This document shows positions 1 through 64,000 of a DNA stretch of 64,000 nt, one piece after another. Positions within the stretch are counted from its first letter, which is position 1. Each line of letters opens with the position of its first letter. Below the pieces are notes generated by a model. It was not told the origin of the DNA and made no database searches. It saw only the letters and a list, made by a program, of their open reading frames with translations. The DNA is from Blastococcus aurantiacus (GTDB lineage Bacteria > Actinomycetota > Actinomycetes > Mycobacteriales > Geodermatophilaceae): NCBI RefSeq assembly GCF_900102425.1, contig NZ_FNBT01000003.1, forward strand, positions 186,001 through 250,000, in the 5' to 3' direction. Position numbers and translations under genes: made by a program.

Positions 1-6
1 CCGGAG

Positions 7-456
7 GTGCTCCGGCTGACCCCCGCCGGGCGCCGGAGCCGTCTCGCGGCCGTGGTGCTCGTCCTGGCGCTGCTGCTCGCCGGCACCGTCTGGGGCGACG
101 ACGACGCGTTCCCGTTCGGTCCCTTCCGCATGTACTCCACGCGCAACGACCCGAACACCCCGGTGATCTCCACCCGGGCGGTCGGGGTGACCGCGGCGGG
201 CGAGGAGGTGCGGCTCTCCGGCGGCCAGGTGGGTCTGCGGCGAGCCGAGTTCGAGGGTCAGATCGACCGGCTGCGCGAGCACCCCGAGCTGCTGGGGCTG
301 CTCGCCGACTCGTTCGAGGACGCCAACCCGGACGCCCCGGAACTCGTGAAGGTCCAGATGGTGCACCGGAAGTTCGAGCTGGCCGACGGCAAGCCGACGG
401 GCGACTACACCGACACCGTCGTCGTCGAATACGACCTGGACGAGGGGGACTCGTGA
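7..456 (+). CDS. hypothetical membrane-anchored protein (start uncertain)
   Basis: This gene encodes 149 residues from a GTG at base 7. A basic N-terminus is followed by one hydrophobic segment (about residues 14-29), then a hydrophilic domain of mixed charge, so it is probably a single-pass membrane or exported protein. I do not recognise the family. Because the window starts only six bases upstream, the real start could lie outside it, although GGAGG just before the GTG could be part of a ribosome site. Its stop overlaps the next gene by 4 nt (GTGA), so the two are probably translated together and functionally linked with the HTTM-like membrane protein downstream. No function is assigned. 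Confidence 0.6.
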   Translation: MLRLTPAGRRSRLAAVVLVLALLLAGTVWGDDDAFPFGPFRMYSTRNDPNTPVISTRAVGVTAAGEEVRLSGGQVGLRRAEFEGQIDRLREHPELLGLLADSFEDANPDAPELVKVQMVHRKFELADGKPTGDYTDTVVVEYDLDEGDS

Positions 457-1355
457 CCACGATGTCGACGAACACGACCCCGACCACGGCCGCCCGTCCG
501 CTGACGAGCCGCTGGTGGTTCACCCCCGTACCGCTGGCGAGGATCGCGGTGGTCCGCGTGATCGCCTATCTGTTCATCCCGGTCGACGTCTTCCTCACCA
601 CCGCCTGGGTCAAGGCGCACGCCGACGTCCCGACCGAGTGGTACGCCCCGCTGCTGATCGGGCGGGTGCTGCACCTGCCCACGCCCACCCACACCCTGGT
701 CCTCGTCGTCCAGTGGGCGCTGGTGCTGGCCGCGGTGGCGGCCGCCACCGGCCGGGCGCCGCGGCTGCTCGGCACCGCCGTCTTCCTCCTGTACCTGGAG
801 TGGATGGTCATCGCGATGAGCTACGGCAAGGTCGATCACGACCGGATCGCCTTCCTCGTCCTGCTCGCGGTGCTGCCCACGATCGGCTGCGCGCGGTTCC
901 GCGACCGGCGGAGCTCGGAGGCCGCGGGCTGGGCGATGGCGGCCGTGCTCGTGACCGTCATGCTCACCTACTTCCTCGCCGCCTGGGCGAAGATCCGCTT
1001 CGGCGGCTGGGACTGGCCGACCGGTTCCACGCTGACCCGGGCCGTGCTGCGCCGCGGCACGTGGGCGTCGGACTGGACGCTCGAGGTGCCCTGGCTGCTG
1101 ACCGCCGCGCAGTGGGTGATGGTGATCCTGGAGCTCGCGGCGCCGCTCATGCTCTTCGTGCGCAGCGACCGCGCGCGCATCGGGCTGGTGCTCTTCCTGC
1201 TCGGCTTCCACCTCATGGTGTTCGCCGGCGTGACGATCATCTTCCTGCCGCACGTCGTCGCGATCCTGTCGATCCTGCCGTGGGAGCGGCTCACCGCCCG
1301 CTTCGCACGGCAGGCGCCTCAGAGCCTCGCGACCAGCTCGTCGGCCGCGGCGTAG
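453..1355 (+). CDS. HTTM-like multipass integral membrane protein
   Basis: The product is a 300-residue polytopic membrane protein with about six hydrophobic segments. The general architecture (R-x-x-x residues early, long hydrophobic helices, W/H-rich loops such as WVKAHADVPTEWYAP and a FHLMVFAG helix) resembles the HTTM family, whose best known member is vitamin K-dependent gamma-carboxylase. I see no proof of carboxylase activity here. The start is a GTG overlapping the preceding stop by 4 nt, implying translational coupling. The 3' end runs 37 nt into the oppositely oriented meaB gene, a tail-to-tail coding overlap. Family assignment is moderate and function unknown. Confidence 0.6.
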   Translation: MTTMSTNTTPTTAARPLTSRWWFTPVPLARIAVVRVIAYLFIPVDVFLTTAWVKAHADVPTEWYAPLLIGRVLHLPTPTHTLVLVVQWALVLAAVAAATGRAPRLLGTAVFLLYLEWMVIAMSYGKVDHDRIAFLVLLAVLPTIGCARFRDRRSSEAAGWAMAAVLVTVMLTYFLAAWAKIRFGGWDWPTGSTLTRAVLRRGTWASDWTLEVPWLLTAAQWVMVILELAAPLMLFVRSDRARIGLVLFLLGFHLMVFAGVTIIFLPHVVAILSILPWERLTARFARQAPQSLATSSSAAA

Positions 1356-2347
1356 GGGTCGGTCTCCCCCGCCACGACCCGCTCGGCCAGCGCGCCGAGG
1401 GCCGCTGACCCGCGCAGGTCGCCGATCCGGGCACGCAGCGCGGCGAGGGCGATCGCCTCGATCTCCCGCGCCGCACGCTCGGCCCGCCGGCGGTGCCCCT
1501 CCCCGGAGGACTCCAGCCAGCTCCGGTGGTCGGCCACCTTCGCCAGGACGTCGTCGATGCCGTTGTCGGTGTCGCGGGAGGCCACCGTCCGGCAGATCGG
1601 CGGCCGCCAGCCACCGGGCTCGGAGTACCGGCCGCCGAGGGACTGCATGTAGCGCAGGTCGCGCACCGCCTGCTGGGCGCCGTCGCGGTCGGCCTTGTTC
1701 ACGACGAAGACGTCGGCGACCTCGAGGATCCCGGCCTTGGCCGCCTGGATGCCGTCGCCCATCCCGGGCGCGACGAGCACCAGGGTCGTGTCGGCGAGCG
1801 AGGCGATCTCCAGCTCGGACTGGCCGACCCCGACGGTCTCGATCAGCACGACGTCGCACCCGGCGGCATCGAGCACGCGCAGGGCCTGCGGGGTCGCCCA
1901 CGACAGTCCGCCCAGGTGTCCCCGCGACGCCATGGAGCGGATGAAGACGCCGTCGTCACCGGCGTGGTCCTGCATGCGCACCCGGTCGCCCAGCAGGGCG
2001 CCGCCGGAGAACGGCGAGGACGGGTCGACGGCGAGCACGCCGACGCGCTTGCCGGCCTGCCGGAGCGCACGCACCAGCGCCGTCGTCGTCGTCGACTTGC
2101 CGACCCCCGGCGAGCCGGTGAGCCCCAGCACCTGGGCCCGGCCGGTGTGCGGGGCCAGCGCGGACGCGACCTCGCGCAGCGCGGGGCTGGCGTCCTCGAC
2201 CAGCGAGATCAACCGGGCCACCGAGCGCGCCTCGCCCTCACGGGCCCGCTCGACCAGTGCGGGGACGTCGACAGCACGCCGCCCCCGCCGCCCGGAGGCG
2301 GCGGGGGCGGACGTCTGGACCGCGGTCCCCGCAGGGACCTCCGTCAC
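1319..2347 (-). CDS. meaB: methylmalonyl-CoA mutase-associated GTPase MeaB
   Basis: MeaB is a G3E-type P-loop GTPase that guards B12-dependent acyl-CoA mutases: it gates adenosylcobalamin loading and ejects damaged cofactor. The 342-residue product has a Walker [10 protein letters not shown], the family block [16 protein letters not shown], the switch-like ETVGVGQSE and the base-recognition NKAD. The GTG start overlaps the upstream thiolase stop (GTGA), so thiolase and MeaB are co-translated. The first 25 residues are a low-complexity extension, and the DNA there holds a perfect 14-bp inverted repeat (2279-2310). Its likely client is the ethylmalonyl-CoA-type mutase encoded at 15353-17383, the only B12 mutase in the window. 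Confidence 0.93.
2279..2310 (-). repeat. perfect 14-bp inverted repeat inside the meaB 5' coding region
   Basis: Two 14-base arms (2279-2292 and 2297-2310) are exact reverse complements around a CGGA loop. The hairpin would form in the mRNA about 40 nt after the meaB start. It encodes the Gly/Arg-rich start of MeaB, so it could be a by-product of low-complexity coding, or it could attenuate or process the thiolase-meaB transcript. Confidence 0.5.
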
Positions 2348-3534
2348 GCGTTGCTGGGCGCGTGCAGGATCAGGGCGTCGCCCTGGCCACCGCCGCCGCA
2401 CAGCGCGGCGGCACCGACCTTGAGGCCCCGGCGGCGGATCTCCAGCGCGACGTCGAGGACGACGCGGGCACCGCTCATGCCGATCGGGTGCCCGAGGGCG
2501 ATGGCGCCACCGTTGGGGTTGACCTTCTCGGGGTCGATGCCCAGCTCGCGGGTGGAGACGATGCCAACGGCGGCGAAGGCCTCGTTCAGCTCGACGACGT
2601 CGAGGTCCTTCGGGTCGATGCCCTCGCGGGCGCAGGCCTTCTTGATGGCCCCCGACGGCTGGCTCTGCAGCGTGGCGTCCGGCCCGGCGACGACGCCGTG
2701 GGCGCCGATCTCGGCGATCGGGGTGATGCCGAGCTCCTTGGCCTTGGCCGCGCTCATGACCACCACGGCGCAGGCGCCGTCGGAGATCTGCGAGGCGGTG
2801 CCGGCGGTGATCGTGCCGTCCTTGGCGAAGGCGGGCTTGAGCTTGCTCAGGCTGTCGACCGTGGTGTCGGCGCGGATGCCCTCGTCGTCGGTGAACTCGA
2901 TCGGGTCGCCCTTGCGCTGCGGGATGAGCACCGGGGTGATCGACTCGGCGAAGACGCCGTCCTTGTGCGAGCGCGCGGCCTTCTGGTGGCTGGCCGCGGC
3001 GAACTCGTCCTGCTCCTCGCGGGTCAGGTTGTAGCGGGAGTTGGCCTGCTCGGTGAGCGCGCCCATCGCCACCTGGTCGAAGGTGTCGGACAAGCCATCG
3101 TGCGACATCGAGTCGATGAGCTTGGTGTCGCCGAACTTCGTGCCGGTGCGCGAGTTGGCGAGGAGGTGCGGCGCCTGGGTCATCGACTCCTGGCCGCCGG
3201 CGACGACGATGTCGTACTCGCCGGCGCGGATGAGCTGGTCGGCCATCGCGATGGCCGACATGCCGGAGAGGCAGACCTTGTTGATGGTCAGCGCGGGCAC
3301 CGACATCGGGATGCCGGCCTTGACCGCGGCGGGGCGGGCCGGGTTCTGCCCGGCGCCGGCCTGGATGACCTGGCCCATGATCACGTAGTCGACCTGGTCT
3401 CCGGAGATACCGGCGCGCTCCAGCGCGGCCTTGATGGCGAAGCCACCGAGGTCGGCGGCGGAGAAGTCCTTGAGCGAGCCGAGCAGCCGGCCCATCGGGG
3501 TGCGGGCGCCGCTGACGATGACCGAGCGGGACAT
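2344..3534 (-). CDS. acetyl-CoA C-acetyltransferase (thiolase)
   Basis: This 396-residue thiolase would condense two acetyl-CoA to acetoacetyl-CoA, or run the reverse step in fatty-acid and ketone-body breakdown. The active-site landmarks are all visible: nucleophilic Cys in NKVCLSG (about residue 89), GGQESM, the His motif [10 protein letters not shown], and the C-terminal Cys in [10 protein letters not shown]. Length is typical for the family (about 390). The ATG at 3534 lies behind a CTGGAGG ribosome site and is much better than upstream options, which would add a non-homologous leader. In this context it is a candidate first step of the ethylmalonyl-CoA route with the nearby ccr and dehydrogenase. 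From memory it also corresponds to fadA4 near nucS in mycobacteria. Confidence 0.93.
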
Positions 3535-3728
3535 GAGGCCTCCAGTGCCGGGCCGCCGATGCGGGCGACCGGTTAAGACAGAGCCGCGCTGAGCGCGCGG
3601 CGTCGGGCTGTATACCAGGATAGGACCACGCCCCGGTGGACGTGGTGTGGCCCACTCCCGGTCACCCGACCGGGCAGCCGGACGGCCCCGGAGTGTCGCC
3701 ACCGGCGGCAGCGCGGCAGGATGCCGAC

Positions 3729-4190
3729 GTGACCACCAACGACGCTGCGGCCACGGGTATGCCCGAGGGTCTGTTCACCACCATCGACCACGTGGGCATC
3801 GCCGTACCCGACCTGGACGAGGCGATCGCCTTCTACGCCCAGGCCTTCGGCGTGCGGTCGGTGCACGAGGAGACCAACGAGGAGCAGGGCGTCCGCGAGG
3901 CGATGCTCGCCGTCGGGGACGGCGACACCCGCATCCAGCTGCTCGCGCCGCTGACCCCGGAGTCGACCATCGCCAAGTTCATCGGCCGCTCGGGCCCGGG
4001 CCTGCAGCAGCTGGCATTCCGGGTCGACGACGTCGAGGCCGTCAGCGCCACCCTCCGCGAGCGCGGCCTGCGGCTGCTCTACGACGTGCCCAAGCGCGGC
4101 ACCTCGGACAGCCGGGTCAACTTCATCCACCCCAAGGACGCCGGCGGGGTGCTCGTCGAGCTGGTGCAGCCCGCCGCGTCGGCGCACTGA
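3729..4190 (+). CDS. mce: methylmalonyl/ethylmalonyl-CoA epimerase (VOC family)
   Basis: The product is a 153-residue vicinal-oxygen-chelate protein with paired beta-alpha-beta-beta-beta modules. It has the opening [15 protein letters not shown] with the metal-binding His, the central [10 protein letters not shown] stretch and the closing metal Glu in [10 protein letters not shown]. These match methylmalonyl-CoA epimerases, which interconvert the 2R and 2S forms of methylmalonyl-CoA and often ethylmalonyl-CoA. The GTG at 3729 gives the family length; an in-frame ATG upstream at 3636 would add unrelated residues. It is divergent from the thiolase and lies just before ccr, whose product needs epimerisation before the mutase can use it. 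That placement supports a dual methyl/ethylmalonyl role. Confidence 0.88.
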
Positions 4191-4318
4191 CCGCGCGCCC
4201 ATCCCCGACCACCCTTTCCGGCGGGCCCGTTACCGATCGGTAGCCTCTCCCGTCACCGCAGTGCCCAGTACCGCCCTCGGAGCCGGCCGTCGACGGCCTT
4301 CCACGAACAGGAGTTCGC

Positions 4319-5650
4319 GTGAACGAGATCAGGGACGCCATCCTCGCCGACCAGCTGGACGCGCTGGGGGGCCTGGCCGTGCCGGAGTCCTACCGCGCCG
4401 TTGTCGTGCGCAAGGACGAGCAGAACATGTTCGAGGGGGTGCCGACGAAGGAGAAGGACCCCCGCAAGTCCCTCCACATCGACGAGGTGCCCACCCCTGA
4501 GCTCGGCCCGGGCGAGGCGATCGTCGCCGTCATGGCGTCGTCGGTGAACTACAACACCGTGTGGACGTCGATCTTCGAGCCGGTCTCGACCTTCGGCTTC
4601 CTCGAGCGCTACGGCCGCCTCTCGGAGCTGACCAAGCGGCACGACCTGCCCTACCACGTGGTGGGCTCCGACCTGGCCGGCGTCGTCCTGCGCGTGGGCC
4701 CGGGCGTCAACAAGTGGAAGGCCGGCGACGAGGTCGTCGCGCACTGCCTCTCGGTGGAGCTCGAGGACCCGGCCGGTCACGACGACACGATGATGGACCC
4801 GCAGCAGCGGATCTGGGGCTTCGAGACCAACTTCGGCGGTCTCGCCGAGCTGGCTCTGGTCAAGAGCAACCAGCTCATGCCCAAGCCGGCCCACCTCTCC
4901 TGGGAGGAGGCGGCCAGCCCTGGGCTGGTCAACTCCACCGCCTACCGCCAGCTGGTCAGCCGGAACGGCGCCCACATGAAGCAGGGCGACACGGTGCTCA
5001 TCTGGGGCGCCTCGGGCGGCCTGGGCTCCTACGCCACCCAGATGGCGCTCAACGGCGGCGCGATCCCGGTGTGCGTCGTCAGCAGCCCGGAGAAGGCGGA
5101 GATCGTCCGCAAGATGGGCGCCGAGCTGATCATCGACCGCTCCGCCGAGGGCTACAAGTTCTGGAAGGACGAGCACAACCAGGACCCCAAGGAGTGGCAG
5201 CGCTTCGGCAAGAAGATCCGTGAGCTGACCGGTGGCGAGGACGTCGACATCGTCTTCGAGCACCCCGGCCGCGAGACCTTCGGCGCCAGCGTCTACGTCG
5301 CCAAGAAGGGCGGGACGATCGTCACCTGCGCCTCCACCAGCGGCTACATGCACCAGTACGACAACCGCTACCTGTGGATGAACCTCAAGAACATCCTCAG
5401 CTCCCACTTCGCCAACTACAAGGAGGCGTGGGAGGCCAACCGGCTCATCGACAAGGGCCTCATCCACCCGACCCTGTCGAAGGTGTACCCGATGGAGCAG
5501 GTCGGCCAGGCCGCCCTCGACGTCCACAAGAACGCCCACCAGGGCAAGGTCGGCGTCCTCACCCTCGCCCCCGAGGAGGGGCTGGGCGTGAAGAACGCCG
5601 AGAAGCGCGAGAAGCACCTCGAGGCGATCAACCGCTTCCGCGGCGTGTAG
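4319..5650 (+). CDS. ccr: crotonyl-CoA carboxylase/reductase
   Basis: Ccr is an MDR-family enzyme that reductively carboxylates crotonyl-CoA with NADPH and CO2 to (2S)-ethylmalonyl-CoA, the diagnostic step of the ethylmalonyl-CoA pathway and also a source of polyketide extender units. The 443-residue sequence has the typical N-terminal NMFEGVPTKEKDPRKSLH, the GroES-like VAVMASSVNYNTVWTS, the Rossmann WGASGGLGSYATQMA and the family-specific EHPGRETFGASVYVAKKGG. Length is normal. The GTG at 4319 follows a CAGGAG ribosome site. Upstream a TAGCCT (4241-4246) may be the -10 of a leadered promoter. A strong hairpin follows the gene. It is monocistronic or follows the epimerase at 128 nt. Confidence 0.95.
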   Translation: MNEIRDAILADQLDALGGLAVPESYRAVVVRKDEQNMFEGVPTKEKDPRKSLHIDEVPTPELGPGEAIVAVMASSVNYNTVWTSIFEPVSTFGFLERYGRLSELTKRHDLPYHVVGSDLAGVVLRVGPGVNKWKAGDEVVAHCLSVELEDPAGHDDTMMDPQQRIWGFETNFGGLAELALVKSNQLMPKPAHLSWEEAASPGLVNSTAYRQLVSRNGAHMKQGDTVLIWGASGGLGSYATQMALNGGAIPVCVVSSPEKAEIVRKMGAELIIDRSAEGYKFWKDEHNQDPKEWQRFGKKIRELTGGEDVDIVFEHPGRETFGASVYVAKKGGTIVTCASTSGYMHQYDNRYLWMNLKNILSSHFANYKEAWEANRLIDKGLIHPTLSKVYPMEQVGQAALDVHKNAHQGKVGVLTLAPEEGLGVKNAEKREKHLEAINRFRGV

Positions 5651-5670
5651 CCAGCGTCTGACGCACTGCA

Positions 5671-5704
5671 CCGGGCCCGGCTCCCCTTCCCGGGGGCCGG
5701 GCCC
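5671..5704 (+). terminator. strong hairpin after ccr
   Basis: A GC-rich stem with arms CCGGGCCCGGC (5671-5681) and GCCGGGCCC (5696-5704) lies 20 nt after the ccr stop. There is no U-tract, as is usual for actinobacterial terminator-like hairpins, so it may act as a terminator or a 3'-end stabiliser. Confidence 0.6.
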
Positions 5705-5813
5705 TCGTGCGTCCACCCCCTGCCCGGCGTGGCTCCCGTGGCGTCGGTGACGATTGGGATCGCACGAGCGCGACACGGTGACGAGCCGATACCCCTTCTG
5801 CGAGGATGACGAC

Positions 5814-7004
5814 ATGAGCGACCCCCGCCACGAACTGCCGATGCACGAGGCGCAGCACTCGTTCGACGTGGTGCTGCGGGGGTACGACCGCAGCCAGGTC
5901 GCCGACACCATCGAGCGGCTCGAGGCGGACTTCCGCATCGCACTGGCCGACCGCGACGCCGCCGTCGCCCGTACCGCTGACCTCGCCGGTCAGCTGTCGG
6001 CGATGCACGGCGAGATCGAGTCGCTGCGCCGCAAGGCGGCCACCGCCTCGGCCCCCACCTTCGAGAACATCAGCGAGCGCATCCAGCACATGCTGCAGCT
6101 GGCCGAGGAGGAGGCCGGCGAGATCCGCCGCGCGGCCGAGCTCGACGCCCAGGCCGTGCGCGAGCAGACCGACGCCGAGGAGCGCGCGCTGCTCGAGCGC
6201 CACGCGGCCGGTCAGGCCGAGGTGGAGCGGATGATCGCCGAGGCGCGTCAGGGCGCCGAGCAGATCATGCAGAAGGCCCAGCTGCGCGCCGACGAGCTCG
6301 TCGGCAAGGCCCAGGAGCGGGTCGCCCGCCTCGACGCCGAGTCGCAGGCCCGGCGGGCGAAGGTCGAGGAGGACTTCGACATCGCCCAGCGGGCCCGCCG
6401 TGCCGAGGCCGCGCGCGCCGAGGAGGAGCGCGAGCGCGTCTCCACCCAGGCCGCCCGCCAGCGCGTCGCCGCCGCCGAGCAGCACGCGGCCCAGCTGGTC
6501 GCCGACGCCGAGGCCAAGGCCGAGGCCATCCGCGGCGTGCGCGACGAGCTCACCAGCCGGCTGGTCCAGGCCCGGCGGCTGCTGGACAACCTGCCCGACC
6601 TCGGCGACCGCCCGGAGCAGCCGGCCACCCGTGCCGTGGAGCGCACCGAGCCGGCCGGTCCGGAGACGCGTGCCACCGAGCCCGAGCGGGCCGAGGCGGG
6701 CCGGGCGCCCGAGCAGCGCCCGCAGCCCACGCCGCGCGTGACCCAGCCCGCCGCGGCCGCACCCCAGGCCGCCGCCGAGCCGGCCCCGCCCGCGACGACG
6801 ACGGCGCCTGCCGGTTCGGGCACCCCGGCGTCGCGCGGCGACGGCGAGGCCGCCCGTCAGCCCGCCCGGGCCGAGGGACCGGTCACCCGGCAGCTGCCGC
6901 TGCCGCCCCGCCCGAACCAGACCCCCGCCGGCGCCACCGCCGCTCCGGCCGGCGGTCCGTCGACCCAGGCGATCGACCAGCCCGTCGCGCAGGGTCGTTC
7001 CTGA
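5814..7004 (+). CDS. DivIVA-domain coiled-coil protein
   Basis: The 396-residue product opens with a DivIVA-type module (FDVVLRGYDRSQVADTIERLE, followed by a short heptad region). It continues as a long Ala/Glu/Arg coiled coil to about residue 265 and ends in a Pro/Ala-rich disordered tail of some 130 residues. DivIVA proteins mark curved membrane at poles and septa and recruit cell-wall machinery. This one is a paralogue-type architecture, not the compact Wag31, so its exact site of action is inferred. The ATG at 5814 precedes the conserved module directly; an earlier start at 5754 would add unrelated residues. A palindromic element begins at the base after its stop, and a sortase gene follows on the same strand. 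Confidence 0.8.
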   Translation: MSDPRHELPMHEAQHSFDVVLRGYDRSQVADTIERLEADFRIALADRDAAVARTADLAGQLSAMHGEIESLRRKAATASAPTFENISERIQHMLQLAEEEAGEIRRAAELDAQAVREQTDAEERALLERHAAGQAEVERMIAEARQGAEQIMQKAQLRADELVGKAQERVARLDAESQARRAKVEEDFDIAQRARRAEAARAEEERERVSTQAARQRVAAAEQHAAQLVADAEAKAEAIRGVRDELTSRLVQARRLLDNLPDLGDRPEQPATRAVERTEPAGPETRATEPERAEAGRAPEQRPQPTPRVTQPAAAAPQAAAEPAPPATTTAPAGSGTPASRGDGEAARQPARAEGPVTRQLPLPPRPNQTPAGATAAPAGGPSTQAIDQPVAQGRS

Positions 7005-7065
7005 AAGAGGACCCCCCTGCCCCCCGACACCCGCAGGCTCGCGCCGGGACCCTGCAGGGGGGCCG
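7005..7065 (+). repeat. palindromic intergenic element, copy A
   Basis: This is one of six related elements in the window. In element orientation it reads GAGGACC, variable arm CCCCTGC, a core with GGCTCGCGC, then GGGACCCTG, matching arm GCAGGGG, GGCC. It starts at the base after the divIVA-like stop codon and reads in the same direction. Arms differ from the other copies but stay complementary. Confidence 0.85.
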
Positions 7066-7084
7066 CAGGACGCTCGCTCCCGTA

Positions 7085-8356
7085 GTGGTCGCCCTGCTCT
7101 GCTGCCTGCTCTCGATCGTCGGCGGAGCAACCTCCGCGCACGCCGACGAGGAGCCCGGCCGGCTCCGCATCGCCCACCTCTCCTCCGACTCACCGGCCAT
7201 CGACGTCGCACTGACGCCGGCACCGTCGGGTGGTCCCACCGTCGACGCGGGCACGGACGTCGCGCGGGCACTCGGCTACGGCGACGTGGGCGGGTACCGC
7301 GACCTGGCCCCGGGCAGCTACGCGGTCAGCGTGCGGGCGGCGGGCGCTCCGCCGACCACACCGCCGGCCCTCTCGCTCCGCCTCGAGGTCCCTTCCGGCA
7401 GCGTCCGCACGCTCGCGCTCTCCGGCGCATTCGCCGACCTCGCCCTTCTCCCTCTCGCCGACGACCTGACCGCCCCGGCCGACGGGACGGCCCGCGTGCG
7501 GGTGCTCGCCGCGGCCGCCGGGGCACCGACGGTGGACGTCTCCGTCGAGGGCGGACCCGCCGTCGCCGTGGGTCTGCCCTTCGCCGCCGCGTCGGCCGCC
7601 AGACCTGTCCCTGCCGGACCGGCCCGACTCCGCCTGGACGCGGGCGGCCGCACGACCACCGTGCCGGTGGATCTCGTCGCCGGGACGGTGGTGAGCCTGC
7701 TCGTGCTCGACGCCCCTGACGGCGGGCTGACCGCGCGGGCGGTCGTCGACGCTGCCGTCCCTGCCGTGGTGCCCGTCGGTGGCGTCGCGGCGGGTGGTCG
7801 GGTCGCGGAACGGTTCGCTACCCCCGGGTTGCTGGACGACCTCCGGCCACTCCGGGCGCGGTTCCCCCTGCTGGCTGCGGCCCTCTCGGCCGCCGGCGGT
7901 GCACGCACCGGTGATCTGGCGCCGGTGCGCGTCCGGGCACCCGCCGCCGGCATCGACGCCACCCTGGCCGGCTCGGGCCTCGACGCCGTCGGCGGCCTCG
8001 CGGTGCCGGCGGATCCCTCGGTGGCCGGGTGGTACGTCGGCGGGCCGCGGCCCGGGGACCCGGGACCGGCCGTGCTCGCCGGGCACGTCGACTGGGCCGG
8101 CCGCCCCGCGGTGTTCCAGGGGTTGCACCGGCTCGTACCCGGCGACGAGGTGGTCGTCGACCGTGCCGACGGCAGCGCCGTCCGGTTCGCCGTCGAGCGG
8201 GTGGTGCAGGTCGGCAAGGGCGTCTTCCCGACCCGGGACGTCTACGGACCCGTGCCCGGCGCCGAGCTCCGGCTGATCACCTGCGGTGGGGCCTTCGACC
8301 GGGCCACGGGCAGCTACGCCGACAACGTCGTGGTGTTCGCCCGGCGCATCGGTTAA
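7085..8356 (+). CDS. DUF4397 / class F sortase fusion, secreted
   Basis: This 423-residue exported protein starts with a signal peptide (hydrophobic stretch ending near AHA at residue 20). About residues 25-230 form a DUF4397-like beta-rich region (RIAHLSSDSPAIDV, DLAPGSYAVSVRAAG). The last about 140 residues are a class F sortase with the catalytic His in LAGHVDW, the nucleophilic Cys in LITCGG and a downstream Arg. Class F sortases are transpeptidases found in high-G+C Gram-positives; the substrate here is unknown and no LPXTG-type partner gene is in view. The GTG at 7085 is the first usable start in the frame. Its TAA overlaps the opposite gene's stop in a shared TTAA. The fusion suggests the DUF4397 part positions or presents the sortase at the wall. 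Confidence 0.8.
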   Translation: MVALLCCLLSIVGGATSAHADEEPGRLRIAHLSSDSPAIDVALTPAPSGGPTVDAGTDVARALGYGDVGGYRDLAPGSYAVSVRAAGAPPTTPPALSLRLEVPSGSVRTLALSGAFADLALLPLADDLTAPADGTARVRVLAAAAGAPTVDVSVEGGPAVAVGLPFAAASAARPVPAGPARLRLDAGGRTTTVPVDLVAGTVVSLLVLDAPDGGLTARAVVDAAVPAVVPVGGVAAGGRVAERFATPGLLDDLRPLRARFPLLAAALSAAGGARTGDLAPVRVRAPAAGIDATLAGSGLDAVGGLAVPADPSVAGWYVGGPRPGDPGPAVLAGHVDWAGRPAVFQGLHRLVPGDEVVVDRADGSAVRFAVERVVQVGKGVFPTRDVYGPVPGAELRLITCGGAFDRATGSYADNVVVFARRIG

Positions 8357-8658
8357 CGGCGCCGGTCGCGGGCCCGCCAGCAGGTCGTGTGCCAGTGCCG
8401 TCGCCAGTCGGCGGCCGAGTCGGTGTCCCACGGCTCGAGGTCGGAGTCCCGGGCGTACGCCGGCCAGGTGACCAGGTGCGGCGTCCCGGGGCGGATCTCC
8501 TGATCGCATCCGGGGCAGCGGTAGGTCTTGCCCGTGCCCGCCCCGGTGACCGTGCGGACCACCCAGTCGCCGTCGCCGGCCTCCTCGACCTGCTCAGCGC
8601 GACGGCCCGGCTCCCGATCGGCTGATCGGGGGCCGGGCCGTGGGCGCCGGCGGGGCAC
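8353..8658 (-). CDS. small conserved actinobacterial zinc-finger-like protein
   Basis: This gene encodes 101 residues, with an Arg/Pro-rich N-terminal third and then a compact conserved part: YRCPGCDQEIRPGTPHLVTWPA followed by RRHWHTTCW. The CPGC pair plus the HWH-x-x-C motif form a plausible single zinc site. I recognise the pattern from small actinobacterial proteins often labelled ATP/GTP-binding, but no nucleotide-binding motif is visible, so that label is not used. It begins 3 nt after the stop of the upstream dehydrogenase gene on the same strand, so it is probably in its operon, and its stop shares the TTAA with the sortase gene. Confidence 0.7.
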   Translation of the reverse strand: MPRRRPRPGPRSADREPGRRAEQVEEAGDGDWVVRTVTGAGTGKTYRCPGCDQEIRPGTPHLVTWPAYARDSDLEPWDTDSAADWRRHWHTTCWRARDRRR

Positions 8659-8661
8659 CTG

Positions 8662-10419
8662 TCAGCGGCGGCTGTAGTCGTGGAACCCGCGACCGGTCTT
8701 GCGGCCGAGGTACCCGGCGGTGACCACGTGCTCCAGGAGCGGCGCCGGGGCGAGCGCCGGGTCGCGGAACTCGGCGTGCAGCTCCTGCTCGATGGCCAGC
8801 GAGACGTCGTTGCCGACGACGTCCAGCAGCTCGAACGGGCCCATCGGGTAGCCCAGGCCCGCCTTCACGGCCGTGTCGATGTCGCCCGCCGGCGCGTAGT
8901 GCGCCGCCAGCATCGACACGGCGTCGTTGAGGTAGGGGAAGAGCAGCGCGTTGACGATGAAGCCGGCCCGGTCGCTGCAGGAGACCGCGGTCTTCTTGAT
9001 CTTCGCCGTGACGGCGTGCACCGTGGCGGCCACGTCGGGAGCGGTGGAGACGGTGGAGACCACCTCGACGAGCTTCATGACCGTCGCGGGGTTGAAGAAG
9101 TGCATGCCCACCACGTCGGCCGGCCGGCCGCTGGCCTGCGCGCACTTGATGACCGGCAGGCTCGAGGTCGTGGTGGCGAGCACCGCACCCGGCTTGGCGA
9201 TCCGGCCGAGGTCGGCGAAGAGCGCCTCCTTGACCGGCAGCGACTCGATCACGGCCTCGACGACCAGGTCGACGTCGCTCAGCGCCTCGACGGAGCTGGC
9301 GCCGGTGACCCGGCCGAGGACCTCGTCGCGGACGGACTGCTCGAGCCGGCCGCGCTCCACCTGCTTGTCCAGCGACTTCGCCAGGGCCTTCTCGACGCCG
9401 GCGACCTTCTCGTCCGAGCGGGCGATGAAGGTGACGTCGTAGCCGGCCTTGGCGACGACCTCGATGATCCCGGTGGCCATCGTGCCCGACCCGACCACGC
9501 CGACGCTCTGCACCGGGCGGGCGCCCTCGGCGGCACCACCGGGGGTCGGGGTGGCGGCGTCGGCGACGACCTCGGCCGAACCGGCCTCGGCGTACGTGTA
9601 GAAGCCGCGGCCGCTCTTGCGGCCCAGCAGACCGGCGGTCCGCATCTGCTTGAGGACGGGGCTGGGCGCGTGCAGCCGCTTGCCCGAGACCGCGTGCAGC
9701 GAGTCGAGGACGTCGTAGGCGGTGTCGACACCGATGAGGTCCAGCACCTGCAGCGGGCCCATGGGGAGGCCGCAGCCGAACCGCATGGCGGCGTCGATGT
9801 CCTCACGGCTGGCGTAGCCGTTCTCGAACATCGAGACCGCGTGGTTGAGGTAGCCGAAGAGCAGGGCGTCGGTGATGAAGCCGGGCTCGTCGCCCACCGT
9901 CACCGCGACCTTGCCCACGCGCTCGACCAGGGCCACCGCGTCCTCGACCACCGACGGGTCGGTGACGGCCGTGCGGGCGACCTGGACCAGCGTCGCCGTC
10001 GGCACGGCGTTGGCGAAGTGCAGACCGAGGACCTTGCTCGGCCGGCCGGTGCCCACAGCGAGCTCGGTGACCGAGAGGCTGGAGGTGTTCGTCGCCAGGA
10101 TGGCGTCCGGTCCGACGATCTTGTCGAGCTGGGCGAAGATCTCCGCCTTGAGCGCCAGGCGCTCGGGGACGGCCTCGATCACCAGCTCCGCGCCGGAGAG
10201 GTCCTCGAGCGACGTGCTGTAGCGGATGCGGCCCAGCGCGGCGTCGTCCGCCTCACCGGCGGCGACCGAGCGCTCGATGGCGGCGCGACCGCGGGCGGCC
10301 GCCTCGTCGTCGACCTCGACGGCCGTGACCGACAGGCCCGCCCGGGCGAATACCTCCGCGATGGCGGCACCAGCGGTGCCCAGCCCCACGATGCCGACCT
10401 CGTTCAATTCCCTGGCCAC
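8662..10419 (-). CDS. tandem 3-hydroxyacyl-CoA dehydrogenase (two complete copies in one chain)
   Basis: The 585-residue chain contains two full 3-hydroxyacyl-CoA dehydrogenases, about residues 5-285 and 305-583. Each has a Rossmann NAD domain and a helical C-terminal domain ending GLLGRKSGRGFYTY or GYLGRKTGRGFHDY. These enzymes reduce acetoacetyl-CoA to 3-hydroxybutyryl-CoA or oxidise 3-hydroxyacyl-CoA. The first half has the glycine loop GLGTAG and an atypical LHFANAVP at the active-site His; the second has GSGTMA and the canonical MHFFNPA. The two halves have therefore diverged in cofactor loop and active-site surround and may differ in substrate. The start GTG at 10419 follows a GGAGGGA site. 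In this neighbourhood it is the natural step before enoyl-CoA hydratase and ccr. Confidence 0.9.
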   Translation of the reverse strand: MARELNEVGIVGLGTAGAAIAEVFARAGLSVTAVEVDDEAAARGRAAIERSVAAGEADDAALGRIRYSTSLEDLSGAELVIEAVPERLALKAEIFAQLDKIVGPDAILATNTSSLSVTELAVGTGRPSKVLGLHFANAVPTATLVQVARTAVTDPSVVEDAVALVERVGKVAVTVGDEPGFITDALLFGYLNHAVSMFENGYASREDIDAAMRFGCGLPMGPLQVLDLIGVDTAYDVLDSLHAVSGKRLHAPSPVLKQMRTAGLLGRKSGRGFYTYAEAGSAEVVADAATPTPGGAAEGARPVQSVGVVGSGTMATGIIEVVAKAGYDVTFIARSDEKVAGVEKALAKSLDKQVERGRLEQSVRDEVLGRVTGASSVEALSDVDLVVEAVIESLPVKEALFADLGRIAKPGAVLATTTSSLPVIKCAQASGRPADVVGMHFFNPATVMKLVEVVSTVSTAPDVAATVHAVTAKIKKTAVSCSDRAGFIVNALLFPYLNDAVSMLAAHYAPAGDIDTAVKAGLGYPMGPFELLDVVGNDVSLAIEQELHAEFRDPALAPAPLLEHVVTAGYLGRKTGRGFHDYSRR

Positions 10420-10482
10420 GCTGCCATCCCTCCACCGTCGGTGATCGCGGGCAGTCTCTCATTACGGTGACCCACGCCTCCC

Positions 10483-10542
10483 CGGCCCCTCTGCAGGGGC
10501 CCGCCGCGAGCTCGCGAGTGGCGGGGGCAGAGGGGTCCTTCC
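10483..10542 (-). repeat. palindromic intergenic element, copy B
   Basis: In element orientation (minus strand) it reads GGAAGGACC, arm CCTCTGC, the core CACTCGCGAGCTCG, GCGGGCCCCTG, matching arm GCAGAGG, GGCC. It begins one base after the nucS stop codon and reads in the same direction as nucS. Confidence 0.85.
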
Positions 10543-10543
10543 G

Positions 10544-11215
10544 CTAGAAGAGGCGCTGGGACGGGTCGTCGGTGCCCTTGAGGACGGCGTAGTCGACGGT
10601 GACGCAGTCGATGCCCCGGTCGGCGGCCAGCACCCGCGCCTGCGGCTTGATCTCCTGCGCGGCGAACACGCCCTTCACCGGAGCCAGCAGCGGGTCGCGG
10701 TTGAGCAGCTCGAGATACCGGGTGAGCTGCTCGACGCCGTCGATCTCACCGCGCCGCTTGATCTCCACGGCGACGGTCGTACCGGTCGCGTCGCGGCAGA
10801 GCAGGTCGACGGGGCCGATCGCGGTGGGGTACTCGCGGCGCACCAACGACCACCCCGCGCCGAAGGTCTCGACGTGCAGGGCCAGCAGGCGCTGCAGCTC
10901 GGCCTCGACGCCGTCCTTCTGCAGGCCCGGGTCCACGCCGAGTTCGTGGGAGTGGTCGTGCTCGACGGCCTCGATGGTGATGACCAGCTGCTCGCCGGCC
11001 TTGTTCGTGACCGTCCAGGTGCCCGAGCCGTCCACGAGCTCGTCCTTCAGCGTGCAGGGCGGCGTCATCCAGTTCAGCGGCTTGTAGGCGCGGTCGTCGG
11101 CGTGGATGGACACCGAGCCGTCGGCCTTGACCAGCAGCAGCCGGGTCGCCATCGGCAGGTGGGCGGTGAGCCGCCCGATGTAATCGACGGAGCAACGGGC
11201 GATGACCAGGCGCAC
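10544..11215 (-). CDS. nucS: mismatch-specific endonuclease NucS/EndoMS
   Basis: NucS cuts both strands at mismatches and provides mismatch repair in Actinobacteria that lack MutS/MutL. The 223-residue product carries the N-terminal DNA-binding part ([31 protein letters not shown]) and a RecB-like nuclease core with PVDLLC and [17 protein letters not shown], containing the catalytic Asp, Glu and Lys. It ends in SQRLF, a terminal motif of the kind that docks on the beta clamp. I chose the GTG at 11215, not one at 11251, for two reasons. It matches the family N-terminus, and a TAGCGT box lies 8 nt upstream of it, inside the longer reading. A palindromic element follows the stop. Confidence 0.93.
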
Positions 11216-11223
11216 GAGCGTCG

Positions 11224-11229
11224 ACGCTA
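11224..11229 (-). promoter_or_regulatory. -10 box for leaderless nucS
   Basis: The minus-strand hexamer TAGCGT lies 8 nt before the nucS GTG. The short spacing would place the transcript start at or next to the start codon. Confidence 0.5.
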
Positions 11230-11272
11230 CCGGGACCGGGAACGCGCTCACCCACCCCGTCGTCTGGAGGTC

Positions 11273-12169
11273 ATGACGATCGCGCGTGCGTGCCGGGTGG
11301 CGACGACGCTGCTCCTCGTCCTGGGCGTGGCCGCCTGCGCGCAGCGCACGGGCACCGCTGCACCGCCACCGGACGCCGACGCGGACCCGTCGCCGAGGGC
11401 CGAGCTGCCCTCCGACGCCGCGGCGCTGGTACTCCGTGTCGAGCAGACGGGCGGCTTCACGACGCCGGAGGGCCAGGCTGGCCTCCTACCGCTCATCAGC
11501 GCCTACGCCGACGGCCGGGTGCTCCTCCAGGGGCCGGTGGCGGCCATCTATCCCGGGTTCGCCTGGCCCAACCTCCAGGTGCTCGACGTCGGCCCCGACG
11601 GTGTGCGAGCACTCGTGGAGCGGGCGCTCGCCGCCGGCGTCGCCGACCCCGACGACCTGGGCACCCCGCCGCTGGCCGACGTGCCCACCACCCGCTTCAC
11701 GGTGGCGACCGTGGACGCCACGTACGTACGCGAGGCGTACGGCCTGACCGAGACGATCCGCATGCGCGACGGCGGGCTCACCGGGGAGCAGCTGGCCGCC
11801 CGTCGGGAACTCCAGCAGCTGGTCGAGGAGCTCGTCGGCCTCGCCTCGGCGGAGCGTCCGGAGGACGTGCCCGGGTCGTGGACCCCGGACGCGGTCGCAG
11901 TGATCGCCCGCCCGTGGACCGACCGCGAGGACGGTCTCACCCAGCAGCCGCTGCCGTGGCCGGGCCCGACTCTCTCCGGCGACCAGCTGGGGTGGATCCC
12001 CGGCAACACCTGCGTCGTCGCCACCGGCGACCAGGTGCCCGCCCTGATGACGGCGGCCGCGCGGGCGAACGTCCAGACACCGTGGACCACCCCGGACGGC
12101 AACCGGTGGTCGGTGACCTTCCGGCCACTGCTGCCGGACGAGTCGAGCTGCGCCGACCTGCTGCGCTGA
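11273..12169 (+). CDS. putative lipoprotein, unknown function
   Basis: This 298-residue protein has a classical lipoprotein signal: basic start, hydrophobic core and lipobox LGVAAC with Cys at 22. A Pro/Asp-rich linker follows. The mature domain (about residues 45-298) contains Val-rich beta segments, two Cys residues in the last 55 positions (NTCVVATG and SSCADLL) that could form a disulphide, and no catalytic motif that I recognise. The ATG at 11273 follows CTGGAGG at good spacing. It is divergent from nucS with a 57-bp gap and ends at a bidirectional hairpin. Its likely location is the outer face of the membrane. I assign no function. Confidence 0.75.
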
Positions 12170-12175
12170 GACGCC

Positions 12176-12212
12176 GACGGGCCCGGCCCCTCGAGGAGGG
12201 ACCGGGCCCGTC
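12176..12212. terminator. bidirectional hairpin between convergent genes
   Basis: Arms GACGGGCCCGG (12176-12186) and CCGGGCCCGTC (12202-12212) form an 11-bp perfect stem. It lies 6 nt after the lipoprotein stop and 12 nt beyond the stop of the opposing symporter gene, so it can serve both. Confidence 0.7.
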
Positions 12213-12224
12213 GAGGCCACCGGA

Positions 12225-13583
12225 TCAGACGGCGGCGGGCTGGCGCAGGTCGGCGTCGACGCCGTCCTGCTGCTCGACCGTCGCGAGCGGCTCGACCGAC
12301 GACGTCGAGTTGTAGCGCTCCAGGTCCAGGATGCCCTCGCGCTTGGCGACGATGGTCGGCACCAGCGCCTGGCCGGCCACGTTCACCGCGGTGCGGCCCA
12401 TGTCCAGGATCGGGTCGATGGCCAGCAGCAGGCCGACGCCGGCCAGCGGCAGGCCGAGGGTGGACAGCGTGAGGGTCAGCATGACCACCGCACCCGTGAC
12501 GCCGGCGGTGGCCGCGGAACCGATGACCGACACGAGCGCGATGAGCAGGTAGTCGGTGACGCCGAGGTCCACGCCGAAGAACTGCGCCACGAAGATGGCG
12601 GCCAGTGCCGGGTAGATCGCGGCGCAGCCGTCCATCTTGGTCGTCGCGCCCAGCGGCACGGCGAACGAGGCGTAGTGGCGCGGCACGCCCAGGTTCTGCT
12701 CGGTGACCCGCTCGGTCACCGGCAGGGTGCCGATCGAGGACCGGGAGACGAACGCCAGCTGGATGGCCGGCCAGGCGCCCGCGAAGTACCGCAGCGGTGA
12801 GAGGCCGTGGGCCTTGAGCAGCACCGGGTAGACGACGAACAGCACCAGGGCCAGCCCCGCGTAGACGGCGCCGGCGAAGACACCGAGCGAGCCGAGGGAA
12901 TCCCAGCCGTAGCTGGCGACGGCGTTGCCGATCAGGCCGACGGTGCCGATCGGGGCCAGCAGGATGACCCACCACAGCACCTTCTGGACGATCGCCAGCG
13001 CGGAGCGGGTGAGGTTCAGGAAGGGCTCGGCGGCGGGGCCGACCTTGAGGATCGCGACGCCGATCGCGACGGAGATGACGATCAGCTGCAGCACGTTGAA
13101 CGACAGGCCGATCGAGCCGCCTTCGCCCGCAGAGGCCTGCAGGCCGAGGATGTTGCCGGGGACCAGGCCGGTGAGGAAGTCCCACCACCCGCCGGTCGTG
13201 CCGACGTCCTGGGCGCTTGAGGCGTCCACCGAGCTGTTGCGGCCGGGCTGGGTGAGCAGGCCCAGGCCGATGCCGATCCCGACGGCGATCAGCGCGGTGA
13301 TGGCGAACCACAGCAGCGTCTGGGCGGCCAGCCGGGCGGCGTTGGAGACCTGCTTGAGGTTGGCGATCGAGACGATGACCGCGGTGACGATCAGCGGCGG
13401 GACGAGCGCCTTGAGCAGCGCCACGAAGCTGCTGCCGATGGTCTGGAGGGTGCTGGTCAGCCAGTTGGGCGAGCCGTCGGAGACGGGGCCGATCTCGCGG
13501 GCGACCAGCCCGAGGGCGACGCCCACGACGAGGGCGAGGAGGACCTGGGCCGCGAAGGGCACGCGGCGGAGACGAGCGAGCAC
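12225..13583 (-). CDS. dicarboxylate/amino-acid:cation symporter (DAACS family)
   Basis: This 452-residue inner-membrane transporter is of the GltP/DctA type, which couples uptake of dicarboxylates or acidic amino acids to H+ or Na+. The family hallmarks are present: the helix-hairpin serine motif SRSSIGTLPVTERV, the following TTKMDGCAAIYPAL, and the last re-entrant region LLAIDPILDMGRTAVNVAGQ. About eight membrane segments are visible. A Ser/Gly/Asp-rich loop near residues 120-150 is longer than in many relatives. The start is GTG at 13583. Substrate cannot be read from the sequence; a C4-dicarboxylate would fit the nearby malic enzyme and acyl-CoA genes but this is inference only. It is monocistronic and ends at the shared hairpin. 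Confidence 0.88.
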   Translation of the reverse strand: MLARLRRVPFAAQVLLALVVGVALGLVAREIGPVSDGSPNWLTSTLQTIGSSFVALLKALVPPLIVTAVIVSIANLKQVSNAARLAAQTLLWFAITALIAVGIGIGLGLLTQPGRNSSVDASSAQDVGTTGGWWDFLTGLVPGNILGLQASAGEGGSIGLSFNVLQLIVISVAIGVAILKVGPAAEPFLNLTRSALAIVQKVLWWVILLAPIGTVGLIGNAVASYGWDSLGSLGVFAGAVYAGLALVLFVVYPVLLKAHGLSPLRYFAGAWPAIQLAFVSRSSIGTLPVTERVTEQNLGVPRHYASFAVPLGATTKMDGCAAIYPALAAIFVAQFFGVDLGVTDYLLIALVSVIGSAATAGVTGAVVMLTLTLSTLGLPLAGVGLLLAIDPILDMGRTAVNVAGQALVPTIVAKREGILDLERYNSTSSVEPLATVEQQDGVDADLRQPAAV

Positions 13584-13776
13584 GGGAGGACTACCGATCT
13601 ACGGGAGGAGGGGGGACGACGGGAGCGGTGAGCGTCGACAGCTCGCGGTCGTCGTCCGGCCGTAGTCGAGCGCGCGCCTGCGCGTCAGGCCCCACAGGTT
13701 CTGCACGGGAGGATCAAGGCCCGATCAGCCAGGGGCCATCCCGCCTGTGAGTCGATTCACCTGGGAGGCTGGTGCG

Positions 13777-14529
13777 ATGACCGACGCCGAGCCGGTGACC
13801 CCGACCGCACCGCGCCCGGCCGGGAGGGTGCTGTTCACGCAGGGCTGGCGGGACGTCGCCTTCCTGCACTGGGCCGTCGATCGCGCCCGGGTGGCCCCGC
13901 TCCTCCCGCCGGGCACCCGGCCCGACGAGCACGACGGCGCCACCTACGTGGGCCTCGTCCCCTTCCGGATGCGCCGGATCGGGCTGCTCGGCACCCCCGC
14001 GCTGCCGTGGGTCGGCTCGTTCCTGGAGACCAACGTGCGCCTGTACTCGGTGGACGAGCAGGGGCGCCGCGGGGTCGTCTTCGCCTCGCTGGACGCCGAG
14101 CGGCTGCTCCCCGTGCTCGCCGCCCGCTGGGTCGCCGGGCTGCCGTACCTCTTCGCGCGGATGCGCTGCACGCGTGTCGGCGACGTCGTCACCTACACGT
14201 CCAGCCGGCGGTGGCCGGAACCGCGGGGCACCCGCGGCGACGTCGTCCTGCGGGTCGGCGACCGCCTGGCCGACCCGCCGCCGCTGGCCCGCTTCCTCAC
14301 CGGCCGCTGGGGTCTGCACCAGACCGATCGGCGGGGCCGCACCGCCTACTGGCCGAACGAGCACCCGGAGTGGCCGCTGCACGCCGCCTCGGTCCTCGAG
14401 CTCGACGAGGGCCTGACCACCGCCGCCGGGCTGGCCGTGGACGGACACCCGGACAGCGTGCTGTTCTCCCCGGGCGTCGACGTCCGCTTCGGACCGCGCG
14501 TGCTGGCCCCCGTGCAGGGTCCCGCGTGA
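13777..14529 (+). CDS. DUF2071 (YqjF-like) protein
   Basis: The 250-residue product belongs to the DUF2071/YqjF group: it opens with FTQGWRDVAFLHWAVD, continues with LLPPGTRPDEHDGATYVGLVPFRMR, and has FLETNVRLYSVDEQGRRGVVFASLD. Function of the family is not established; the fold is an acetoacetate-decarboxylase-like beta barrel in known relatives. The ATG at 13777 follows a GGGAGG site. An unusual point is that the last nine codons, encoding LAPVQGPA plus stop, lie within palindromic element copy C, so the C-terminus is encoded by the repeat. Confidence 0.78.
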   Translation: MTDAEPVTPTAPRPAGRVLFTQGWRDVAFLHWAVDRARVAPLLPPGTRPDEHDGATYVGLVPFRMRRIGLLGTPALPWVGSFLETNVRLYSVDEQGRRGVVFASLDAERLLPVLAARWVAGLPYLFARMRCTRVGDVVTYTSSRRWPEPRGTRGDVVLRVGDRLADPPPLARFLTGRWGLHQTDRRGRTAYWPNEHPEWPLHAASVLELDEGLTTAAGLAVDGHPDSVLFSPGVDVRFGPRVLAPVQGPA

Positions 14530-14563
14530 GCGTGCGAGCGGCGGGGGGCACGGGGGTCCGTTT
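14503..14563 (-). repeat. palindromic intergenic element, copy C (overlaps coding end)
   Basis: In element orientation (minus strand) it reads ACGGACC, arm CCCGTGC, the core CGCTCGCACGCTCACG, CGGGACCCTG, matching arm GCACGGG, GGCC. It starts one base after the enoyl-CoA hydratase stop, and its far arm supplies the final codons of the convergent DUF2071 gene. Confidence 0.85.
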
Positions 14564-15334
14564 TCAGTCGGTCCAGACCGGCGGGCGCTTCTCCAGGAAC
14601 GCGGACATCCCCTCGCGGGCACCGTCGAGCTGGCTGGCCGCGGCCATGACCTCGATCGCCGTGGCGTAGGCGTCCCCCTGCGGACGGTCCAGCTGGGCGT
14701 ACATCGTCTGCTTGCCCCAGGCCTTGCTGGCGCGGGAGCCGCGGGTCGCGCGCGAGAGAAGATCGTGGACGGCGGCGTCGAGCTCGGCATCGGGGACCAC
14801 CCGGTTCACCAGGCCCCAGTCCAGGGCGGTCCGGGCGTCTATGACGTCACCGGTCAGGGCCAGCTCCATCGCCCGCTTCCGGCCGACGTTGCGGGCGATC
14901 GCGACCATCGGGGTGTGGCAGAACCAGCCGCCCTTGCCGCCGGGGGCGGCGAAGCCGGCCGACTCGGCCGCGACCGCCAGGTCGCAGGACGCGACGAGCT
15001 GGCAGCCGGCGGCCGTGGCGAGCGCGTGCACGCGGGCGACGACCACCTGCGGCACGTCCTGGATCGCCGACATCAGGTCGGTGCACAGCCGGAGCAGGCT
15101 GCGGACCTCGGTCAGCGGCTTCCCGGCGACGTCGGCGAAGTCGTGCCCGGCGCTGAACACCGGCCCCTCGGCGGCGAGGACGATGCCGGTGGCGTCGGTG
15201 CCTCCGGCCTCCGTGACCGCCGCGAGCAGCTGGGTCAGGTGCTCGCGGGAGAGGGCGTTCCGGCGCGCCGCCCGCACCATCGTGATGCGGACGACGTCGC
15301 CGTCGCGCTCTACCCGGGGTGCGCCGTCAGCCAT
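14564..15334 (-). CDS. enoyl-CoA hydratase/isomerase family protein (ECHDC3-like)
   Basis: The product is a 256-residue crotonase-fold protein with the oxyanion-hole segments SAGHDFADV and HALATAAGCQLVASCD. The region around the second catalytic residue reads GGWFCHTPMVAIARNVG, which resembles the ECHDC3 subgroup more than classical crotonase; the usual catalytic Glu is not obvious there, so hydratase activity is uncertain. In context it could hydrate or form crotonyl-CoA between the double dehydrogenase and ccr. It starts 18 nt after the mutase stop on the same strand, so it may be read from the mutase promoter. A TAGCGT box 6 nt before the ATG suggests its own leaderless promoter as well. 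Confidence 0.82.
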   Translation of the reverse strand: MADGAPRVERDGDVVRITMVRAARRNALSREHLTQLLAAVTEAGGTDATGIVLAAEGPVFSAGHDFADVAGKPLTEVRSLLRLCTDLMSAIQDVPQVVVARVHALATAAGCQLVASCDLAVAAESAGFAAPGGKGGWFCHTPMVAIARNVGRKRAMELALTGDVIDARTALDWGLVNRVVPDAELDAAVHDLLSRATRGSRASKAWGKQTMYAQLDRPQGDAYATAIEVMAAASQLDGAREGMSAFLEKRPPVWTD

Positions 15335-15340
15335 CCTCCG

Positions 15341-15346
15341 ACGCTA
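15341..15346 (-). promoter_or_regulatory. -10 box for leaderless enoyl-CoA hydratase transcript
   Basis: Minus-strand TAGCGT lies 6 nt before the ATG. The intervening CGGAGG could also serve as a ribosome site on the transcript coming from the mutase gene. Confidence 0.45.
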
Positions 15347-15352
15347 GACCGA

Positions 15353-17383
15353 TCAGGCCGGTGCCGGCACCTTCTCGGTGGGGTGGGTGGGGAGTTCATT
15401 CGCCTCGCGGATGACGTCGACGACCGAGCCCATGATCTCGGTCAGCCCGAAGTCCTTGGGCGTGAAGACGCGCGCGACGCCCTGCTCGCGCAGCCGCCGG
15501 GCGTCGCTGTCGGGGATGATCCCGCCCACCACGACCGGGACGTCGTCCAGGCCGGCCTCCTTGAGGCCGCGCAGCACCGCCGGCACCACCTGCAGGTGCG
15601 AACCGGAGAGCACCGACAGGCCGACGACGTGCACGTCCTCCTCGACCGCGGCGGACACGATCTGCGCCGGGGTGAGCCGGATCCCCTGGTAGATGACCTC
15701 GAAGCCGGCGTCCCGGGCGCGGACGGCGATCTGCTCGGCACCGTTGGAGTGCCCGTCCAGGCCCGGCTTGCCGACCAGGAAGCGCAGCCGGCCGCCGAGC
15801 TCGTCGCCGGTCTCCTGCACGCGCCGGCGGATGTCGATCAGGGTGTCGTCGGCCTCACCACCGGCGCTGGCGGAGGCCACGCCCGTCGGCGCCCGGTACT
15901 CGCCGAACACCTCGCGCAACACGCCGGCCCACTCCCCCGTCGTGACGCCGGCGCGGGCGCAGTCGAGGGTGGCGGCCATCAGGTTGACGTCGGTGGCGGC
16001 TGCCGCGCGCAGGGCGTCGAGCGCCTTGTCGGCCGCGGCCTGGTCGCGCTCGGCCCGCCACTTCCGGACGGCCTCCTGAGCGGAGGCCTCCACGGCCTGG
16101 TCCACGACCATGATCGCGGCGTCCAGGTCGGCGGTGAGCGGGTTGGGCTCGGTGGTCTCGAACTTGTTGACGCCGACGACGACGTCCTCACCGCTCTCGA
16201 TCCGCCGCCGACGCTCGGCCAGCGAACCGACCATGGCGCTCTTCATGTAGCCGGACTCGACCGCCGCGACGGCGCCGCCCAGCTCCTCGACGCGGGCCAT
16301 CTCGGCCTTGGCGCCCTCGACCAGTTCGGCGACCTTCTTCTCCACGACGACCGAGCCGGTGAAGAGGTCCTCGTACTCGAGCAGGTCGGTCTCGTAGGCC
16401 AGCACCTGCTGCAGCCGCAGCGACCACTGCTGGTCCCACGGCCGGGGAAGGCCCAGCGCCTCGTTCCAGGCCGGCAGCTGCACCGCGCGGGCGCGGGCGT
16501 CCCGGGAGAGGGTGACGGCGAGCATCTCCAGGACGATGCGCTGGACGTTGTTCTCCGGCTGGGCCTCGGTGAGGCCGAGGGAGTTGACCTGCACGCCGTA
16601 GCGGAAGCGGCGCTGCTTGGCGTCCTCCACGCCGTAGCGCTCCCTCGTCAGCTCGTCCCAGAGCTGCGTGAAGGCGCGCATCTTGCACATCTCCTCGACG
16701 AAGCGGACACCCGCGTTCACGAAGAAGGAGATGCGGGCGACGACCTCGCCGAACTTCTCCTGCGGCACCTGTCCCGAGTCACGCACCGAGTCGAGGACCG
16801 CGATGGCGGTGCTGATCGCGTAGGCGATCTCCTGCTCCGGCGTCGCCCCGGCCTCCTGCAGGTGGTAGCTGCAGATGTTGATCGGGTTCCACTTCGGCAT
16901 GGTCGTCACCGTGTAGGCGACCATGTCGGTGATCAGCCGCATCGAGGGAGCCGGCGGGAAGACGTAGGTCCCCCGCGACAGGTACTCCTTGATGATGTCG
17001 TTCTGCGTCGTGCCCGCCAGCTTGCTGACGTCGTGCCCGTGCTCCTCGGCGACGGCCTGGTAGAGCGCGAGCAGCCACATCGCGGTGGCGTTGATCGTCA
17101 TCGACGTGTTCATCTCGTCGAGCGGGATGCCGTCGAAGAGCGCGCGCATGTCACCGATGTGCGTGACCGGGACGCCTACCTTGCCGACCTCACCGACGGC
17201 GAGCTCGTCGTCGGGGTCGTACCCGGTCTGCGTCGGCAGGTCGAAGGCCACCGAGAGGCCGGTCTGGCCCTTGGCCAGGTTGCGCCGGTACAGCGCGTTG
17301 GACTCGGCCGGCGAGGAGTGGCCGGCGTAGGTGCGCATGACCCAGGGACGGTCACGCTCCTCCGGTGATGACGGGAACGGCAT
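15353..17383 (-). CDS. ecm: B12-dependent ethylmalonyl-CoA mutase-type protein (MeaA family)
   Basis: The 676-residue single-chain acyl-CoA mutase has an N-terminal substrate-binding TIM-barrel domain (RPWVMRTYAGHSS, FDLPTQTGYDPDDELAVGEVG, MNTSMTINATAMW, VEAMCK-like EEMCKMRAF). About residues 510-676 form the cobalamin-binding domain with D-G-H-S-N-G as the DxHxxG motif. Family knowledge: MeaA proteins of actinomycetes and methylotrophs convert (2R)-ethylmalonyl-CoA to methylsuccinyl-CoA. Methylmalonyl-CoA mutases usually have longer large subunits and often a separate small subunit. I favour Ecm because ccr is nearby, but the distinction needs alignment. The ATG at 17383 matches the family start, with TACACT 8 nt upstream. 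The downstream hydratase gene is close enough to be co-transcribed. Confidence 0.88.
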   Translation of the reverse strand: MPFPSSPEERDRPWVMRTYAGHSSPAESNALYRRNLAKGQTGLSVAFDLPTQTGYDPDDELAVGEVGKVGVPVTHIGDMRALFDGIPLDEMNTSMTINATAMWLLALYQAVAEEHGHDVSKLAGTTQNDIIKEYLSRGTYVFPPAPSMRLITDMVAYTVTTMPKWNPINICSYHLQEAGATPEQEIAYAISTAIAVLDSVRDSGQVPQEKFGEVVARISFFVNAGVRFVEEMCKMRAFTQLWDELTRERYGVEDAKQRRFRYGVQVNSLGLTEAQPENNVQRIVLEMLAVTLSRDARARAVQLPAWNEALGLPRPWDQQWSLRLQQVLAYETDLLEYEDLFTGSVVVEKKVAELVEGAKAEMARVEELGGAVAAVESGYMKSAMVGSLAERRRRIESGEDVVVGVNKFETTEPNPLTADLDAAIMVVDQAVEASAQEAVRKWRAERDQAAADKALDALRAAAATDVNLMAATLDCARAGVTTGEWAGVLREVFGEYRAPTGVASASAGGEADDTLIDIRRRVQETGDELGGRLRFLVGKPGLDGHSNGAEQIAVRARDAGFEVIYQGIRLTPAQIVSAAVEEDVHVVGLSVLSGSHLQVVPAVLRGLKEAGLDDVPVVVGGIIPDSDARRLREQGVARVFTPKDFGLTEIMGSVVDVIREANELPTHPTEKVPAPA

Positions 17384-17391
17384 ACCGGCGG

Positions 17392-17397
17392 AGTGTA
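17392..17397 (-). promoter_or_regulatory. -10 box for the mutase gene
   Basis: Minus-strand TACACT ends 8 nt before the mutase ATG, consistent with a leaderless or near-leaderless transcript. Confidence 0.4.
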
Positions 17398-17462
17398 GGG
17401 CGGTCGGGGGGCGCAGGCAGCCCCGCCCGGGCAACGATGACCGGTGGCACACTCGAACGGCG

Positions 17463-17521
17463 TAAGGACCCCGTCCTCCTCACCCCTCGCTCGCTCGGGG
17501 CGAGCCTCGGGACGGAGCCAG
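17463..17521 (+). repeat. palindromic intergenic element, copy D (divergent copy)
   Basis: It reads TAAGGACC, arm CCGTCC, the core CCTCGCTCGCTCGGGGCGAGCC, arm GGACGG, AGCC. This is the most degenerate copy and the only one not placed behind a recognisable gene: it lies upstream of the DUF2007 gene, ending 12 nt before its start. Confidence 0.7.
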
Positions 17522-17533
17522 AAAGGGATCGTC

Positions 17534-17851
17534 GTGACCGAAGGCGGCGGGGCCATGGGGCCGATGCTCGTGATCATCGTCGTCCTGGCCGGCCTGGCGC
17601 TGGTGATGCGCTGGGCCTTCGGGTCGGGCTACGGCCGGTCGCCCCGCGCCCCGGAACCCGCCGACGCCGGGCTGCTGGTCCGCGTCGCCACCGTCTCGGC
17701 GCCGGAGACCGCCCGCGCGCTGCGGGCCGTCCTGTCCGACGCCGGCATCCGGTCCACGCAGCGCACCCCCGCCCAGCACCGCACCGACGTGCTCGTCTTC
17801 CCCGACGACGCGGATCGTGCCCGCGCCCTGGCGGCGTCCTTCCCCGGCTAG
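17534..17851 (+). CDS. DUF2007-like putative signalling protein with one membrane helix
   Basis: The product has 105 residues: a short start, one membrane segment (PMLVIIVVLAGLALVMRWAF), then a small ferredoxin-like domain, LLVRVATVSAPETARALRAV and TDVLVFPDDADRARALA. This is the pattern of DUF2007, annotated as a putative prokaryotic signal-transducing domain of unknown mechanism. I start it at GTG 17534 behind an AAAGGGA site. An in-frame GTG at 17444 would add 30 residues encoded by palindromic element D, which argues against it. It is convergent with murA, 8 nt between the stops. Confidence 0.7.
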   Translation: MTEGGGAMGPMLVIIVVLAGLALVMRWAFGSGYGRSPRAPEPADAGLLVRVATVSAPETARALRAVLSDAGIRSTQRTPAQHRTDVLVFPDDADRARALAASFPG

Positions 17852-17859
17852 GCCGGGTC

Positions 17860-19140
17860 TCAGCCCGGGCGCTGCGTCCGCTTCACCTGCGCACCCAGGG
17901 AGCGCAGCTGCTCGACGAAGTGGGGATAGCCGCGGTCGACGTGGTGGGCGTCCTGCACCTCGGTGACGCCGTCGGACACCAGCCCGGCCAGCACCAGACC
18001 CGCACCCGCGCGGATGTCGGTGGCCACGACAGGCGCGCTGGACAGCCGCTCGCGCCCGCGGACGACGGCGTGGTGGCCGTCGATGCGGATGTCGGCGCCG
18101 AGGCGCACCAGCTCGTTCACGAACATGAACCGGCCGTCGTAGACGTTCTCCGTGATCAGCGCCGTGCCCGTCGAGACCGCGGCCAGCGCGACGGCCATGG
18201 GCTGGAGGTCGGTCGGGAAGCCGGGGAACGGCAGGGTGACGACGTCGATGCAGCGCGGCCGGTCGGCCATCGCCACCCGGAGTCCTTCCGGGAGCACCTC
18301 GACGGTCGCTCCGGCGTCGACGAGCTTGTCCAGCGCCACCCTGAGGTGCGCGGCGACCGCACCCTCGATGACGACGTCGCCGCGCGTCATCACGGCGCCG
18401 ATCGCCCACGTGCCGGCCACGATGCGGTCGGGCACGGTCGTGTACTCCACGGGCGACAGCGAGTCGACGCCCTCGACGGTGATGGTCGAGGTGCCGGCGC
18501 CGTCGATCCGGGCGCCCATGGCGACGAGCATCGAGCAGAGGTCGAGGATCTCCGGCTCGCGGGCGGCGTTGTCGATGACCGTGGTTCCCCGCGCGAGCAC
18601 CGCCGCGGTGACGAGGTTCTCCGTGGCGCCGACCGACGGGAAGTCCAGCCAGATCGAAGTGCCGGTCAGCCGCGGCGCGGTGGCCACGAGGAAGCCGTGC
18701 TCGCTGACGATGGTCGCGCCGAGCCGCTCCAGGCCCGCGATGTGCATGTCCAGCCCGCGCGACCCGATCGCGTCGCCGCCGGGCAGGGCGACCCGGGCGC
18801 TGCCGCACCGGGCGACCAGCGGGCCGAGCACGTTGATCGAGGCGCGCATCTTGCGGACCAGGTCGTAGTCGGTCTCCGTCGACGGCTGCTCGGGCACGTC
18901 GACGACGACGCGTCCGCCGCCCCCGCTGCCCGGGGTCGGGGTGTAGGTGACCCCGCAGCCCAGCCGGCGCAGCACCTCGCTCATGATCGACACGTCGAGG
19001 ATGTCGGGTACCTCGTCGATGGTGGTGCGCCCCGGCGCCAGCAGTGCGGCCGCCATGAGCTTGAGCGCGCTGTTCTTCGCCCCGGTGACCCGTACCCGTC
19101 CGGACAGGGACGCTCCACCGGACACCTCGAAGCACTCCAC
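17860..19140 (-). CDS. murA: UDP-N-acetylglucosamine 1-carboxyvinyltransferase, Asp-type
   Basis: MurA transfers enolpyruvate from PEP to UDP-GlcNAc, the committed cytoplasmic step of peptidoglycan synthesis. The 426-residue product has the [15 protein letters not shown] start, [16 protein letters not shown], and FPTDLQP. In the mobile catalytic loop [15 protein letters not shown] the usual Cys is replaced by Asp (residue 123). This is the substitution known in mycobacterial and chlamydial MurA that gives intrinsic fosfomycin resistance, because the drug alkylates that Cys. The GTG at 19140 has TAGGGT 6 nt upstream. It is divergent from pduO and part of the conserved block around the ATP synthase genes. 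Confidence 0.95.
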
Positions 19141-19146
19141 CCGACC

Positions 19147-19152
19147 ACCCTA
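19147..19152 (-). promoter_or_regulatory. -10 box for leaderless murA
   Basis: Minus-strand TAGGGT is followed by 6 nt and the murA GTG. With the pduO box it forms a compact divergent pair within 57 bp. Confidence 0.55.
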
Positions 19153-19185
19153 CGGCGGCGGCCGGGGACTCTCCGTACGACGCCT

Positions 19186-19191
19186 TAGGCT
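19186..19191 (+). promoter_or_regulatory. -10 box for leaderless pduO
   Basis: TAGGCT is followed by 6 nt and the pduO ATG. No ribosome-binding sequence is present, as expected for a leaderless transcript. Confidence 0.55.
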
Positions 19192-19197
19192 GCGGGC

Positions 19198-19800
19198 ATG
19201 ACCGTCCGGCTCACCCGCATCTACACCAAGACCGGCGACGCCGGCCAGACGCACCTGGGCGACATGAGCCGGGTGTCGAAGACCGACCCCCGGCTGGTCG
19301 CCTACGCCGACGTCGACGAGACCAACAGCGTGCTCGGGACGGCGCTGGCCCTCGGCTCGCCCGAGCCGGCTCTGGCCGACCTGCTGCGCGGCATCCAGAA
19401 CGACCTGTTCGACGTCGGGGCCGACCTCTGCACCCCGATCACGCCGGACCCGAAGTACCCGCCGCTGCGCGTCACGGCCGCCTACACCGAGCGCCTCGAG
19501 GCCGCCTGCGACGAGTACAACGGGACGCTGCCCAAGCTCGACAGCTTCATCCTGCCCGGCGGCACCCCGCTGGCCGCCCTGCTGCACCAGGCCCGGGTCG
19601 TGGCCCGGCGGGCGGAGCGCAGCGTGTGGGCGCTGCTCGAGGCCGACGAGGCGGCGGGGCGGACCGGCGTCACCAACGCCGAGACCGCCCGCTACCTGAA
19701 CCGGCTCTCGGACCTGCTGTTCATCCTGTCCCGCGTCGCCAACCCCGGCGGCGACATCCTGTGGCAGCCGGGCGGCGCGAGCCGCCACGACGCCGACTAG
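19198..19800 (+). CDS. pduO: PduO-type ATP:cob(I)alamin adenosyltransferase
   Basis: This 200-residue four-helix enzyme makes adenosylcobalamin from cob(I)alamin and ATP. The signature motifs are present: the N-terminal TRIYTKTGDAGQTHLGD (ATP-binding), VDETNSVLG, and the C-terminal RRAERSVWAL and NRLSDLLFILSRVAN. It would supply the cofactor for the mutase at 15353-17383, whose GTPase chaperone MeaB is also in the window. The same gene occupies this position beside murA and the ATP synthase block in mycobacteria, so the placement is ancestral and not a recent pathway cluster. Its stop and that of the opposite DUF2550 gene are one base apart. Confidence 0.93.
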   Translation: MTVRLTRIYTKTGDAGQTHLGDMSRVSKTDPRLVAYADVDETNSVLGTALALGSPEPALADLLRGIQNDLFDVGADLCTPITPDPKYPPLRVTAAYTERLEAACDEYNGTLPKLDSFILPGGTPLAALLHQARVVARRAERSVWALLEADEAAGRTGVTNAETARYLNRLSDLLFILSRVANPGGDILWQPGGASRHDAD

Positions 19801-19801
19801 G

Positions 19802-20203
19802 TCACTGCCCGGGCGGGGCCGACTCCACCCAGGAGAGGAAGCCGGTCACCGTCGAGCGGTCCATCGCCAGGTCCCGGTGCCCGGCGGCGGTCGAGCAGGA
19901 CAGCACGACGACGTCCTCGGGCAGGGCGAGGTCGTCCCGGCCTGCCCGGCGCTGCGACTCCACGGCGAAGTTCGACCGGCAGAGCCGGTGCTGCGGACGC
20001 ACCGACAGCGACAGCGCCCGGTACCAGAGCAGCGCGTCCCCGCCGTACCAGGCGACGCCCACGGACCAGCGCGGGGAGTCGGAGGTGCGCAGCCACATGG
20101 TGACCGCTCCCAGCCCCGAGAGCAGGAAGCGCCGGCGGAGCAGGAACACCACCACGAGGACGACGACCAGCAGCCCGAGCAGGACCAGCAGGATCGTGGT
20201 CAC
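19802..20203 (-). CDS. DUF2550 membrane protein
   Basis: The 133-residue product has one N-terminal membrane helix (ILLVLLGLLVVVLVVVFLLRR) and a cytoplasmic or peripheral domain with WSVGVAWYGGDALLWYRALSLS, the DUF2550 hallmark. Function is unknown, but the gene sits immediately downstream of atpC across Actinobacteria (Rv1312 in M. tuberculosis, from memory), suggesting a role linked to ATP synthase or membrane energetics. The start GTG at 20203 is chosen so the helix begins directly; longer starts add a Pro/Arg-rich leader. It lies 37 nt after atpC and is probably co-transcribed with it. Confidence 0.85.
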   Translation of the reverse strand: MTTILLVLLGLLVVVLVVVFLLRRRFLLSGLGAVTMWLRTSDSPRWSVGVAWYGGDALLWYRALSLSVRPQHRLCRSNFAVESQRRAGRDDLALPEDVVVLSCSTAAGHRDLAMDRSTVTGFLSWVESAPPGQ

Positions 20204-20240
20204 GGGAGAGCCGGGGGCCGCGCGTGAGGGGCCGAGGGCC

Positions 20241-20630
20241 TCAGACGGTCTCGCCGGCCGCGCGCAGGCGGGACTGCGCCCGGCGGGCGGCGTCCAGCGC
20301 GCCGGGCTCGTCACCGGCTGCCTCGGCGCGGCTGAGGGCCTCGCGGGCGCGCTCGACGTCGATCTCGGTGGAGATCTCCGCCGTCTCGGCGAGGATGGAG
20401 ACGCCCCGCTCGCTCACCGACAGGAATCCGCCGTGGGCGGCGACCGTCAGGTCCTCGCCGGTCTCGGTCCGGATCGTGACGACGCCACCGGGGGCCAGCT
20501 GGCCCAGCAGCGGTGCGTGGCCGGGCAGCACGCCCAGTTCGCCCTCGGTCGTGCGGGCGATGACCATCGTGGCCTCGCCGGACCAGATCTTGCGCTCGAC
20601 GGCCACCAACTCGACCTGCAGGGTCGCCAC
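20241..20630 (-). CDS. atpC: ATP synthase epsilon subunit
   Basis: The epsilon subunit of the F1 central stalk couples rotation to the c-ring and inhibits ATP hydrolysis. The 129-residue product has the beta-sandwich N-domain ([33 protein letters not shown]) and a C-terminal helical part of about 45 residues ending [14 protein letters not shown]. The GTG at 20630 lies behind GAGGAG at proper spacing. Unlike the usual tight atpD-atpC junction, 475 bp separate it from atpD here, holding a hairpin, an 80-codon gene and palindromic element E. How it is matched in amount to the other subunits is therefore an open question. Confidence 0.93.
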
Positions 20631-20689
20631 GACACTCCTCGGGATCTCCGGACGGGCCTTCACTCTAGCCGCGAGGTGAGGAGCTGGAA

Positions 20690-20749
20690 CGGCCACCCTT
20701 CAGGGGCCCGCGCCGAGCGTGCGAGGCGTGGGGGAAGGGTGGTCCTTCT
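20690..20749 (-). repeat. palindromic intergenic element, copy E
   Basis: In element orientation (minus strand) it reads AGAAGGACC, arm ACCCTTC, the core GCCTCGCACGCTCGGCG, CGGGCCCCTG, matching arm GAAGGGT, GGCC, and extends as GTTCCAGC. It starts one base after the stop of the 80-residue gene, between atpD and atpC. The arm sequence differs most from the others yet stays complementary. Confidence 0.85.
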
Positions 20750-20750
20750 G

Positions 20751-20993
20751 TCAGGCAGCGCGGCGGTACAGCAGCGTGAAGCGGCCCACGCGGACCCAGG
20801 GGTGGCGCACGGTGGACGCGGGCGCCCACTCCTCGATCCGGTAGCGGGCCAGCTCGACCGGCTCCTCGGGCGCGTAGGGCGCCCAGGCCCAGCCGGGCTC
20901 CCCCGCTCGCTCCTGCGCTGCGCTGAACAGATCCACGTCGAACCCCTGCGCCGGCGCCCGCCACTCGGGCGCTCCACCGCTGATGGTCGGCAC
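20751..20993 (-). CDS. small unknown protein between atpD and atpC
   Basis: This gene encodes 80 residues with many aromatic residues (GWAWAPYAPEEPVELARYRIEEWAP, HPWVRVGRFTLLYRRAA). It has no membrane segment and no motif I know. The start is a GTG at 20993 without a strong ribosome site. Evidence that it is real: a protein-like composition with W, Y, F and balanced charge, and an element of the palindromic family placed directly behind its stop, as behind other genes here. Against it: no recognised family and a weak start. It interrupts the otherwise conserved atpD-atpC junction. Confidence 0.45.
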   Translation of the reverse strand: MPTISGGAPEWRAPAQGFDVDLFSAAQERAGEPGWAWAPYAPEEPVELARYRIEEWAPASTVRHPWVRVGRFTLLYRRAA

Positions 20994-21054
20994 CGGGGGC
21001 CCTGAACTGGAGTACCCGTGCCGAAGAAATACCCGGTCGGGTGACGGGATCGAC

Positions 21055-21090
21055 GACGGCCGGGCCTCCCCGGAGGGAGACCCGGCCGTC
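21055..21090 (-). terminator. hairpin after atpD
   Basis: Arms GACGGCCGGG (21055-21064) and CCCGGCCGTC (21081-21090) form a perfect 10-bp stem 15 nt beyond the atpD stop. It would separate atpD from the downstream small gene and atpC, at least partly. No U-tract is present. Confidence 0.6.
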
Positions 21091-21105
21091 GGGGCCGTGC
21101 TGTGG

Positions 21106-22611
<1,506 letters not shown>

Positions 22612-23586
22612 TCAGTCGCCCGCGTTGGCCGAGACCAGCGCGTCGGCGCCGCCGACGATCTCGCTGATCTCCTGGGTGATCTCCGCCTGGCGGGCCTGGT
22701 TCGCCTGCCGGGACAGGTTCTTCGCCAGCTCCTCGGCGTTGTCCGAGGCGGACTTCATCGCCCGACGCCGCGACGCCGACTCCGAGGCCGCTGCCTCGAG
22801 CATCGCCGCGTAGATCCGGGTGGTGATGTACTTCGGCAGCAGGGCGTCCAGCAGGCCCTCGGCCGACGGCTCGAACTCGTAGGAGGTCGGGACGCCCGAG
22901 TCGTCGGCAGTCCCGCGCTCGCGGTCCTCCCGCTCGTAGTCGAACTCCTCGACCTCCTCCACCTCCAGCGGCGCCATCCGCTTCGCGACGGGCACCTGGG
23001 CGAGCAGCGAGCGGAACTCGGTGTAGACGATGTGCAGCTCGTCCACGCCGAGGATGCCGTCGTCGCCGGCGCCACCCTGCTCGTCGTCGTCCTCACCGGC
23101 GGTGAAGACGTCGATGAGCGCGGCGCCGACCTCCTGCGCGTCCTCGTAGCCGGGCTGCTCGGAGAAGCCGGTGAACGTCGCCGCCATCTCGCGGTCGCGG
23201 AAGGAGTAGTAGGTCTCTCCCTTGCGGCCCACGACGTAGAGCACCGGCTGCTTGCCCTCCTGGCGGAGCAGCGAGAGCAGCTCCTCCGTGCGGCGCAGCA
23301 CGTTGACGTTGTACGAGCCGGCGAACCCGCGGTCGGAGGTGATGACCAGGACGGCCGCGCGCTGGGGGTTCTCCCGCTCGGTGAGCAGCGGGTGGTTCAG
23401 CGATGCCGACGACGCCAGGGCGGAGAGCACCCGCGTGATCTCCCGGGCGTAGGGCTTGGACGCCTCCACCCGGGCCTGGGCGCGCACGATGCGGGCACCG
23501 GCGATCAGCTCCTGAGCCGAGAAGATCTTCTTCGTCGACTGCGTGGAGCGGATGCGGCGCCGCAGGGCGCGCAGAGAGGCGGCCAT
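22612..23586 (-). CDS. atpG: ATP synthase gamma subunit (with acidic insertion)
   Basis: This is the rotating central-stalk subunit. The 324-residue product has the N-terminal helix [17 protein letters not shown] and the C-terminal helix region [30 protein letters not shown] that form the coiled coil inside the alpha3beta3 ring. At about residues 165-250 it carries extra acidic stretches ([15 protein letters not shown] and [17 protein letters not shown]), making it longer than E. coli gamma (287). Mycobacterial gamma also carries an extra loop, implicated in limiting ATP hydrolysis; the present insertions look longer. Start ATG at 23586, 3 nt after atpA. Confidence 0.95.
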
Positions 23587-23589
23587 GGG

Positions 23590-25227
23590 TCAGCTGCTCC
23601 GCTTGACCTGGACGCGCTCCTGACCCCGCTCCGAGGCGTCCATGGCCTCGGCCTCGGGCTCGTTCACCTGGAGGGACTCGCCCTCACCGGTGGTGAACTG
23701 CCCGTAGAAGGTCTCCACCGCACGCTCGAGGCTCGAGACGGTGTCGTCCTCGAGCTTCTTGGTGCTGCGGATGGCGTCGAAGATCCCGTTGTCACCGCGA
23801 CCGACGAAGTCGAGGAACTCGGACTCGAAGCGCCGCACGTCGGACACGGCCACGCGGTCGAGCTTGCCGGTCGTGCCCAGCCACAGCGAGACGACCTGCT
23901 TCTCCACCGGGTAGGGGGAGTACTGGCCCTGCTTGAGCAGCTCGACCAGGCGCATGCCGCGGTCCAGGGTGGCCCGGCTCGTGGCGTCCAGGTCGGACGA
24001 GAAGGAGGCGAAGGCCTCCAGCTCGCGGAACTGCGCGAGGTCCAGGCGGAGGCGGCCGGCGACGGACTTCATCGCCTTCACCTGCGCCGAGCCGCCGACG
24101 CGGGACACCGAGATGCCGACGTTGATGGCGGGACGCACACCGGAGTTGAACAGACCCGTCTCGAGGAAGATCTGGCCGTCGGTGATCGAGATGACGTTGG
24201 TCGGGATGTAGGCCGACACGTCGTTGCCCTTGGTCTCCACCAGCGGCAGCCCGGTCATCGAGCCGGCACCCAGCTCGTCGGAGAGCTTCGCGCAGCGCTC
24301 CAGCAGACGGGAGTGCAAGTAGAAGACGTCGCCGGGGTAGGCCTCGCGGCCCGGCGGGCGACGCAGCAGCAGCGAGACGGCGCGGTAGGCCTCGGCCTGC
24401 TTCGACAGGTCGTCGAACACGATGAGGACGTGCTTGCCCTCGTACATCCAGTGCTGGCCGATGGCCGAGCCGGTGTAGGGGGCGATGTACTTGAAGCCCG
24501 CGGCCTCGGACGCCGGAGCCGCGACGATCGTCGTGTACTCCATCGCGCCGGCCTCTTCGAGGGCGGTGCGGAGGGCCGCGATCGTCGAGCCCTTCTGGCC
24601 CACGGCCACGTAGATGCAGCGCACCTGCTGGGCCGGGTCTCCGGTGGCCCAGGCTTCCTTCTGGTTGATGATCGTGTCGGTCGCCACCGCGGTCTTGCCG
24701 GTCTGGCGGTCACCGATGATCAGCTGGCGCTGGCCGCGGCCGACGGGGGTCATGGCGTCGATGGCCTTGATCCCGGTCTGCATCGGCTCGTGCACCGACT
24801 GGCGCTGCACCACGGTGGGGGCCTGCAGCTCGAGGGCGCGGCGACCGGTGGTGGCGATGGGGCCGCCACCGTCGATGGGGTTGCCCAGCGGGTCGACGAC
24901 GCGACCGAGGTAGCCGTCGCCGACGGGGACCGAGAGGACTTCGCCGGTGCGGCGGACCTGCTGGCCCTCCTCGATGCCGGAGAAGTCGCCCAGGACGACG
25001 ACGCCGACCTCGCGCACGTCGAGGTTCAGGGCCAGTCCGCGGACGCCGCTCTCGAACTCGAGCAGCTCGTTGGTCATGACCGAGGGCAGGCCCTCGACGC
25101 GGGCGATGCCGTCGCCGGCCTCGGTGACCGTCCCGACCTCCTCGCGGGAGACGTCGGGCCGGTACTCGGTGACGTAGTTCTGGATGGCACTGCGGATCTC
25201 GTCTGCGGAGATCGTCAGCTCGGCCAT
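23590..25227 (-). CDS. atpA: ATP synthase alpha subunit
   Basis: This is the non-catalytic nucleotide-binding F1 subunit. The 545-residue product has the Walker [10 protein letters not shown], the hexamer interface [10 protein letters not shown], the alpha-family signature [14 protein letters not shown], and a C-terminal extension rich in Glu that is longer than in E. coli (513), a feature also seen in mycobacteria. The ATG at 25227 ([11 protein letters not shown]) matches the family; a longer reading from 25287 would run through the ribosome site. It follows atpH after 56 nt. Confidence 0.96.
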
Positions 25228-25283
25228 GGCTCTGGTCCTCTTCCCTGCGGGGGTCGTGTCGTTGTGGGGTGCGGAGGGGGCGG

Positions 25284-26159
25284 TCAACCGGCCAGCCGCC
25301 GTCGGGCGGCTTCCAGCCGGTGGGCGATGCTGCCGTCGATGACCTCGTCGCCGACCTGGATGATCAGGCCGCCGAGCACGTCGGGGTCGACCGTGACCTG
25401 GAGCCCGACCTGACGGCCGTACAGGCGGCCGAGCACGTCGACCAGCTGCTGCTCCTGAGCCGGCGTCAGCGGGACGGCGGTGGTCACCCGGGCGACCGAC
25501 TGCCCGCGGCGGCGGCTGGCCACCTCGGAGAGCCGCTCGATGGCGATCTCGGCGGTACCGACGTGCGCACCGGTGAGGATGTTGCGCAGCAGCAGCTCCG
25601 TCACCGGGTTCACCCGACCGGGCAGCAGCCGGTCCAGGAGCGCCTTGCGGCCCTCCACGGAGGCCTTGCGGTCACTGAGGACGCGGTTGAGCTCCCGATC
25701 GCCGGCGACGATCCGCCCGAACCGGAAGAGCTCGTCCTCGACGCCGTCGAGCTCGCCGTTCGCGTCAGCGGCGTCCAGCGCGGCCTCGGTGGCCACGGTG
25801 ATCGTCGCCTCGACCAGGTCGATCGGCCGCGACCAGCGCTGCCGGGCGATGGTCTCGACGAGGTCCAGCGCGGTGGACGACAGCTGGGAGGCGAAGAGGC
25901 GGCGCACCAGGGCGGCGCGCTCCTCCGGCTTCCCGGCCGGGTCGGCCATCGCGCGTCGCAGGCCGAGCTGGCTGTCCAGCACCCGCGACACCGCGAACAG
26001 CTCGTCCGCGAGGGAGAGCATTTCCGGCCCCGTGGCGGCCCGCGCGGGCTGGCCGGTGAGCCGGTCCCGCGCCTTTTCCAGCAGGCCGGAAGTGGGGCGC
26101 GTCAGCTGCTCGAGGCGCTGGTGCACCTCGACCGTGGCTGCGCGGGTGGAGGCCTCCAT
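25284..26159 (-). CDS. atpH: ATP synthase delta subunit
   Basis: Delta caps the F1 alpha subunits and links them to the peripheral stalk. The 291-residue product is much longer than the about 180-residue E. coli delta. It has a helical N-terminal extension of about 100 residues ([19 protein letters not shown] and [16 protein letters not shown]), then the conserved C-terminal part [10 protein letters not shown] and [21 protein letters not shown]. In mycobacteria b and delta are fused; here atpF and atpH are separate but overlap by one base (TGATG), so the extension may replace part of that architecture. Confidence 0.94.
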
Positions 26160-26725
26160 CAGCGGTTGCTCTCCGCCACGGTGGCGCCACGCCCGTCACC
26201 GGAGGTGGCCATGCCGTCGAGCTCCGCGAGGAAGCGGTCGACGATGCCGCTCCGGCGGGCGTCGTCGGCGAGCGACTCGCCCACCACACGCCCGGCCAGG
26301 TCCACGGCCAGCGTGCCGATCTGGCCACGGAGCTCGTGGACGATCTGCTGCCGCTGAGCCGCCAGCTGCTCCTCGCCACGGGCGACGATGCGGGCCGACT
26401 CCTCCTGCGCCTGGGCGCGCAGCTCCTCGAGGATCTGCTGCCCCTCGGCGCGGGCGGCGTCGCGGATCTGCGCGGCCTCGCCGCGGGCCTCCGCCAGCTG
26501 CGCGCGGTACTGCTCGAGAGAAGCCTTCGCCTCGGCCTGCATGGCCTCGGCGCGCTCGATACCGCCCTCGATCGCCTCACGACGGGCGACGAAGACCTGC
26601 TCGAAGCGCGGCACCACGTACTTGATCATCACGAAGCAGAGGATCGCGAACGTGATGGTGCCGACGACGATCTCGCCCACGGGTGGGAGGAGCGGGTTCG
26701 AGCTCTCCGCAGCGAGGATGTTCAT
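26159..26725 (-). CDS. atpF: ATP synthase b subunit
   Basis: This is the peripheral-stalk subunit. The 188-residue product has a short periplasmic start, one membrane helix ([20 protein letters not shown]) and a long charged coiled coil ([29 protein letters not shown] onward). I chose the ATG at 26725 because it leaves a workable distance from the AGGGA site; a GTG at 26734 would sit almost on it. Its stop overlaps the atpH start by one base, so the two stalk subunits are likely co-translated. Confidence 0.94.
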
Positions 26726-26766
26726 GCTCTGCACGTCCCTAAGTCAGCTGGACAGGACCGGCGGGC

Positions 26767-27018
<252 letters not shown>

Positions 27019-27058
27019 TCACCCGGGGTCGTCCCGGGTGGCTGGCGGGGTGGAGCGG

Positions 27059-27889
27059 TCAGTGGGCGGGTTCGACGGCGCCGTTGAGGTAGGTGGCCGT
27101 CAGAACGGTGAACACGTAGGCCTGGAGCACGATCACCAGGAGCTCGAAGAACGTCATGGCCAGGGCCATGAGGAACGAGAACGGGGCGAAGATGATGGAG
27201 AAGTTGCCCACGTTGAGCAGGTAGACCGTGCCGAGTGCGAACACCGCCAGCAGCATGTGGCCGGCGAACATGTTGGCGAAGAGTCGGACGGCGAGGGTGA
27301 ACGGCCGGATCACGAAGACCTGCAGCAGTTCGATCGGCGTCACGAGGATGAGCGCCCCGACCGGCACCCCCGGGGGGATGGCGGCGTCCTTGAAGTAGCG
27401 GCCGGCGCCCTGCTCGCGGATGCCCACCCAGTTGTAGAGCACCCAGACGATGACGGCGAGGACCAGCGGGAACGCGAACTTCGACATCGGCGAGATCTGC
27501 GCGAACGGGATGATGCTCATCGCGTTGTTCGCCAGGATGAAGAAGAAGAGCGAGGCGAGGAACGGTGCGAACGGCAGGCCCTTGGGGCCGATGACGTCGC
27601 GGGCCATCCCGTCGCGGATCAGGGAGTAGCCGCTCTCGCCGATGAACTGCAACTTGCCCGGCACGATGGAGGGCTTCCGCACCGCGGCCACCATCAGGGC
27701 GATCATCACGGCGGTCGCGATCCACAGGATCAGCGTGATGCGGGTGATCTCGAAGGCGATCCCGAGGAGATCGAACTCGGCGATCGGCTCCGGGTAGAAC
27801 TCCTCGACGGTCGGGGCCTGGAAGCCGTCGTCCCCGCCGGATCCTTCGGCCGCGAGCACGCTGGCGAGCGCTGAGGCGCTGGAGGTCAC
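27059..27889 (-). CDS. atpB: ATP synthase a subunit
   Basis: This is the stator subunit that forms the proton half-channels. The 276-residue product has five to six membrane helices, the essential Arg in RPFTLAVRLFANMFAGHMLL, and the N-terminal GKLQFIGESGYSLIRDGMARDVIG. The GTG at 27889 overlaps the stop of the preceding small AtpZ-like gene (GTGA) and is therefore chosen over the longer reading that would extend into that gene. Confidence 0.95.
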   Translation of the reverse strand: MTSSASALASVLAAEGSGGDDGFQAPTVEEFYPEPIAEFDLLGIAFEITRITLILWIATAVMIALMVAAVRKPSIVPGKLQFIGESGYSLIRDGMARDVIGPKGLPFAPFLASLFFFILANNAMSIIPFAQISPMSKFAFPLVLAVIVWVLYNWVGIREQGAGRYFKDAAIPPGVPVGALILVTPIELLQVFVIRPFTLAVRLFANMFAGHMLLAVFALGTVYLLNVGNFSIIFAPFSFLMALAMTFFELLVIVLQAYVFTVLTATYLNGAVEPAH

Positions 27890-28224
27890 CGTCGTCCCTT
27901 CTGCGTCTTGCGGTACTCCGGTGGCCGGCTCCGCTGCCCGCCCCGGGTCGTGCTGGTGGGCCGACCCCCCGCAGGCGGTTCGACGGCCCCGTACTTGACG
28001 ACCACCAGGTAGATGGCCACACCCAGACCGAGCAGCACGCCCACCAGGGTGAAGACGCGGGTCTCCAGCCAGCGGTCGAGCAACCAGCCGACCCCGCCCC
28101 ACACGAGCATCCCCGAGAGCATGGTCCCGGTGATGCCCCAGCCCATGTCCGCCCCGGAGGGATGACGTTCGGCATCTGCGGTGCGCGGTCGAGTTTCCCT
28201 AGGTTCAGGGCTGTTCTCGGCCAT
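27886..28224 (-). CDS. AtpZ/AtpI-like two-helix membrane protein
   Basis: The product has 112 residues: a charged N-terminus (MAENSPEPRETRPR), two membrane helices (MLSGMLVWGGVGWLLDRWL and VFTLVGVLLGLGVAIYLVVVKYGA) and a basic tail. The W-L-L-D-x-W between the helices is typical of AtpZ/AtpI-type proteins that accompany ATP synthase operons. Their suggested roles are c-ring assembly and magnesium or ion handling; neither can be confirmed here. It overlaps atpB by 4 nt and follows the atpI-like gene by 16 nt. Confidence 0.8.
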   Translation of the reverse strand: MAENSPEPRETRPRTADAERHPSGADMGWGITGTMLSGMLVWGGVGWLLDRWLETRVFTLVGVLLGLGVAIYLVVVKYGAVEPPAGGRPTSTTRGGQRSRPPEYRKTQKGRR

Positions 28225-28240
28225 CACTCGGGACACTATC

Positions 28241-28741
28241 TCAGCCGTTGGACGCCGGGCGGGCCGGGTCTGGGGCACCGGCGTCAGGACCACCCGCACG
28301 GGTGGCCGCGGGAGCAGCGGGCGGCGACACGTAGAAGACCTGCCGGGTCCAGACCCAGCGCATCTGGACACCGCTCCACAGCAGGGCGCCGGCGATGACG
28401 GTCCAGGCGAGGACGAGCCGGTCGAGCCAGCCGTCCTCCGGCAGCGAGCCCAGCAGCGCGAAGAGCACCAGCAGCTTGACCAGGAAGGTCCCGAGCGCGG
28501 CCGGGAGGGCCAGCGAGTCCTCGATGCCGCCGGCCCAGGCGATGACCAGGCCGGACACGACGAAGAAGGCGACGACGGTGGCGGCGCCGACGAGAACGGC
28601 CACCGCGCTCCCCCAGCCGCCGAGGATCCCGGCGACGGGCGCGGCGACGGCGGTGACCGCGGCGGAGACCAGGGCCCCCACGCGGAGGAAGGCGAGGTCC
28701 CAGGGCGCGCTGGACGCGGGCGTTCTCGGTGCGGCGGTCAT
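28241..28741 (-). CDS. atpI: ATP synthase protein I-like membrane protein
   Basis: The 166-residue product has four hydrophobic segments and a Pro/Ala-rich C-terminal tail. Its position (between the rfe-type transferase and the AtpZ-like gene) and four-helix layout match the AtpI-like protein of actinobacterial atp operons (Rv1303 position). AtpI assists c-ring assembly in known systems. The ATG at 28741 overlaps the transferase stop by 4 nt (ATGA), so its translation is coupled to that gene. Confidence 0.78.
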   Translation of the reverse strand: MTAAPRTPASSAPWDLAFLRVGALVSAAVTAVAAPVAGILGGWGSAVAVLVGAATVVAFFVVSGLVIAWAGGIEDSLALPAALGTFLVKLLVLFALLGSLPEDGWLDRLVLAWTVIAGALLWSGVQMRWVWTRQVFYVSPPAAPAATRAGGPDAGAPDPARPASNG

Positions 28742-29988
28742 CTCAGGGCCTTCCGGGACTCGGCGGTGCGGGCGGCGGCACGGACGGCGCGCGCCTCGCT
28801 GCCACGGCTGCGCACCGCGCGCGCGGTGGGGTGGTCGGCGCGGCTGCGTTCCCGCTGCGCCGCGAGCTCGGCCGCCCGCGCCTCGCGGGCGGCGCGGCGG
28901 GCCCGCGGGCTGAGGACGACGACCGTGCCCACGACGAGGAGGACGGCGATGGCCACCAGCAGTTCCGCCGTCCCGCCGGTGATCGACAGGGCGACCGCAC
29001 CGAAGGAGAGCAGCGCCGCCCAGAAGTACATGACCAGCACCGCGCGCCGGTGCGAGTGGCCGATGGAGAGCAGCCGGTGGTGCAGGTGCATCTTGTCCGG
29101 CGCGAACGGCGAGCGACCCTGGCGGGTGCGCCGGACCACCGCCATGACGAGGTCGATGAAGGGGATGAAGAGCACCGCCACCGGCACCAGCAGCGGCAGG
29201 GTGAGCGGCAGCAGGGTGGCGGCCGAGTCGAAGGACTGCGGGTCCACTCCCCCGGTCGCCGTGACCGCCGCGGCCGAGAGCATCAGGCCGACCAGCATCG
29301 AGCCCGAGTCGCCCATGAAGATGCGCGCCGGGCTGAAGTTGTGCGGGAGGAAGCCCAGGCAGGCACCGGCCAGCACGGCCGTGATCAGCGCCGGCGCGCT
29401 CGCCACGTCGTCGTAGCCGACCAGGCCCAGGTGGTAGCTGTACGCGAAGAAGGCCAGGGCCGCGATCGCCGAGACGCCGGCCGCCAGCCCGTCCAGTCCG
29501 TCGATGAAGTTCAGGGCGTTGACCACCAGGACGGTGAGCAGGATGGTCAGCGGCAGGCCGACGTCGGGGCCCAGCGAGATGGTGCCGATGTCGGCCACCG
29601 GCAGGAACAGGATGGACAGCTGCACGCCCAGCAGCCCCATCAGGCCGGCGGCCGCGATCTGCCCGGTGAGCTTCGTCAGGGCGTCCAGGCCCCACTTGTC
29701 GTCCAGCACGCCCAGGGCGCAGATGAGCCCGCCGCCGATGAGGACCGCGTAGGTCTGGGTGTCCTCGAAGGTGCGCTGCAGCGCCGGCAGCCGGCTGGCG
29801 ACGAACACCGCCGTGACCACACCGAGGTACATGGCCACGCCTCCCCCGCGGGGCGTGGGGATGGAGTGCACGTCCCGCTCCCGGGGAGCGGCCATCATGC
29901 GGAAGCGGACGGCGAGCATCCGCACCACCGGGGTGGTCAGGAAGGTGACCAGCGCGGCGGTGAGCAGGACGACGGCGTACTCGCGCAT
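28738..29988 (-). CDS. wecA: undecaprenyl/decaprenyl-phosphate GlcNAc-1-phosphate transferase (WecA/Rfe type)
   Basis: This 416-residue polytopic membrane enzyme of the MraY/WecA superfamily transfers a GlcNAc-1-phosphate to polyprenyl phosphate, starting wall polymer synthesis (linkage unit of arabinogalactan or other glycopolymers). Diagnostic motifs are the Asp pair LGVLDDKWGLD, the NFIDGLDGLAAG loop and FMGDSGSM. A His-containing loop DKMHLHHRLLSIGHSH follows. About eleven membrane helices are visible, with a basic C-terminal tail (RRAAREARAAELAAQRERSR). The position between tsaC and atpI agrees with rfe in mycobacteria. Confidence 0.93.
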   Translation of the reverse strand: MREYAVVLLTAALVTFLTTPVVRMLAVRFRMMAAPRERDVHSIPTPRGGGVAMYLGVVTAVFVASRLPALQRTFEDTQTYAVLIGGGLICALGVLDDKWGLDALTKLTGQIAAAGLMGLLGVQLSILFLPVADIGTISLGPDVGLPLTILLTVLVVNALNFIDGLDGLAAGVSAIAALAFFAYSYHLGLVGYDDVASAPALITAVLAGACLGFLPHNFSPARIFMGDSGSMLVGLMLSAAAVTATGGVDPQSFDSAATLLPLTLPLLVPVAVLFIPFIDLVMAVVRRTRQGRSPFAPDKMHLHHRLLSIGHSHRRAVLVMYFWAALLSFGAVALSITGGTAELLVAIAVLLVVGTVVVLSPRARRAAREARAAELAAQRERSRADHPTARAVRSRGSEARAVRAAARTAESRKALR

Positions 29989-30162
29989 CGGCTCAGCCGG
30001 CGCGGTTCGGCTCGGGACGGGTCCCGGGAGCAGGCGTGCTCATCCAGCCGCCTCCCGGACGTCGTCGGGCCGCGACACCTGTGGGCGCCGCGGCGGTCGT
30101 CCCACGGTAGCGCTCGGACCTGGCAGCGCTCCGCGTCGCGCCGCCGCGTGCCGTCCCCGGCG

Positions 30163-30822
30163 TCAGTCGGTCAGTTCCGGGACGGCGTCGCGCAGCCGGT
30201 CGACCGGGACGGCGCCGACCCGCAGGACGCGCGGCACGGGGCTGGTGCAGTCGACGATCGTGCTGGCCGCGGAGTCGGTGCGCGGCCCGCCGTCGAGCAC
30301 CACGGCGGCGTGCTCGCCCAGCTGGGCGGCCGCCTCCTGCGCGGTCGTGGCGGCCGGCCGGCCCGAGCGGTTGGCGCTGGACACCGCCAGCGGGCCGGTG
30401 CGCCGCAGCAGGTCCCGGGTCAGGTCGTCGTCGGGGAGCCGGACGGCGACCGTCCCCTCGGCGTCCCCGAGGTCCCAGGCCAGTGACGGCGCGTGCTCGA
30501 GCACCAGGGTCAGGCCGCCGGGCCAGAAGGCCTGCGCCAGCGCGGTCGCGGCGGGCGGCGTCTGCAGCACCAGGCCGGCCAGCGTCGAGGCCTCACCGAT
30601 CAGCACGGGGACCGGCATGCCACGGCCACGGTTCTTGGCGGCGAGCAGCGCGGTGACCGCGTCGGGGTTGAACGCGTCCGCGCCCACCCCGTAGACGGTG
30701 TCGGTGGGCAGCAGGACCAGCCCGCCGGCGGCGATCGCGGCGGCCGCGGCGTCCAGGCCGGCGGTGCGTGCCTCGGGGTCGGTGCAGTCGTAGGTCTCGG
30801 CCACGGGGACGAAGTCTGTCAC
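30163..30822 (-). CDS. tsaC: threonylcarbamoyl-AMP synthase (YrdC/TsaC type)
   Basis: The enzyme makes threonylcarbamoyl-adenylate from Thr, bicarbonate and ATP, the precursor of the t6A modification in ANN-decoding tRNAs. The 219-residue product is a single YrdC domain with GGLVLLPTDTVYGVGADA, AKNRGRGMPVPVLIG, the WPGGLTLVL motif and VSSANRSG. It lacks the C-terminal Sua5 domain. The GTG at 30822 starts just before the domain; an upstream reading passes through DNA antisense to the kinase tail and is rejected. It lies 28 nt after the kinase gene, in the place held by Rv1301 in mycobacteria. Confidence 0.92.
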   Translation of the reverse strand: MTDFVPVAETYDCTDPEARTAGLDAAAAAIAAGGLVLLPTDTVYGVGADAFNPDAVTALLAAKNRGRGMPVPVLIGEASTLAGLVLQTPPAATALAQAFWPGGLTLVLEHAPSLAWDLGDAEGTVAVRLPDDDLTRDLLRRTGPLAVSSANRSGRPAATTAQEAAAQLGEHAAVVLDGGPRTDSAASTIVDCTSPVPRVLRVGAVPVDRLRDAVPELTD

Positions 30823-30850
30823 CGGCGCGGAGTGCGCGTGGCGGCCGGGC

Positions 30851-32374
30851 TCACTCGTCGCCACCGCCGTCGTCGTCGCCGCCGCCGTCGTCGCCGCCGT
30901 CCTCGTCACCACCACGGCCGCCGTTGCCGCCGTTTCCGTTGCCGTTGCCGTTGCCCTGGTTGCCCTCGTTCCCGTTGCCACCGCCTTCGTTCCCGTTGCC
31001 GCCACTGACGTTGCCGTTGCCGTTGCCTTCGTTCCCGTTGCCGCCGTCGTCGACCGGGGCGGGAGGCGGGGCCGGCTGGGGCACCGGTACGGCGTAGCTC
31101 AGCCGGACCAGCGCGTCGGGCGGCAGGGTGCCGGTCGGGTCGACGGCGGTCACCAGGCCGGCGGCCACCTCGCCGGTCTCCACGGCGACCAGTTCGACCC
31201 GGAGCCCGCGGCCCACCAGCACGCCCTCGACCTCCTGCACCGGCCGGCCGAGCAGGTCCTCGGCGACGACGTCCACGCCGGCGGGCGTGGTCGCGGTCGC
31301 CTCCTGCTCCGTCGTCCGGCCGGTCGGTGGCGTCGGGTCGTCCCCGCGCGTGAGCGCGAGGACACCCGCGCCCGCGGCGAGGAGCAGCACGGCCAGCAGC
31401 GCGACGAGCGGCCACCTCCGCCGACGGGGACGGGCGGCTGCCCCGCCCGGCACGGCCGGCAGGACGGCGGTCGGTGCCGGCGCAGGCGACGGCGCTGCGG
31501 GGAGGACGGCGGTCGGTGGCAGGGCGACCGCGGCCGGCGCCCCGGCGCGGACGCCGTCGACCGCGTCGCGCAGGGCGCCACCGTCCGGGTAGCGGGCGGC
31601 GGGGTCCTTCGCCATCGCCCGCTCCACCAGTGCGCGGACGGCGGGCGGGACGTCGGCCGGCAGCGGGTCGGGCTGGTCGCGGATCTGCATGACCGCGATC
31701 TGGACGGCGCTCTCCCCCTCGAACGCCCGCCGTCCGGCCAGGCACTCGTAGCCGACGGTGCCGAGGGCGTAGACGTCGCTGGCCGGGCTCGCGGGCTGCC
31801 CGGACGCCTGCTCGGGGGAGAGGTAGTGCGCGGTGCCGAGCACCTGGCCCGTCGCCGTGATCGCGACGCTGGCCGCCGAGCGGGCGATGCCGAAGTCGGT
31901 GAGCTTCACCCGGCCGTCGTGCCGCACCAGCAGGTTGGCCGGCTTGATGTCGCGGTGCACGACGCCTGCCTCGTGGGCGGCACCGAGGCCGTCCGCCGCC
32001 TGCCGGAGGACGTCCAGGGTGCGCGGCAGGTCCAGCCGCCCTTCGCGGCGGAGCACGTCGGCCAGCGACTCGCCCTCCACCAGTTCCATCACCAGGTAGG
32101 CCACCGGTGGGGTGCCCGGCGCGCCCTGCGCCTCGCCGTAGTCGAACACCGCGGCGATGTGCGGGTGGACGAGGGTGGCGGCGTGCTGGGCCTCCGCGCG
32201 GAAGCGGGCCCGGAAGCCGGGATCGGCGGCGAACTGGTCGCGGAGCACCTTGACCGCCACGGGGCGGTCGAGCAGCGTGTCGCGGCCGCGCCAGACCTGG
32301 CCCATGCCGCCGCCGGCGATGAGGGCCCCCAGTCGGTAGCGGCCGGCGAGGAGGGTGCCCTGCGGTTCCGTCAC
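30851..32374 (-). CDS. PASTA-type Ser/Thr protein kinase with Gly/Asn-rich tail
   Basis: This 507-residue membrane kinase has a kinase domain (about residues 10-275) with the glycine loop AGGGMGQVW, VAVKVL, catalytic HRDIKPANLL, DFG, and the GTAHYLSPEQA activation segment. A Pro/Ala linker and basic patch (RPRRRRW) lead to one membrane helix (PLVALLAVLLLAAGAGVLAL) and one extracellular PASTA-like domain ending VRLSYAV. The last about 65 residues are a Gly/Asn/Glu repeat and an acidic end. PASTA kinases sense cell-wall fragments and regulate growth and wall synthesis. The GTG at 32374 has a strong AGGAGG. It lies 11 nt after prmC and 28 nt before tsaC, inside a block that lacks a kinase in mycobacteria. 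Confidence 0.9.
   Translation of the reverse strand: MTEPQGTLLAGRYRLGALIAGGGMGQVWRGRDTLLDRPVAVKVLRDQFAADPGFRARFRAEAQHAATLVHPHIAAVFDYGEAQGAPGTPPVAYLVMELVEGESLADVLRREGRLDLPRTLDVLRQAADGLGAAHEAGVVHRDIKPANLLVRHDGRVKLTDFGIARSAASVAITATGQVLGTAHYLSPEQASGQPASPASDVYALGTVGYECLAGRRAFEGESAVQIAVMQIRDQPDPLPADVPPAVRALVERAMAKDPAARYPDGGALRDAVDGVRAGAPAAVALPPTAVLPAAPSPAPAPTAVLPAVPGGAAARPRRRRWPLVALLAVLLLAAGAGVLALTRGDDPTPPTGRTTEQEATATTPAGVDVVAEDLLGRPVQEVEGVLVGRGLRVELVAVETGEVAAGLVTAVDPTGTLPPDALVRLSYAVPVPQPAPPPAPVDDGGNGNEGNGNGNVSGGNGNEGGGNGNEGNQGNGNGNGNGGNGGRGGDEDGGDDGGGDDDGGGDE
30905..31050 (-). repeat. low-complexity GGN/AAC repeat in the kinase tail
   Basis: A run of imperfect 6-base units encodes alternating Gly-Asn with interspersed Glu. 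Such slippage-prone repeats vary in length between strains. The following bases encode a Gly/Asp/Glu tail. Confidence 0.75.
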
Positions 32375-32385
32375 GGGTCCTCCTG

Positions 32386-33240
32386 TCAGCCGCGGCGGGC
32401 GGTCGTGAACCGGGGGCGGCCGGCGAGGTCGGGATGGTCCTCCACGGCGGTGAAGCCGCCGTGCGAGCGGACCACGGCCGGCAGCGCCGTCCCCTGCTGG
32501 TCGGCGTGCTCGATGCCCAGCCAGCCTCCCTGACGCAGCAGACGGGCGGCGACCCCGAGCATGCCGCGCACCACGTCGAGGCCGTCGGGACCGCCCCAGA
32601 GCGCCAGCGGCGGATCGTGGTCGGCCACCTCGCGCGGGACCCGGGCGCCGTCGGGCACGTAGGGCGGGTTCGAGACGACCAGGTCGACCCGCCCGTCCAG
32701 CTCGGTGAGGAGCGCGGGGTCGGTCATGTCGCCGGCGACGACGCCCATGGGGGTGTCCCGGGCACCGGCCCGCGCCAGCGCGTTGTGGCGGGTCCAGGCG
32801 AGCGCTCCGGGATCCCGCTCGACGGCGGTGACCCGCGCACCGGGGTGCTCGTGCGCGATGGACAGCGCGATGGCGCCGGACCCGCTGCCCAGGTCCACCA
32901 CGATCGGCCCGTCGAGCCCGGCCAGCCGGGTCAGGGCCCACTCCACGAGCAGCTCGGTCTCCGGGCGCGGGACGAACACCCCGGGACCCACCGCCAGTTC
33001 GAGCAGCCGGAACGGGGCCCGGCCGGTGAGGTGCTGCAGGGGCACCCGGTCGGCCCGCTGCTCGAGCAACCCGGCGAACCGGGCGGCGTCCTCCGCGGCG
33101 ACGGCGTCGAGCGTCAGGAGCCCCGTGCGGGCGCAGCCGACGACATGGGCCAGCAGCAGCTCGGCGTCCACCCGGGGTGACTCGACGCCGGCCTCGGCGA
33201 GGCGCCGTGCCGCGTCGGCCAGGAGCGTGCGCGGGTTCAG
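32386..33240 (-). CDS. prmC: peptide chain release factor N5-glutamine methyltransferase (probable CTG start)
   Basis: PrmC methylates the Gln of the GGQ motif in release factors, matching the adjacent prfA. The product has the N-terminal helical domain and a class I methyltransferase fold with [16 protein letters not shown], and the catalytic NPPY in [13 protein letters not shown] at 33171 gives 261 residues but cuts off the first conserved helix. The frame remains open upstream with good similarity ([23 protein letters not shown]), back to a stop. The only candidate in that stretch is a CTG at 33240, which overlaps the prfA stop (CTGA) as the GTGA and ATGA junctions do elsewhere here. I therefore annotate 284 residues from CTG, with the start uncertain. 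Confidence 0.85.
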
Positions 33241-34307
33241 GAGCCGGCCGCCAGCAGTTCAGCGGTGTGCGCGCTGCTCAGCGCGTCGATCACCGCGTCC
33301 AGGTCGCCGTCGAGTACCTGGTCGAGGTCGTGCGACTTGTAGCCGACCCGGTGGTCGGAGATCCGGTTCTCCGGGAAGTTGTACGTGCGCACCCGCTCGC
33401 TGCGGTCCACGGTGCGGACCTGGCTGCGCCGCTGGTCGCTCGCGGTGGCGGCGGCCTCCTCGCGGGCCGCGGCCAGCAGCCGGGAGCGCAGCACCCGCAG
33501 TGCCGACTCGCGGTTCTGCAGCTGGCTCTTCTCGTTCTGCGAGCTCACCACGATGCCGCTGGGCAGGTGGGTGATCCGCACGGCCGAGTCGGTGGTGTTG
33601 ACGCTCTGCCCACCGGGGCCCGACGAGCGGAAGACGTCGATGCGCAGGTCGTTCGCGTCGACGGTGACGTCGACCTCCTCGGCCTCCGGCAGCACCAGCA
33701 CGCCGGCGGCCGAGGTGTGGATGCGGCCCTGGCTCTCGGTGGCCGGCACCCGCTGGACCCGGTGCACGCCGCCCTCGAACTTCAGCCGCGACCAGATCCC
33801 CTCGTCGGTGCGCGACTTGATGGCCACCGCGACGTCCTTGTAACCACCCAGCTCGGCGTCCTGGGCGTCGAGCACCTCGGTGGCCCAGCCACGGCGCTCG
33901 GCATAGCGCAGGTACATGCGCAGCAGGTCCCCGGCGAACAGCGCCGACTCCGCGCCGCCCTCCCCCGCCTTGATCTCGAGGATGACGTCCTTGTCGTCGT
34001 CGGGGTCCTTGGGCAGCAGCTCCTCGTTCAGCCGGCCGGTCAGCTCCTCGATCCGGCGCTCGAGAGCGGTCGCCTCGGCGGCGAAGGAGGCGTCCTCGGC
34101 AGCGAGCTCCCGGGCGGTGCCCAGGTCGCCGCGGGCCTCCTCGAGGGCGCGGGCGGTCTCCACGAGCGGAGCCAGCCGGGCGTAGCGGCGGCTCAGCCGG
34201 CGGGCGCGGGCCTGGTCGCCGTGCACCGCCGGGTCGGCGAGCTCCTGCTCCAGCGACGCGTGCTCGGCGAGCAGGCTCGCCAGCCGGTCGGGTGCGGGGC
34301 TGCTCAC
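33237..34307 (-). CDS. prfA: peptide chain release factor 1
   Basis: RF1 reads UAA/UAG and triggers peptide release. The 356-residue product has the coiled domain 1, the peptidyl-hydrolase motif GPGGQSVN in [17 protein letters not shown], and [20 protein letters not shown]. The GTG at 34307 lies 7-8 nt behind GAGGAG; a longer reading from 34361 passes through that ribosome site and is rejected. The codon-reading tripeptide region is within the normal length. It follows rpmE after a strong hairpin and overlaps prmC, whose product modifies it. Confidence 0.95.
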
Positions 34308-34344
34308 GGGGTCACTCCTCGGTGCGGACGGGGGCGGACACGAC

Positions 34345-34384
34345 GACGGCGCCCGCCCCACCGCGAGGTGGGACGGGCGCCGTC
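34345..34384 (-). terminator. strong hairpin after rpmE
   Basis: The stem GACGGCGCCCGCCCCACC (34345-34362) pairs with GGTGGGACGGGCGCCGTC (34367-34384) around GCGA, with one mismatch region. It lies 7 nt past the rpmE stop and before prfA, so prfA probably has its own promoter or is reached by read-through. Confidence 0.7.
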
Positions 34385-34391
34385 GGAGGTG

Positions 34392-34625
34392 CTACTTGTC
34401 GGCCGGGGCCTCGGTGGCGTTGCGCTTGCCGAACCGCTTCTCGAAGCGGGCGACGCGGCCACCGGTGTCGAGGATGCGCTGCTTGCCGGTGTAGAAGGGG
34501 TGGCAGGCGGAGCAGGTCTCGACGGTGAGCGTGCCGGTCGGCGAGGTGCTGCGGGTGGTGAAGGTGTTGCCGCAGCCGCAGGTCACCGTGGTGACGTTGT
34601 AGGCCGGGTGGATGTCGGGCTTCAT
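34392..34625 (-). CDS. rpmE: 50S ribosomal protein L31 (zinc-binding form)
   Basis: This is a 77-residue L31 of the large subunit with the zinc-ligand pattern C-G-C-G near residue 16-19 and C-S-A-C-H near 38, the C+ form that is replaced by a zinc-free paralogue under zinc starvation in many bacteria. The ATG at 34625 has AGAGGCAG upstream. A Lys/Arg tail follows. It sits between rho and prfA as in mycobacteria. Confidence 0.96.
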
Positions 34626-34752
34626 GGCTGCTGCCTCTTCTACGAAGTCTGGGTCGTTCAGTGCTGTGAACGCCGGGGACCGGACGGCTATTTCCGGCGA
34701 GCCGGCGGGGCTCGGTCGTCCAGTCTCCCAGATCGGCCGGTAGGTGCTGGAA

Positions 34753-34813
34753 CGGCCCCCGTCCAGGGTCCCGCCCTGAGCGTGCGAAGGGTGGGGTGGA
34801 CGGGGGTCCTTCC
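34753..34813 (-). repeat. palindromic intergenic element, copy F
   Basis: In element orientation (minus strand) it reads GGAAGGACC, arm CCCGTCC, the core ACCCTTCGCACGCTCAGG, GCGGGACCCTG, matching arm GGACGGG, GGCC, and extends as GTTCCAGC, an extension shared with copy E. It starts at the base after the rho stop. Confidence 0.85.
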
Positions 34814-37042
34814 TCAGTCCTTGTCGGGGCCCAGCGTCGTCTTCTGGATCTGCATGAGGAACTCGACGTTGTTGCGGGTCTTCTTCAGCTTGTCGAGCAG
34901 CAGTTCCAGAGCCTGCTGGGGCTCCAGCGCGCCGAGGACCCGGCGCAGCTTGATGACGATGGCCAGCTCGTCGGGCGACATGAGGATCTCCTCCTTGCGC
35001 GTGCCCGACGCGTTGACGTCGACGGCCGGGAAGACCCGCTTGTCCGCCAGCCGGCGGTCGAGCTTGATCTCCGCGTTACCCGTGCCCTTGAACTCCTCGA
35101 AGATGACCGTGTCCATCGTGGAGCCGGTCTCGACCAGCGCCGAGGCGATGATCGTGAGCGAGCCGCCGTTCTCGATGTTGCGGGCAGCACCCAGGAATCG
35201 CTTGGGCGGGTAGAGCGCCGTGGAGTCGACACCGCCGGAGAGGATGCGCCCGCTGGCGGGGGCCGCCAGGTTGTAGGCGCGGCCCAGGCGGGTGATCGAG
35301 TCCAGCAGGACGACGACGTCGTGGCCCATCTCGACGAGGCGCTTGGCCCGCTCGATGGAGAGCTCGGCGACCGTTGTGTGGTCCGACGGCGGCCGGTCGA
35401 AGGTCGAGGCGATGACCTCGCCCTTCACCGAGCGCTGCATGTCGGTGACCTCTTCGGGCCGCTCGTCGACCAGTACGACCATCAGGTGGCACTCGGGGTT
35501 GTTCGTCGTGATGGCGTTGGCCAGCGCCTGCAGCACCATCGTCTTGCCGGCCTTCGGCGGCGACACGATGAGTGCGCGCTGCCCCTTGCCGATCGGCATG
35601 ACCAGGTCGATGACCCGGGTGGTGAGCAGGTGCGGCTCGGTCTCCAGCCGCAGGCGCTCCTGCGGGTAGAGCGGGGTCAGCTTGGTGAACTCGGGGCGGT
35701 TCTTCGCCTGCTCCGGGTCCAGCCCGTTGACCGTGTCCAGCCGGACGAGCGCGTTGTACTTGTCCTTGCGCTCGCCCTCGCGGGGCTGGCGGACGGCGCC
35801 GGTGATCGCGTCACCGCGGCGCAGGCCGTAGCGGCGCACCTGCGACAGCGACACGTAGACGTCGTTCGGGCCGGTCAGGTAGCCCGAGGTGCGCACGAAC
35901 GCGTAGTTGTCGAGCACGTCGAGGATGCCCGCGACGGGCAGCAGGACGTCGTCCTCGCTGATCGTCGGCTCGCCCTGGTCGAAGCGCTCACGACCACCCA
36001 CGGCCGTGCCGCGCTTGTTCCGGTCGCGGTAGCGGCGTCCCCGGCGGCCGCGGCCGCCCTCGAAGTCGTCGTCGTCCTCGTCGGTGGCGTTGGGGCCCCG
36101 GCCGGTGTCGTTGCGGTTGTCGGTGCGGTTGCCCGGCCGTCCGTCGCGGTCGGTGCGGTCGCCGCGGTCGGGCCCGCGGTTGCCGTCCCGGGCGCCGTCA
36201 CGGGCGCCATCACGGTTGCCGTCGCGTGCGCCGTCGCGGTTGCCGCGCTCGGGACGGTCGCCCCGCTCGGCCCGGTCGCCACCGTCGCGGTTGCCGCGCT
36301 CGGGACGGTCCCCGCGCTCGGCCCGGTCGCCGCCCTCGCGGGCACTCCCGTCGCGGCCGTTCTCGCGGTTGCCGTCCCGCTCGCCGCGGTTGCGGTTGCG
36401 GTTGCGCTGGGGACGGTCGCCGTCGCGCGGCTCGGCGTCGGACTGCTCGCCGTCCCGCGGTCCGCTCTCGGCCGGCGCGGTGTCGGCCGGCGGGGTGTCG
36501 GCCCGCTCGGTGTCGGCCGGCGCGGTGTCGACGTCGGCGCGGGCCTCGGCGCCCTCGACGTCGGCCGCCGGTGCGGCCGTCACCTCGGCGGTCGGGGAAC
36601 CGGCCGGGCGGCTGGCGCCCCGACGGGCCCGGGTCGGGCGCGCGTCGGCGTCGCCGGTGGTGAGGGGGCCGCCGTTGGCGCCCCCGCTGATCGGCGCCTC
36701 GAGGGGCGTGGCCGTGGCGGCCACGCCACGTGCACGGTCGGCGCCGTCGGCTCCGGTGTCCTGGCTCTCGGCGCGCGGCGCCGGGGCCGGGGCCGGGGCC
36801 GGGGAGCCGTTCTCGCCCACCTGGCGGGCGGAGATGGCGGCGACGAGGTCGCCCTTGCGCATCCGTCCGGTGCCGGGGATGCCCAGCTCGGTGGCCAGGC
36901 GCTGCAGCTCGGGCAGCAGCATGCCGGACAGGCCGGTGCCGCGGCGCCGGGCTCGGCCCGCCGTCTCAGGAGCGGCGGGTGCCTCGCTCGTGCCGGCGGC
37001 GTCCTGCGCGCCCGTCACGTCGAGGTCGGTGCTTTCGCTCAC
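34814..37042 (-). CDS. rho: transcription termination factor Rho with long disordered insertion
   Basis: Rho is the hexameric RNA translocase that ends transcription. The 742-residue chain has a Rho-N module at residues 40-75 ([18 protein letters not shown]). About 285 residues of disordered insertion follow (75-360), then the RNA-binding cold-shock domain ([23 protein letters not shown]). The ATPase core has Walker A SPPKAGKT, the Walker B region [16 protein letters not shown], and [17 protein letters not shown]. The insertion is acidic and Ala/Pro-rich first, then Arg/Asp/Gly/Asn-rich (205-320) with a duplicated 17-residue unit. High-G+C actinobacteria often carry such insertions, which add RNA affinity. 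The GTG at 37042 follows an AAGGA site. An upstream promoter and about 175-nt leader suggest autoregulation. Confidence 0.95.
36240..36341 (-). repeat. 51-bp tandem duplication in the rho insertion
   Basis: Two nearly identical 51-bp units (36240-36290 and 36291-36341) encode the repeated [17 protein letters not shown]-type unit. Related shorter ARDGNRDG units follow towards lower coordinates. Confidence 0.85.
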
Positions 37043-37220
37043 GTACAGGTCCTTCCCTGCGGTGACCTGCGCGTTCCAGCGCAGGGGGTGCACCGCTCCT
37101 TGTGGACCCGGGCATGAGGCGGGGGCCTAGATGAGGAGCGGGTGGAGAATGTGGAGCGGATCAGCGGCGGCATCGCCGGCTTCGGCCCCACGCGAGGCTC
37201 GCCCGAGTGGGCGGCTACGC

Positions 37221-37253
37221 CGTGAGCCTAGACGCGGCTCACGGAGGAGACAA
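37221..37253 (-). promoter_or_regulatory. rho: candidate rho promoter with overlapping palindrome
   Basis: On the minus strand TTGTCT (37253-37248) is separated by 17 nt from TAGGCT (37230-37225), a good sigma-70-type pair. A perfect 8-bp inverted repeat, CGTGAGCC...GGCTCACG (37221-37243), spans the -10 and could be an operator or an RNA hairpin at the transcript start. The leader to the rho GTG would be about 175 nt. Confidence 0.45.
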
Positions 37254-37280
37254 CACCGGTTGTTTCCAGCGTGTTCCTCG

Positions 37281-38219
37281 TTATCGAGACGATACCTGCC
37301 GCGCCGGGCGGTCCACCCTGGCCCCGGTGGGGTCGACGTCGAGCGGCAGCACCGTCCAGCCCTCGGGAACCAGGCTCGAGATTGCCTGCACCTCGCCGTC
37401 ACCGGCACGCTCACCGACGACCGCGGTGCGACGTGCCAGGACCAGGACCGACGGACCGGCCCCGGAGATGACCGCGGCGTGCCCTGCCGCGCGCAGGCGG
37501 TCGACGAGCGCCAGGGACGCCGGCATCGCCGCGGTGCGCTGGCGCTGGTGGAGCCGGTCCTCGGTGGCCTCGAGCAGCAGCGTCGCCGAGGTCAGCGCGT
37601 GCACGAGCAGCGCGGACCGTCCGGCGTTGAACGCGGCGTCGGCGTGCGGCACGACGTCGGGGAGCAGCCCTCGGGCGACCTCGGTCGAGAGCGTCGCGCC
37701 GGGCACCAGCACCACGGGGCGGACGTCCTCGTGCACCGGCAGGGAGTCCGCACCGGCGCCGCGCTCCCCCATCCAGGACAGCGTCAGCCCGCCCAGCAGG
37801 CAGGCGGCGACGTTGTCGGGGTGCCCCTCCAGCTCGGTGGTCAGCCGCAGGACGGCGTTCCCGTCGACGGCGTCGACGTCGGGGCAGAGCGCCCACGCAC
37901 CCAGTACCCCGGCCACCACCGCGGCGGCCGAGGAGCCCATGCCCCTGCCCTGCGGGATGGCGTTGCGCGCCGACAGGCGCAGCCCGGCCGGCGACCAGCC
38001 CAGCTCGGCGCAGGCCGCCCGGAAGGCGCGGACCACGAGGTGCGACTCGTCGGTGGGCAGCTCCCCGGCGCCGACGCCGTCGATCTCGACGGTGAGGCCC
38101 TCGCGTACGACAGCGAAGTCGAGGACGTCGTGGTGCGCCAGCGCGAGCCCGGCGCAGTCGAACGCCGGCCCGAGGTTGGCGCTGGTGGCGGGAACGCGCA
38201 CCGTGACCCGGTCGGTCAC
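37281..38219 (-). CDS. thrB: homoserine kinase
   Basis: ThrB phosphorylates homoserine with ATP, the step before threonine synthase. The 312-residue GHMP kinase has the first conserved motif [16 protein letters not shown], the ATP loop [16 protein letters not shown], and the C-terminal ISGAGPSVL. The GTG at 38219 overlaps the thrC stop (GTGA). It is the last of five overlapping genes (argS-lysA-hom-thrC-thrB). The 238 bp after its stop contain the rho promoter and leader and no other gene. Confidence 0.95.
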
Positions 38220-39304
38220 AGGCCGAGCTGGGTGGCGGCGGCGGCCGCGTCGACCGGGATGGTGATCGGGGCCGGCGCACCGGAGATCGCCCACTCCGGG
38301 TCCTTCAGGCCGTTGCCCGTGACGGTGCAGACGACCCGCTGACCCGGCTCCAGCTCCCCGGCCGCCGCCACCTGCAGCAGGCCGGCCACCGAGGCTGCGG
38401 ACGCGGGCTCGACGAAGACCGCCTCACTGCGGGCGAGCAGCCGGTAGGCGGAGAGGATGGCGCGGTCGGTGACGGCGTCGATCCGCCCGCCCGACTCGTC
38501 GCGGGCGGCCAGCGCCTTCGTCCAGGACGCGGGGTTGCCGATCCGGATGGCGGTGGCGATCGTGCTCGGGTTCTCGACCACCGCGCCGTTCACGATGGGG
38601 GCGGCGCCGGCGGCCTGGAAGCCCCACATGGCCGGGGTCCGCGTCGCGGGCCCGGGGGCCTCGGACGTGTCGCAGTACTCCCGGTAGCCCTGCCAGTAGG
38701 CGGTGATGTTGCCGGCGTTCCCGACCGGGAGGCAGTGGATGTCGGGGGCGTCGCCGAGCACGTCGACGATCTCGAACGACGCCGTCTTCTGGCCCTCGAT
38801 GCGGAACTGGTTGACGCTGTTGACCAGGCTCACCGGGTAGTCGATGGCCAGCTTGCTGGCCAGTGCCAGGCAGTCGTCGAAGTTGCCCTCGACCTGCAGC
38901 AGCTGCGCGCCGTGCACGAGCGCCTGGGCCAGCTTGCCCATCGCGATCTTGCCCTGGGGCACGAGGACGGCGCAGGTGATGCCGGCGCGGGCGGCGTAGG
39001 CGGCGGCACTGGCACTGGTGTTGCCGGTCGAGGCGCAGATGACCGCCTTGGCGCCCTCCTCGACGGCCTTGGTGATGGCCATCGTCATCCCGCGGTCCTT
39101 GAAGGAGCCCGTCGGGTTGGCGCCCTCGACCTTGAGGTAGACCTCGCAGCCCGTGCGGTTGCTCAGCTCGCGGGCGTGCACCAGCGGCGTCGCGCCCTCG
39201 TGAAGCGTGATGACCGGGGTCGAGTCGCTGACCGGCAGCCGCGACCGGTAGGCCTCGATCAGCCCCGGCCACCCCGGGGACACCTTGGTCGGCGAGACGC
39301 TCAT
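38216..39304 (-). CDS. thrC: threonine synthase
   Basis: This is a PLP enzyme converting O-phosphohomoserine to threonine. The 362-residue product has the PLP-lysine region [30 protein letters not shown], and the phosphate-binding [16 protein letters not shown]. It is the short class of threonine synthase (about 350-360 residues) usual in Actinobacteria. The ATG at 39304 overlaps the hom stop by 4 nt (ATGA). Confidence 0.95.
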
Positions 39305-40608
39305 GACAGACCCTCCACGCGCAGGACGCTGGTGACGCCTCGGACCGCGGGCATGTCCCGCAGTGCGGCGATGGTGGCGGACAGCGCCGCGTCGGGCGCG
39401 CTGTGGGTGACGATGACCAGCGTGGCGGCGTCGCCCCGGCCGGTCTGGCGGACGGTGGAGATGCTGACGTCCTGCCGCGCGAACTCCTGCGCGACGGCCG
39501 CCAGGACACCCGGCTTGTCCGCCACGTCCAGACTGACGTGGTACCGGGTCGGGGTCTCCGCCATCGGGCGGACGGCGAGGTCGGCGTAGCCGGTCGGGCC
39601 CTGGCCGGAGGCGCCGGCGACGCGGTTGCGCGCCACCGCCACGAGGTCGCCGAGGACGGCGCTGGCGGTGGGCTCGCCGCCGGCGCCCTGGCCGTAGAAC
39701 ATCAGCTGGCCGGCGGCCTCCGCCTCGACGAAGACGGCGTTGAAGGCGCCGCCGACCGAGGCCAGCGGGTGGGTGGTCGGGATCATCGCGGGGTGGACCC
39801 GCACGGCCACGGAGTCCCCGTCAGCCGCGTCGTCGCCCGCCCGCCCGACGCGCTCGCAGATGGCGAGCAGCTTGACGGTGCAGCCGATCTCCGCGGCGCG
39901 CGCCACGTCGGTGGCCGAGACGGCGGAGATGCCCTCGCGGTGCACGTCGGCCGAGGACACCGGCGTGTGGAAGGCCAGCGAGGCCAGGATCGCCGCCTTG
40001 GCCGCGGCGTCGAAGCCGTCGACGTCGGCGGTCGGGTCGGCCTCGGCGTACCCGAGCTCGGTGGCCTCGGCCAGCGCCTCGGCGAAGCCGGCGCCGGTCT
40101 CGGCCATGCGCGAGAGGATGTAGTTCGTCGTCCCGTTGACGATGCCGACGACCCGCCGGAGCTGGTCACCCGCCAGCGACTCGCGCAGCGGCCGCAGCAG
40201 CGGGATCGCGCCGGCGACGGCGGCCTCGTAGTAGAGGTCGACGCCGGCCTTCGCGGCGGCCGCGTGCAGCCCGGGGCCGTCCTCGGCGAGGAGTGCCTTG
40301 TTGGCGCTGACCACCGACTTCCCCGCCTCGAACGCCGCGTACATCAGGCTGCGCGCCGGCTCGATTCCGCCGATGACCTCGACGACCAGGTCGACGTCGT
40401 CCCGGCGCACCAGTGCGGCGGAATCGGTGGTGAGCAGGTGCTGGGGGACGTCGGGGTGGTGGGCAGGACGGCGCACGGCGATGCCGGCGACCTCGATCGG
40501 CCGGCCGATGCGGGCGGCGAGGTCGTCGGCCTGGTCCTCGATCAGCCGCAGGACGGCGCTGCCTACCGTGCCGCAGCCCAGCAGCGCGACCCGCAGCGGC
40601 GCGCTCAC
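39301..40608 (-). CDS. hom: homoserine dehydrogenase with ACT domain
   Basis: The enzyme reduces aspartate semialdehyde to homoserine with NAD(P)H. The 435-residue product has the Rossmann [14 protein letters not shown], the catalytic core [11 protein letters not shown] and [17 protein letters not shown], and a C-terminal ACT domain ([31 protein letters not shown]) expected to bind threonine for feedback control. The GTG at 40608 overlaps the lysA stop (GTGA), placing the branch point of Lys and Thr synthesis on one message. Confidence 0.95.
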
Positions 40609-42098
40609 GAACGGGCTCCCGCGGCGTGCTCGGGGGCCGGCTGGGACGGCGCGACGGGAGGCGCGGGCACGTCGGCGAGGACGGCGTCGAGGGCGAACAC
40701 GTCCGACAGTGTCTGACGCCGGACGATCTCGGTGGCGACGGCGTCCCGCACGGCGACCACCGGAGGCTTGAGCAGGTAGTTGTAGTTGCTCGCCATCGAC
40801 CAGCAGTAGGCGCCGGTCGCGGCCACCGCGAGCAGGTCGCCGGGCGCCACGTCGGACGGCAGCCAGAGGTCGCGCACCAGGATGTCGCCGCTCTCGCAGT
40901 GCTTGCCCACGACGCGGCACAGCGCCGGCGGGGCGTCGGAGACGCGGTTGGCCAGCACGCAGGTGTAGCTGGCGTCGTAGAGCGCGGTGCGGATGTTGTC
41001 GCTCATCCCGCCGTCGACCGAGACGTAGTTGCGCACCGCCGGCGTCCCGGGGGTGCCGCCGGACCCCAGCCGCACGGGCTTGATGGTGCCGATCTCGTAC
41101 AGCGTGACCGTGCCGGGACCGGCGATCGCCCGGCCCGGCTCGACCGCCAGGCGGGGCACGGGCAGGCCGAGCGCCGCGCACTCCGCGGCGACGACCGACC
41201 GGAGCCGGGTGGCGACGTCGTCGGCGCTGACCGGGTCGTCCTCGGCGAGGTAGGCGATGCCGAACCCGCCGCCGAGGTTCAGCTCGCCCAGCAGCTCGCC
41301 GGTCGCCTGGTGGATCTGGCCCATGAGCCCGACGACCCGGTGCGCCGCTGCCTCGAAGCCGGCGGTGTCGAAGATCTGCGAGCCGATGTGGCTGTGCAGC
41401 CCGGCCAGCCGCAGCGCGGGCTCGCGGATGACCCGTACCGCCGCGGTCAGCGCGTCGCCGGTGGCCAGCGAGAACCCGAACTTCTGGTCCTCGTGCGCGG
41501 TGGCGATGAACTCGTGGGTGTGCGCCTCGATGCCGACGGTGGCGCGGATGAGCACCGGCACCGGCTCACCGCCGGCGGCCACGCGGTCGGCCGCGAGCGG
41601 GGCCAGCCGGTCGATCTCGTCGAAGGAGTCGAGCACGACGTGCCCGATCCCCGAGTCGACGGCCAGCCGCAGCTCGACCAAGGACTTGTTGTTGCCGTGC
41701 AGGGCGATCCGCTCGGCCGGGAAGCCGGCAGCCAGGGCCAGGGCCAGCTCGTTGCCGCTGCAGGCGTCCAGGTGCAGGCCGTCCTCGGCGATCCACCGGG
41801 CCACCTGCCCGCAGAGGAACGCCTTGGAGGCGTAGTGCACGTCGGCGCCCTCGAACGCGGTGGCGAAGTCCGCGGCCCGGCTGCGGAAGTCGGCCTCGTC
41901 CAGCACGAACAGCGGCGTCCCGTGCTCGCGGGCGAGGTCGGTGACCGCGCGCCCGGCGATGTGCAGCTCGCCGTCGACCCGGGTGGCCGACCGCGGCCAG
42001 ACCTGCGGGTCCAGGGCGCCCAGCTCGGCCGGGGGCGCACCGGCCGGACTCGGCTGCTGGATGTTGCCGTGGAGGGGACCTGCGGGGTGCGCTCTCAC
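40605..42098 (-). CDS. lysA: diaminopimelate decarboxylase
   Basis: LysA makes lysine from meso-diaminopimelate with PLP. The 497-residue product has the PLP lysine in [42 protein letters not shown] and the substrate-binding CESGD and [16 protein letters not shown] near the end. Length is above the family mean because of a 35-residue N-terminal extension and a Pro-rich end. The GTG at 42098 overlaps the argS stop (GTGA). Confidence 0.95.
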
Positions 42099-43756
42099 AT
42101 CCGCTCCGGTGCGCTCACGCCGAGGACGGCCAGGCCGTTGCGCAGGACGGTCGCGGTCGCCGCGCACACCCACAGCCGGGCGGTCGTCAGGGAGGTGACC
42201 TCCTCGTCGCCACGGGGCAGCACGCGGCACGAGTCGTAGAAGCGGTGGTAGGTGCCGGCGAGTTCCTCCAGGTACCGGGCGACGCGGTGGGGCGCGCGCA
42301 GCTCGGCGGCGGCGGTGAGGACCCGCGGGAACTCGCCGATCGCGCGCAGCAGGTCGTTCTCCCGCTCGTGGACCAGCGCGGCGACGTCCACGTCGTCGGC
42401 CTCGCCGAGGGTGAGCCCCAGGTCGGCGGCGTTGCGCAGCAGGGAGGAGATCCGGGCGTGCGCGTACTGGACGTAGAAGACCGGGTTGTCGTTGGTCCGG
42501 CGGCTCCACAGGTCCAGGTCGAGGTCGATCGTCTGGTCCACCGAGGCGCGGGCCAGGGCGTAGCGCGCGGCGTCGGCACCCACGGCCTCGACCAGGTCCT
42601 CCAGCAGGACGACGGTGCCGGCGCGCTTGCTCATCCGCACCGGCTCGCCGTCGCGGACCAGGTTGACCAGCTGGCCGAGCAGGATCTCGAGGTTGACCTC
42701 GGGGTCGTCGCCGACGGCGGCCGACAGCGCCTTGTACCGGCCGACGTAGCCGGCGTGGTCGGCGCCCAGCATGATCACGACCTTGTCGAAACCGCGGTCG
42801 CGCTTGTCCTGGTAGTACGCGCAGTCGGCCGCGAAGTAGGTGGGCGCGCCGTCGCTCTTGATCAGCGGACGGTCCTTGTCGTCGCCGAAGTCGGTCGTCC
42901 TGAGCCAGACCGCCCCGTCGGCCTCGTAGACGTGGCCGTTCTCCCGCAGCCGGGCGATCGCCTTGTCCAGCGCCCCGGTCTCGTGCAGCGTGCGCTCGCT
43001 GAAGTAGACGTCGAAGACCACGCCGAAGTCCGCCAGCGTCCGTTTGATCTCGGCGAACATCAGGTCGACGCCGCGCACCCGGAAGCGCTCCTGCTGCTCG
43101 TCCTCGGGCCGCTCGAGCAGCCCCGGCTCCGCGGCGAGCACCTGCTGGGCGATCTCGGCGATGTAGTCGCCCGCGTAACCGTCCTCCGGCACCGGGCGGC
43201 CGTGGGCGGCGGCCATCAGGCTCAGGGCGAACCGGTCGATCTGCGCACCGGCGTCGTTGAAGTAGTACTCCCGGGTGACGGTGGCGCCGCTGGCCTCCAG
43301 CAGCCGGCCCAGGGCATCACCCACCGCCGCCCACCGGGTGCCGCCGATGTGCACCGGCCCGGTGGGGTTGGCCGAGACGAACTCGAGGTTCAGCTTTTGC
43401 CCGGCGAGGGTGTCGGTGCGCCCGTACGACGGGCCCGCGGTGACCGCCCGGACCGCGATGGTGCCCAGCGCGCCCGTGGCGAGGGTGATGTTCATGAACC
43501 CGGGGCCGGCGACGTCGACCGACGCGATGCCCTCGTGGGCCCGCAGCTCCGCGGCGAGCAGCTCGGCCACCTCGCGTGGCGGGCGCCCGGCGGGCTTGGC
43601 CAGCCGGAGGGCCACGTTGGTGGCGTAGTCGCCGTGCTCGGGGTTCCTGGGCCGCTCGATGACGACCTCGCGCGGGACCTCGACGGGCAGCGCGCCGCGA
43701 TCGACGACCGCCCGCACGGCGGTACCGACGACGTCCTGCAGCTGCTCCGGTGTCAC
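42095..43756 (-). CDS. argS: arginyl-tRNA synthetase
   Basis: This class I synthetase charges tRNA-Arg. The 553-residue product has the N-terminal additional domain, the HIGH-region variant [13 protein letters not shown], the KMSKS-type RMSKRAG, and the anticodon-binding helical end with the terminal ERM. The GTG at 43756 is preceded at 6 nt by TACGCT, with no ribosome site, which points to a leaderless message for the whole argS-lysA-hom-thrC-thrB unit. A longer reading would cross that box and is rejected. Confidence 0.95.
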
Positions 43757-43762
43757 CGCACG

Positions 43763-43768
43763 AGCGTA
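43763..43768 (-). promoter_or_regulatory. -10 box for leaderless argS operon
   Basis: Minus-strand TACGCT is followed by 6 nt and the argS GTG. Confidence 0.5.
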
Positions 43769-43877
43769 CTGACCGTCCCCTGCCGCCTCGGCGCCCCCGC
43801 CCGGCGCTTGCAGGGAACCCCCAGCTTCGCAACCTAGACTCGCCCGCGCACCGTGCAGCCCGTATCGAGGAGTGGCC

Positions 43878-44696
43878 TTGGCCAAGGACCGTAAGCCCGA
43901 CGACGCCCGCCCCAGCGGCGGCGCCACCCGGTCCGGAGGCGGCAACCCCAACCGCGCCCGCACGGGCGGCAAGAGCGGGCGCACGCGCCCGCCGACGCAG
44001 GTCGTGGCCAATGCCCACAAGCGCCCGTGGGGCCTCATCGCCGGCGCGGTCGCCGTCGTGGTGTTCGCCGCCGCCGTCATCGGCTACGCCGTGGTGCAGG
44101 TGAACGAGGCCAATGCGAACAAGCTGGAGTCGATCGAGGAGATCAGCGGCGTCGAGGCCGCCGAGTACTCCCCCGGTCAGGACCACGTCACCACCGAGGT
44201 CGACTACACGGAGGCGCCGCCGGTCGGCGGCCCGCACGACGGCAACTGGGCCGACTGCACCGGCACCGTCTACGACATCGACATCCGGCACGAGAACGCG
44301 GTGCACGGCCTCGAGCACGGCGCCGTGTGGATCACCTACAACCCGGACGAGGTCTCCGGCGCCGACGTCGACACGCTCGCCGAGCTGGTCGACGGCGAGT
44401 CCGGCCGCATGCTCTCCCCCTACGCCGGCCTCGACTCCCCGATCAGCGTCCAGTCGTGGAACCACCAGCTCAAGGTGGACAGCGTGGACGACGAGCGGAT
44501 CGAGCAGTTCGCCGACTTCATGACCTACAACCGCTCCCCGTACGGCGACGACACCGAGAAGAACGAGGCGCTGGCCTTCCCGGAGCCCGGCGCCACCTGC
44601 GAGAACCCGGCGTTCGCCGCGGAGCCGCTCGTCGAGGGCGACCCGAGCACCCCTGTCGGCCCCAGCGACATGCCGTCGACGGAGGAGCAGGGCTGA
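43878..44696 (+). CDS. DUF3105 membrane-anchored protein
   Basis: The 272-residue product has a basic, Gly/Arg-rich cytoplasmic start, one membrane helix ([23 protein letters not shown]) and an extracellular DUF3105 domain with GGPHDGNW and the conserved [12 protein letters not shown]. The His-rich core hints at metal binding but function is unknown. I prefer the TTG at 43878 (MAKDRKP), which sits 5 nt behind AGGAG; a GTG at 43872 would overlap that site. A TAGACT at 43835-43840 is a possible -10. The DUF305 gene follows after 7 nt, a pairing seen in other actinomycetes. Confidence 0.82.
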
Positions 44697-44703
44697 CCCG
44701 CGC

Positions 44704-45405
44704 ATGACCACGACCGAGCTCCCGCACGCACCCGAGGGGGTGGCCGACCTGACCGCTGATCCCGGCCGCACCGGCCGCCCGCTGCGGGTGGTGCTGCTGG
44801 CGGTCATCGCCGTCGGCCTGGTGCTGCTCGGCGGGGGTCTCGCCGTGGCACTCGGCATCGGCCGTACCGACCCCCCGGATGCGGACTCGGTGGCGGCCGG
44901 ATTCGCCCGGGACATGAGCCGCCACCACCTGCAGGGCGTCGAGATGGCCAACATGGTGGCCGAGCGCAGCGAGGACCCGGAGATCCGGCAGATCGCGTTC
45001 GACATCTCGGCCACCCAGACCAACCAGGCCGGGCGCATGCAGGGCTGGCTGGCGCTGTGGGGCGTGCCGCAGAGCGGCGGCGAGACCATGGCCTGGATGG
45101 CCGAGGGCGGGGAGCACGGCCACGACATGGCCGTGGACGGCGGCCTGATGCCCGGGATGGCGACCGAGGAGGAGCTCGCGAACCTGCGCGACCTCCGCGG
45201 GACGGCGTTCGACGTGGAGTTCCTGCGGCTGATGATCCGCCACCACCAGGGCGGGTTCGACATGGCCGAGTACGCCGTCGAGCACGCCGGTGTGCCGGCC
45301 GTGCGGGACCTGGCGCAGGCGATCGCCCGGGCCCAGTCGGCCGAGACGCGGACGATGGCGACTCTGCTCACGGCCCGCGGCGGGACGCCGCTCCCGGCGC
45401 CCTGA
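44704..45405 (+). CDS. DUF305 ferritin-like protein, membrane-anchored
   Basis: The 233-residue product has one membrane helix (VVLLAVIAVGLVLLGGGLAVAL) and then two copies of the DUF305 helical motif: MSRHHLQGVEMANMVAERS and MIRHHQGGFDMAEYAVEHA. The paired HH-x-x-(G)-x-x-MA helices form a four-helix bundle in known structures and may bind copper or other metals. Met-rich stretches (MAWMAEGGEHGHDM, MPGMA) fit a metal-handling role on the outer face of the membrane, which I infer. It is co-transcribed with the DUF3105 gene. Confidence 0.85.
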   Translation: MTTTELPHAPEGVADLTADPGRTGRPLRVVLLAVIAVGLVLLGGGLAVALGIGRTDPPDADSVAAGFARDMSRHHLQGVEMANMVAERSEDPEIRQIAFDISATQTNQAGRMQGWLALWGVPQSGGETMAWMAEGGEHGHDMAVDGGLMPGMATEEELANLRDLRGTAFDVEFLRLMIRHHQGGFDMAEYAVEHAGVPAVRDLAQAIARAQSAETRTMATLLTARGGTPLPAP

Positions 45406-45461
45406 GGCCCTCCGCCCGTCCTCCCGCCCGGGGCTGATACGTTCATCCCCGAACGAGACGA

Positions 45462-45533
45462 GCCCCCGTAGCTCAGGGGATAGAGCACTGCCCTCCGGAG
45501 GCAGGGGCGCAGGTTCGAATCCTGCCGGGGGCA
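45462..45533 (+). tRNA. tRNA-Arg (anticodon CCG)
   Basis: The 72-nt cloverleaf has acceptor arm GCCCCCG/CGGGGGC, D arm GCTC/GAGC, anticodon stem CTGCC/GGCAG with loop CTCCGGA (anticodon CCG, reading CGG), T arm GCAGG-TTCGAAT-CCTGC, discriminator A. CCA is not encoded. A TACGTT at 45438-45443 may be the -10. Confidence 0.95.
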
Positions 45534-45570
45534 CTCTTCTCCATCCGCCGGTACCGCATCGGCGCGGCGC

Positions 45571-45978
45571 TCACGCCAGCACGGCGACCGCCTCCACCTC
45601 CACGAGCAGGTCGGGCTCGCCCAGGGAGGCGACGCCCAGCAGCGTGATCGGCTTGCGCGGGTCGACGCCGAGGCGCTCCGCCACGCGTGCCACGCCCTCG
45701 CCCAGGCCCGCCAGCTTCTCCGGTGACCAGTCGACGACGTAGACGGTCAACCTGGCGACGTCGTCGAAGGTGCCGCCCACCGCGGCGAGCGCGGTCGCGA
45801 CGTTGGAGTAGGCCTGCTCCACCTGCGCAGCCAGGTCCCCGGGACCGACGGGGTTGCCCTCACCGTCCCGGGCCACCTGTCCGGAGAGGTAGACGGTGCG
45901 GCTACCGGTGGCGACGGCGACCTGGACGTAGTGCTCGGGCTGGGGCAGCCCCTCGGGGTTCAGCAGCTGGACGGGCAC
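45571..45978 (-). CDS. RidA/YjgF family protein
   Basis: The 135-residue product is a trimeric RidA-fold protein. Family members deaminate reactive enamine/imine intermediates from PLP enzymes. Visible features are VYLSGQVARDGEGNPVGPGD, QVEQAYSNVATALAAVGGTFDDVARLTVYVVD and the closing DLLVEVEAVAV. The segment usually holding the catalytic Arg (around position 105) reads RKPITLLGVASLGEPDLLVE, so the conserved Arg is not in its canonical context and this may be a divergent subgroup without deaminase activity. The GTG at 45978 follows GAGGAGG. Confidence 0.82.
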   Translation of the reverse strand: MPVQLLNPEGLPQPEHYVQVAVATGSRTVYLSGQVARDGEGNPVGPGDLAAQVEQAYSNVATALAAVGGTFDDVARLTVYVVDWSPEKLAGLGEGVARVAERLGVDPRKPITLLGVASLGEPDLLVEVEAVAVLA

Positions 45979-46088
45979 GGGGGCCTCCTCGGACGGGCGC
46001 TCCGCCGGGTCCGGCGGTGGAGCCACCCCACCACCGGCCACCGACAGTTCCGGCCCGGGGCAGTGATGGACGTCTCAGCCGGCTGCAC

Positions 46089-46094
46089 TAGGTT
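46089..46094 (+). promoter_or_regulatory. -10 box for leaderless hydrolase gene
   Basis: TAGGTT is followed by 8 nt and the ATG at 46103, with no ribosome site between. Confidence 0.45.
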
Positions 46095-46102
46095 CCGCGG
46101 TC

Positions 46103-46993
46103 ATGCAGAGCACCGGCATCACGACAGCCACCGTCGGCGACATCGAACTGGCCTACGAGACCTTCGGCGACCCCGGCGGCACGCCGCTGCTGCTGGTCAG
46201 CGGCCTGGGTTCGCAGATGATCAGCTATGCCGACGAGCTCTGCGCCGGCTTCGCCGAGCGCGGCATGTTCGTCATCCGGTTCGACAACCGCGACGTGGGT
46301 CTGTCCACCCACCTGCACTCCGCCGGCATTCCCCGCCTCGGCGACGTCCGCCGCGGGGACCGGTCGACCGTCCACTACGAGCTGGCCGACATGGCGGCCG
46401 ACACCGCCGGGCTGATCGAGGCCCTGGGCCTGGACTCGGTGCACCTGGTCGGGGTGTCCATGGGCGGGATGATCGCCCAGCGCGTCGCCATCACCTACCC
46501 CGAGCGGGTGCGCAGCCTCACCTCGATCATGTCCACCACCGGCGACCGGTCGGTGGGCGGTGCGTCCCCGGAGGCCCAGGCTGTGCTCTACGCACCGCCG
46601 GCCACCGACCGGGAGGGCGCGATCGCACGGCAGCTGGAGACCTCACGGGTCATCGGCTCCCCCGGCTTCCCGTTCGACGAGGAGGCGGTCCGTGCGCGGG
46701 CCGGCCTGGCCTACGACCGGGGGCACGATCCGGCCGGGGTGGCCCGCCAGATGGCCGCCATCGTCACCAGCCCCGACCGGACCGCGGACCTCGGGAAGGT
46801 GGCCGTCCCCACCCTCGTGATCCACGGCTCGGACGACGCCCTGGTGAACGTGTCGGGCGGCCGCGCCACCGCCGCGGCGGTCCCGGGCTCCGAGCTGGTC
46901 GTGATCGACGGCATGGGTCACGACCTGCCCCGCGCGCTGTGGCCCGAGCTGACCGAGCGGATCACGGCTCACATCAAGCGCGCCGAAGGCTGA
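46103..46993 (+). CDS. alpha/beta-fold hydrolase
   Basis: The product is a 296-residue cytoplasmic hydrolase with the catalytic triad readable: nucleophile Ser in VGVSMGGM, Asp in HGSDDALV and His in GMGHDLPRA. The oxyanion region LLLVSGLGSQM and the RFDNRDVGLST loop resemble haloperoxidase-like or aclacinomycin-methylesterase-like hydrolases of Actinobacteria. Substrate is unknown. The last 25 bases overlap the end of the convergent frameshifted GH16-like gene. Confidence 0.85.
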   Translation: MQSTGITTATVGDIELAYETFGDPGGTPLLLVSGLGSQMISYADELCAGFAERGMFVIRFDNRDVGLSTHLHSAGIPRLGDVRRGDRSTVHYELADMAADTAGLIEALGLDSVHLVGVSMGGMIAQRVAITYPERVRSLTSIMSTTGDRSVGGASPEAQAVLYAPPATDREGAIARQLETSRVIGSPGFPFDEEAVRARAGLAYDRGHDPAGVARQMAAIVTSPDRTADLGKVAVPTLVIHGSDDALVNVSGGRATAAAVPGSELVVIDGMGHDLPRALWPELTERITAHIKRAEG

Positions 46994-47747
46994 CCGGACT
47001 CCCCGCGGACGGCGGAGACCACCAGCCCGAGGACGAAGCCCGGCGCGCGCCCGGCGGCGCGCGCCGGGAAGTCGAACACACCGATCATCAGCTGCACCGG
47101 GTAGTCCGGTGCCTGATGCAGCTCCCGCACGACCTCGCCGTCCGCCGAGAACACCAGCCGACCCGGCGTCCAGTCCACGGCGTAGTCGTGGGCTCGGGTG
47201 ACGTCGAGCGGGAGCCGTACCGCGGCGAAGTCCTCGGTCAGCAGCGGGTCGCGGAAGGCCTTGACGCCCATGCCGACCGCCGCCGAGCCCGGCCGCACGG
47301 CGTCCCCGAAGATCTCCGCCACGCAGATCTCGCCCGAGCGCCCGGCCGGTCCTCGACGCCGGACATCCAGAAGGCGACCATCGACGCGTCGTCGAGGACC
47401 GCCCGCATGCGCACCTGGCCGCGCCCGTACTCCGGCGTCCACCCCCGGAACTCCGGCTGCTCCTCGCGGACGACCAGCCCGTCGGCGAACGGCTGCTGCC
47501 CGACCGCGCTGCCCACCGGGCCGGAGAAGCTCCCGGTCTGCACGCAGGAGACCCGCAGCGGCTCCCCGTGCGTGTCCGGGCACCACAGCGGCTGCTCCGG
47601 CGGGATGGTCAGGTGCAGCTCCCCCGCATGGACCGACCACGTCGCCGCGGACTCCGCGCGCGTGCTCCAGTGCGGCAGGTAGTACGGGAACCAGACGTCC
47701 CGGTCCAGGTCCGGGCCGGGGAACAGCTCGTCGAGCGCAGCACGCAC
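46969..47747 (-). pseudogene. glycoside hydrolase family 16-like gene with frameshift
   Basis: Two adjacent frames together give a laminarinase/GH16-like protein of about 259 residues. The first frame (from GTG 47747) runs through WFPYYLPHWSTRAES and MVAFWMSGVEDRPG; the second continues RSGEICVAEIFGDA, LTRAHDYAVDW-like DVTRAHDYAVDWTPG and VRELHQAPDYPVQLMIGVFD. The break lies at about 47341-47346 in a run of C, where one extra base would restore the frame, so it may be a real mutation or a sequence error. The GH16 catalytic motif ExDxxE appears as E-I-C-V-A-E, keeping both Glu but replacing the central Asp. No signal peptide is seen. TAGCGT 6 nt before the start suggests the gene is or was expressed. 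Confidence 0.75.
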
Positions 47748-47753
47748 GGGCGG

Positions 47754-47759
47754 ACGCTA
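47754..47759 (-). promoter_or_regulatory. -10 box for leaderless GH16-like gene
   Basis: Minus-strand TAGCGT is followed by 6 nt and the GTG at 47747. Confidence 0.45.
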
Positions 47760-47772
47760 GCGCGAGGGCGGC

Positions 47773-48543
47773 TCAGCTGGTGAGCATCCCGCCCTCGACC
47801 GGGATGGTGGTGCCGGTGACGTACCCGCCGGCATCGCTGACGAGGAAGATCAGTGCCGCCGCGAGCTCCTCGGGGTGCCCCTTGCGGCCCACCAGGATGC
47901 GGGGCATCTGCGAGTCGAGGTACTCCTCGGGATAGGCGTCGGTCATCTCCGAGGCGAAGAACCCGGGAGCGAGGGCGTTCACGCGGATGCCCTTGCGCCC
48001 GGTCCACTGCTGGGCGAGGTCACGGGTCAGGCCGATGAGGCCCGCCTTGCTCGCGGCGTAGGCGGCCTGCGGCAGCCCGGCCGTGGTCAGGCCGAGCATG
48101 CTGGAGATGTTGACGATGGAGCTGCCCGGCTTCATGACCCGTCCGCAGGCCTGCGCCATCCAGTAGCAGCCGTTGAGGTTGACGTCGATCACCTGGCGGA
48201 ACTGCTCGGGGGTCTCGCGGGTCGCCGGGTAGGCGGTCCCGACCCCGGCGTTGTTGACCAGGATGTCGACCTTCCCGAACTCGGCCACGGCGGCCTCGAC
48301 GAGCGCCGTGCAGTCCTCCGGGAGGGCGACGTCGGTGCGGACGGCGAGCGCCCGTCGGCCCACGGCCTCCACCGCCGCCTGCGTCTCGGCCAGCCGGTCG
48401 GTCCGCCGGGCCCCGAGGACGACGTCGGCGCCGGCCTCGGCCAGCGCCCGCGCGAAGACCGCCCCCAGGCCGGAGGAGGCCCCCGTGACGACGGCGACGC
48501 GGCCGTCGAGGCGGAACAGGTCCAGGATCGGGCGCTCGGTCAC
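47773..48543 (-). CDS. short-chain dehydrogenase/reductase
   Basis: This is a 256-residue classical SDR. The cofactor loop is TGASSGLGAVFA, with an Arg pair after the second strand (GARRTDRL) that suggests NADPH use. NNAG, the catalytic Ser in NISSMLG and YAASK are present, and the protein ends PVEGGMLTS. The substrate is not readable. The GTG at 48543 has TAGGTT 6 nt upstream, so it has its own leaderless promoter although it lies just 21 nt after the ABC-F gene. Confidence 0.88.
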   Translation of the reverse strand: MTERPILDLFRLDGRVAVVTGASSGLGAVFARALAEAGADVVLGARRTDRLAETQAAVEAVGRRALAVRTDVALPEDCTALVEAAVAEFGKVDILVNNAGVGTAYPATRETPEQFRQVIDVNLNGCYWMAQACGRVMKPGSSIVNISSMLGLTTAGLPQAAYAASKAGLIGLTRDLAQQWTGRKGIRVNALAPGFFASEMTDAYPEEYLDSQMPRILVGRKGHPEELAAALIFLVSDAGGYVTGTTIPVEGGMLTS

Positions 48544-48549
48544 CGCCCG

Positions 48550-48555
48550 AACCTA
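48550..48555 (-). promoter_or_regulatory. -10 box for leaderless SDR gene
   Basis: Minus-strand TAGGTT is followed by 6 nt and the GTG. Confidence 0.5.
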
Positions 48556-48564
48556 GCCCAGCGG

Positions 48565-50202
<1,638 letters not shown>

Positions 50203-50237
50203 GGGGTCCAGGGTGCCATCGCCCCCGGCGGGCCCGA

Positions 50238-51281
50238 TCACTCCTGGTCGAACGAGTCCTCGTCGTAGCCGCTCTCGTCCGGGGCGTCGTCGGCCCGGCG
50301 GCGCCGCACCAGCCAGGGCTGGAGGTGGTCGTAGCCGCGGACCGAGACCCGGCGCAGCGGACGCACCCGGTACTCCTGCAGCTCGCGGATGCGGTGCGCC
50401 AGCTCCCGGTCGACCAGGAAGGTGCCGGGACGGGCGATCGAGGTGAGCCGGCTGGCCAGGTTCACCACCGGTGAGTAGATGTCGCCGAGCCGGGTGAGCA
50501 CCGCGCCGAAAGCGGCCCCCACCCGCAGGAGGGGGCGCTCGGGCGAGGTCCAGGCGTCCGGCAGTGCCAGGCCGATGGCGGCGGCGTCGGCGGGGACGTC
50601 CGCGGTGAACAGCACGCCGTCCCCGACGGTCTTGACCACCCGGCCGTGGTGCCGGGCGATGACCTCGGCGGCGATGCTCTCGAAGTCCTCCACCATCGCG
50701 CCGAGCTCCCGGCCGCCCATCCCCCGGCTGCGCGAGGTGTACCCGACGAGGTCGGCGAAGCCGACGGTGAGCTCGCGGCGGTCGCCCTGCTCCACGGCGG
50801 TCACCAGCCGGCCGGCGTTGGCCGCCAGGTGCCGGCGCCACACGTAGTCCTGCACCTGGCGCAGCCGGGGCAGGAGCGCCCGCGCGGCCTCCACGGCGTC
50901 CTCCGGCGAGACCGCCCGCGGGCCCGGACCCGCGGCCCGGGCCAGGGAATCGGCCAGCATGTCGGTCTGCCAGTCGGCCAGCCGGGACAGCGACTGCCCC
51001 ATCGCGCGGGCGATCGAGGCCTCCGTCGCGGGGTCGACGAAGCCGGAGTCGATCAGGGTGGAGAGCACGCCCAACGCCTCGACGTCGGCGTCGGTGAAGG
51101 CCGGGTCGTCGTCGGCGGCGTCGGGGAAGCCCAGCGCGCGCCAGAGCCGCTGGGTCCGTTCGGGCGGGATGCCGGAGAGCTCCGCCACCTGCAGCCGGGT
51201 GTACCGGCGCGGCCCGTCGAGCAGCAGCCGCTCCAGCGCGTCCCGGGCGGCGGAGCCCGGATCGGTCCCGGGGTCGTCCAT
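50238..51281 (-). CDS. class III adenylate/guanylate cyclase with N-terminal regulatory domain
   Basis: The 347-residue product has a helical N-terminal domain (about 1-160) like that of pH-sensing Rv1264, followed by a cyclase homology domain. The cyclase domain has the first metal Asp in GFADLVGYTSRS, the second in VVKTVGDGVLF, and the transition-state Asn/Arg in VVNLASRL. All core catalytic residues appear present, so it should make cAMP (Lys in VVKT fits adenine). A short HTH-like segment near the N-terminus (RYTRLQVAELSGIPPERTQRLWRALGF) is notable. The C-terminus is acidic. The ATG at 51281 lies 11 nt after the universal stress protein gene, so both are probably one operon. Confidence 0.88.
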   Translation of the reverse strand: MDDPGTDPGSAARDALERLLLDGPRRYTRLQVAELSGIPPERTQRLWRALGFPDAADDDPAFTDADVEALGVLSTLIDSGFVDPATEASIARAMGQSLSRLADWQTDMLADSLARAAGPGPRAVSPEDAVEAARALLPRLRQVQDYVWRRHLAANAGRLVTAVEQGDRRELTVGFADLVGYTSRSRGMGGRELGAMVEDFESIAAEVIARHHGRVVKTVGDGVLFTADVPADAAAIGLALPDAWTSPERPLLRVGAAFGAVLTRLGDIYSPVVNLASRLTSIARPGTFLVDRELAHRIRELQEYRVRPLRRVSVRGYDHLQPWLVRRRRADDAPDESGYDEDSFDQE

Positions 51282-51292
51282 GCGCGGGCGGC

Positions 51293-51763
51293 TCAGCCGG
51301 TGGTGTGGACGATGAGCACGTCGCACGTGGAGCGGCGGGTCGCGTCGGCCGGCACGGAGCCGAGCAGCCGTCCCTTGATCCCGTTCAGGCCGCGGTTGCC
51401 GACCACGAGCAGGTCGGCGTCCTCGCGGCGCACCACGTCGAGCAGCGCCTCCACGGGCGAGCCCTGGACGGCGACGGTGCGCACCTTCGCCGCTCCCGCC
51501 GCGCCGGCGCGCTCGGCGGCGGTGCGCACGGTGTCCTCGGCCGGGTGCGAGCCCACGACCTGGTAGGCCTCGTCGCGCAGCACGTCCTGCGCGCGGGAGA
51601 GCTCGCGGTCGTCGGCCTCGGTGGGCAGGTAGGCGCAGGCGATGACCAGGGTGGCCCCGGTGGCGCCGGCGATGGACCCGGCCCGGGCGACGGCCCGCAG
51701 GGACGACTCCGACCCGTCGGTGCCGACGACGACCGTGCGGTAGGCGTTCGCGCTCTGGCTCAC
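51293..51763 (-). CDS. universal stress protein (ATP-binding type)
   Basis: The product is a 156-residue UspA-fold protein. The start VVVGTDGSESSLRAV and the ATP-binding signature G-x2-G-x9-G-S (GNRGLNGIKGRLLGS) are intact, so it belongs to the ATP-binding subgroup. Such proteins respond to stress and can bind cyclic nucleotides; the adjacent cyclase makes that worth testing. The GTG at 51763 has TAGAGT 7 nt upstream and no ribosome site. Confidence 0.9.
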   Translation of the reverse strand: MSQSANAYRTVVVGTDGSESSLRAVARAGSIAGATGATLVIACAYLPTEADDRELSRAQDVLRDEAYQVVGSHPAEDTVRTAAERAGAAGAAKVRTVAVQGSPVEALLDVVRREDADLLVVGNRGLNGIKGRLLGSVPADATRRSTCDVLIVHTTG

Positions 51764-51770
51764 GGGGCGA

Positions 51771-51776
51771 ACTCTA
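51771..51776 (-). promoter_or_regulatory. -10 box for leaderless universal stress protein gene
   Basis: Minus-strand TAGAGT is followed by 7 nt and the GTG. Confidence 0.5.
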
Positions 51777-51974
51777 GGGGAACGTTTGCCCGGGGACACC
51801 CGGAGATCCGGGCGACCGGGCCGCCCGGCGGGCCTCCGACCAGCACCGACGCGCGGGTCGTCCGTGCCGGGCTGCCCGTCGCCGGTGACGCGCCGACTCC
51901 GGAGAGGACTCCCGTCCGAAGGGGCCGGTGCGCTTGGATGACCGGGTAACGGGCCAGACGACGAGGAGAACGCC

Positions 51975-52952
51975 ATTTCCAGCGCAACGACCGCGGCGCC
52001 CGCCCCCGTGCGGGTCGAGGTCCGCGGCCTGACCAAGTCCTTCGGGGCCGTCCGGGCGGTGAGCGACCTGAGCTTCACCGTCGAACCCGGGCAGGTCACC
52101 GGCTTCCTGGGCCCGAACGGCGCCGGCAAGACCACCAGCCTGCGCATGGTGCTCGGACTCATCCGACCCGACTCCGGCACGGCCACCTTCGACGGCGTGC
52201 CCTACACGGCCCTGCCCGATCCCTCGCGGACGGTCGGCGCGGTGCTGGAGACCGCCTTCCACCCGGCACGATCCGGACGCAACCACCTGCGGGTGTACTG
52301 CCGCGCGGCCGGACTGCCGCTCGAGCGCGCCGACGAGGTGCTCCGCCAGGTGGGACTGTCCGACGCCGGCGGCCGTCGGGCGGGCAGCTACTCCCTGGGC
52401 ATGCGGCAGCGGCTGGCCCTCGCGGCGGCGCTGCTCGGCGACCCCGGCGTGCTCGTGCTCGACGAGCCGGCCAACGGGCTGGACCCCGAGGGCATCCAGT
52501 GGCTGCGCGGCTTCCTCCGGCACCTGGCGCACGACCAGGGCCGCACCGTGCTCGTGTCCAGCCACCTGCTGTCGGAGGTCGAGCAGACCGTCGACCGCGT
52601 CGTCATCGTGGGCGCCGGCCGGCTGGTCCGGGAGGGCTCGATGGCCGACCTGCGCGCCGGCGCCGCGAGCGGCGGCACGGTGCTCGTCCGCAGCCCGGAG
52701 GCACCCCGGTTGGCCGACGCGCTGCGCGCCGACGGCGCCCAGGTGGCGGCGGACGGCGACGGTGCCCTCACGGTCAGCGGCCGCACAGCGGCCGAGATCG
52801 GCTCCCGGGCCTTCGCCGCGGGTGTGGAGCTGCACGAGCTGCGGCCGCACACCAGCGGGCTCGAGGAGATCTACTTCCAGCTCACCGCCGGCCAGGAGCA
52901 GTTCGCCGCTCCGACGCCCGGCGCTCCGGTCGCCCAGGGAGCAACCCGATGA
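51975..52952 (+). CDS. ABC transporter ATP-binding protein (probable ATT start)
   Basis: This is the ATPase of a two-gene exporter of the antibiotic/lantibiotic efflux type. It has Walker A GPNGAGKTTS, a Q-loop, signature YSLGMRQRLALA, Walker B VLVLDEPANGLDPEG and a C-terminal accessory domain. A GTG at 52008 would begin directly at the first strand without a ribosome site. The frame is open upstream to a stop at 51939, and an ATT at 51975 lies 6 nt behind a perfect GAGGAG, giving 325 residues with MSSATTAAPAP before the domain. ATT starts are rare but known (infC). It overlaps the permease gene by 4 nt. Confidence 0.85.
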   Translation: MSSATTAAPAPVRVEVRGLTKSFGAVRAVSDLSFTVEPGQVTGFLGPNGAGKTTSLRMVLGLIRPDSGTATFDGVPYTALPDPSRTVGAVLETAFHPARSGRNHLRVYCRAAGLPLERADEVLRQVGLSDAGGRRAGSYSLGMRQRLALAAALLGDPGVLVLDEPANGLDPEGIQWLRGFLRHLAHDQGRTVLVSSHLLSEVEQTVDRVVIVGAGRLVREGSMADLRAGAASGGTVLVRSPEAPRLADALRADGAQVAADGDGALTVSGRTAAEIGSRAFAAGVELHELRPHTSGLEEIYFQLTAGQEQFAAPTPGAPVAQGATR

Positions 52953-53704
52953 TCCGCCTCGTCCGCGCCGAGTGGACCAAGCTCTTCACGACCAAGGTGT
53001 GGCTCGGCCTGCTCCTGGGGTCGGTCGTGATGGTGGCCGCGTTCGCGGTCTTCTTCACCGCCTTCGCCGGCGAGGACGAGTCCGGGCTGCCGGCGGTCGG
53101 GACGCCGCTCTACGAGGACCTGATCCTCTCCACCGCGGCCAACGCCAACATCCTGTTCCTCATCCTCGGCATCATCGGGATGACGCAGGAGTACCGGCAC
53201 CGGACGGCGACGCCGACCTTCCTGACCTCGCCGCGCCGCGGCCAGGTGGTCATCGCCAAGCTCATCGCCTACGCGCTGGCCGCCGCGGCGTTCGCGCTGG
53301 TCGTCGTGATCGTGAACTACGTCGTCGTGGTCATCCACGCCGGCGCCCGCGGGGCGGCCCCCTCGCTCGACGGCGACAACCTCGCCACCCTCGCCGCCTC
53401 CCTGGTGGCGCTGGTGATCTACGCGGTGATCGGCGTGGGACTGGGCGCACTGCTGCGCAACCAGGTCGGCGCGATCGTCGGCGGGCTGGTCTACCTGTTC
53501 GTCATCGAGCCGATCATCCGGTCGGTGCCGGCGACCGCCGGCGCCTACAAGTGGATGCCCGGCGGCGGTCTGGAGGCCCTCACCGCGACCTTCGAGGGCC
53601 CCGACCTCCTGGAGGCCTGGCAGGGCGGTCTGGTCCTGCTCGGCTACGGCCTGCTCGCCGCGCTCCTCGGCACCCTGCTGGCGGTCCGGCGCGACGTCGT
53701 CTGA
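52949..53704 (+). CDS. ABC transporter permease
   Basis: The 251-residue ABC-2-type membrane subunit starts with the typical [23 protein letters not shown] and has six hydrophobic segments; [21 protein letters not shown] is a family hallmark. It pairs with the ATPase whose stop it overlaps (ATGA). The substrate is unknown; exporters of this type move antibiotics, lipids or peptides. No regulator gene is adjacent. Confidence 0.88.
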
Positions 53705-53888
53705 GCGGGGCGACACGCCCGGGGGCGGCTGGGTGCCGCTCCCGGGCGGGCGCCGCCCCGGCCCCGGCAGGAGCCCTGCCACGCCCCGTCGCCACGCCCG
53801 GTCGCCCCACCCGGACGGGCGTAGACTCCACCTTCGACCAACGCAGCCCCGAAGACGCAGCCCAGAGACGAAGAAGGCACTCGACCCC

Positions 53889-56800
53889 GTGTCAAGCGAG
53901 AACGCATCCCGGACCTCCGCCCACTCCCCGGTGACGGGCTTCGGCACCAACGAGTGGCTGGTCGAGGAGATGTACCAGCAGTACCAGTCGGACCCCTCCA
54001 CGGTGGACCAGGCCTGGCACGAGTTCTTCGCCGACTACCGGCCCGGCAGCCCGGTCGACGGCGGCGTCCGCGAGAACGCGCCGGCGCCCGCCGCGGCCGC
54101 GCCCGCACCGGCCGCGAAGCCCGCGCCGCAGGCACCCGCCCCGAAGGCCCCCGCCCAGGAGCCCCCCGCACCGCGGATCGAGCCGAAGACCGAGGCGACC
54201 GTCGTCGCCCGGGCCGCGGACCGCGCCGACCAGCAGAAGCCCGCCGCCCCGGCGCCGAAGCCGGCCACCCCCGCACCCGCCACGGGCTCGACGCAGTCGC
54301 CGCTGCGCGGTGCGGCCGCCGCCGTCGTCAAGAACATGAACGCCTCGCTCACCGTGCCGACGGCGACGAGCGTCCGCGCGGTGCCCGCGAAGCTGCTGGC
54401 CGACAACCGCATCGTCATCAACAACCACCTCAAGCGGGCCCGCGGCGGGAAGATCTCCTTCACCCACCTGATCGGCTACGCCCTCGTCCGTGCGCTGGAC
54501 GCGTTCCCGAACATGAACAGCGCGTTCGCCGAGGTCGACGGCAAGCCGGTGCACGTGCAGCCGGAGCACGTGAACTTCGGTCTGGCCATCGACCTGCCCA
54601 AGCCCGACGGCTCGCGGTCGCTCGTGGTCGCCTCGATCAAGGCCGCCGAGCAGATGGACTTCGCCCAGTTCTGGGCCGCCTACGAGGACATCATCCGCCG
54701 GGCGCGGAACAACAAGCTGACGATGGAGGACTTCTCCGGCACCACGATCAGCCTGACCAACCCGGGCACGATCGGCACCAACCACTCGGTGCCGCGGCTC
54801 ACCGCGGGTCAGGGCGCGATCATCGGCGTCGGGGCCATGGAGTACCCGGCCGAGTTCCAGGGGATGAGCCCCGAGGCGCTCACCGAGATGGGCATCTCCA
54901 AGATCATCACGCTCACCTCGACCTACGACCACCGCGTCATCCAGGGCGCGGAGTCCGGCGACTTCCTGCGCACGCTGCACGGCCTGCTGCTGGGTGAGGA
55001 CGGCTTCTACGACGAGGTCTTCCGCTCGCTGCGCATCCCGTACGAGCCGGTGCGCTGGATGCCCGACGTCCGGGTCAGCACCGAGGGCCAGATCGACAAG
55101 GAAGCCCGCGTCATCGAGGTCATCGAGGCCTACCGGCGCAACGGCCACCTCATGGCCGACACCGACCCGCTCGAGTTCAAGGTCCGCACCCACCCCGACC
55201 TCGACATCCGCGAGCACGGGCTGACCCTCTGGGACCTCGACCGCAAGTTCCCGGTCGGCGGCTTCGCCGGCGAGCGGATGATGGCGCTGCGCGACATCCT
55301 CGGCGTGCTGCGCAACTCGTACTGCCGCACCGTCGGCGTCGAGTACATGCACATCACCGACCCCGAGGAGCGCGAGTGGCTCCAGAAGCGGGTCGAGGTC
55401 GCGCACGAGCAGCCCGACCGCGAGAAGCAGAAGCACGTACTGGGCCGGCTCAACGCCGCCGAGGCGTTCGAGACCTTCCTGCAGACGAAGTACGTCGGCC
55501 AGAAGCGGTTCTCCCTCGAGGGCGGCGAGTCGCTGATCCCGGTCCTCGACGAGGTCCTGATCGCCGGCACCGACCACGGCCTCGACGAGGTCGCCATCGG
55601 CATGCCGCACCGCGGCCGGCTGAACGTGCTGGCCAACGTGCTCGGCAAGAGCTACGCGAAGATCTTCGGCGAGTTCGAGGGCAACATCGACCCGGGCACC
55701 GTCCAGGGCTCCGGCGACGTGAAGTACCACCTCGGTGCCGAGGGCACCTTCAAGAACCCGTTCAAGGACGGCGCGGAGATCTCGGTCTCCCTGGCCAGCA
55801 ACCCGAGCCACCTCGAGACGGTCAACCCGGTGCTCGAGGGGGTCGTGCGCGCCAAGCAGGACATGATCGACAAGGGCGACCACGGCTTCACCGTGCTGCC
55901 GGTCCTGCTGCACGGTGACTCGGCCTTCGCCGGCCAGGGCGTGGTCCAGGAGACGCTGAACCTCTCCCAGCTGCGCGGCTACCGAACCGGCGGCACCGTG
56001 CACGTCGTCGTCAACAACCAGGTCGGCTTCACCACGAGCCCGGCCGCCGCGCGGTCGAGCCTCTACTCGACCGACGTGGCCCGGATGGTCAACGCGCCGA
56101 TCTTCCACGTGAACGGCGACGACCCCGAGGCCTGCGTCCGCGTGGCCCGGCTGGCGGTCGAGTACCGGCAGGCGTTCCGCAAGGACGTCGTCATCGACCT
56201 GGTCTGCTACCGCCGTCGCGGCCACAACGAGGGCGACGACCCGTCGATGACCCAGCCGCTGATGTACGACATCATCGACCGCAAGCGCTCGGTGCGGAAG
56301 CTCTACACCGAGGCGCTGGTCGGCCGCGGGGACATCACCCTCGAGGACGCCGAGGAGGCCCTCAAGGACTACCGCGGGCAGCTCGAGCGGGCCTTCGCCG
56401 AGACCCACGACGCCAAGGACTCCTCCGGCCCCGAGCCGGTCATGGACCCGCGGACCGCGCAGGAGTCGCAGGTCGCGACGGCGATCACGCCCGAGGTGCT
56501 CAAGACCATCGGCGACGCGCACGTGTCCTTCCCGCCGGACTTCACCCCGCACCCGAAGCTCAAGAAGATGCTCGAGCGGCGGGCGGCGATGGTGACCGAG
56601 GGCGGCGTCGACTGGGCCATGGGCGAGCTGCTGGCCTTCGGGTCGCTGCTCATGCAGGGCGTCCCCGTCCGGCTGGCCGGCCAGGACTCCCGCCGCGGCA
56701 CCTTCGTGCAGCGCCACTCTGTCCTCATCGACCGCGAGACCGGCGCGGAGTACACGCCGCTGGCCAACCTCACCGACGACCAGGCGAAGTTCTTCGTCTA

Positions 56801-57647
56801 CGACTCCCTGCTCAGCGAGTACGCCGCGCTGGGCTTCGAGTACGGCTACTCGGTGGCCAACCCCAAGGCCCTGGTGCTGTGGGAGGCGCAGTTCGGTGAC
56901 TTCGTCGACGGCGCGCAGATGGTCATCGACGAGTTCATCAGCTCCGGCGAGGCCAAGTGGGGCCAGCGCTCCGGCGTCGTCATGCTGCTGCCGCACGGCC
57001 TCGAGGGCCAGGGCCCCGACCACTCCAGCGGCCGCATCGAGCGGTTCCTCCAGCTGTCGGCGGAGAACAACATGACCGTCGCCAACTGCACCACCCCGGG
57101 CAACTACTTCCACCTGCTCCGCCGCCAGGCGCTCGCGGACGTGCACCGGCCGCTGGTCGTGTTCACCCCGAAGTCGCTGCTGCGGGCCAAGGTGGCGGTC
57201 AGCCCGGTCTCGGACTTCACCGACGAGGTGTTCCGCCCCGTCCTGCCCGACCCGGGCGTCAACGGGAAGCCGCTGGACGGCTCGGCCGTGCGCCGCGTGC
57301 TGCTGTGCAGCGGCAAGGTGGCCTACGACCTGATGGCCCAGCGCGAGTCGGAGGGCACCTCCGACGTCGCCGTCGTGCGGGTCGAGCAGCTCTACCCGCT
57401 GCCCGCCCAGCAGATCGTCGAGACGCTCGAGCAGTACCCGGACGCCACCGACGTGGTGTGGGTGCAGGAGGAGGCGGCGAACATGGGCGCCTGGCAGTTC
57501 ATGGCCGTCAACCTCCCCGAGCACCTGCCCTCTGGCCGGACGCTGCGGCGGGTCAGCCGGCGGGCGTCGGCCAGCCCGGCCGTCGGCTCGGCCAAGGTCC
57601 ACGACGTCGAGCAGCGCCAGCTCGTCGCCGAGGCCTTCGCGGACTGA
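53889..57647 (+). CDS. kgd: multifunctional 2-oxoglutarate decarboxylase/dehydrogenase E1-E2 (Kgd)
   Basis: The 1252-residue TCA-cycle enzyme has four parts. A short N-terminal E1 segment ([27 protein letters not shown]) is followed by an Ala/Pro linker (60-145) without a lipoyl domain, and an E2-type succinyltransferase domain (150-400) with the DHRVIQG motif. The full thiamine-diphosphate E1 domain has [18 protein letters not shown] and [10 protein letters not shown]. This is the actinobacterial Kgd/OdhA architecture that works with a shared E2p and Lpd and is controlled by FHA protein GarA/OdhI in relatives. The GTG at 53889 fits the family start; a TAGACT at 53822-53827 may be the -10. 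A small DUF6104 gene follows after 20 nt. Confidence 0.95.
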
Positions 57648-57667
57648 CCGGATCGCGGGACGGCACC

Positions 57668-57853
57668 GTGTACTTCACCGACCGGGGGCTGGAGGAGCTG
57701 GCGGCACGGCGGGGCGAGGAGCAGGTGACCCTCGCCTGGCTGGCCGACCAGCTCCAGGCCTTCGTGGACCAGAACCCCGACTTCGAGGTGCCGGTCGAGC
57801 GGTTGGCCACCTGGCTGGCCCGTGGCGGCACCGACGACGTCGAGGACGACTGA
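57668..57853 (+). CDS. DUF6104 small protein linked to kgd
   Basis: The product has 61 residues: YFTDRGLEELAARRGEEQVTLAWLADQLQAFVDQNPDFEVPVERLATWLARG and an acidic end. It is mostly helical and soluble, and matches the DUF6104 pattern found right after kgd in many actinomycetes. A regulatory or assembly role on the 2-oxoglutarate complex is inferred from position alone. The GTG at 57668 follows a CGGGACGG stretch that is not a strong ribosome site. Confidence 0.75.
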   Translation: MYFTDRGLEELAARRGEEQVTLAWLADQLQAFVDQNPDFEVPVERLATWLARGGTDDVEDD

Positions 57854-57902
57854 ACCGGAGCGCCTCCGCCGCGGACCGCTGACCAGGGCGCACGCTGGGT
57901 GC

Positions 57903-58616
57903 ATGCTCGGTCACTCGCATGCGCTCTCCGGTCTGGCGGCGGGGGCGGCGACCCTGCCATGGGCCCCGCTCCACGGCACCGTCGCGCAGATGTCGTGGAT
58001 CGCGGCCGCCGGCGGCTTCGCCATGCTGCCCGACCTCGACCACCGCGGATCGACGGTCTCGGACATGTGGGGGCCGGTGACCGACGTCCCGTCCGGGCTC
58101 GTCGGCAAGCTCACCGGTGGCCACCGCTGGGGCACCCACGACGCCGTCCTCGCGCCGCTGGCGCTCGGTGGGCTGGCCATCCTGGCGGCGGACACCTACT
58201 GGTCGAGCCTGCTGCTCATGGCGCTGGCCATCGGGCTGGCGCTGCACGCGCTGCACTTCGTCATCCCGGGCACCACCGAGACGACCATCGTCGGGAACAT
58301 CGCGCTGTCGTGGGCGGGTGCCTGGTGGCTGCTGGACCACAGTCCGCAACCGACCTGGCTGCCCTGGGCGGTGGCGCTCGGGGTGCTCACCCACATCGCC
58401 GGTGACGCCCTCACCACGGCCGGGATCCCGCTGCCCGTGCTCTGGCTGCTCCGGCGGACCCGGCTCGCCTTCTCCCCCATGCGCACCGGCACGGTGATCG
58501 AGAAGGCGGTCCTGGTGCCGCTGTTCATGGTCGCGACCGTCGGCTTCATCTGGGTCAACACCGACATCCGGGACGCCTTCGACCCGATCGTCGACCGGTT
58601 CGTCAGTGCCGGCTGA
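57903..58616 (+). CDS. membrane-bound metal-dependent hydrolase (YdjM/DUF457 type)
   Basis: This 237-residue membrane protein has the family metal-binding pattern: the N-terminal LGHSHALSG, then MLPDLDHRGST and the conserved GGHRWGTHD, and LTHIAGDALTTAGIPLP. About five membrane helices are present. Family members are annotated as membrane-bound metal-dependent hydrolases, some induced by DNA damage; the substrate is unknown. I see no LexA box upstream. The ATG at 57903 begins the conserved motif within five residues. Confidence 0.82.
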   Translation: MLGHSHALSGLAAGAATLPWAPLHGTVAQMSWIAAAGGFAMLPDLDHRGSTVSDMWGPVTDVPSGLVGKLTGGHRWGTHDAVLAPLALGGLAILAADTYWSSLLLMALAIGLALHALHFVIPGTTETTIVGNIALSWAGAWWLLDHSPQPTWLPWAVALGVLTHIAGDALTTAGIPLPVLWLLRRTRLAFSPMRTGTVIEKAVLVPLFMVATVGFIWVNTDIRDAFDPIVDRFVSAG

Positions 58617-58703
58617 CTCCGGACGTCCAGGAGCAACGCGATGGACCTGCTGATCGGGACGGGCGGCGGCGGCTCGGTCTGAACGCCGCGGACCGACGGC
58701 GGC

Positions 58704-58709
58704 TAGCGT
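58704..58709 (+). promoter_or_regulatory. -10 box for leaderless P-loop kinase gene
   Basis: TAGCGT is followed by 7 nt and the GTG at 58717. Confidence 0.5.
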
Positions 58710-58716
58710 CGGACCG

Positions 58717-59283
58717 GTGACCGCCGGGGCGCGACCGCGACTCGTGCTGCTCAACGGTCCCCCGGGGATCGGCAAGACGACCCTGGCCCGGCGGTACGTG
58801 CGCGATCCTCCGCTGGCGCTGGCACTCGACATCGACACGCTGCGCCGGGGCCTGGGCCAGTGGGAGACGAATCTGGAGTCCGCGGGACAGCTGGCCCGCA
58901 GGATGGCTCTCGCCATGATCGGGACGCACCTCGCGGCCGGGCACGACGTGATCGTCCCGCAGTACGTGGCTCGGGCCGACTTCCTCGACGCCCTCGCCGC
59001 GGCGGCAGAGGCAGCGGGCGGGCGCTTCCTCGAGGTGTACCTGACCGACGATCGGGCCGCCGCCCTGGAGCGCTTCGAGGCTCGGGCACGTGACGAGGCG
59101 GCCGTGGAGCACCACGCCGAGACAGTCCGCGACATCGGCGGACCCGCGGGCCTGGCCGCGATGGTGGACCGCATCGAGGCCGTGCGCGCCCAGCGGCCGC
59201 GGGCGATCTCGGTGCCCACCCGGGCCGGCGAGATCGAGGACTCCTACCGGGCCCTGGTCGCGGCCCTCGAGTCGGCGTCCTGA
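58717..59283 (+). CDS. P-loop kinase-like protein
   Basis: The 188-residue soluble protein has a Walker A GPPGIGKTTLA at about residues 15-25 and a following LALDIDTLRRGLGQWE, as in small-molecule or tRNA-end kinases of the AAA_33/zeta-like group. A lid region with Arg/Glu (RFEARARDEAAVEHHAETVRDIGG) is visible. This suggests phosphorylation of a small substrate such as an antibiotic or sugar, but nothing identifies it. No antitoxin-like gene is adjacent. Confidence 0.72.
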   Translation: MTAGARPRLVLLNGPPGIGKTTLARRYVRDPPLALALDIDTLRRGLGQWETNLESAGQLARRMALAMIGTHLAAGHDVIVPQYVARADFLDALAAAAEAAGGRFLEVYLTDDRAAALERFEARARDEAAVEHHAETVRDIGGPAGLAAMVDRIEAVRAQRPRAISVPTRAGEIEDSYRALVAALESAS

Positions 59284-59316
59284 GCCGGACGGCACCCGGC
59301 CGGCGTCGGCGTCCCC

Positions 59317-60513
59317 TCAGACGGTGACGTGCTGCTCCCGGGCGCAGGCGGCGACCGCGTCGGCGACGGCCGCGGCCACCCGGCGGTCCAGCGGGCTGGG
59401 CACGATGTAGTCCGGCCGCAGGTCGTCCCCGACGACGCCCGCGATCGCCTCGGCGGCGGCCAGCTTCATCTCCTCGGTGATGCTCGTGGCACCGGCGTCG
59501 ATGGCGCCCCGGAACACCCCCGGGAAGGCGAGCACGTTGTTGATCTGGTTGGGCAGGTCGCTGCGCCCGGTGGCGACGACGGCGGCGTGGCGGGCCGCCA
59601 TCTGCGGGTCCACCTCGGGGATCGGGTTGGCCAGCGAGAAGACGATGGAGTCCTCGGCCATGGCGGCGATGGCCGACTCCGGCACGGTTCCGCCCGACAG
59701 CCCGAGGTAGACGTCGGCTCCGGCGAGCGCGTCGGCCATCGTCCCGGCGTGACCGGCGCGGTTGGTGTTGTCGACCAGCCACTGCTTGCTCGCCGTCAGG
59801 TCGCCGCGGCCGGCGTGCAGGAGACCCCGCGAGTCCGCCACCGCCAGCTCCCCCACGCCCGCCTCGAGCAGGATCTTCGTGCAGGCCACCCCGGCCGCCC
59901 CGGCACCGGAGACGACCACGCGGAGGTCACCGAGCGTCCGGCCGGTCACCCGCGCCGCGTTGCGCAGCGCGGCGAGCACGACGATCGCCGTCCCGTGCTG
60001 GTCGTCGTGCATGACCGGGATGGACAGCCGCTCGCGCAGCCGGTCCTCGATCTCGAAGCAGCGCGGGGCGCTGATGTCCTCCAGGTTGATGCCGCCGAAC
60101 GACGGCGCGATCGCCGCGACGGTGTCCACGATCTCGTCGACGTCGGTCGTCGCCAGCACGATGGGCACCGCGTCGAGACCGGCGAAGTCGGAGAACAGGC
60201 AGGCCTTGCCCTCCATGACCGGCAGGGCTGCGGCCGGCCCGATGTCGCCCAGGCCGAGCACGGCGGTGCCGTCGGAGACGACGGCGACCACCCGCGGGGC
60301 CCAGGTGAACCGGCGCGCCAGCGCCGGCTGGGCCGCGATGGCGCTGCTGACCCGCGCGACGCCCGGCGTGTAGGTCAGGGAGAGGTCTGCGATCGACTCG
60401 ATCGTCCGGGTCGGGACCACCCTGAGCTTGCCGCCCTCGTGCACCGCGAACGCCGGGTCGTCGGCGAAGCGGTCGGTCTGGTCGTCGTTCCCCGCACGCC
60501 GAAAGCCGCTCAT
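59317..60513 (-). CDS. malic enzyme (NAD(P)-dependent malate dehydrogenase, decarboxylating)
   Basis: This 398-residue short-form malic enzyme converts malate to pyruvate and CO2. It has [10 protein letters not shown] with the catalytic Tyr, the Lys in [34 protein letters not shown] and the Rossmann [15 protein letters not shown]. In an organism using the ethylmalonyl-CoA route it would connect C4 acids to pyruvate. Cofactor choice is not settled from sequence. The ATG at 60513 has TACGCT 9 nt upstream. It is convergent with the P-loop gene. Confidence 0.92.
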
Positions 60514-60522
60514 GGATGCAGG

Positions 60523-60528
60523 AGCGTA
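60523..60528 (-). promoter_or_regulatory. possible -10 box for malic enzyme gene
   Basis: Minus-strand TACGCT lies 9 nt before the ATG, at the long end of the leaderless spacing. Confidence 0.35.
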
Positions 60529-60554
60529 ACCGGGGTGGCGGGGGCTGCTGCCGC

Positions 60555-60560
60555 TACCGT
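60555..60560 (+). promoter_or_regulatory. -10 box for leaderless RmlC-like gene
   Basis: TACCGT is followed by 6 nt and the GTG at 60567. It forms a divergent pair with the malic enzyme box. Confidence 0.5.
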
Positions 60561-60566
60561 GCCCCC

Positions 60567-61169
60567 GTGGAGATCCGCGAACTGGCCGTGCCCGACAGCT
60601 ACGCCTTCGACCTGGTACCGCACGGCGACACGCGTGGCCGTTTCACCGAGTGGTACCGAGCAGACCTGCTGTCCCAGGCAGTGGGACACAGCCTTCCCCT
60701 CGCCCAGGCCAACCACAGCGTCTCGGCCCGCGGTGTGCTGCGCGGCATCCACTTCGCCCTGGTCCCGCCCGGTCAGGCCAAGTACGTCTACTGCCCCGCC
60801 GGGCGGGTGCTCGACGTCGTCATCGACGTGCGGGTCGGGTCGCCCACCTTCGGCGTGCACGACTCCGTCGTCCTCGACAGCGAGCAGCCGCGGGCCGTGT
60901 ACCTCGCCGAGGGTCTGGGCCACGGCTTCGTGTCGCTGGCCGACGGCAGCTCCCTGACCTACCTCGTCTCCAGCGGCTACGACCCGGCGCGCGAGTTCGG
61001 TGTCCACCCGCTCGACCCGGCGCTGGACCTGCCCTGGCCGGCCGACCTGGAGTTCGAGCTGTCAGCGAAGGACCAGGCGGCCCCCACGCTCGCCGAGGCG
61101 CAGGCGCAGGGCCTGCTGCCGACCTACGCCGAGAGCACCGCCCGGTACTCCGAGCTGCGCGGCCGCTGA
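60567..61169 (+). CDS. dTDP-4-dehydrorhamnose 3,5-epimerase family protein
   Basis: The product is a 200-residue cupin of the RmlC/RfbC family, which epimerises C3 and C5 of the deoxysugar intermediate in dTDP-rhamnose synthesis. Visible features: DTRGRFTEWYR, SARGVLRGIHFALVPPGQAKYVYC with the catalytic His, and the PLDP-x-L-x-x-PWP end motif (HPLDPALDLPWP). No other rhamnose genes are present, so it could act on another dTDP-sugar. The C-terminus overlaps no gene but ends one base before the sodX stop on the other strand. Confidence 0.85.
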   Translation: MEIRELAVPDSYAFDLVPHGDTRGRFTEWYRADLLSQAVGHSLPLAQANHSVSARGVLRGIHFALVPPGQAKYVYCPAGRVLDVVIDVRVGSPTFGVHDSVVLDSEQPRAVYLAEGLGHGFVSLADGSSLTYLVSSGYDPAREFGVHPLDPALDLPWPADLEFELSAKDQAAPTLAEAQAQGLLPTYAESTARYSELRGR

Positions 61170-61170
61170 C

Positions 61171-61548
61171 TCACCCGGCGAGGACGTCGGGCGCGGGCGG
61201 CAGCAACCCCGGCCGCGGCCACAGCCGGGCCACCACGCGCCCCACGACGACGGCCGGACCGAACGCCCGGCTGTCGTCGGTGACGAACGGGTTGTCGCCC
61301 TGCACCCAGTGACCGCCCTCCACGGCGCGGCGCACCCGCTTCACGACGAGCAGCTCCGGCCGGGCGGAGAAGCGCGCGAGCACGACGTCGCCCGCTCCGA
61401 CGGCACCGGCGTCGCGGACCCGGCGCACCAGCAACCGGTCGCCGGACGCCACGGTCGGCGACATCGAGGGGCCGGTCACCCGGGCCAGCGCCCAGGCGCT
61501 GCCCAGCGGAGGAACTCCCTGGTCACCCGCACTGTCCCCGTTGCTCAC
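61171..61548 (-). CDS. sodX: nickel superoxide dismutase maturation protease (S26 type)
   Basis: The 125-residue signal-peptidase-like protein has the nucleophile Ser in VTGPSMSPTVASGDRLLV and the base Lys in LLVVKRVRR; GHWVQGDNPFVTDDSRAFGPAVVVGRV is the usual S26 end. It has no clear membrane anchor. Its divergent position, 52 bp from sodN, identifies it as the protease that removes the SodN propeptide so that His1 and Cys2 can bind nickel. The ATG-type start at 61548 is a GTG (MSNGDSAG). Confidence 0.88.
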   Translation of the reverse strand: MSNGDSAGDQGVPPLGSAWALARVTGPSMSPTVASGDRLLVRRVRDAGAVGAGDVVLARFSARPELLVVKRVRRAVEGGHWVQGDNPFVTDDSRAFGPAVVVGRVVARLWPRPGLLPPAPDVLAG

Positions 61549-61600
61549 CGCGGGTAGGGTCGCAGACGAACGTCATTCCACGACAACCGGAGGCATCTCC

Positions 61601-62002
61601 ATGCGTCTCACCCGCCTGTTCTCCGCCGTGGAGGCCACCGCGCACTGCGACCTCCCCTGCGGCGTGTACGACCCCGCCCAGGCCCGCATCGAGGCCGAGT
61701 CCGTCAAGGCCATCCAGGAGAAGTACCAGGCCAGCGACGACGAGGTCTTCAAGATGCGCTGCGTGCTCATCAAGGAGCAGCGCGCCGACCTGGTCAAGCA
61801 CCACCTGTGGGTGCTGTGGACCGACTACTTCAAGCCCCCGCACTTCGAGAAGTACCCGGAGCTGCACGAGCTGATCAACAAGGCCACCAAGCAGGCCGGC
61901 GCCGCCGGCGGCAAGGGCAGCATGGACCCCGCCGAGGGCCAGAAGCTGCTCGACTACATCGCCGAGATCGACAAGATCTTCTGGGAGACCAAGGCCGCCT
62001 GA
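61601..62002 (+). CDS. sodN: nickel superoxide dismutase
   Basis: SodN is a hexameric Ni enzyme that dismutates superoxide. The 133-residue precursor has a 14-residue propeptide (MRLTRLFSAVEATA) and then the nickel-hook motif HCDLPCGVYDP with His1, Cys2 and Cys6 of the mature protein. The four-helix-bundle body contains IEAESVKAIQEKY and WVLWTDYFKPPHFEKYPELH. The ATG at 61601 follows a CCGGAGG site, so this gene is leadered. A TAGGGT at 61555-61560 could be the -10. Expression in streptomycetes depends on nickel, and no Fe/Mn SOD is in view. Confidence 0.96.
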   Translation: MRLTRLFSAVEATAHCDLPCGVYDPAQARIEAESVKAIQEKYQASDDEVFKMRCVLIKEQRADLVKHHLWVLWTDYFKPPHFEKYPELHELINKATKQAGAAGGKGSMDPAEGQKLLDYIAEIDKIFWETKAA

Positions 62003-62057
62003 GGCCGGCCTCCGTCATCCGGTTGCGTACGAGGTAAACTCGTAGGCGACGAGGCAG

Positions 62058-62092
62058 CTGCCGGGCCCGACCCCTCTGGGGTGGCCCGGCAG
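62058..62092 (+). terminator. hairpin after sodN
   Basis: Arms CTGCCGGGCC (62058-62067) and GGCCCGGCAG (62083-62092) form a 10-bp perfect stem 56 nt after the sodN stop. Between stop and hairpin lies a second small inverted repeat, TACGAG-GTAAA-CTCGTA (62028-62044). Confidence 0.6.
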
Positions 62093-62131
62093 TCGTCTGT
62101 CGCGCTCCCTCGCCGCAGTCGCGCGTGCGCC

Positions 62132-62137
62132 TAGGGT
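62132..62137 (+). promoter_or_regulatory. -10 box for leaderless RsbU-like gene
   Basis: TAGGGT is followed by 6 nt and the ATG at 62144, with no ribosome site between. Confidence 0.55.
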
Positions 62138-62143
62138 CTGCCC

Positions 62144-63409
62144 ATGCGCGGCTCGGAGGATCACGTGATCGACGTCGGCGCGCTGCTCCAAAAGGTGGAG
62201 GACGCAGCCCCCATCGAGGCCGTCGAGGTCATCGCCGCGGAGCTCGGCGCGATGGTCGGCGCCCGGCTGGTCACTTTTCTGATCGCCGACTTCAGCGGCC
62301 GCTCGGTCGTCCGGCTCACCTCCTCCGAGCCCGTCTCCGGCGCCCGCCGGCACGGTGCCGACCAGGCCGAGACGCTGCCCCTCGCCGACACGCCCTACGA
62401 GCAAGTACTGCGCACCCAGCGCCCCGACGTCGAAAGCGCCGATGGGGGCGCCCGGGTCATCGTCCCGGTCACCGACCGCGGCGACGCCATCGGTCTCCTG
62501 GAGCTGACGCTCCCCCGGCGTCCCAGCGCCGCGGAGGTCGACGAGATCGGCAGCGCAGCGCACGCCCTGGCCTACGTGGTCATCGCCGCGCGGCGGCACA
62601 CCGACGTCTTCGAGTGGGGGCAGCGCTCGCTGCCCTTCTCCCTCGCCGCGGAGATCCAGCGCCGCCTGCTGCCGGCCTCCTACAACTGCGAGGCAGGCCA
62701 GTTCACCCTCGCCGGCTGGCTCGAGCCCGCCGGCTCGGTCGGCGGGGACACCTTCGACTACTCCCTCGACCGCAACCGCCTGCAGATCTCGATCACGGAT
62801 GCCGTGGGTCACCAGGTGGAGGCCGCGCTGCTGGCCACGCTCCTGGTCGGTAGTCTCCGCAACAGCCGCCGCCGGGGACTGGACCTTGCGGAGCAGGCCG
62901 CGGAGGCCAACGACGCGCTGGCCGAGAACTCCGAGCCCGGCCAGTTCGTCACCGGGCAGCTGCTCACCGTCGACCTCACCACCGGGCTCGCCCAGGTCAT
63001 CAACGCCGGTCACACCCTGCCGCTGCGCCTGCGCGACGGGCGGGTGGAGGAGGTGGGACTGCGCGTCGAGCCGCCGTTCGGCGTCCTCCCGGGCAAGACG
63101 TTCGAGGTGCAGTCGTTCCCGCTCGAGCCCGGGGACCGGATCGTGTTCCTGACCGACGGCATGCTCGAGCGCAACGCCGCGACTCTCGACGTCGCCGCGG
63201 CGCTCGCCGACAGCGCCGCCCTGCACCCGCGCGAGGTGGTCCACGAGCTGGGCGCCGCGGTCCTCCGCGCCACGGACAACGACCTGAAGGACGATGCCAC
63301 GATGGTCTGCCTTGACTGGTACGGCGGCCCGCAGCGGGAACGCAGCACCCAGTACGGCGCCGACCCGGAGCGCGCCTCGGGCGTGGGCACCTCCGCGCGC
63401 CCGGACTGA
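62144..63409 (+). CDS. GAF/PP2C (SpoIIE-type) protein phosphatase, RsbU-like
   Basis: The 421-residue product has an N-terminal GAF-like sensory region (about 10-165; LVTFLIADFSGRSVVRL, ARVIVPVTDRGDAIGLLEL) and a SpoIIE/RsbU-type PP2C domain (190-395). The PP2C domain has AAEIQRRLLPASYN, the metal-binding GGDTFDYSLD and DAVGHQVEAALLA, LTDGMLER and the closing DDATMVCLDW. Such phosphatases dephosphorylate anti-anti-sigma factors and switch on stress sigma factors or respond to light and redox signals. DAVGHQ departs from the common D-x-x-GHG. No anti-sigma or anti-anti-sigma gene is adjacent, so its partner is elsewhere. Confidence 0.88.
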   Translation: MRGSEDHVIDVGALLQKVEDAAPIEAVEVIAAELGAMVGARLVTFLIADFSGRSVVRLTSSEPVSGARRHGADQAETLPLADTPYEQVLRTQRPDVESADGGARVIVPVTDRGDAIGLLELTLPRRPSAAEVDEIGSAAHALAYVVIAARRHTDVFEWGQRSLPFSLAAEIQRRLLPASYNCEAGQFTLAGWLEPAGSVGGDTFDYSLDRNRLQISITDAVGHQVEAALLATLLVGSLRNSRRRGLDLAEQAAEANDALAENSEPGQFVTGQLLTVDLTTGLAQVINAGHTLPLRLRDGRVEEVGLRVEPPFGVLPGKTFEVQSFPLEPGDRIVFLTDGMLERNAATLDVAAALADSAALHPREVVHELGAAVLRATDNDLKDDATMVCLDWYGGPQRERSTQYGADPERASGVGTSARPD

Positions 63410-63440
63410 CCCGGCACCCGGCCGGTACGGTTCAGCCACG

Positions 63441-64000
63441 ATGCGCATCGATCGGGCCGGGTGGCCTTTCCTCACCGGACCCCTGCTCCCCGCCGCCGTC
63501 CTGGCCGGCGCCGGCCGGGCCACCGGGCGTCACGGCCTCGGCCGGGCGGCCTGGCCCTTCCTGGCGCTCTCGGCCTACATGGCGCTCTTCTTCCGCGACC
63601 CGGACCGGCGCTGCGACCGGACCCCGGCGGGGCCGGACGAGGTGCTCTCCCCCGCTGACGGCGTCGTGATGGTCGCCGGGGAGCCGCAGGAGGGCGTCGC
63701 GCCCGACGGCGACTGGCAGCAGGTGAGCGTGTTCCTGTCCGTCGTCGACGTGCACGTCAACCGGTCGCCCTACCGCGGCGAGGTCGTCGAGAGCTCCTAC
63801 CGCAAGGGCAGCTTCCTGGCCGCCTACCGCCGCGAGTCCGCCCACCGCAACGAGCGCAGCGAGCTGTGGCTCAGGGACTCCGAGGGCCCCGCCACCCGCA
63901 CCGTCGTCTTCCGGCAGATCGTCGGCGTGCTGGCCCGCCGCATCGTGACCCGCACCGCCGTCGGCCGGCACCTCGAGACCGGCGAACGGATGGGTCTGAT
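63441..64000 (+). CDS. psd: phosphatidylserine decarboxylase proenzyme (3' truncated by window)
   Basis: The first 186 residues are visible. There are two N-terminal hydrophobic segments (FLTGPLLPAAVLAGAG and AAWPFLALSAYMALFFR), then the family core FFRDPDRR, LSPADGVV, VFLSVVDVHVNRSPYRG and the stretch RESAHRNERSEL. The pyruvoyl-forming Ser cleavage motif, expected within about 10 residues after the visible GERMGLI, lies beyond the edge. Psd makes phosphatidylethanolamine; in actinomycetes it usually forms an operon with pssA, probably just outside. A TACGGT at 63426-63431 is 9 nt before the ATG. Confidence 0.92.
   Translation, partial: MRIDRAGWPFLTGPLLPAAVLAGAGRATGRHGLGRAAWPFLALSAYMALFFRDPDRRCDRTPAGPDEVLSPADGVVMVAGEPQEGVAPDGDWQQVSVFLSVVDVHVNRSPYRGEVVESSYRKGSFLAAYRRESAHRNERSELWLRDSEGPATRTVVFRQIVGVLARRIVTRTAVGRHLETGERMGL

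Follow-up and report, generated by a model that had tools for sequence, protein, structure and literature searches.

Elements in the window

The window is the whole stretch of DNA analysed here, 64,000 nt of Blastococcus aurantiacus (GCF_900102425.1, contig NZ_FNBT01000003.1, positions 186,001-250,000 of the forward strand). It carries six copies, A to F, of a palindromic element of about 55-65 bp. Each is described on its T strand, the strand opposite to the one on which the original prediction had read it (minus for A and D; plus for B, C, E and F), and scores are those of a covariance model built from the six copies.

Element A, 7001..7065 (-), with its core at 7009-7064 (80.7 bits, E 1.9e-18), sits between a DivIVA-domain gene (+), which ends at 7004 with its stop 4 nt off, and a DUF4397/sortase gene (+), as assigned by Pfam. 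Element B, 10483..10546 (+; core 10484-10538; 77.2 bits), has the stop of nucS (-) 5 nt away. Element C, 14504..14567 (+; core 14505-14559; 74.1 bits), lies in a convergent gene pair, where the stop of an enoyl-CoA hydratase-family gene (-) is 4 nt away and the called 3′ end of a DUF2071 gene (+) is overlapped. Element D, 17458..17520 (-; core 17466-17519; 67.9 bits), lies between diverging genes, with no stop codon adjoining and the called start of a methylmalonyl-CoA mutase gene 127 nt downstream; it is the most deviant of the six, without CGGGACCCTG and one outer-stem pair shorter in the hand-set register. Element E, 20675..20753 (+), has its core at 20691-20745 after a 5′ extension at 20675-20690 (76.8 bits), and the stop of a small open frame (-) upstream of atpC is 5 nt away. 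Element F, 34738..34817 (+), likewise has an extension, at 34738-34753, before its core at 34754-34809 (89.2 bits); the stop of rho (-) is 4 nt away and rpmE is on the far side.

The original prediction had placed all six within a few bases of these positions, with arms that pair as it described. The AAGGACC of its layout is not exact in A and C, and D departs most. When the window is scanned, the six copies have E-values of 1.3e-20 to 3.8e-15 under a model built from these same six, and the next match has 0.009. A short hairpin at 28279-28308 (-), CGGCCACCC and GGGTGGTCCT around 4 nt, has the foot of the family without the inner part (19.7 bits, a weak match to the model) and lies within a called gene, 28241-28741 (-); it is perhaps a miniature or decayed copy.

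Structure and covariation of the hairpin

On the T strand the element folds roughly as C-GGCC[arm]-AGGGN-CCCGNNNN-GAGCNTGCGA-NNNNYGGG-GR-[arm']-GGTCC-TTC, giving an 11-bp outer stem, an internal loop of 5 x 1-2 nt and an inner stem of 8 bp capped by a near-fixed loop of 10 nt, GAGCNTGCGA. The layout first proposed was right in its arms and their pairing and wrong in its strand, since it is complete only on the opposite one; the inner stem, which also covaries, and the 10-nt loop had been missed. With the register of the six copies set by hand and N at gaps, all 112 of 112 cells of the two-stem structure are paired, compared with 45.9-62.4% in slid controls, and 0 of 500 shuffles reach 112/112. 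Two-sided changes occur at 9 of the 19 pairs, including 5 of the 8 in the inner stem.

The larger alignment was drawn from the 135 matches in the source genome at E≤1. From these, 110 loci were fetched (30 by search and 80 by place) and 100 were used, leaving out L015, L022 and L027, which are A, B and E, and L104-L110. Among 102 distinct copies, standard pairs fill 97.6% of 1885 pair cells, a figure favoured, like the other pairing figures from this alignment, by its having been fitted to the covariance model. There are 291 cells with two-sided changes versus 87.7 in shuffles, and covariation is 0.444, compared with 0.150 in shuffles and no more than 0.104 in slid controls. Counting the pairs that show any two-sided change is less distinctive (12 versus 10.2 in shuffles, 7 of 500 of which reach 12). 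Arms outside the window covary as well, in keeping with the selected pairing originally claimed.

The two strands are not equivalent. Predicted folds are stronger on the T strand for all six window copies, and the strand first read has A.C mismatches or a bulged A at positions that are G.U on the T strand. Two pairs are G.U in most copies, one in 95 of 101 and the other in 67 of 102. Apart from the former, the T strand has 115 G.U or U.G cells, 4 C.A and 0 A.C (p 2e-29). Mutation alone would give both kinds alike, so the ratio of 115 to 4 marks the T strand as the selected single strand.

This asymmetry bears on whether selection is needed to explain the compensation. Long near-perfect GC palindromes are prone to template-switching repair, and such hairpin-templated repair, copying one arm onto the other, could yield matched arms unaided. 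It would, however, erase mismatches, yet the two G.U pairs persist at 95/101 and 67/102, always on the same strand, and the 115:4 asymmetry speaks against repair as the sole cause. We consider this account very improbable.

Across the 102 distinct copies the loop and the internal loop are almost invariant, and the conserved blocks are AGGGNCCCG and GAGCNTGCGA. The foot, GGCC/GGTCC by inspection of these copies, is not that of an integron attC site, which has conserved AAC/GTT triplets there, and that identity was rejected. In the 107 copies with gene contexts the T-strand tail is pyrimidine-rich, UCCUUCUU-like. The extension that E and F had been seen to share recurs: GGAA(N) directly precedes GGCC in 18 of 107 copies, mostly with a longer GGTGACGTGCTGGAAC-like stretch. 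Allowing one mismatch, GTGACGTGCTGGAAC has 11 matches, all beside elements by position, and the idea that the extension leads to a larger autonomous copy was rejected on that ground.

Family size and distribution

The covariance model finds at least 132 matches in the 4.16-Mb source genome at E≤1e-3 (135 at E≤1); as the scoring covered 150 of 6293 candidates, the true number may be higher. Among the relatives examined first, 33 of 36 genomes of the same family and 0 of 24 from other families of the order have matches at E≤1e-3. The genome-wide dispersed family suggested by the six copies is therefore real, with abundant copies well beyond the window. Element F is the top match among the candidates scored in the genome search; that the best-scoring copy lies between rpmE and rho, a transcription termination factor gene (window 34392-37093), is probably coincidence.

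Of the 51 Geodermatophilaceae listed from a sample of 298 genomes across the order, 50 match at E≤1e-4 and the 51st has one match at 2.5e-4. Three genomes of other families match, with 1-3 copies each; the contigs concerned measure 4.5, 5.3, 21 and 89 kb, and one of 33 kb has a weak match (E 0.001). The stated contamination of the three assemblies is 2-4%, and we suspect that these contigs are mis-binned. The family is essentially confined to Geodermatophilaceae, where copies occur in Blastococcus, Geodermatophilus, Modestobacter, Klenkia and Trujillonella. Blastococcus sp. TF02-09 (L118) is the best match listed, with aroA at 95%, among records from which very near ones may be absent. Another record, titled 'UNVERIFIED_ORG: Bacillus sp. 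AZ43' (L128), has family copies and an aroA locus 89% identical to the Blastococcus source genome; it is a mislabelled Geodermatophilaceae genome.

Copy number within the genus ranges widely, with 1, 3, 5, 12 and 37 copies per genome, 125 in another at E≤1e-4 and at least 132 in the source genome at E≤1e-3. These counts, in particular the genomes with 1-5 copies, are difficult for a reading in which the element is a double-stranded DNA site for a chromosomal protein, architectural or BIME-like, with copies kept for that role. The conserved blocks and the one-family distribution would suit such a site, whereas compensated arms and the asymmetry of G.U over A.C between strands would be unexpected in it; we regard it as scarcely credible.

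With Rfam 15, the whole window has only a tRNA at the gathering cut-off and the element matches no family; at E≤5 the segment 6900-21000 has five weak matches, none on elements A-E. As to viral carriers, one exact pattern had 0 matches in viral_contigs, and the pattern AAGGACCN{4,12}CTCGCACGC, which was too strict, also had 0. A plasmid search with a 1.5-kb stretch around A returned 10 records; the matches of the five listed span 14-27% of the query and leave the element uncovered. No published description of this family was found in the open-access library searched.

Placement relative to genes

Genes were called with a purpose-made codon model around 107 copies in the source genome; for relatives, the best 150 of 167 matches were used for the counts of placement, G.U, nesting and atpD. 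On the T-strand 3′ side the gene is on the other strand in 93 of 107 copies. In 88 of 107 the stop codon of this gene lies 0-10 nt from GGTCC, confirming an expected enrichment at 3′ ends, and in 49 of these it is TGA at offset 4. Offsets are mostly 0-5, yet no copy has offset 3, where A would fall at +6. Among relatives the stop is at 0-5 nt in 87 of the best 150 copies. After GGTCC the T strand has T (96%), T (79%) and C or T (91%), with C at +6 in 82%, so that the 3′ junction is almost fixed (GGTCC-TTCNN-C); it usually adjoins a stop codon and in a few copies a -10 box. The 5′ junction is loose. Harmless insertion alone would not obviously keep copies so close to stop codons, a point against the mobile reading given below.

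A small second class (6 of 107 copies in the source genome) has a start codon 10-30 nt away in the T direction. TANNNT stands 5-8 nt before the start in all six, compared with 208 of 1197 genes in the relatives' loci. In the relatives' second class it is present in 18 of 18 copies, all at one orthologous site, the aroA spacer. Element D belongs to neither class. Some copies lie between diverging leaderless promoters, where they serve no gene end.

Far from the junction, the gene on the other side of the 88 stop-adjoining copies is on the same strand as the near gene in 56 (tandem) and opposed to it in 32 (convergent). In 12 of the 32 convergent pairs at most 15 nt are left on the far side of the element.

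Such positions invite the view that the elements are intrinsic, possibly bidirectional, terminators or other 3′-end RNA structures, kept by selection at each gene end, with the T-strand RNA ending transcripts that arrive from its 5′ side. As in intrinsic terminators, a GC-rich stem is followed on the T strand by a pyrimidine-rich tail; T-strand folds are strong, the G.U bias fits RNA, 88 of 107 copies are at gene 3′ ends, 32 of them convergent, and the 12 tightest pairs have little room for another terminator. Unlike that of a terminator, however, the element's strand is wrong for the adjacent gene, which reads the other strand, where pairing is poorer, and in 56 of 88 the far gene is on that other strand too. 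A near-fixed loop and an internal loop would be superfluous, copies occur between diverging leaderless promoters and inside one another, and at atpD the element coexists with a native terminator (see below). Termination of the adjacent gene was rejected as a general explanation on strand, the atpD motif and the diverging promoters, and we think it unlikely that the wider terminator view accounts for the family. Termination may still occur as a by-product, given the 12 convergent pairs, out of 32, whose far side leaves no more than 15 nt.

Empty and occupied sites

Orthologous sites differ in whether they hold a copy. The aroA spacer, empty in the window, holds an element in L118. The 3′ end of atpD, likewise empty in the window, has a copy in L118 (at 7942 of that locus), and the site of element D has no copy in L121, L123 or L124. 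Flanks are conserved at all three sites, on both sides in the case of the aroA spacer.

The end of atpD could be followed through many species. A scored copy is present at 21 of 63 ends, between the stop codon and a retained native terminator, in a count from which one locus with a run of N was skipped and in which some of the 42 ends scored as empty hold degraded copies by eye (for example L161, L173). In 39 of the 42 ends without a scored copy the terminator motif begins, at the median, 22 nt after the stop, versus 78.5 nt in 20 of the 21 occupied ones, a shift that indicates insertion of about one element length between stop and terminator. At atpD the element is thus not the terminator of the adjacent gene, and the original hint that transcripts of the neighbouring gene might end at the element fails there, the native motif being kept behind it in 20 of 21 occupied ends. 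The native terminator has a shared form, ACGGCCGGG...CCCGGCCGT, at most of the 63 species ends (L118-L197), and is quite unlike the element. Arms at this site vary among species, which suggests repeated insertion and is also compatible with change in place. Stops are TAA or TAG in 10 of 21 occupied ends and 7 of 42 others (p 0.015, relatedness ignored).

Change in place can be followed in the aroA spacer, where 19 orthologous copies from 19 species are still 92.8% paired: 27 compatible changes are two-sided and 26 one-sided, versus 25 broken cells. Selection in place is compatible with this level.

Some copies are nested within the apical part of another, in 6 of the best 150 of 167 matches in relatives by a strict arm test. 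Nesting occurs in both relative orientations and is three deep in L178. Units with only the inner hairpin stand in tandem with full copies (L177 9154-9245, L184 7623-7669, L156 8161-8202 and L160 8155-8199), as if built by slippage, and some copies are themselves arranged in tandem. Neither a very recent insertion within one species nor a definable target-site duplication was seen.

A probable mobile hairpin repeat

The presence and absence of copies at orthologous sites and their nesting revise the nature of the elements, which are probably mobile. We assign a probability of about 0.7 to their being copies of a hairpin repeat that moves non-autonomously, resembles REPs or MITEs and is specific to Geodermatophilaceae. 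The T-strand hairpin, as a single strand, would be recognised by a protein through its loop and internal loop, and insertion would occur in trans at short TCAG- or CTAG-like sites (CTGA or CTAG on the other strand). Insertions that break genes would be lost, leaving survivors right behind stop codons or upstream of -10 boxes. A settled copy may secondarily act as a terminator, most plausibly in the tight convergent pairs.

The mobilising enzyme was sought with Pfam models. Y1_Tnp (PF01797, the RAYT type) has no match in 22 genomes of the genus, the source genome included, and 5 of 14 control genomes were positive. A reverse-transcriptase route would fit the almost fixed 3′ and loose 5′ junctions; RVT_1 is present in 4 of the 22 genomes and absent from the source genome, and the route was set aside on the latter count. 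The IS91-type Y2 transposase model (PF04986) matched 0 of 36 genomes, a result that is uninformative as the controls also gave no match. For one complete genome, in which the GC skew is weak and the origin was taken to lie near the contig ends, 83 of 125 copies and 122 of 199 genes share an orientation relative to replication (p 0.41); no clear strand bias beyond gene orientation was found. The lack of Y1_Tnp matches and, in the source genome, of RVT_1 weighs against the mobile reading.

More specifically, and only tentatively, we propose a so far unrecognised transposition system. Its enzyme would differ from a canonical Y1/RAYT and, in this genome, from a reverse transcriptase; it would recognise the two-stem hairpin with its near-fixed loop as ssDNA or RNA and insert it at stop codons, upstream of -10 boxes and in the loops of earlier copies, to more than 100 copies per genome. 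An abundant repeat in GC-rich Actinobacteria, with no tag and no detected RAYT, varies from 1 to more than 130 copies within a genus, and this contrast makes the search for the enzyme directly testable. Placement at stop codons and nested copies form a natural insertion record, and throughout Geodermatophilaceae the elements may remodel the ends of transcripts as well as divergent promoters.

Comparison with known repeats

In the sections drawn on here, Di Nocera et al. 2013 (PMC3733652) describe GTAG and CGTC REPs as high-copy imperfect palindromes of 20-40 bp whose stems are compensated. Most are found between genes in unidirectional or convergent pairs, near the 3′ end of the gene upstream and variably distant from the next. 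Convergent REPs are mostly within 20 bp of both gene ends, and GTAG termini often supply a TAG stop (section 15 of the same paper). As far as those sections go, the Geodermatophilaceae element resembles them in copy number, compensated stems and position close behind ORF 3′ ends between tandem or convergent genes, and the termini of either can coincide with a stop codon. It shares with CGTC REPs, which that source portrays as without a dedicated or known transposase, that none was found. REPs are described mainly from proteobacteria in the parts of PMC3733652 and PMC6006769 cited, with the GTAG class tied to RAYT enzymes.

The element, by contrast, is about 55-65 bp long, has two stems and a near-fixed 10-nt loop, nests, and belongs to Actinobacteria. 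Neither a GTAG nor a CGTC tag appears at the hairpin foot in the positional base frequencies flanking 107 copies. As no tag and no RAYT were found, and as it is larger, two-stemmed and nesting, we do not file it as a GTAG or CGTC REP, and a RAYT-driven REP, with neither tag nor enzyme found, was rejected. By analogy it would work like a REP while being distinct in tag, RAYT, size, architecture and nesting.

An IS200/IS605-type or TnpA-REP mechanism, as far as outlined in the cited part of Quentin et al. 2018 (PMC6006769), would fit a hairpin acting as a single strand with one almost fixed junction by a short target. The element differs in that Y1_Tnp was not found in 22 genomes of the genus and in that no clear replication bias beyond gene orientation was seen in the one genome analysed, with an assumed origin. 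MIRU, from the cited part of PMC12548453 and from general background, are like it short actinobacterial repeats thought to be mobile, found at gene boundaries with little harm to genes. According to that part of the paper, they insert at start codons and have an internal ORF that is coupled to the gene, whereas the Geodermatophilaceae element, a compact hairpin, comes after the stop codon.
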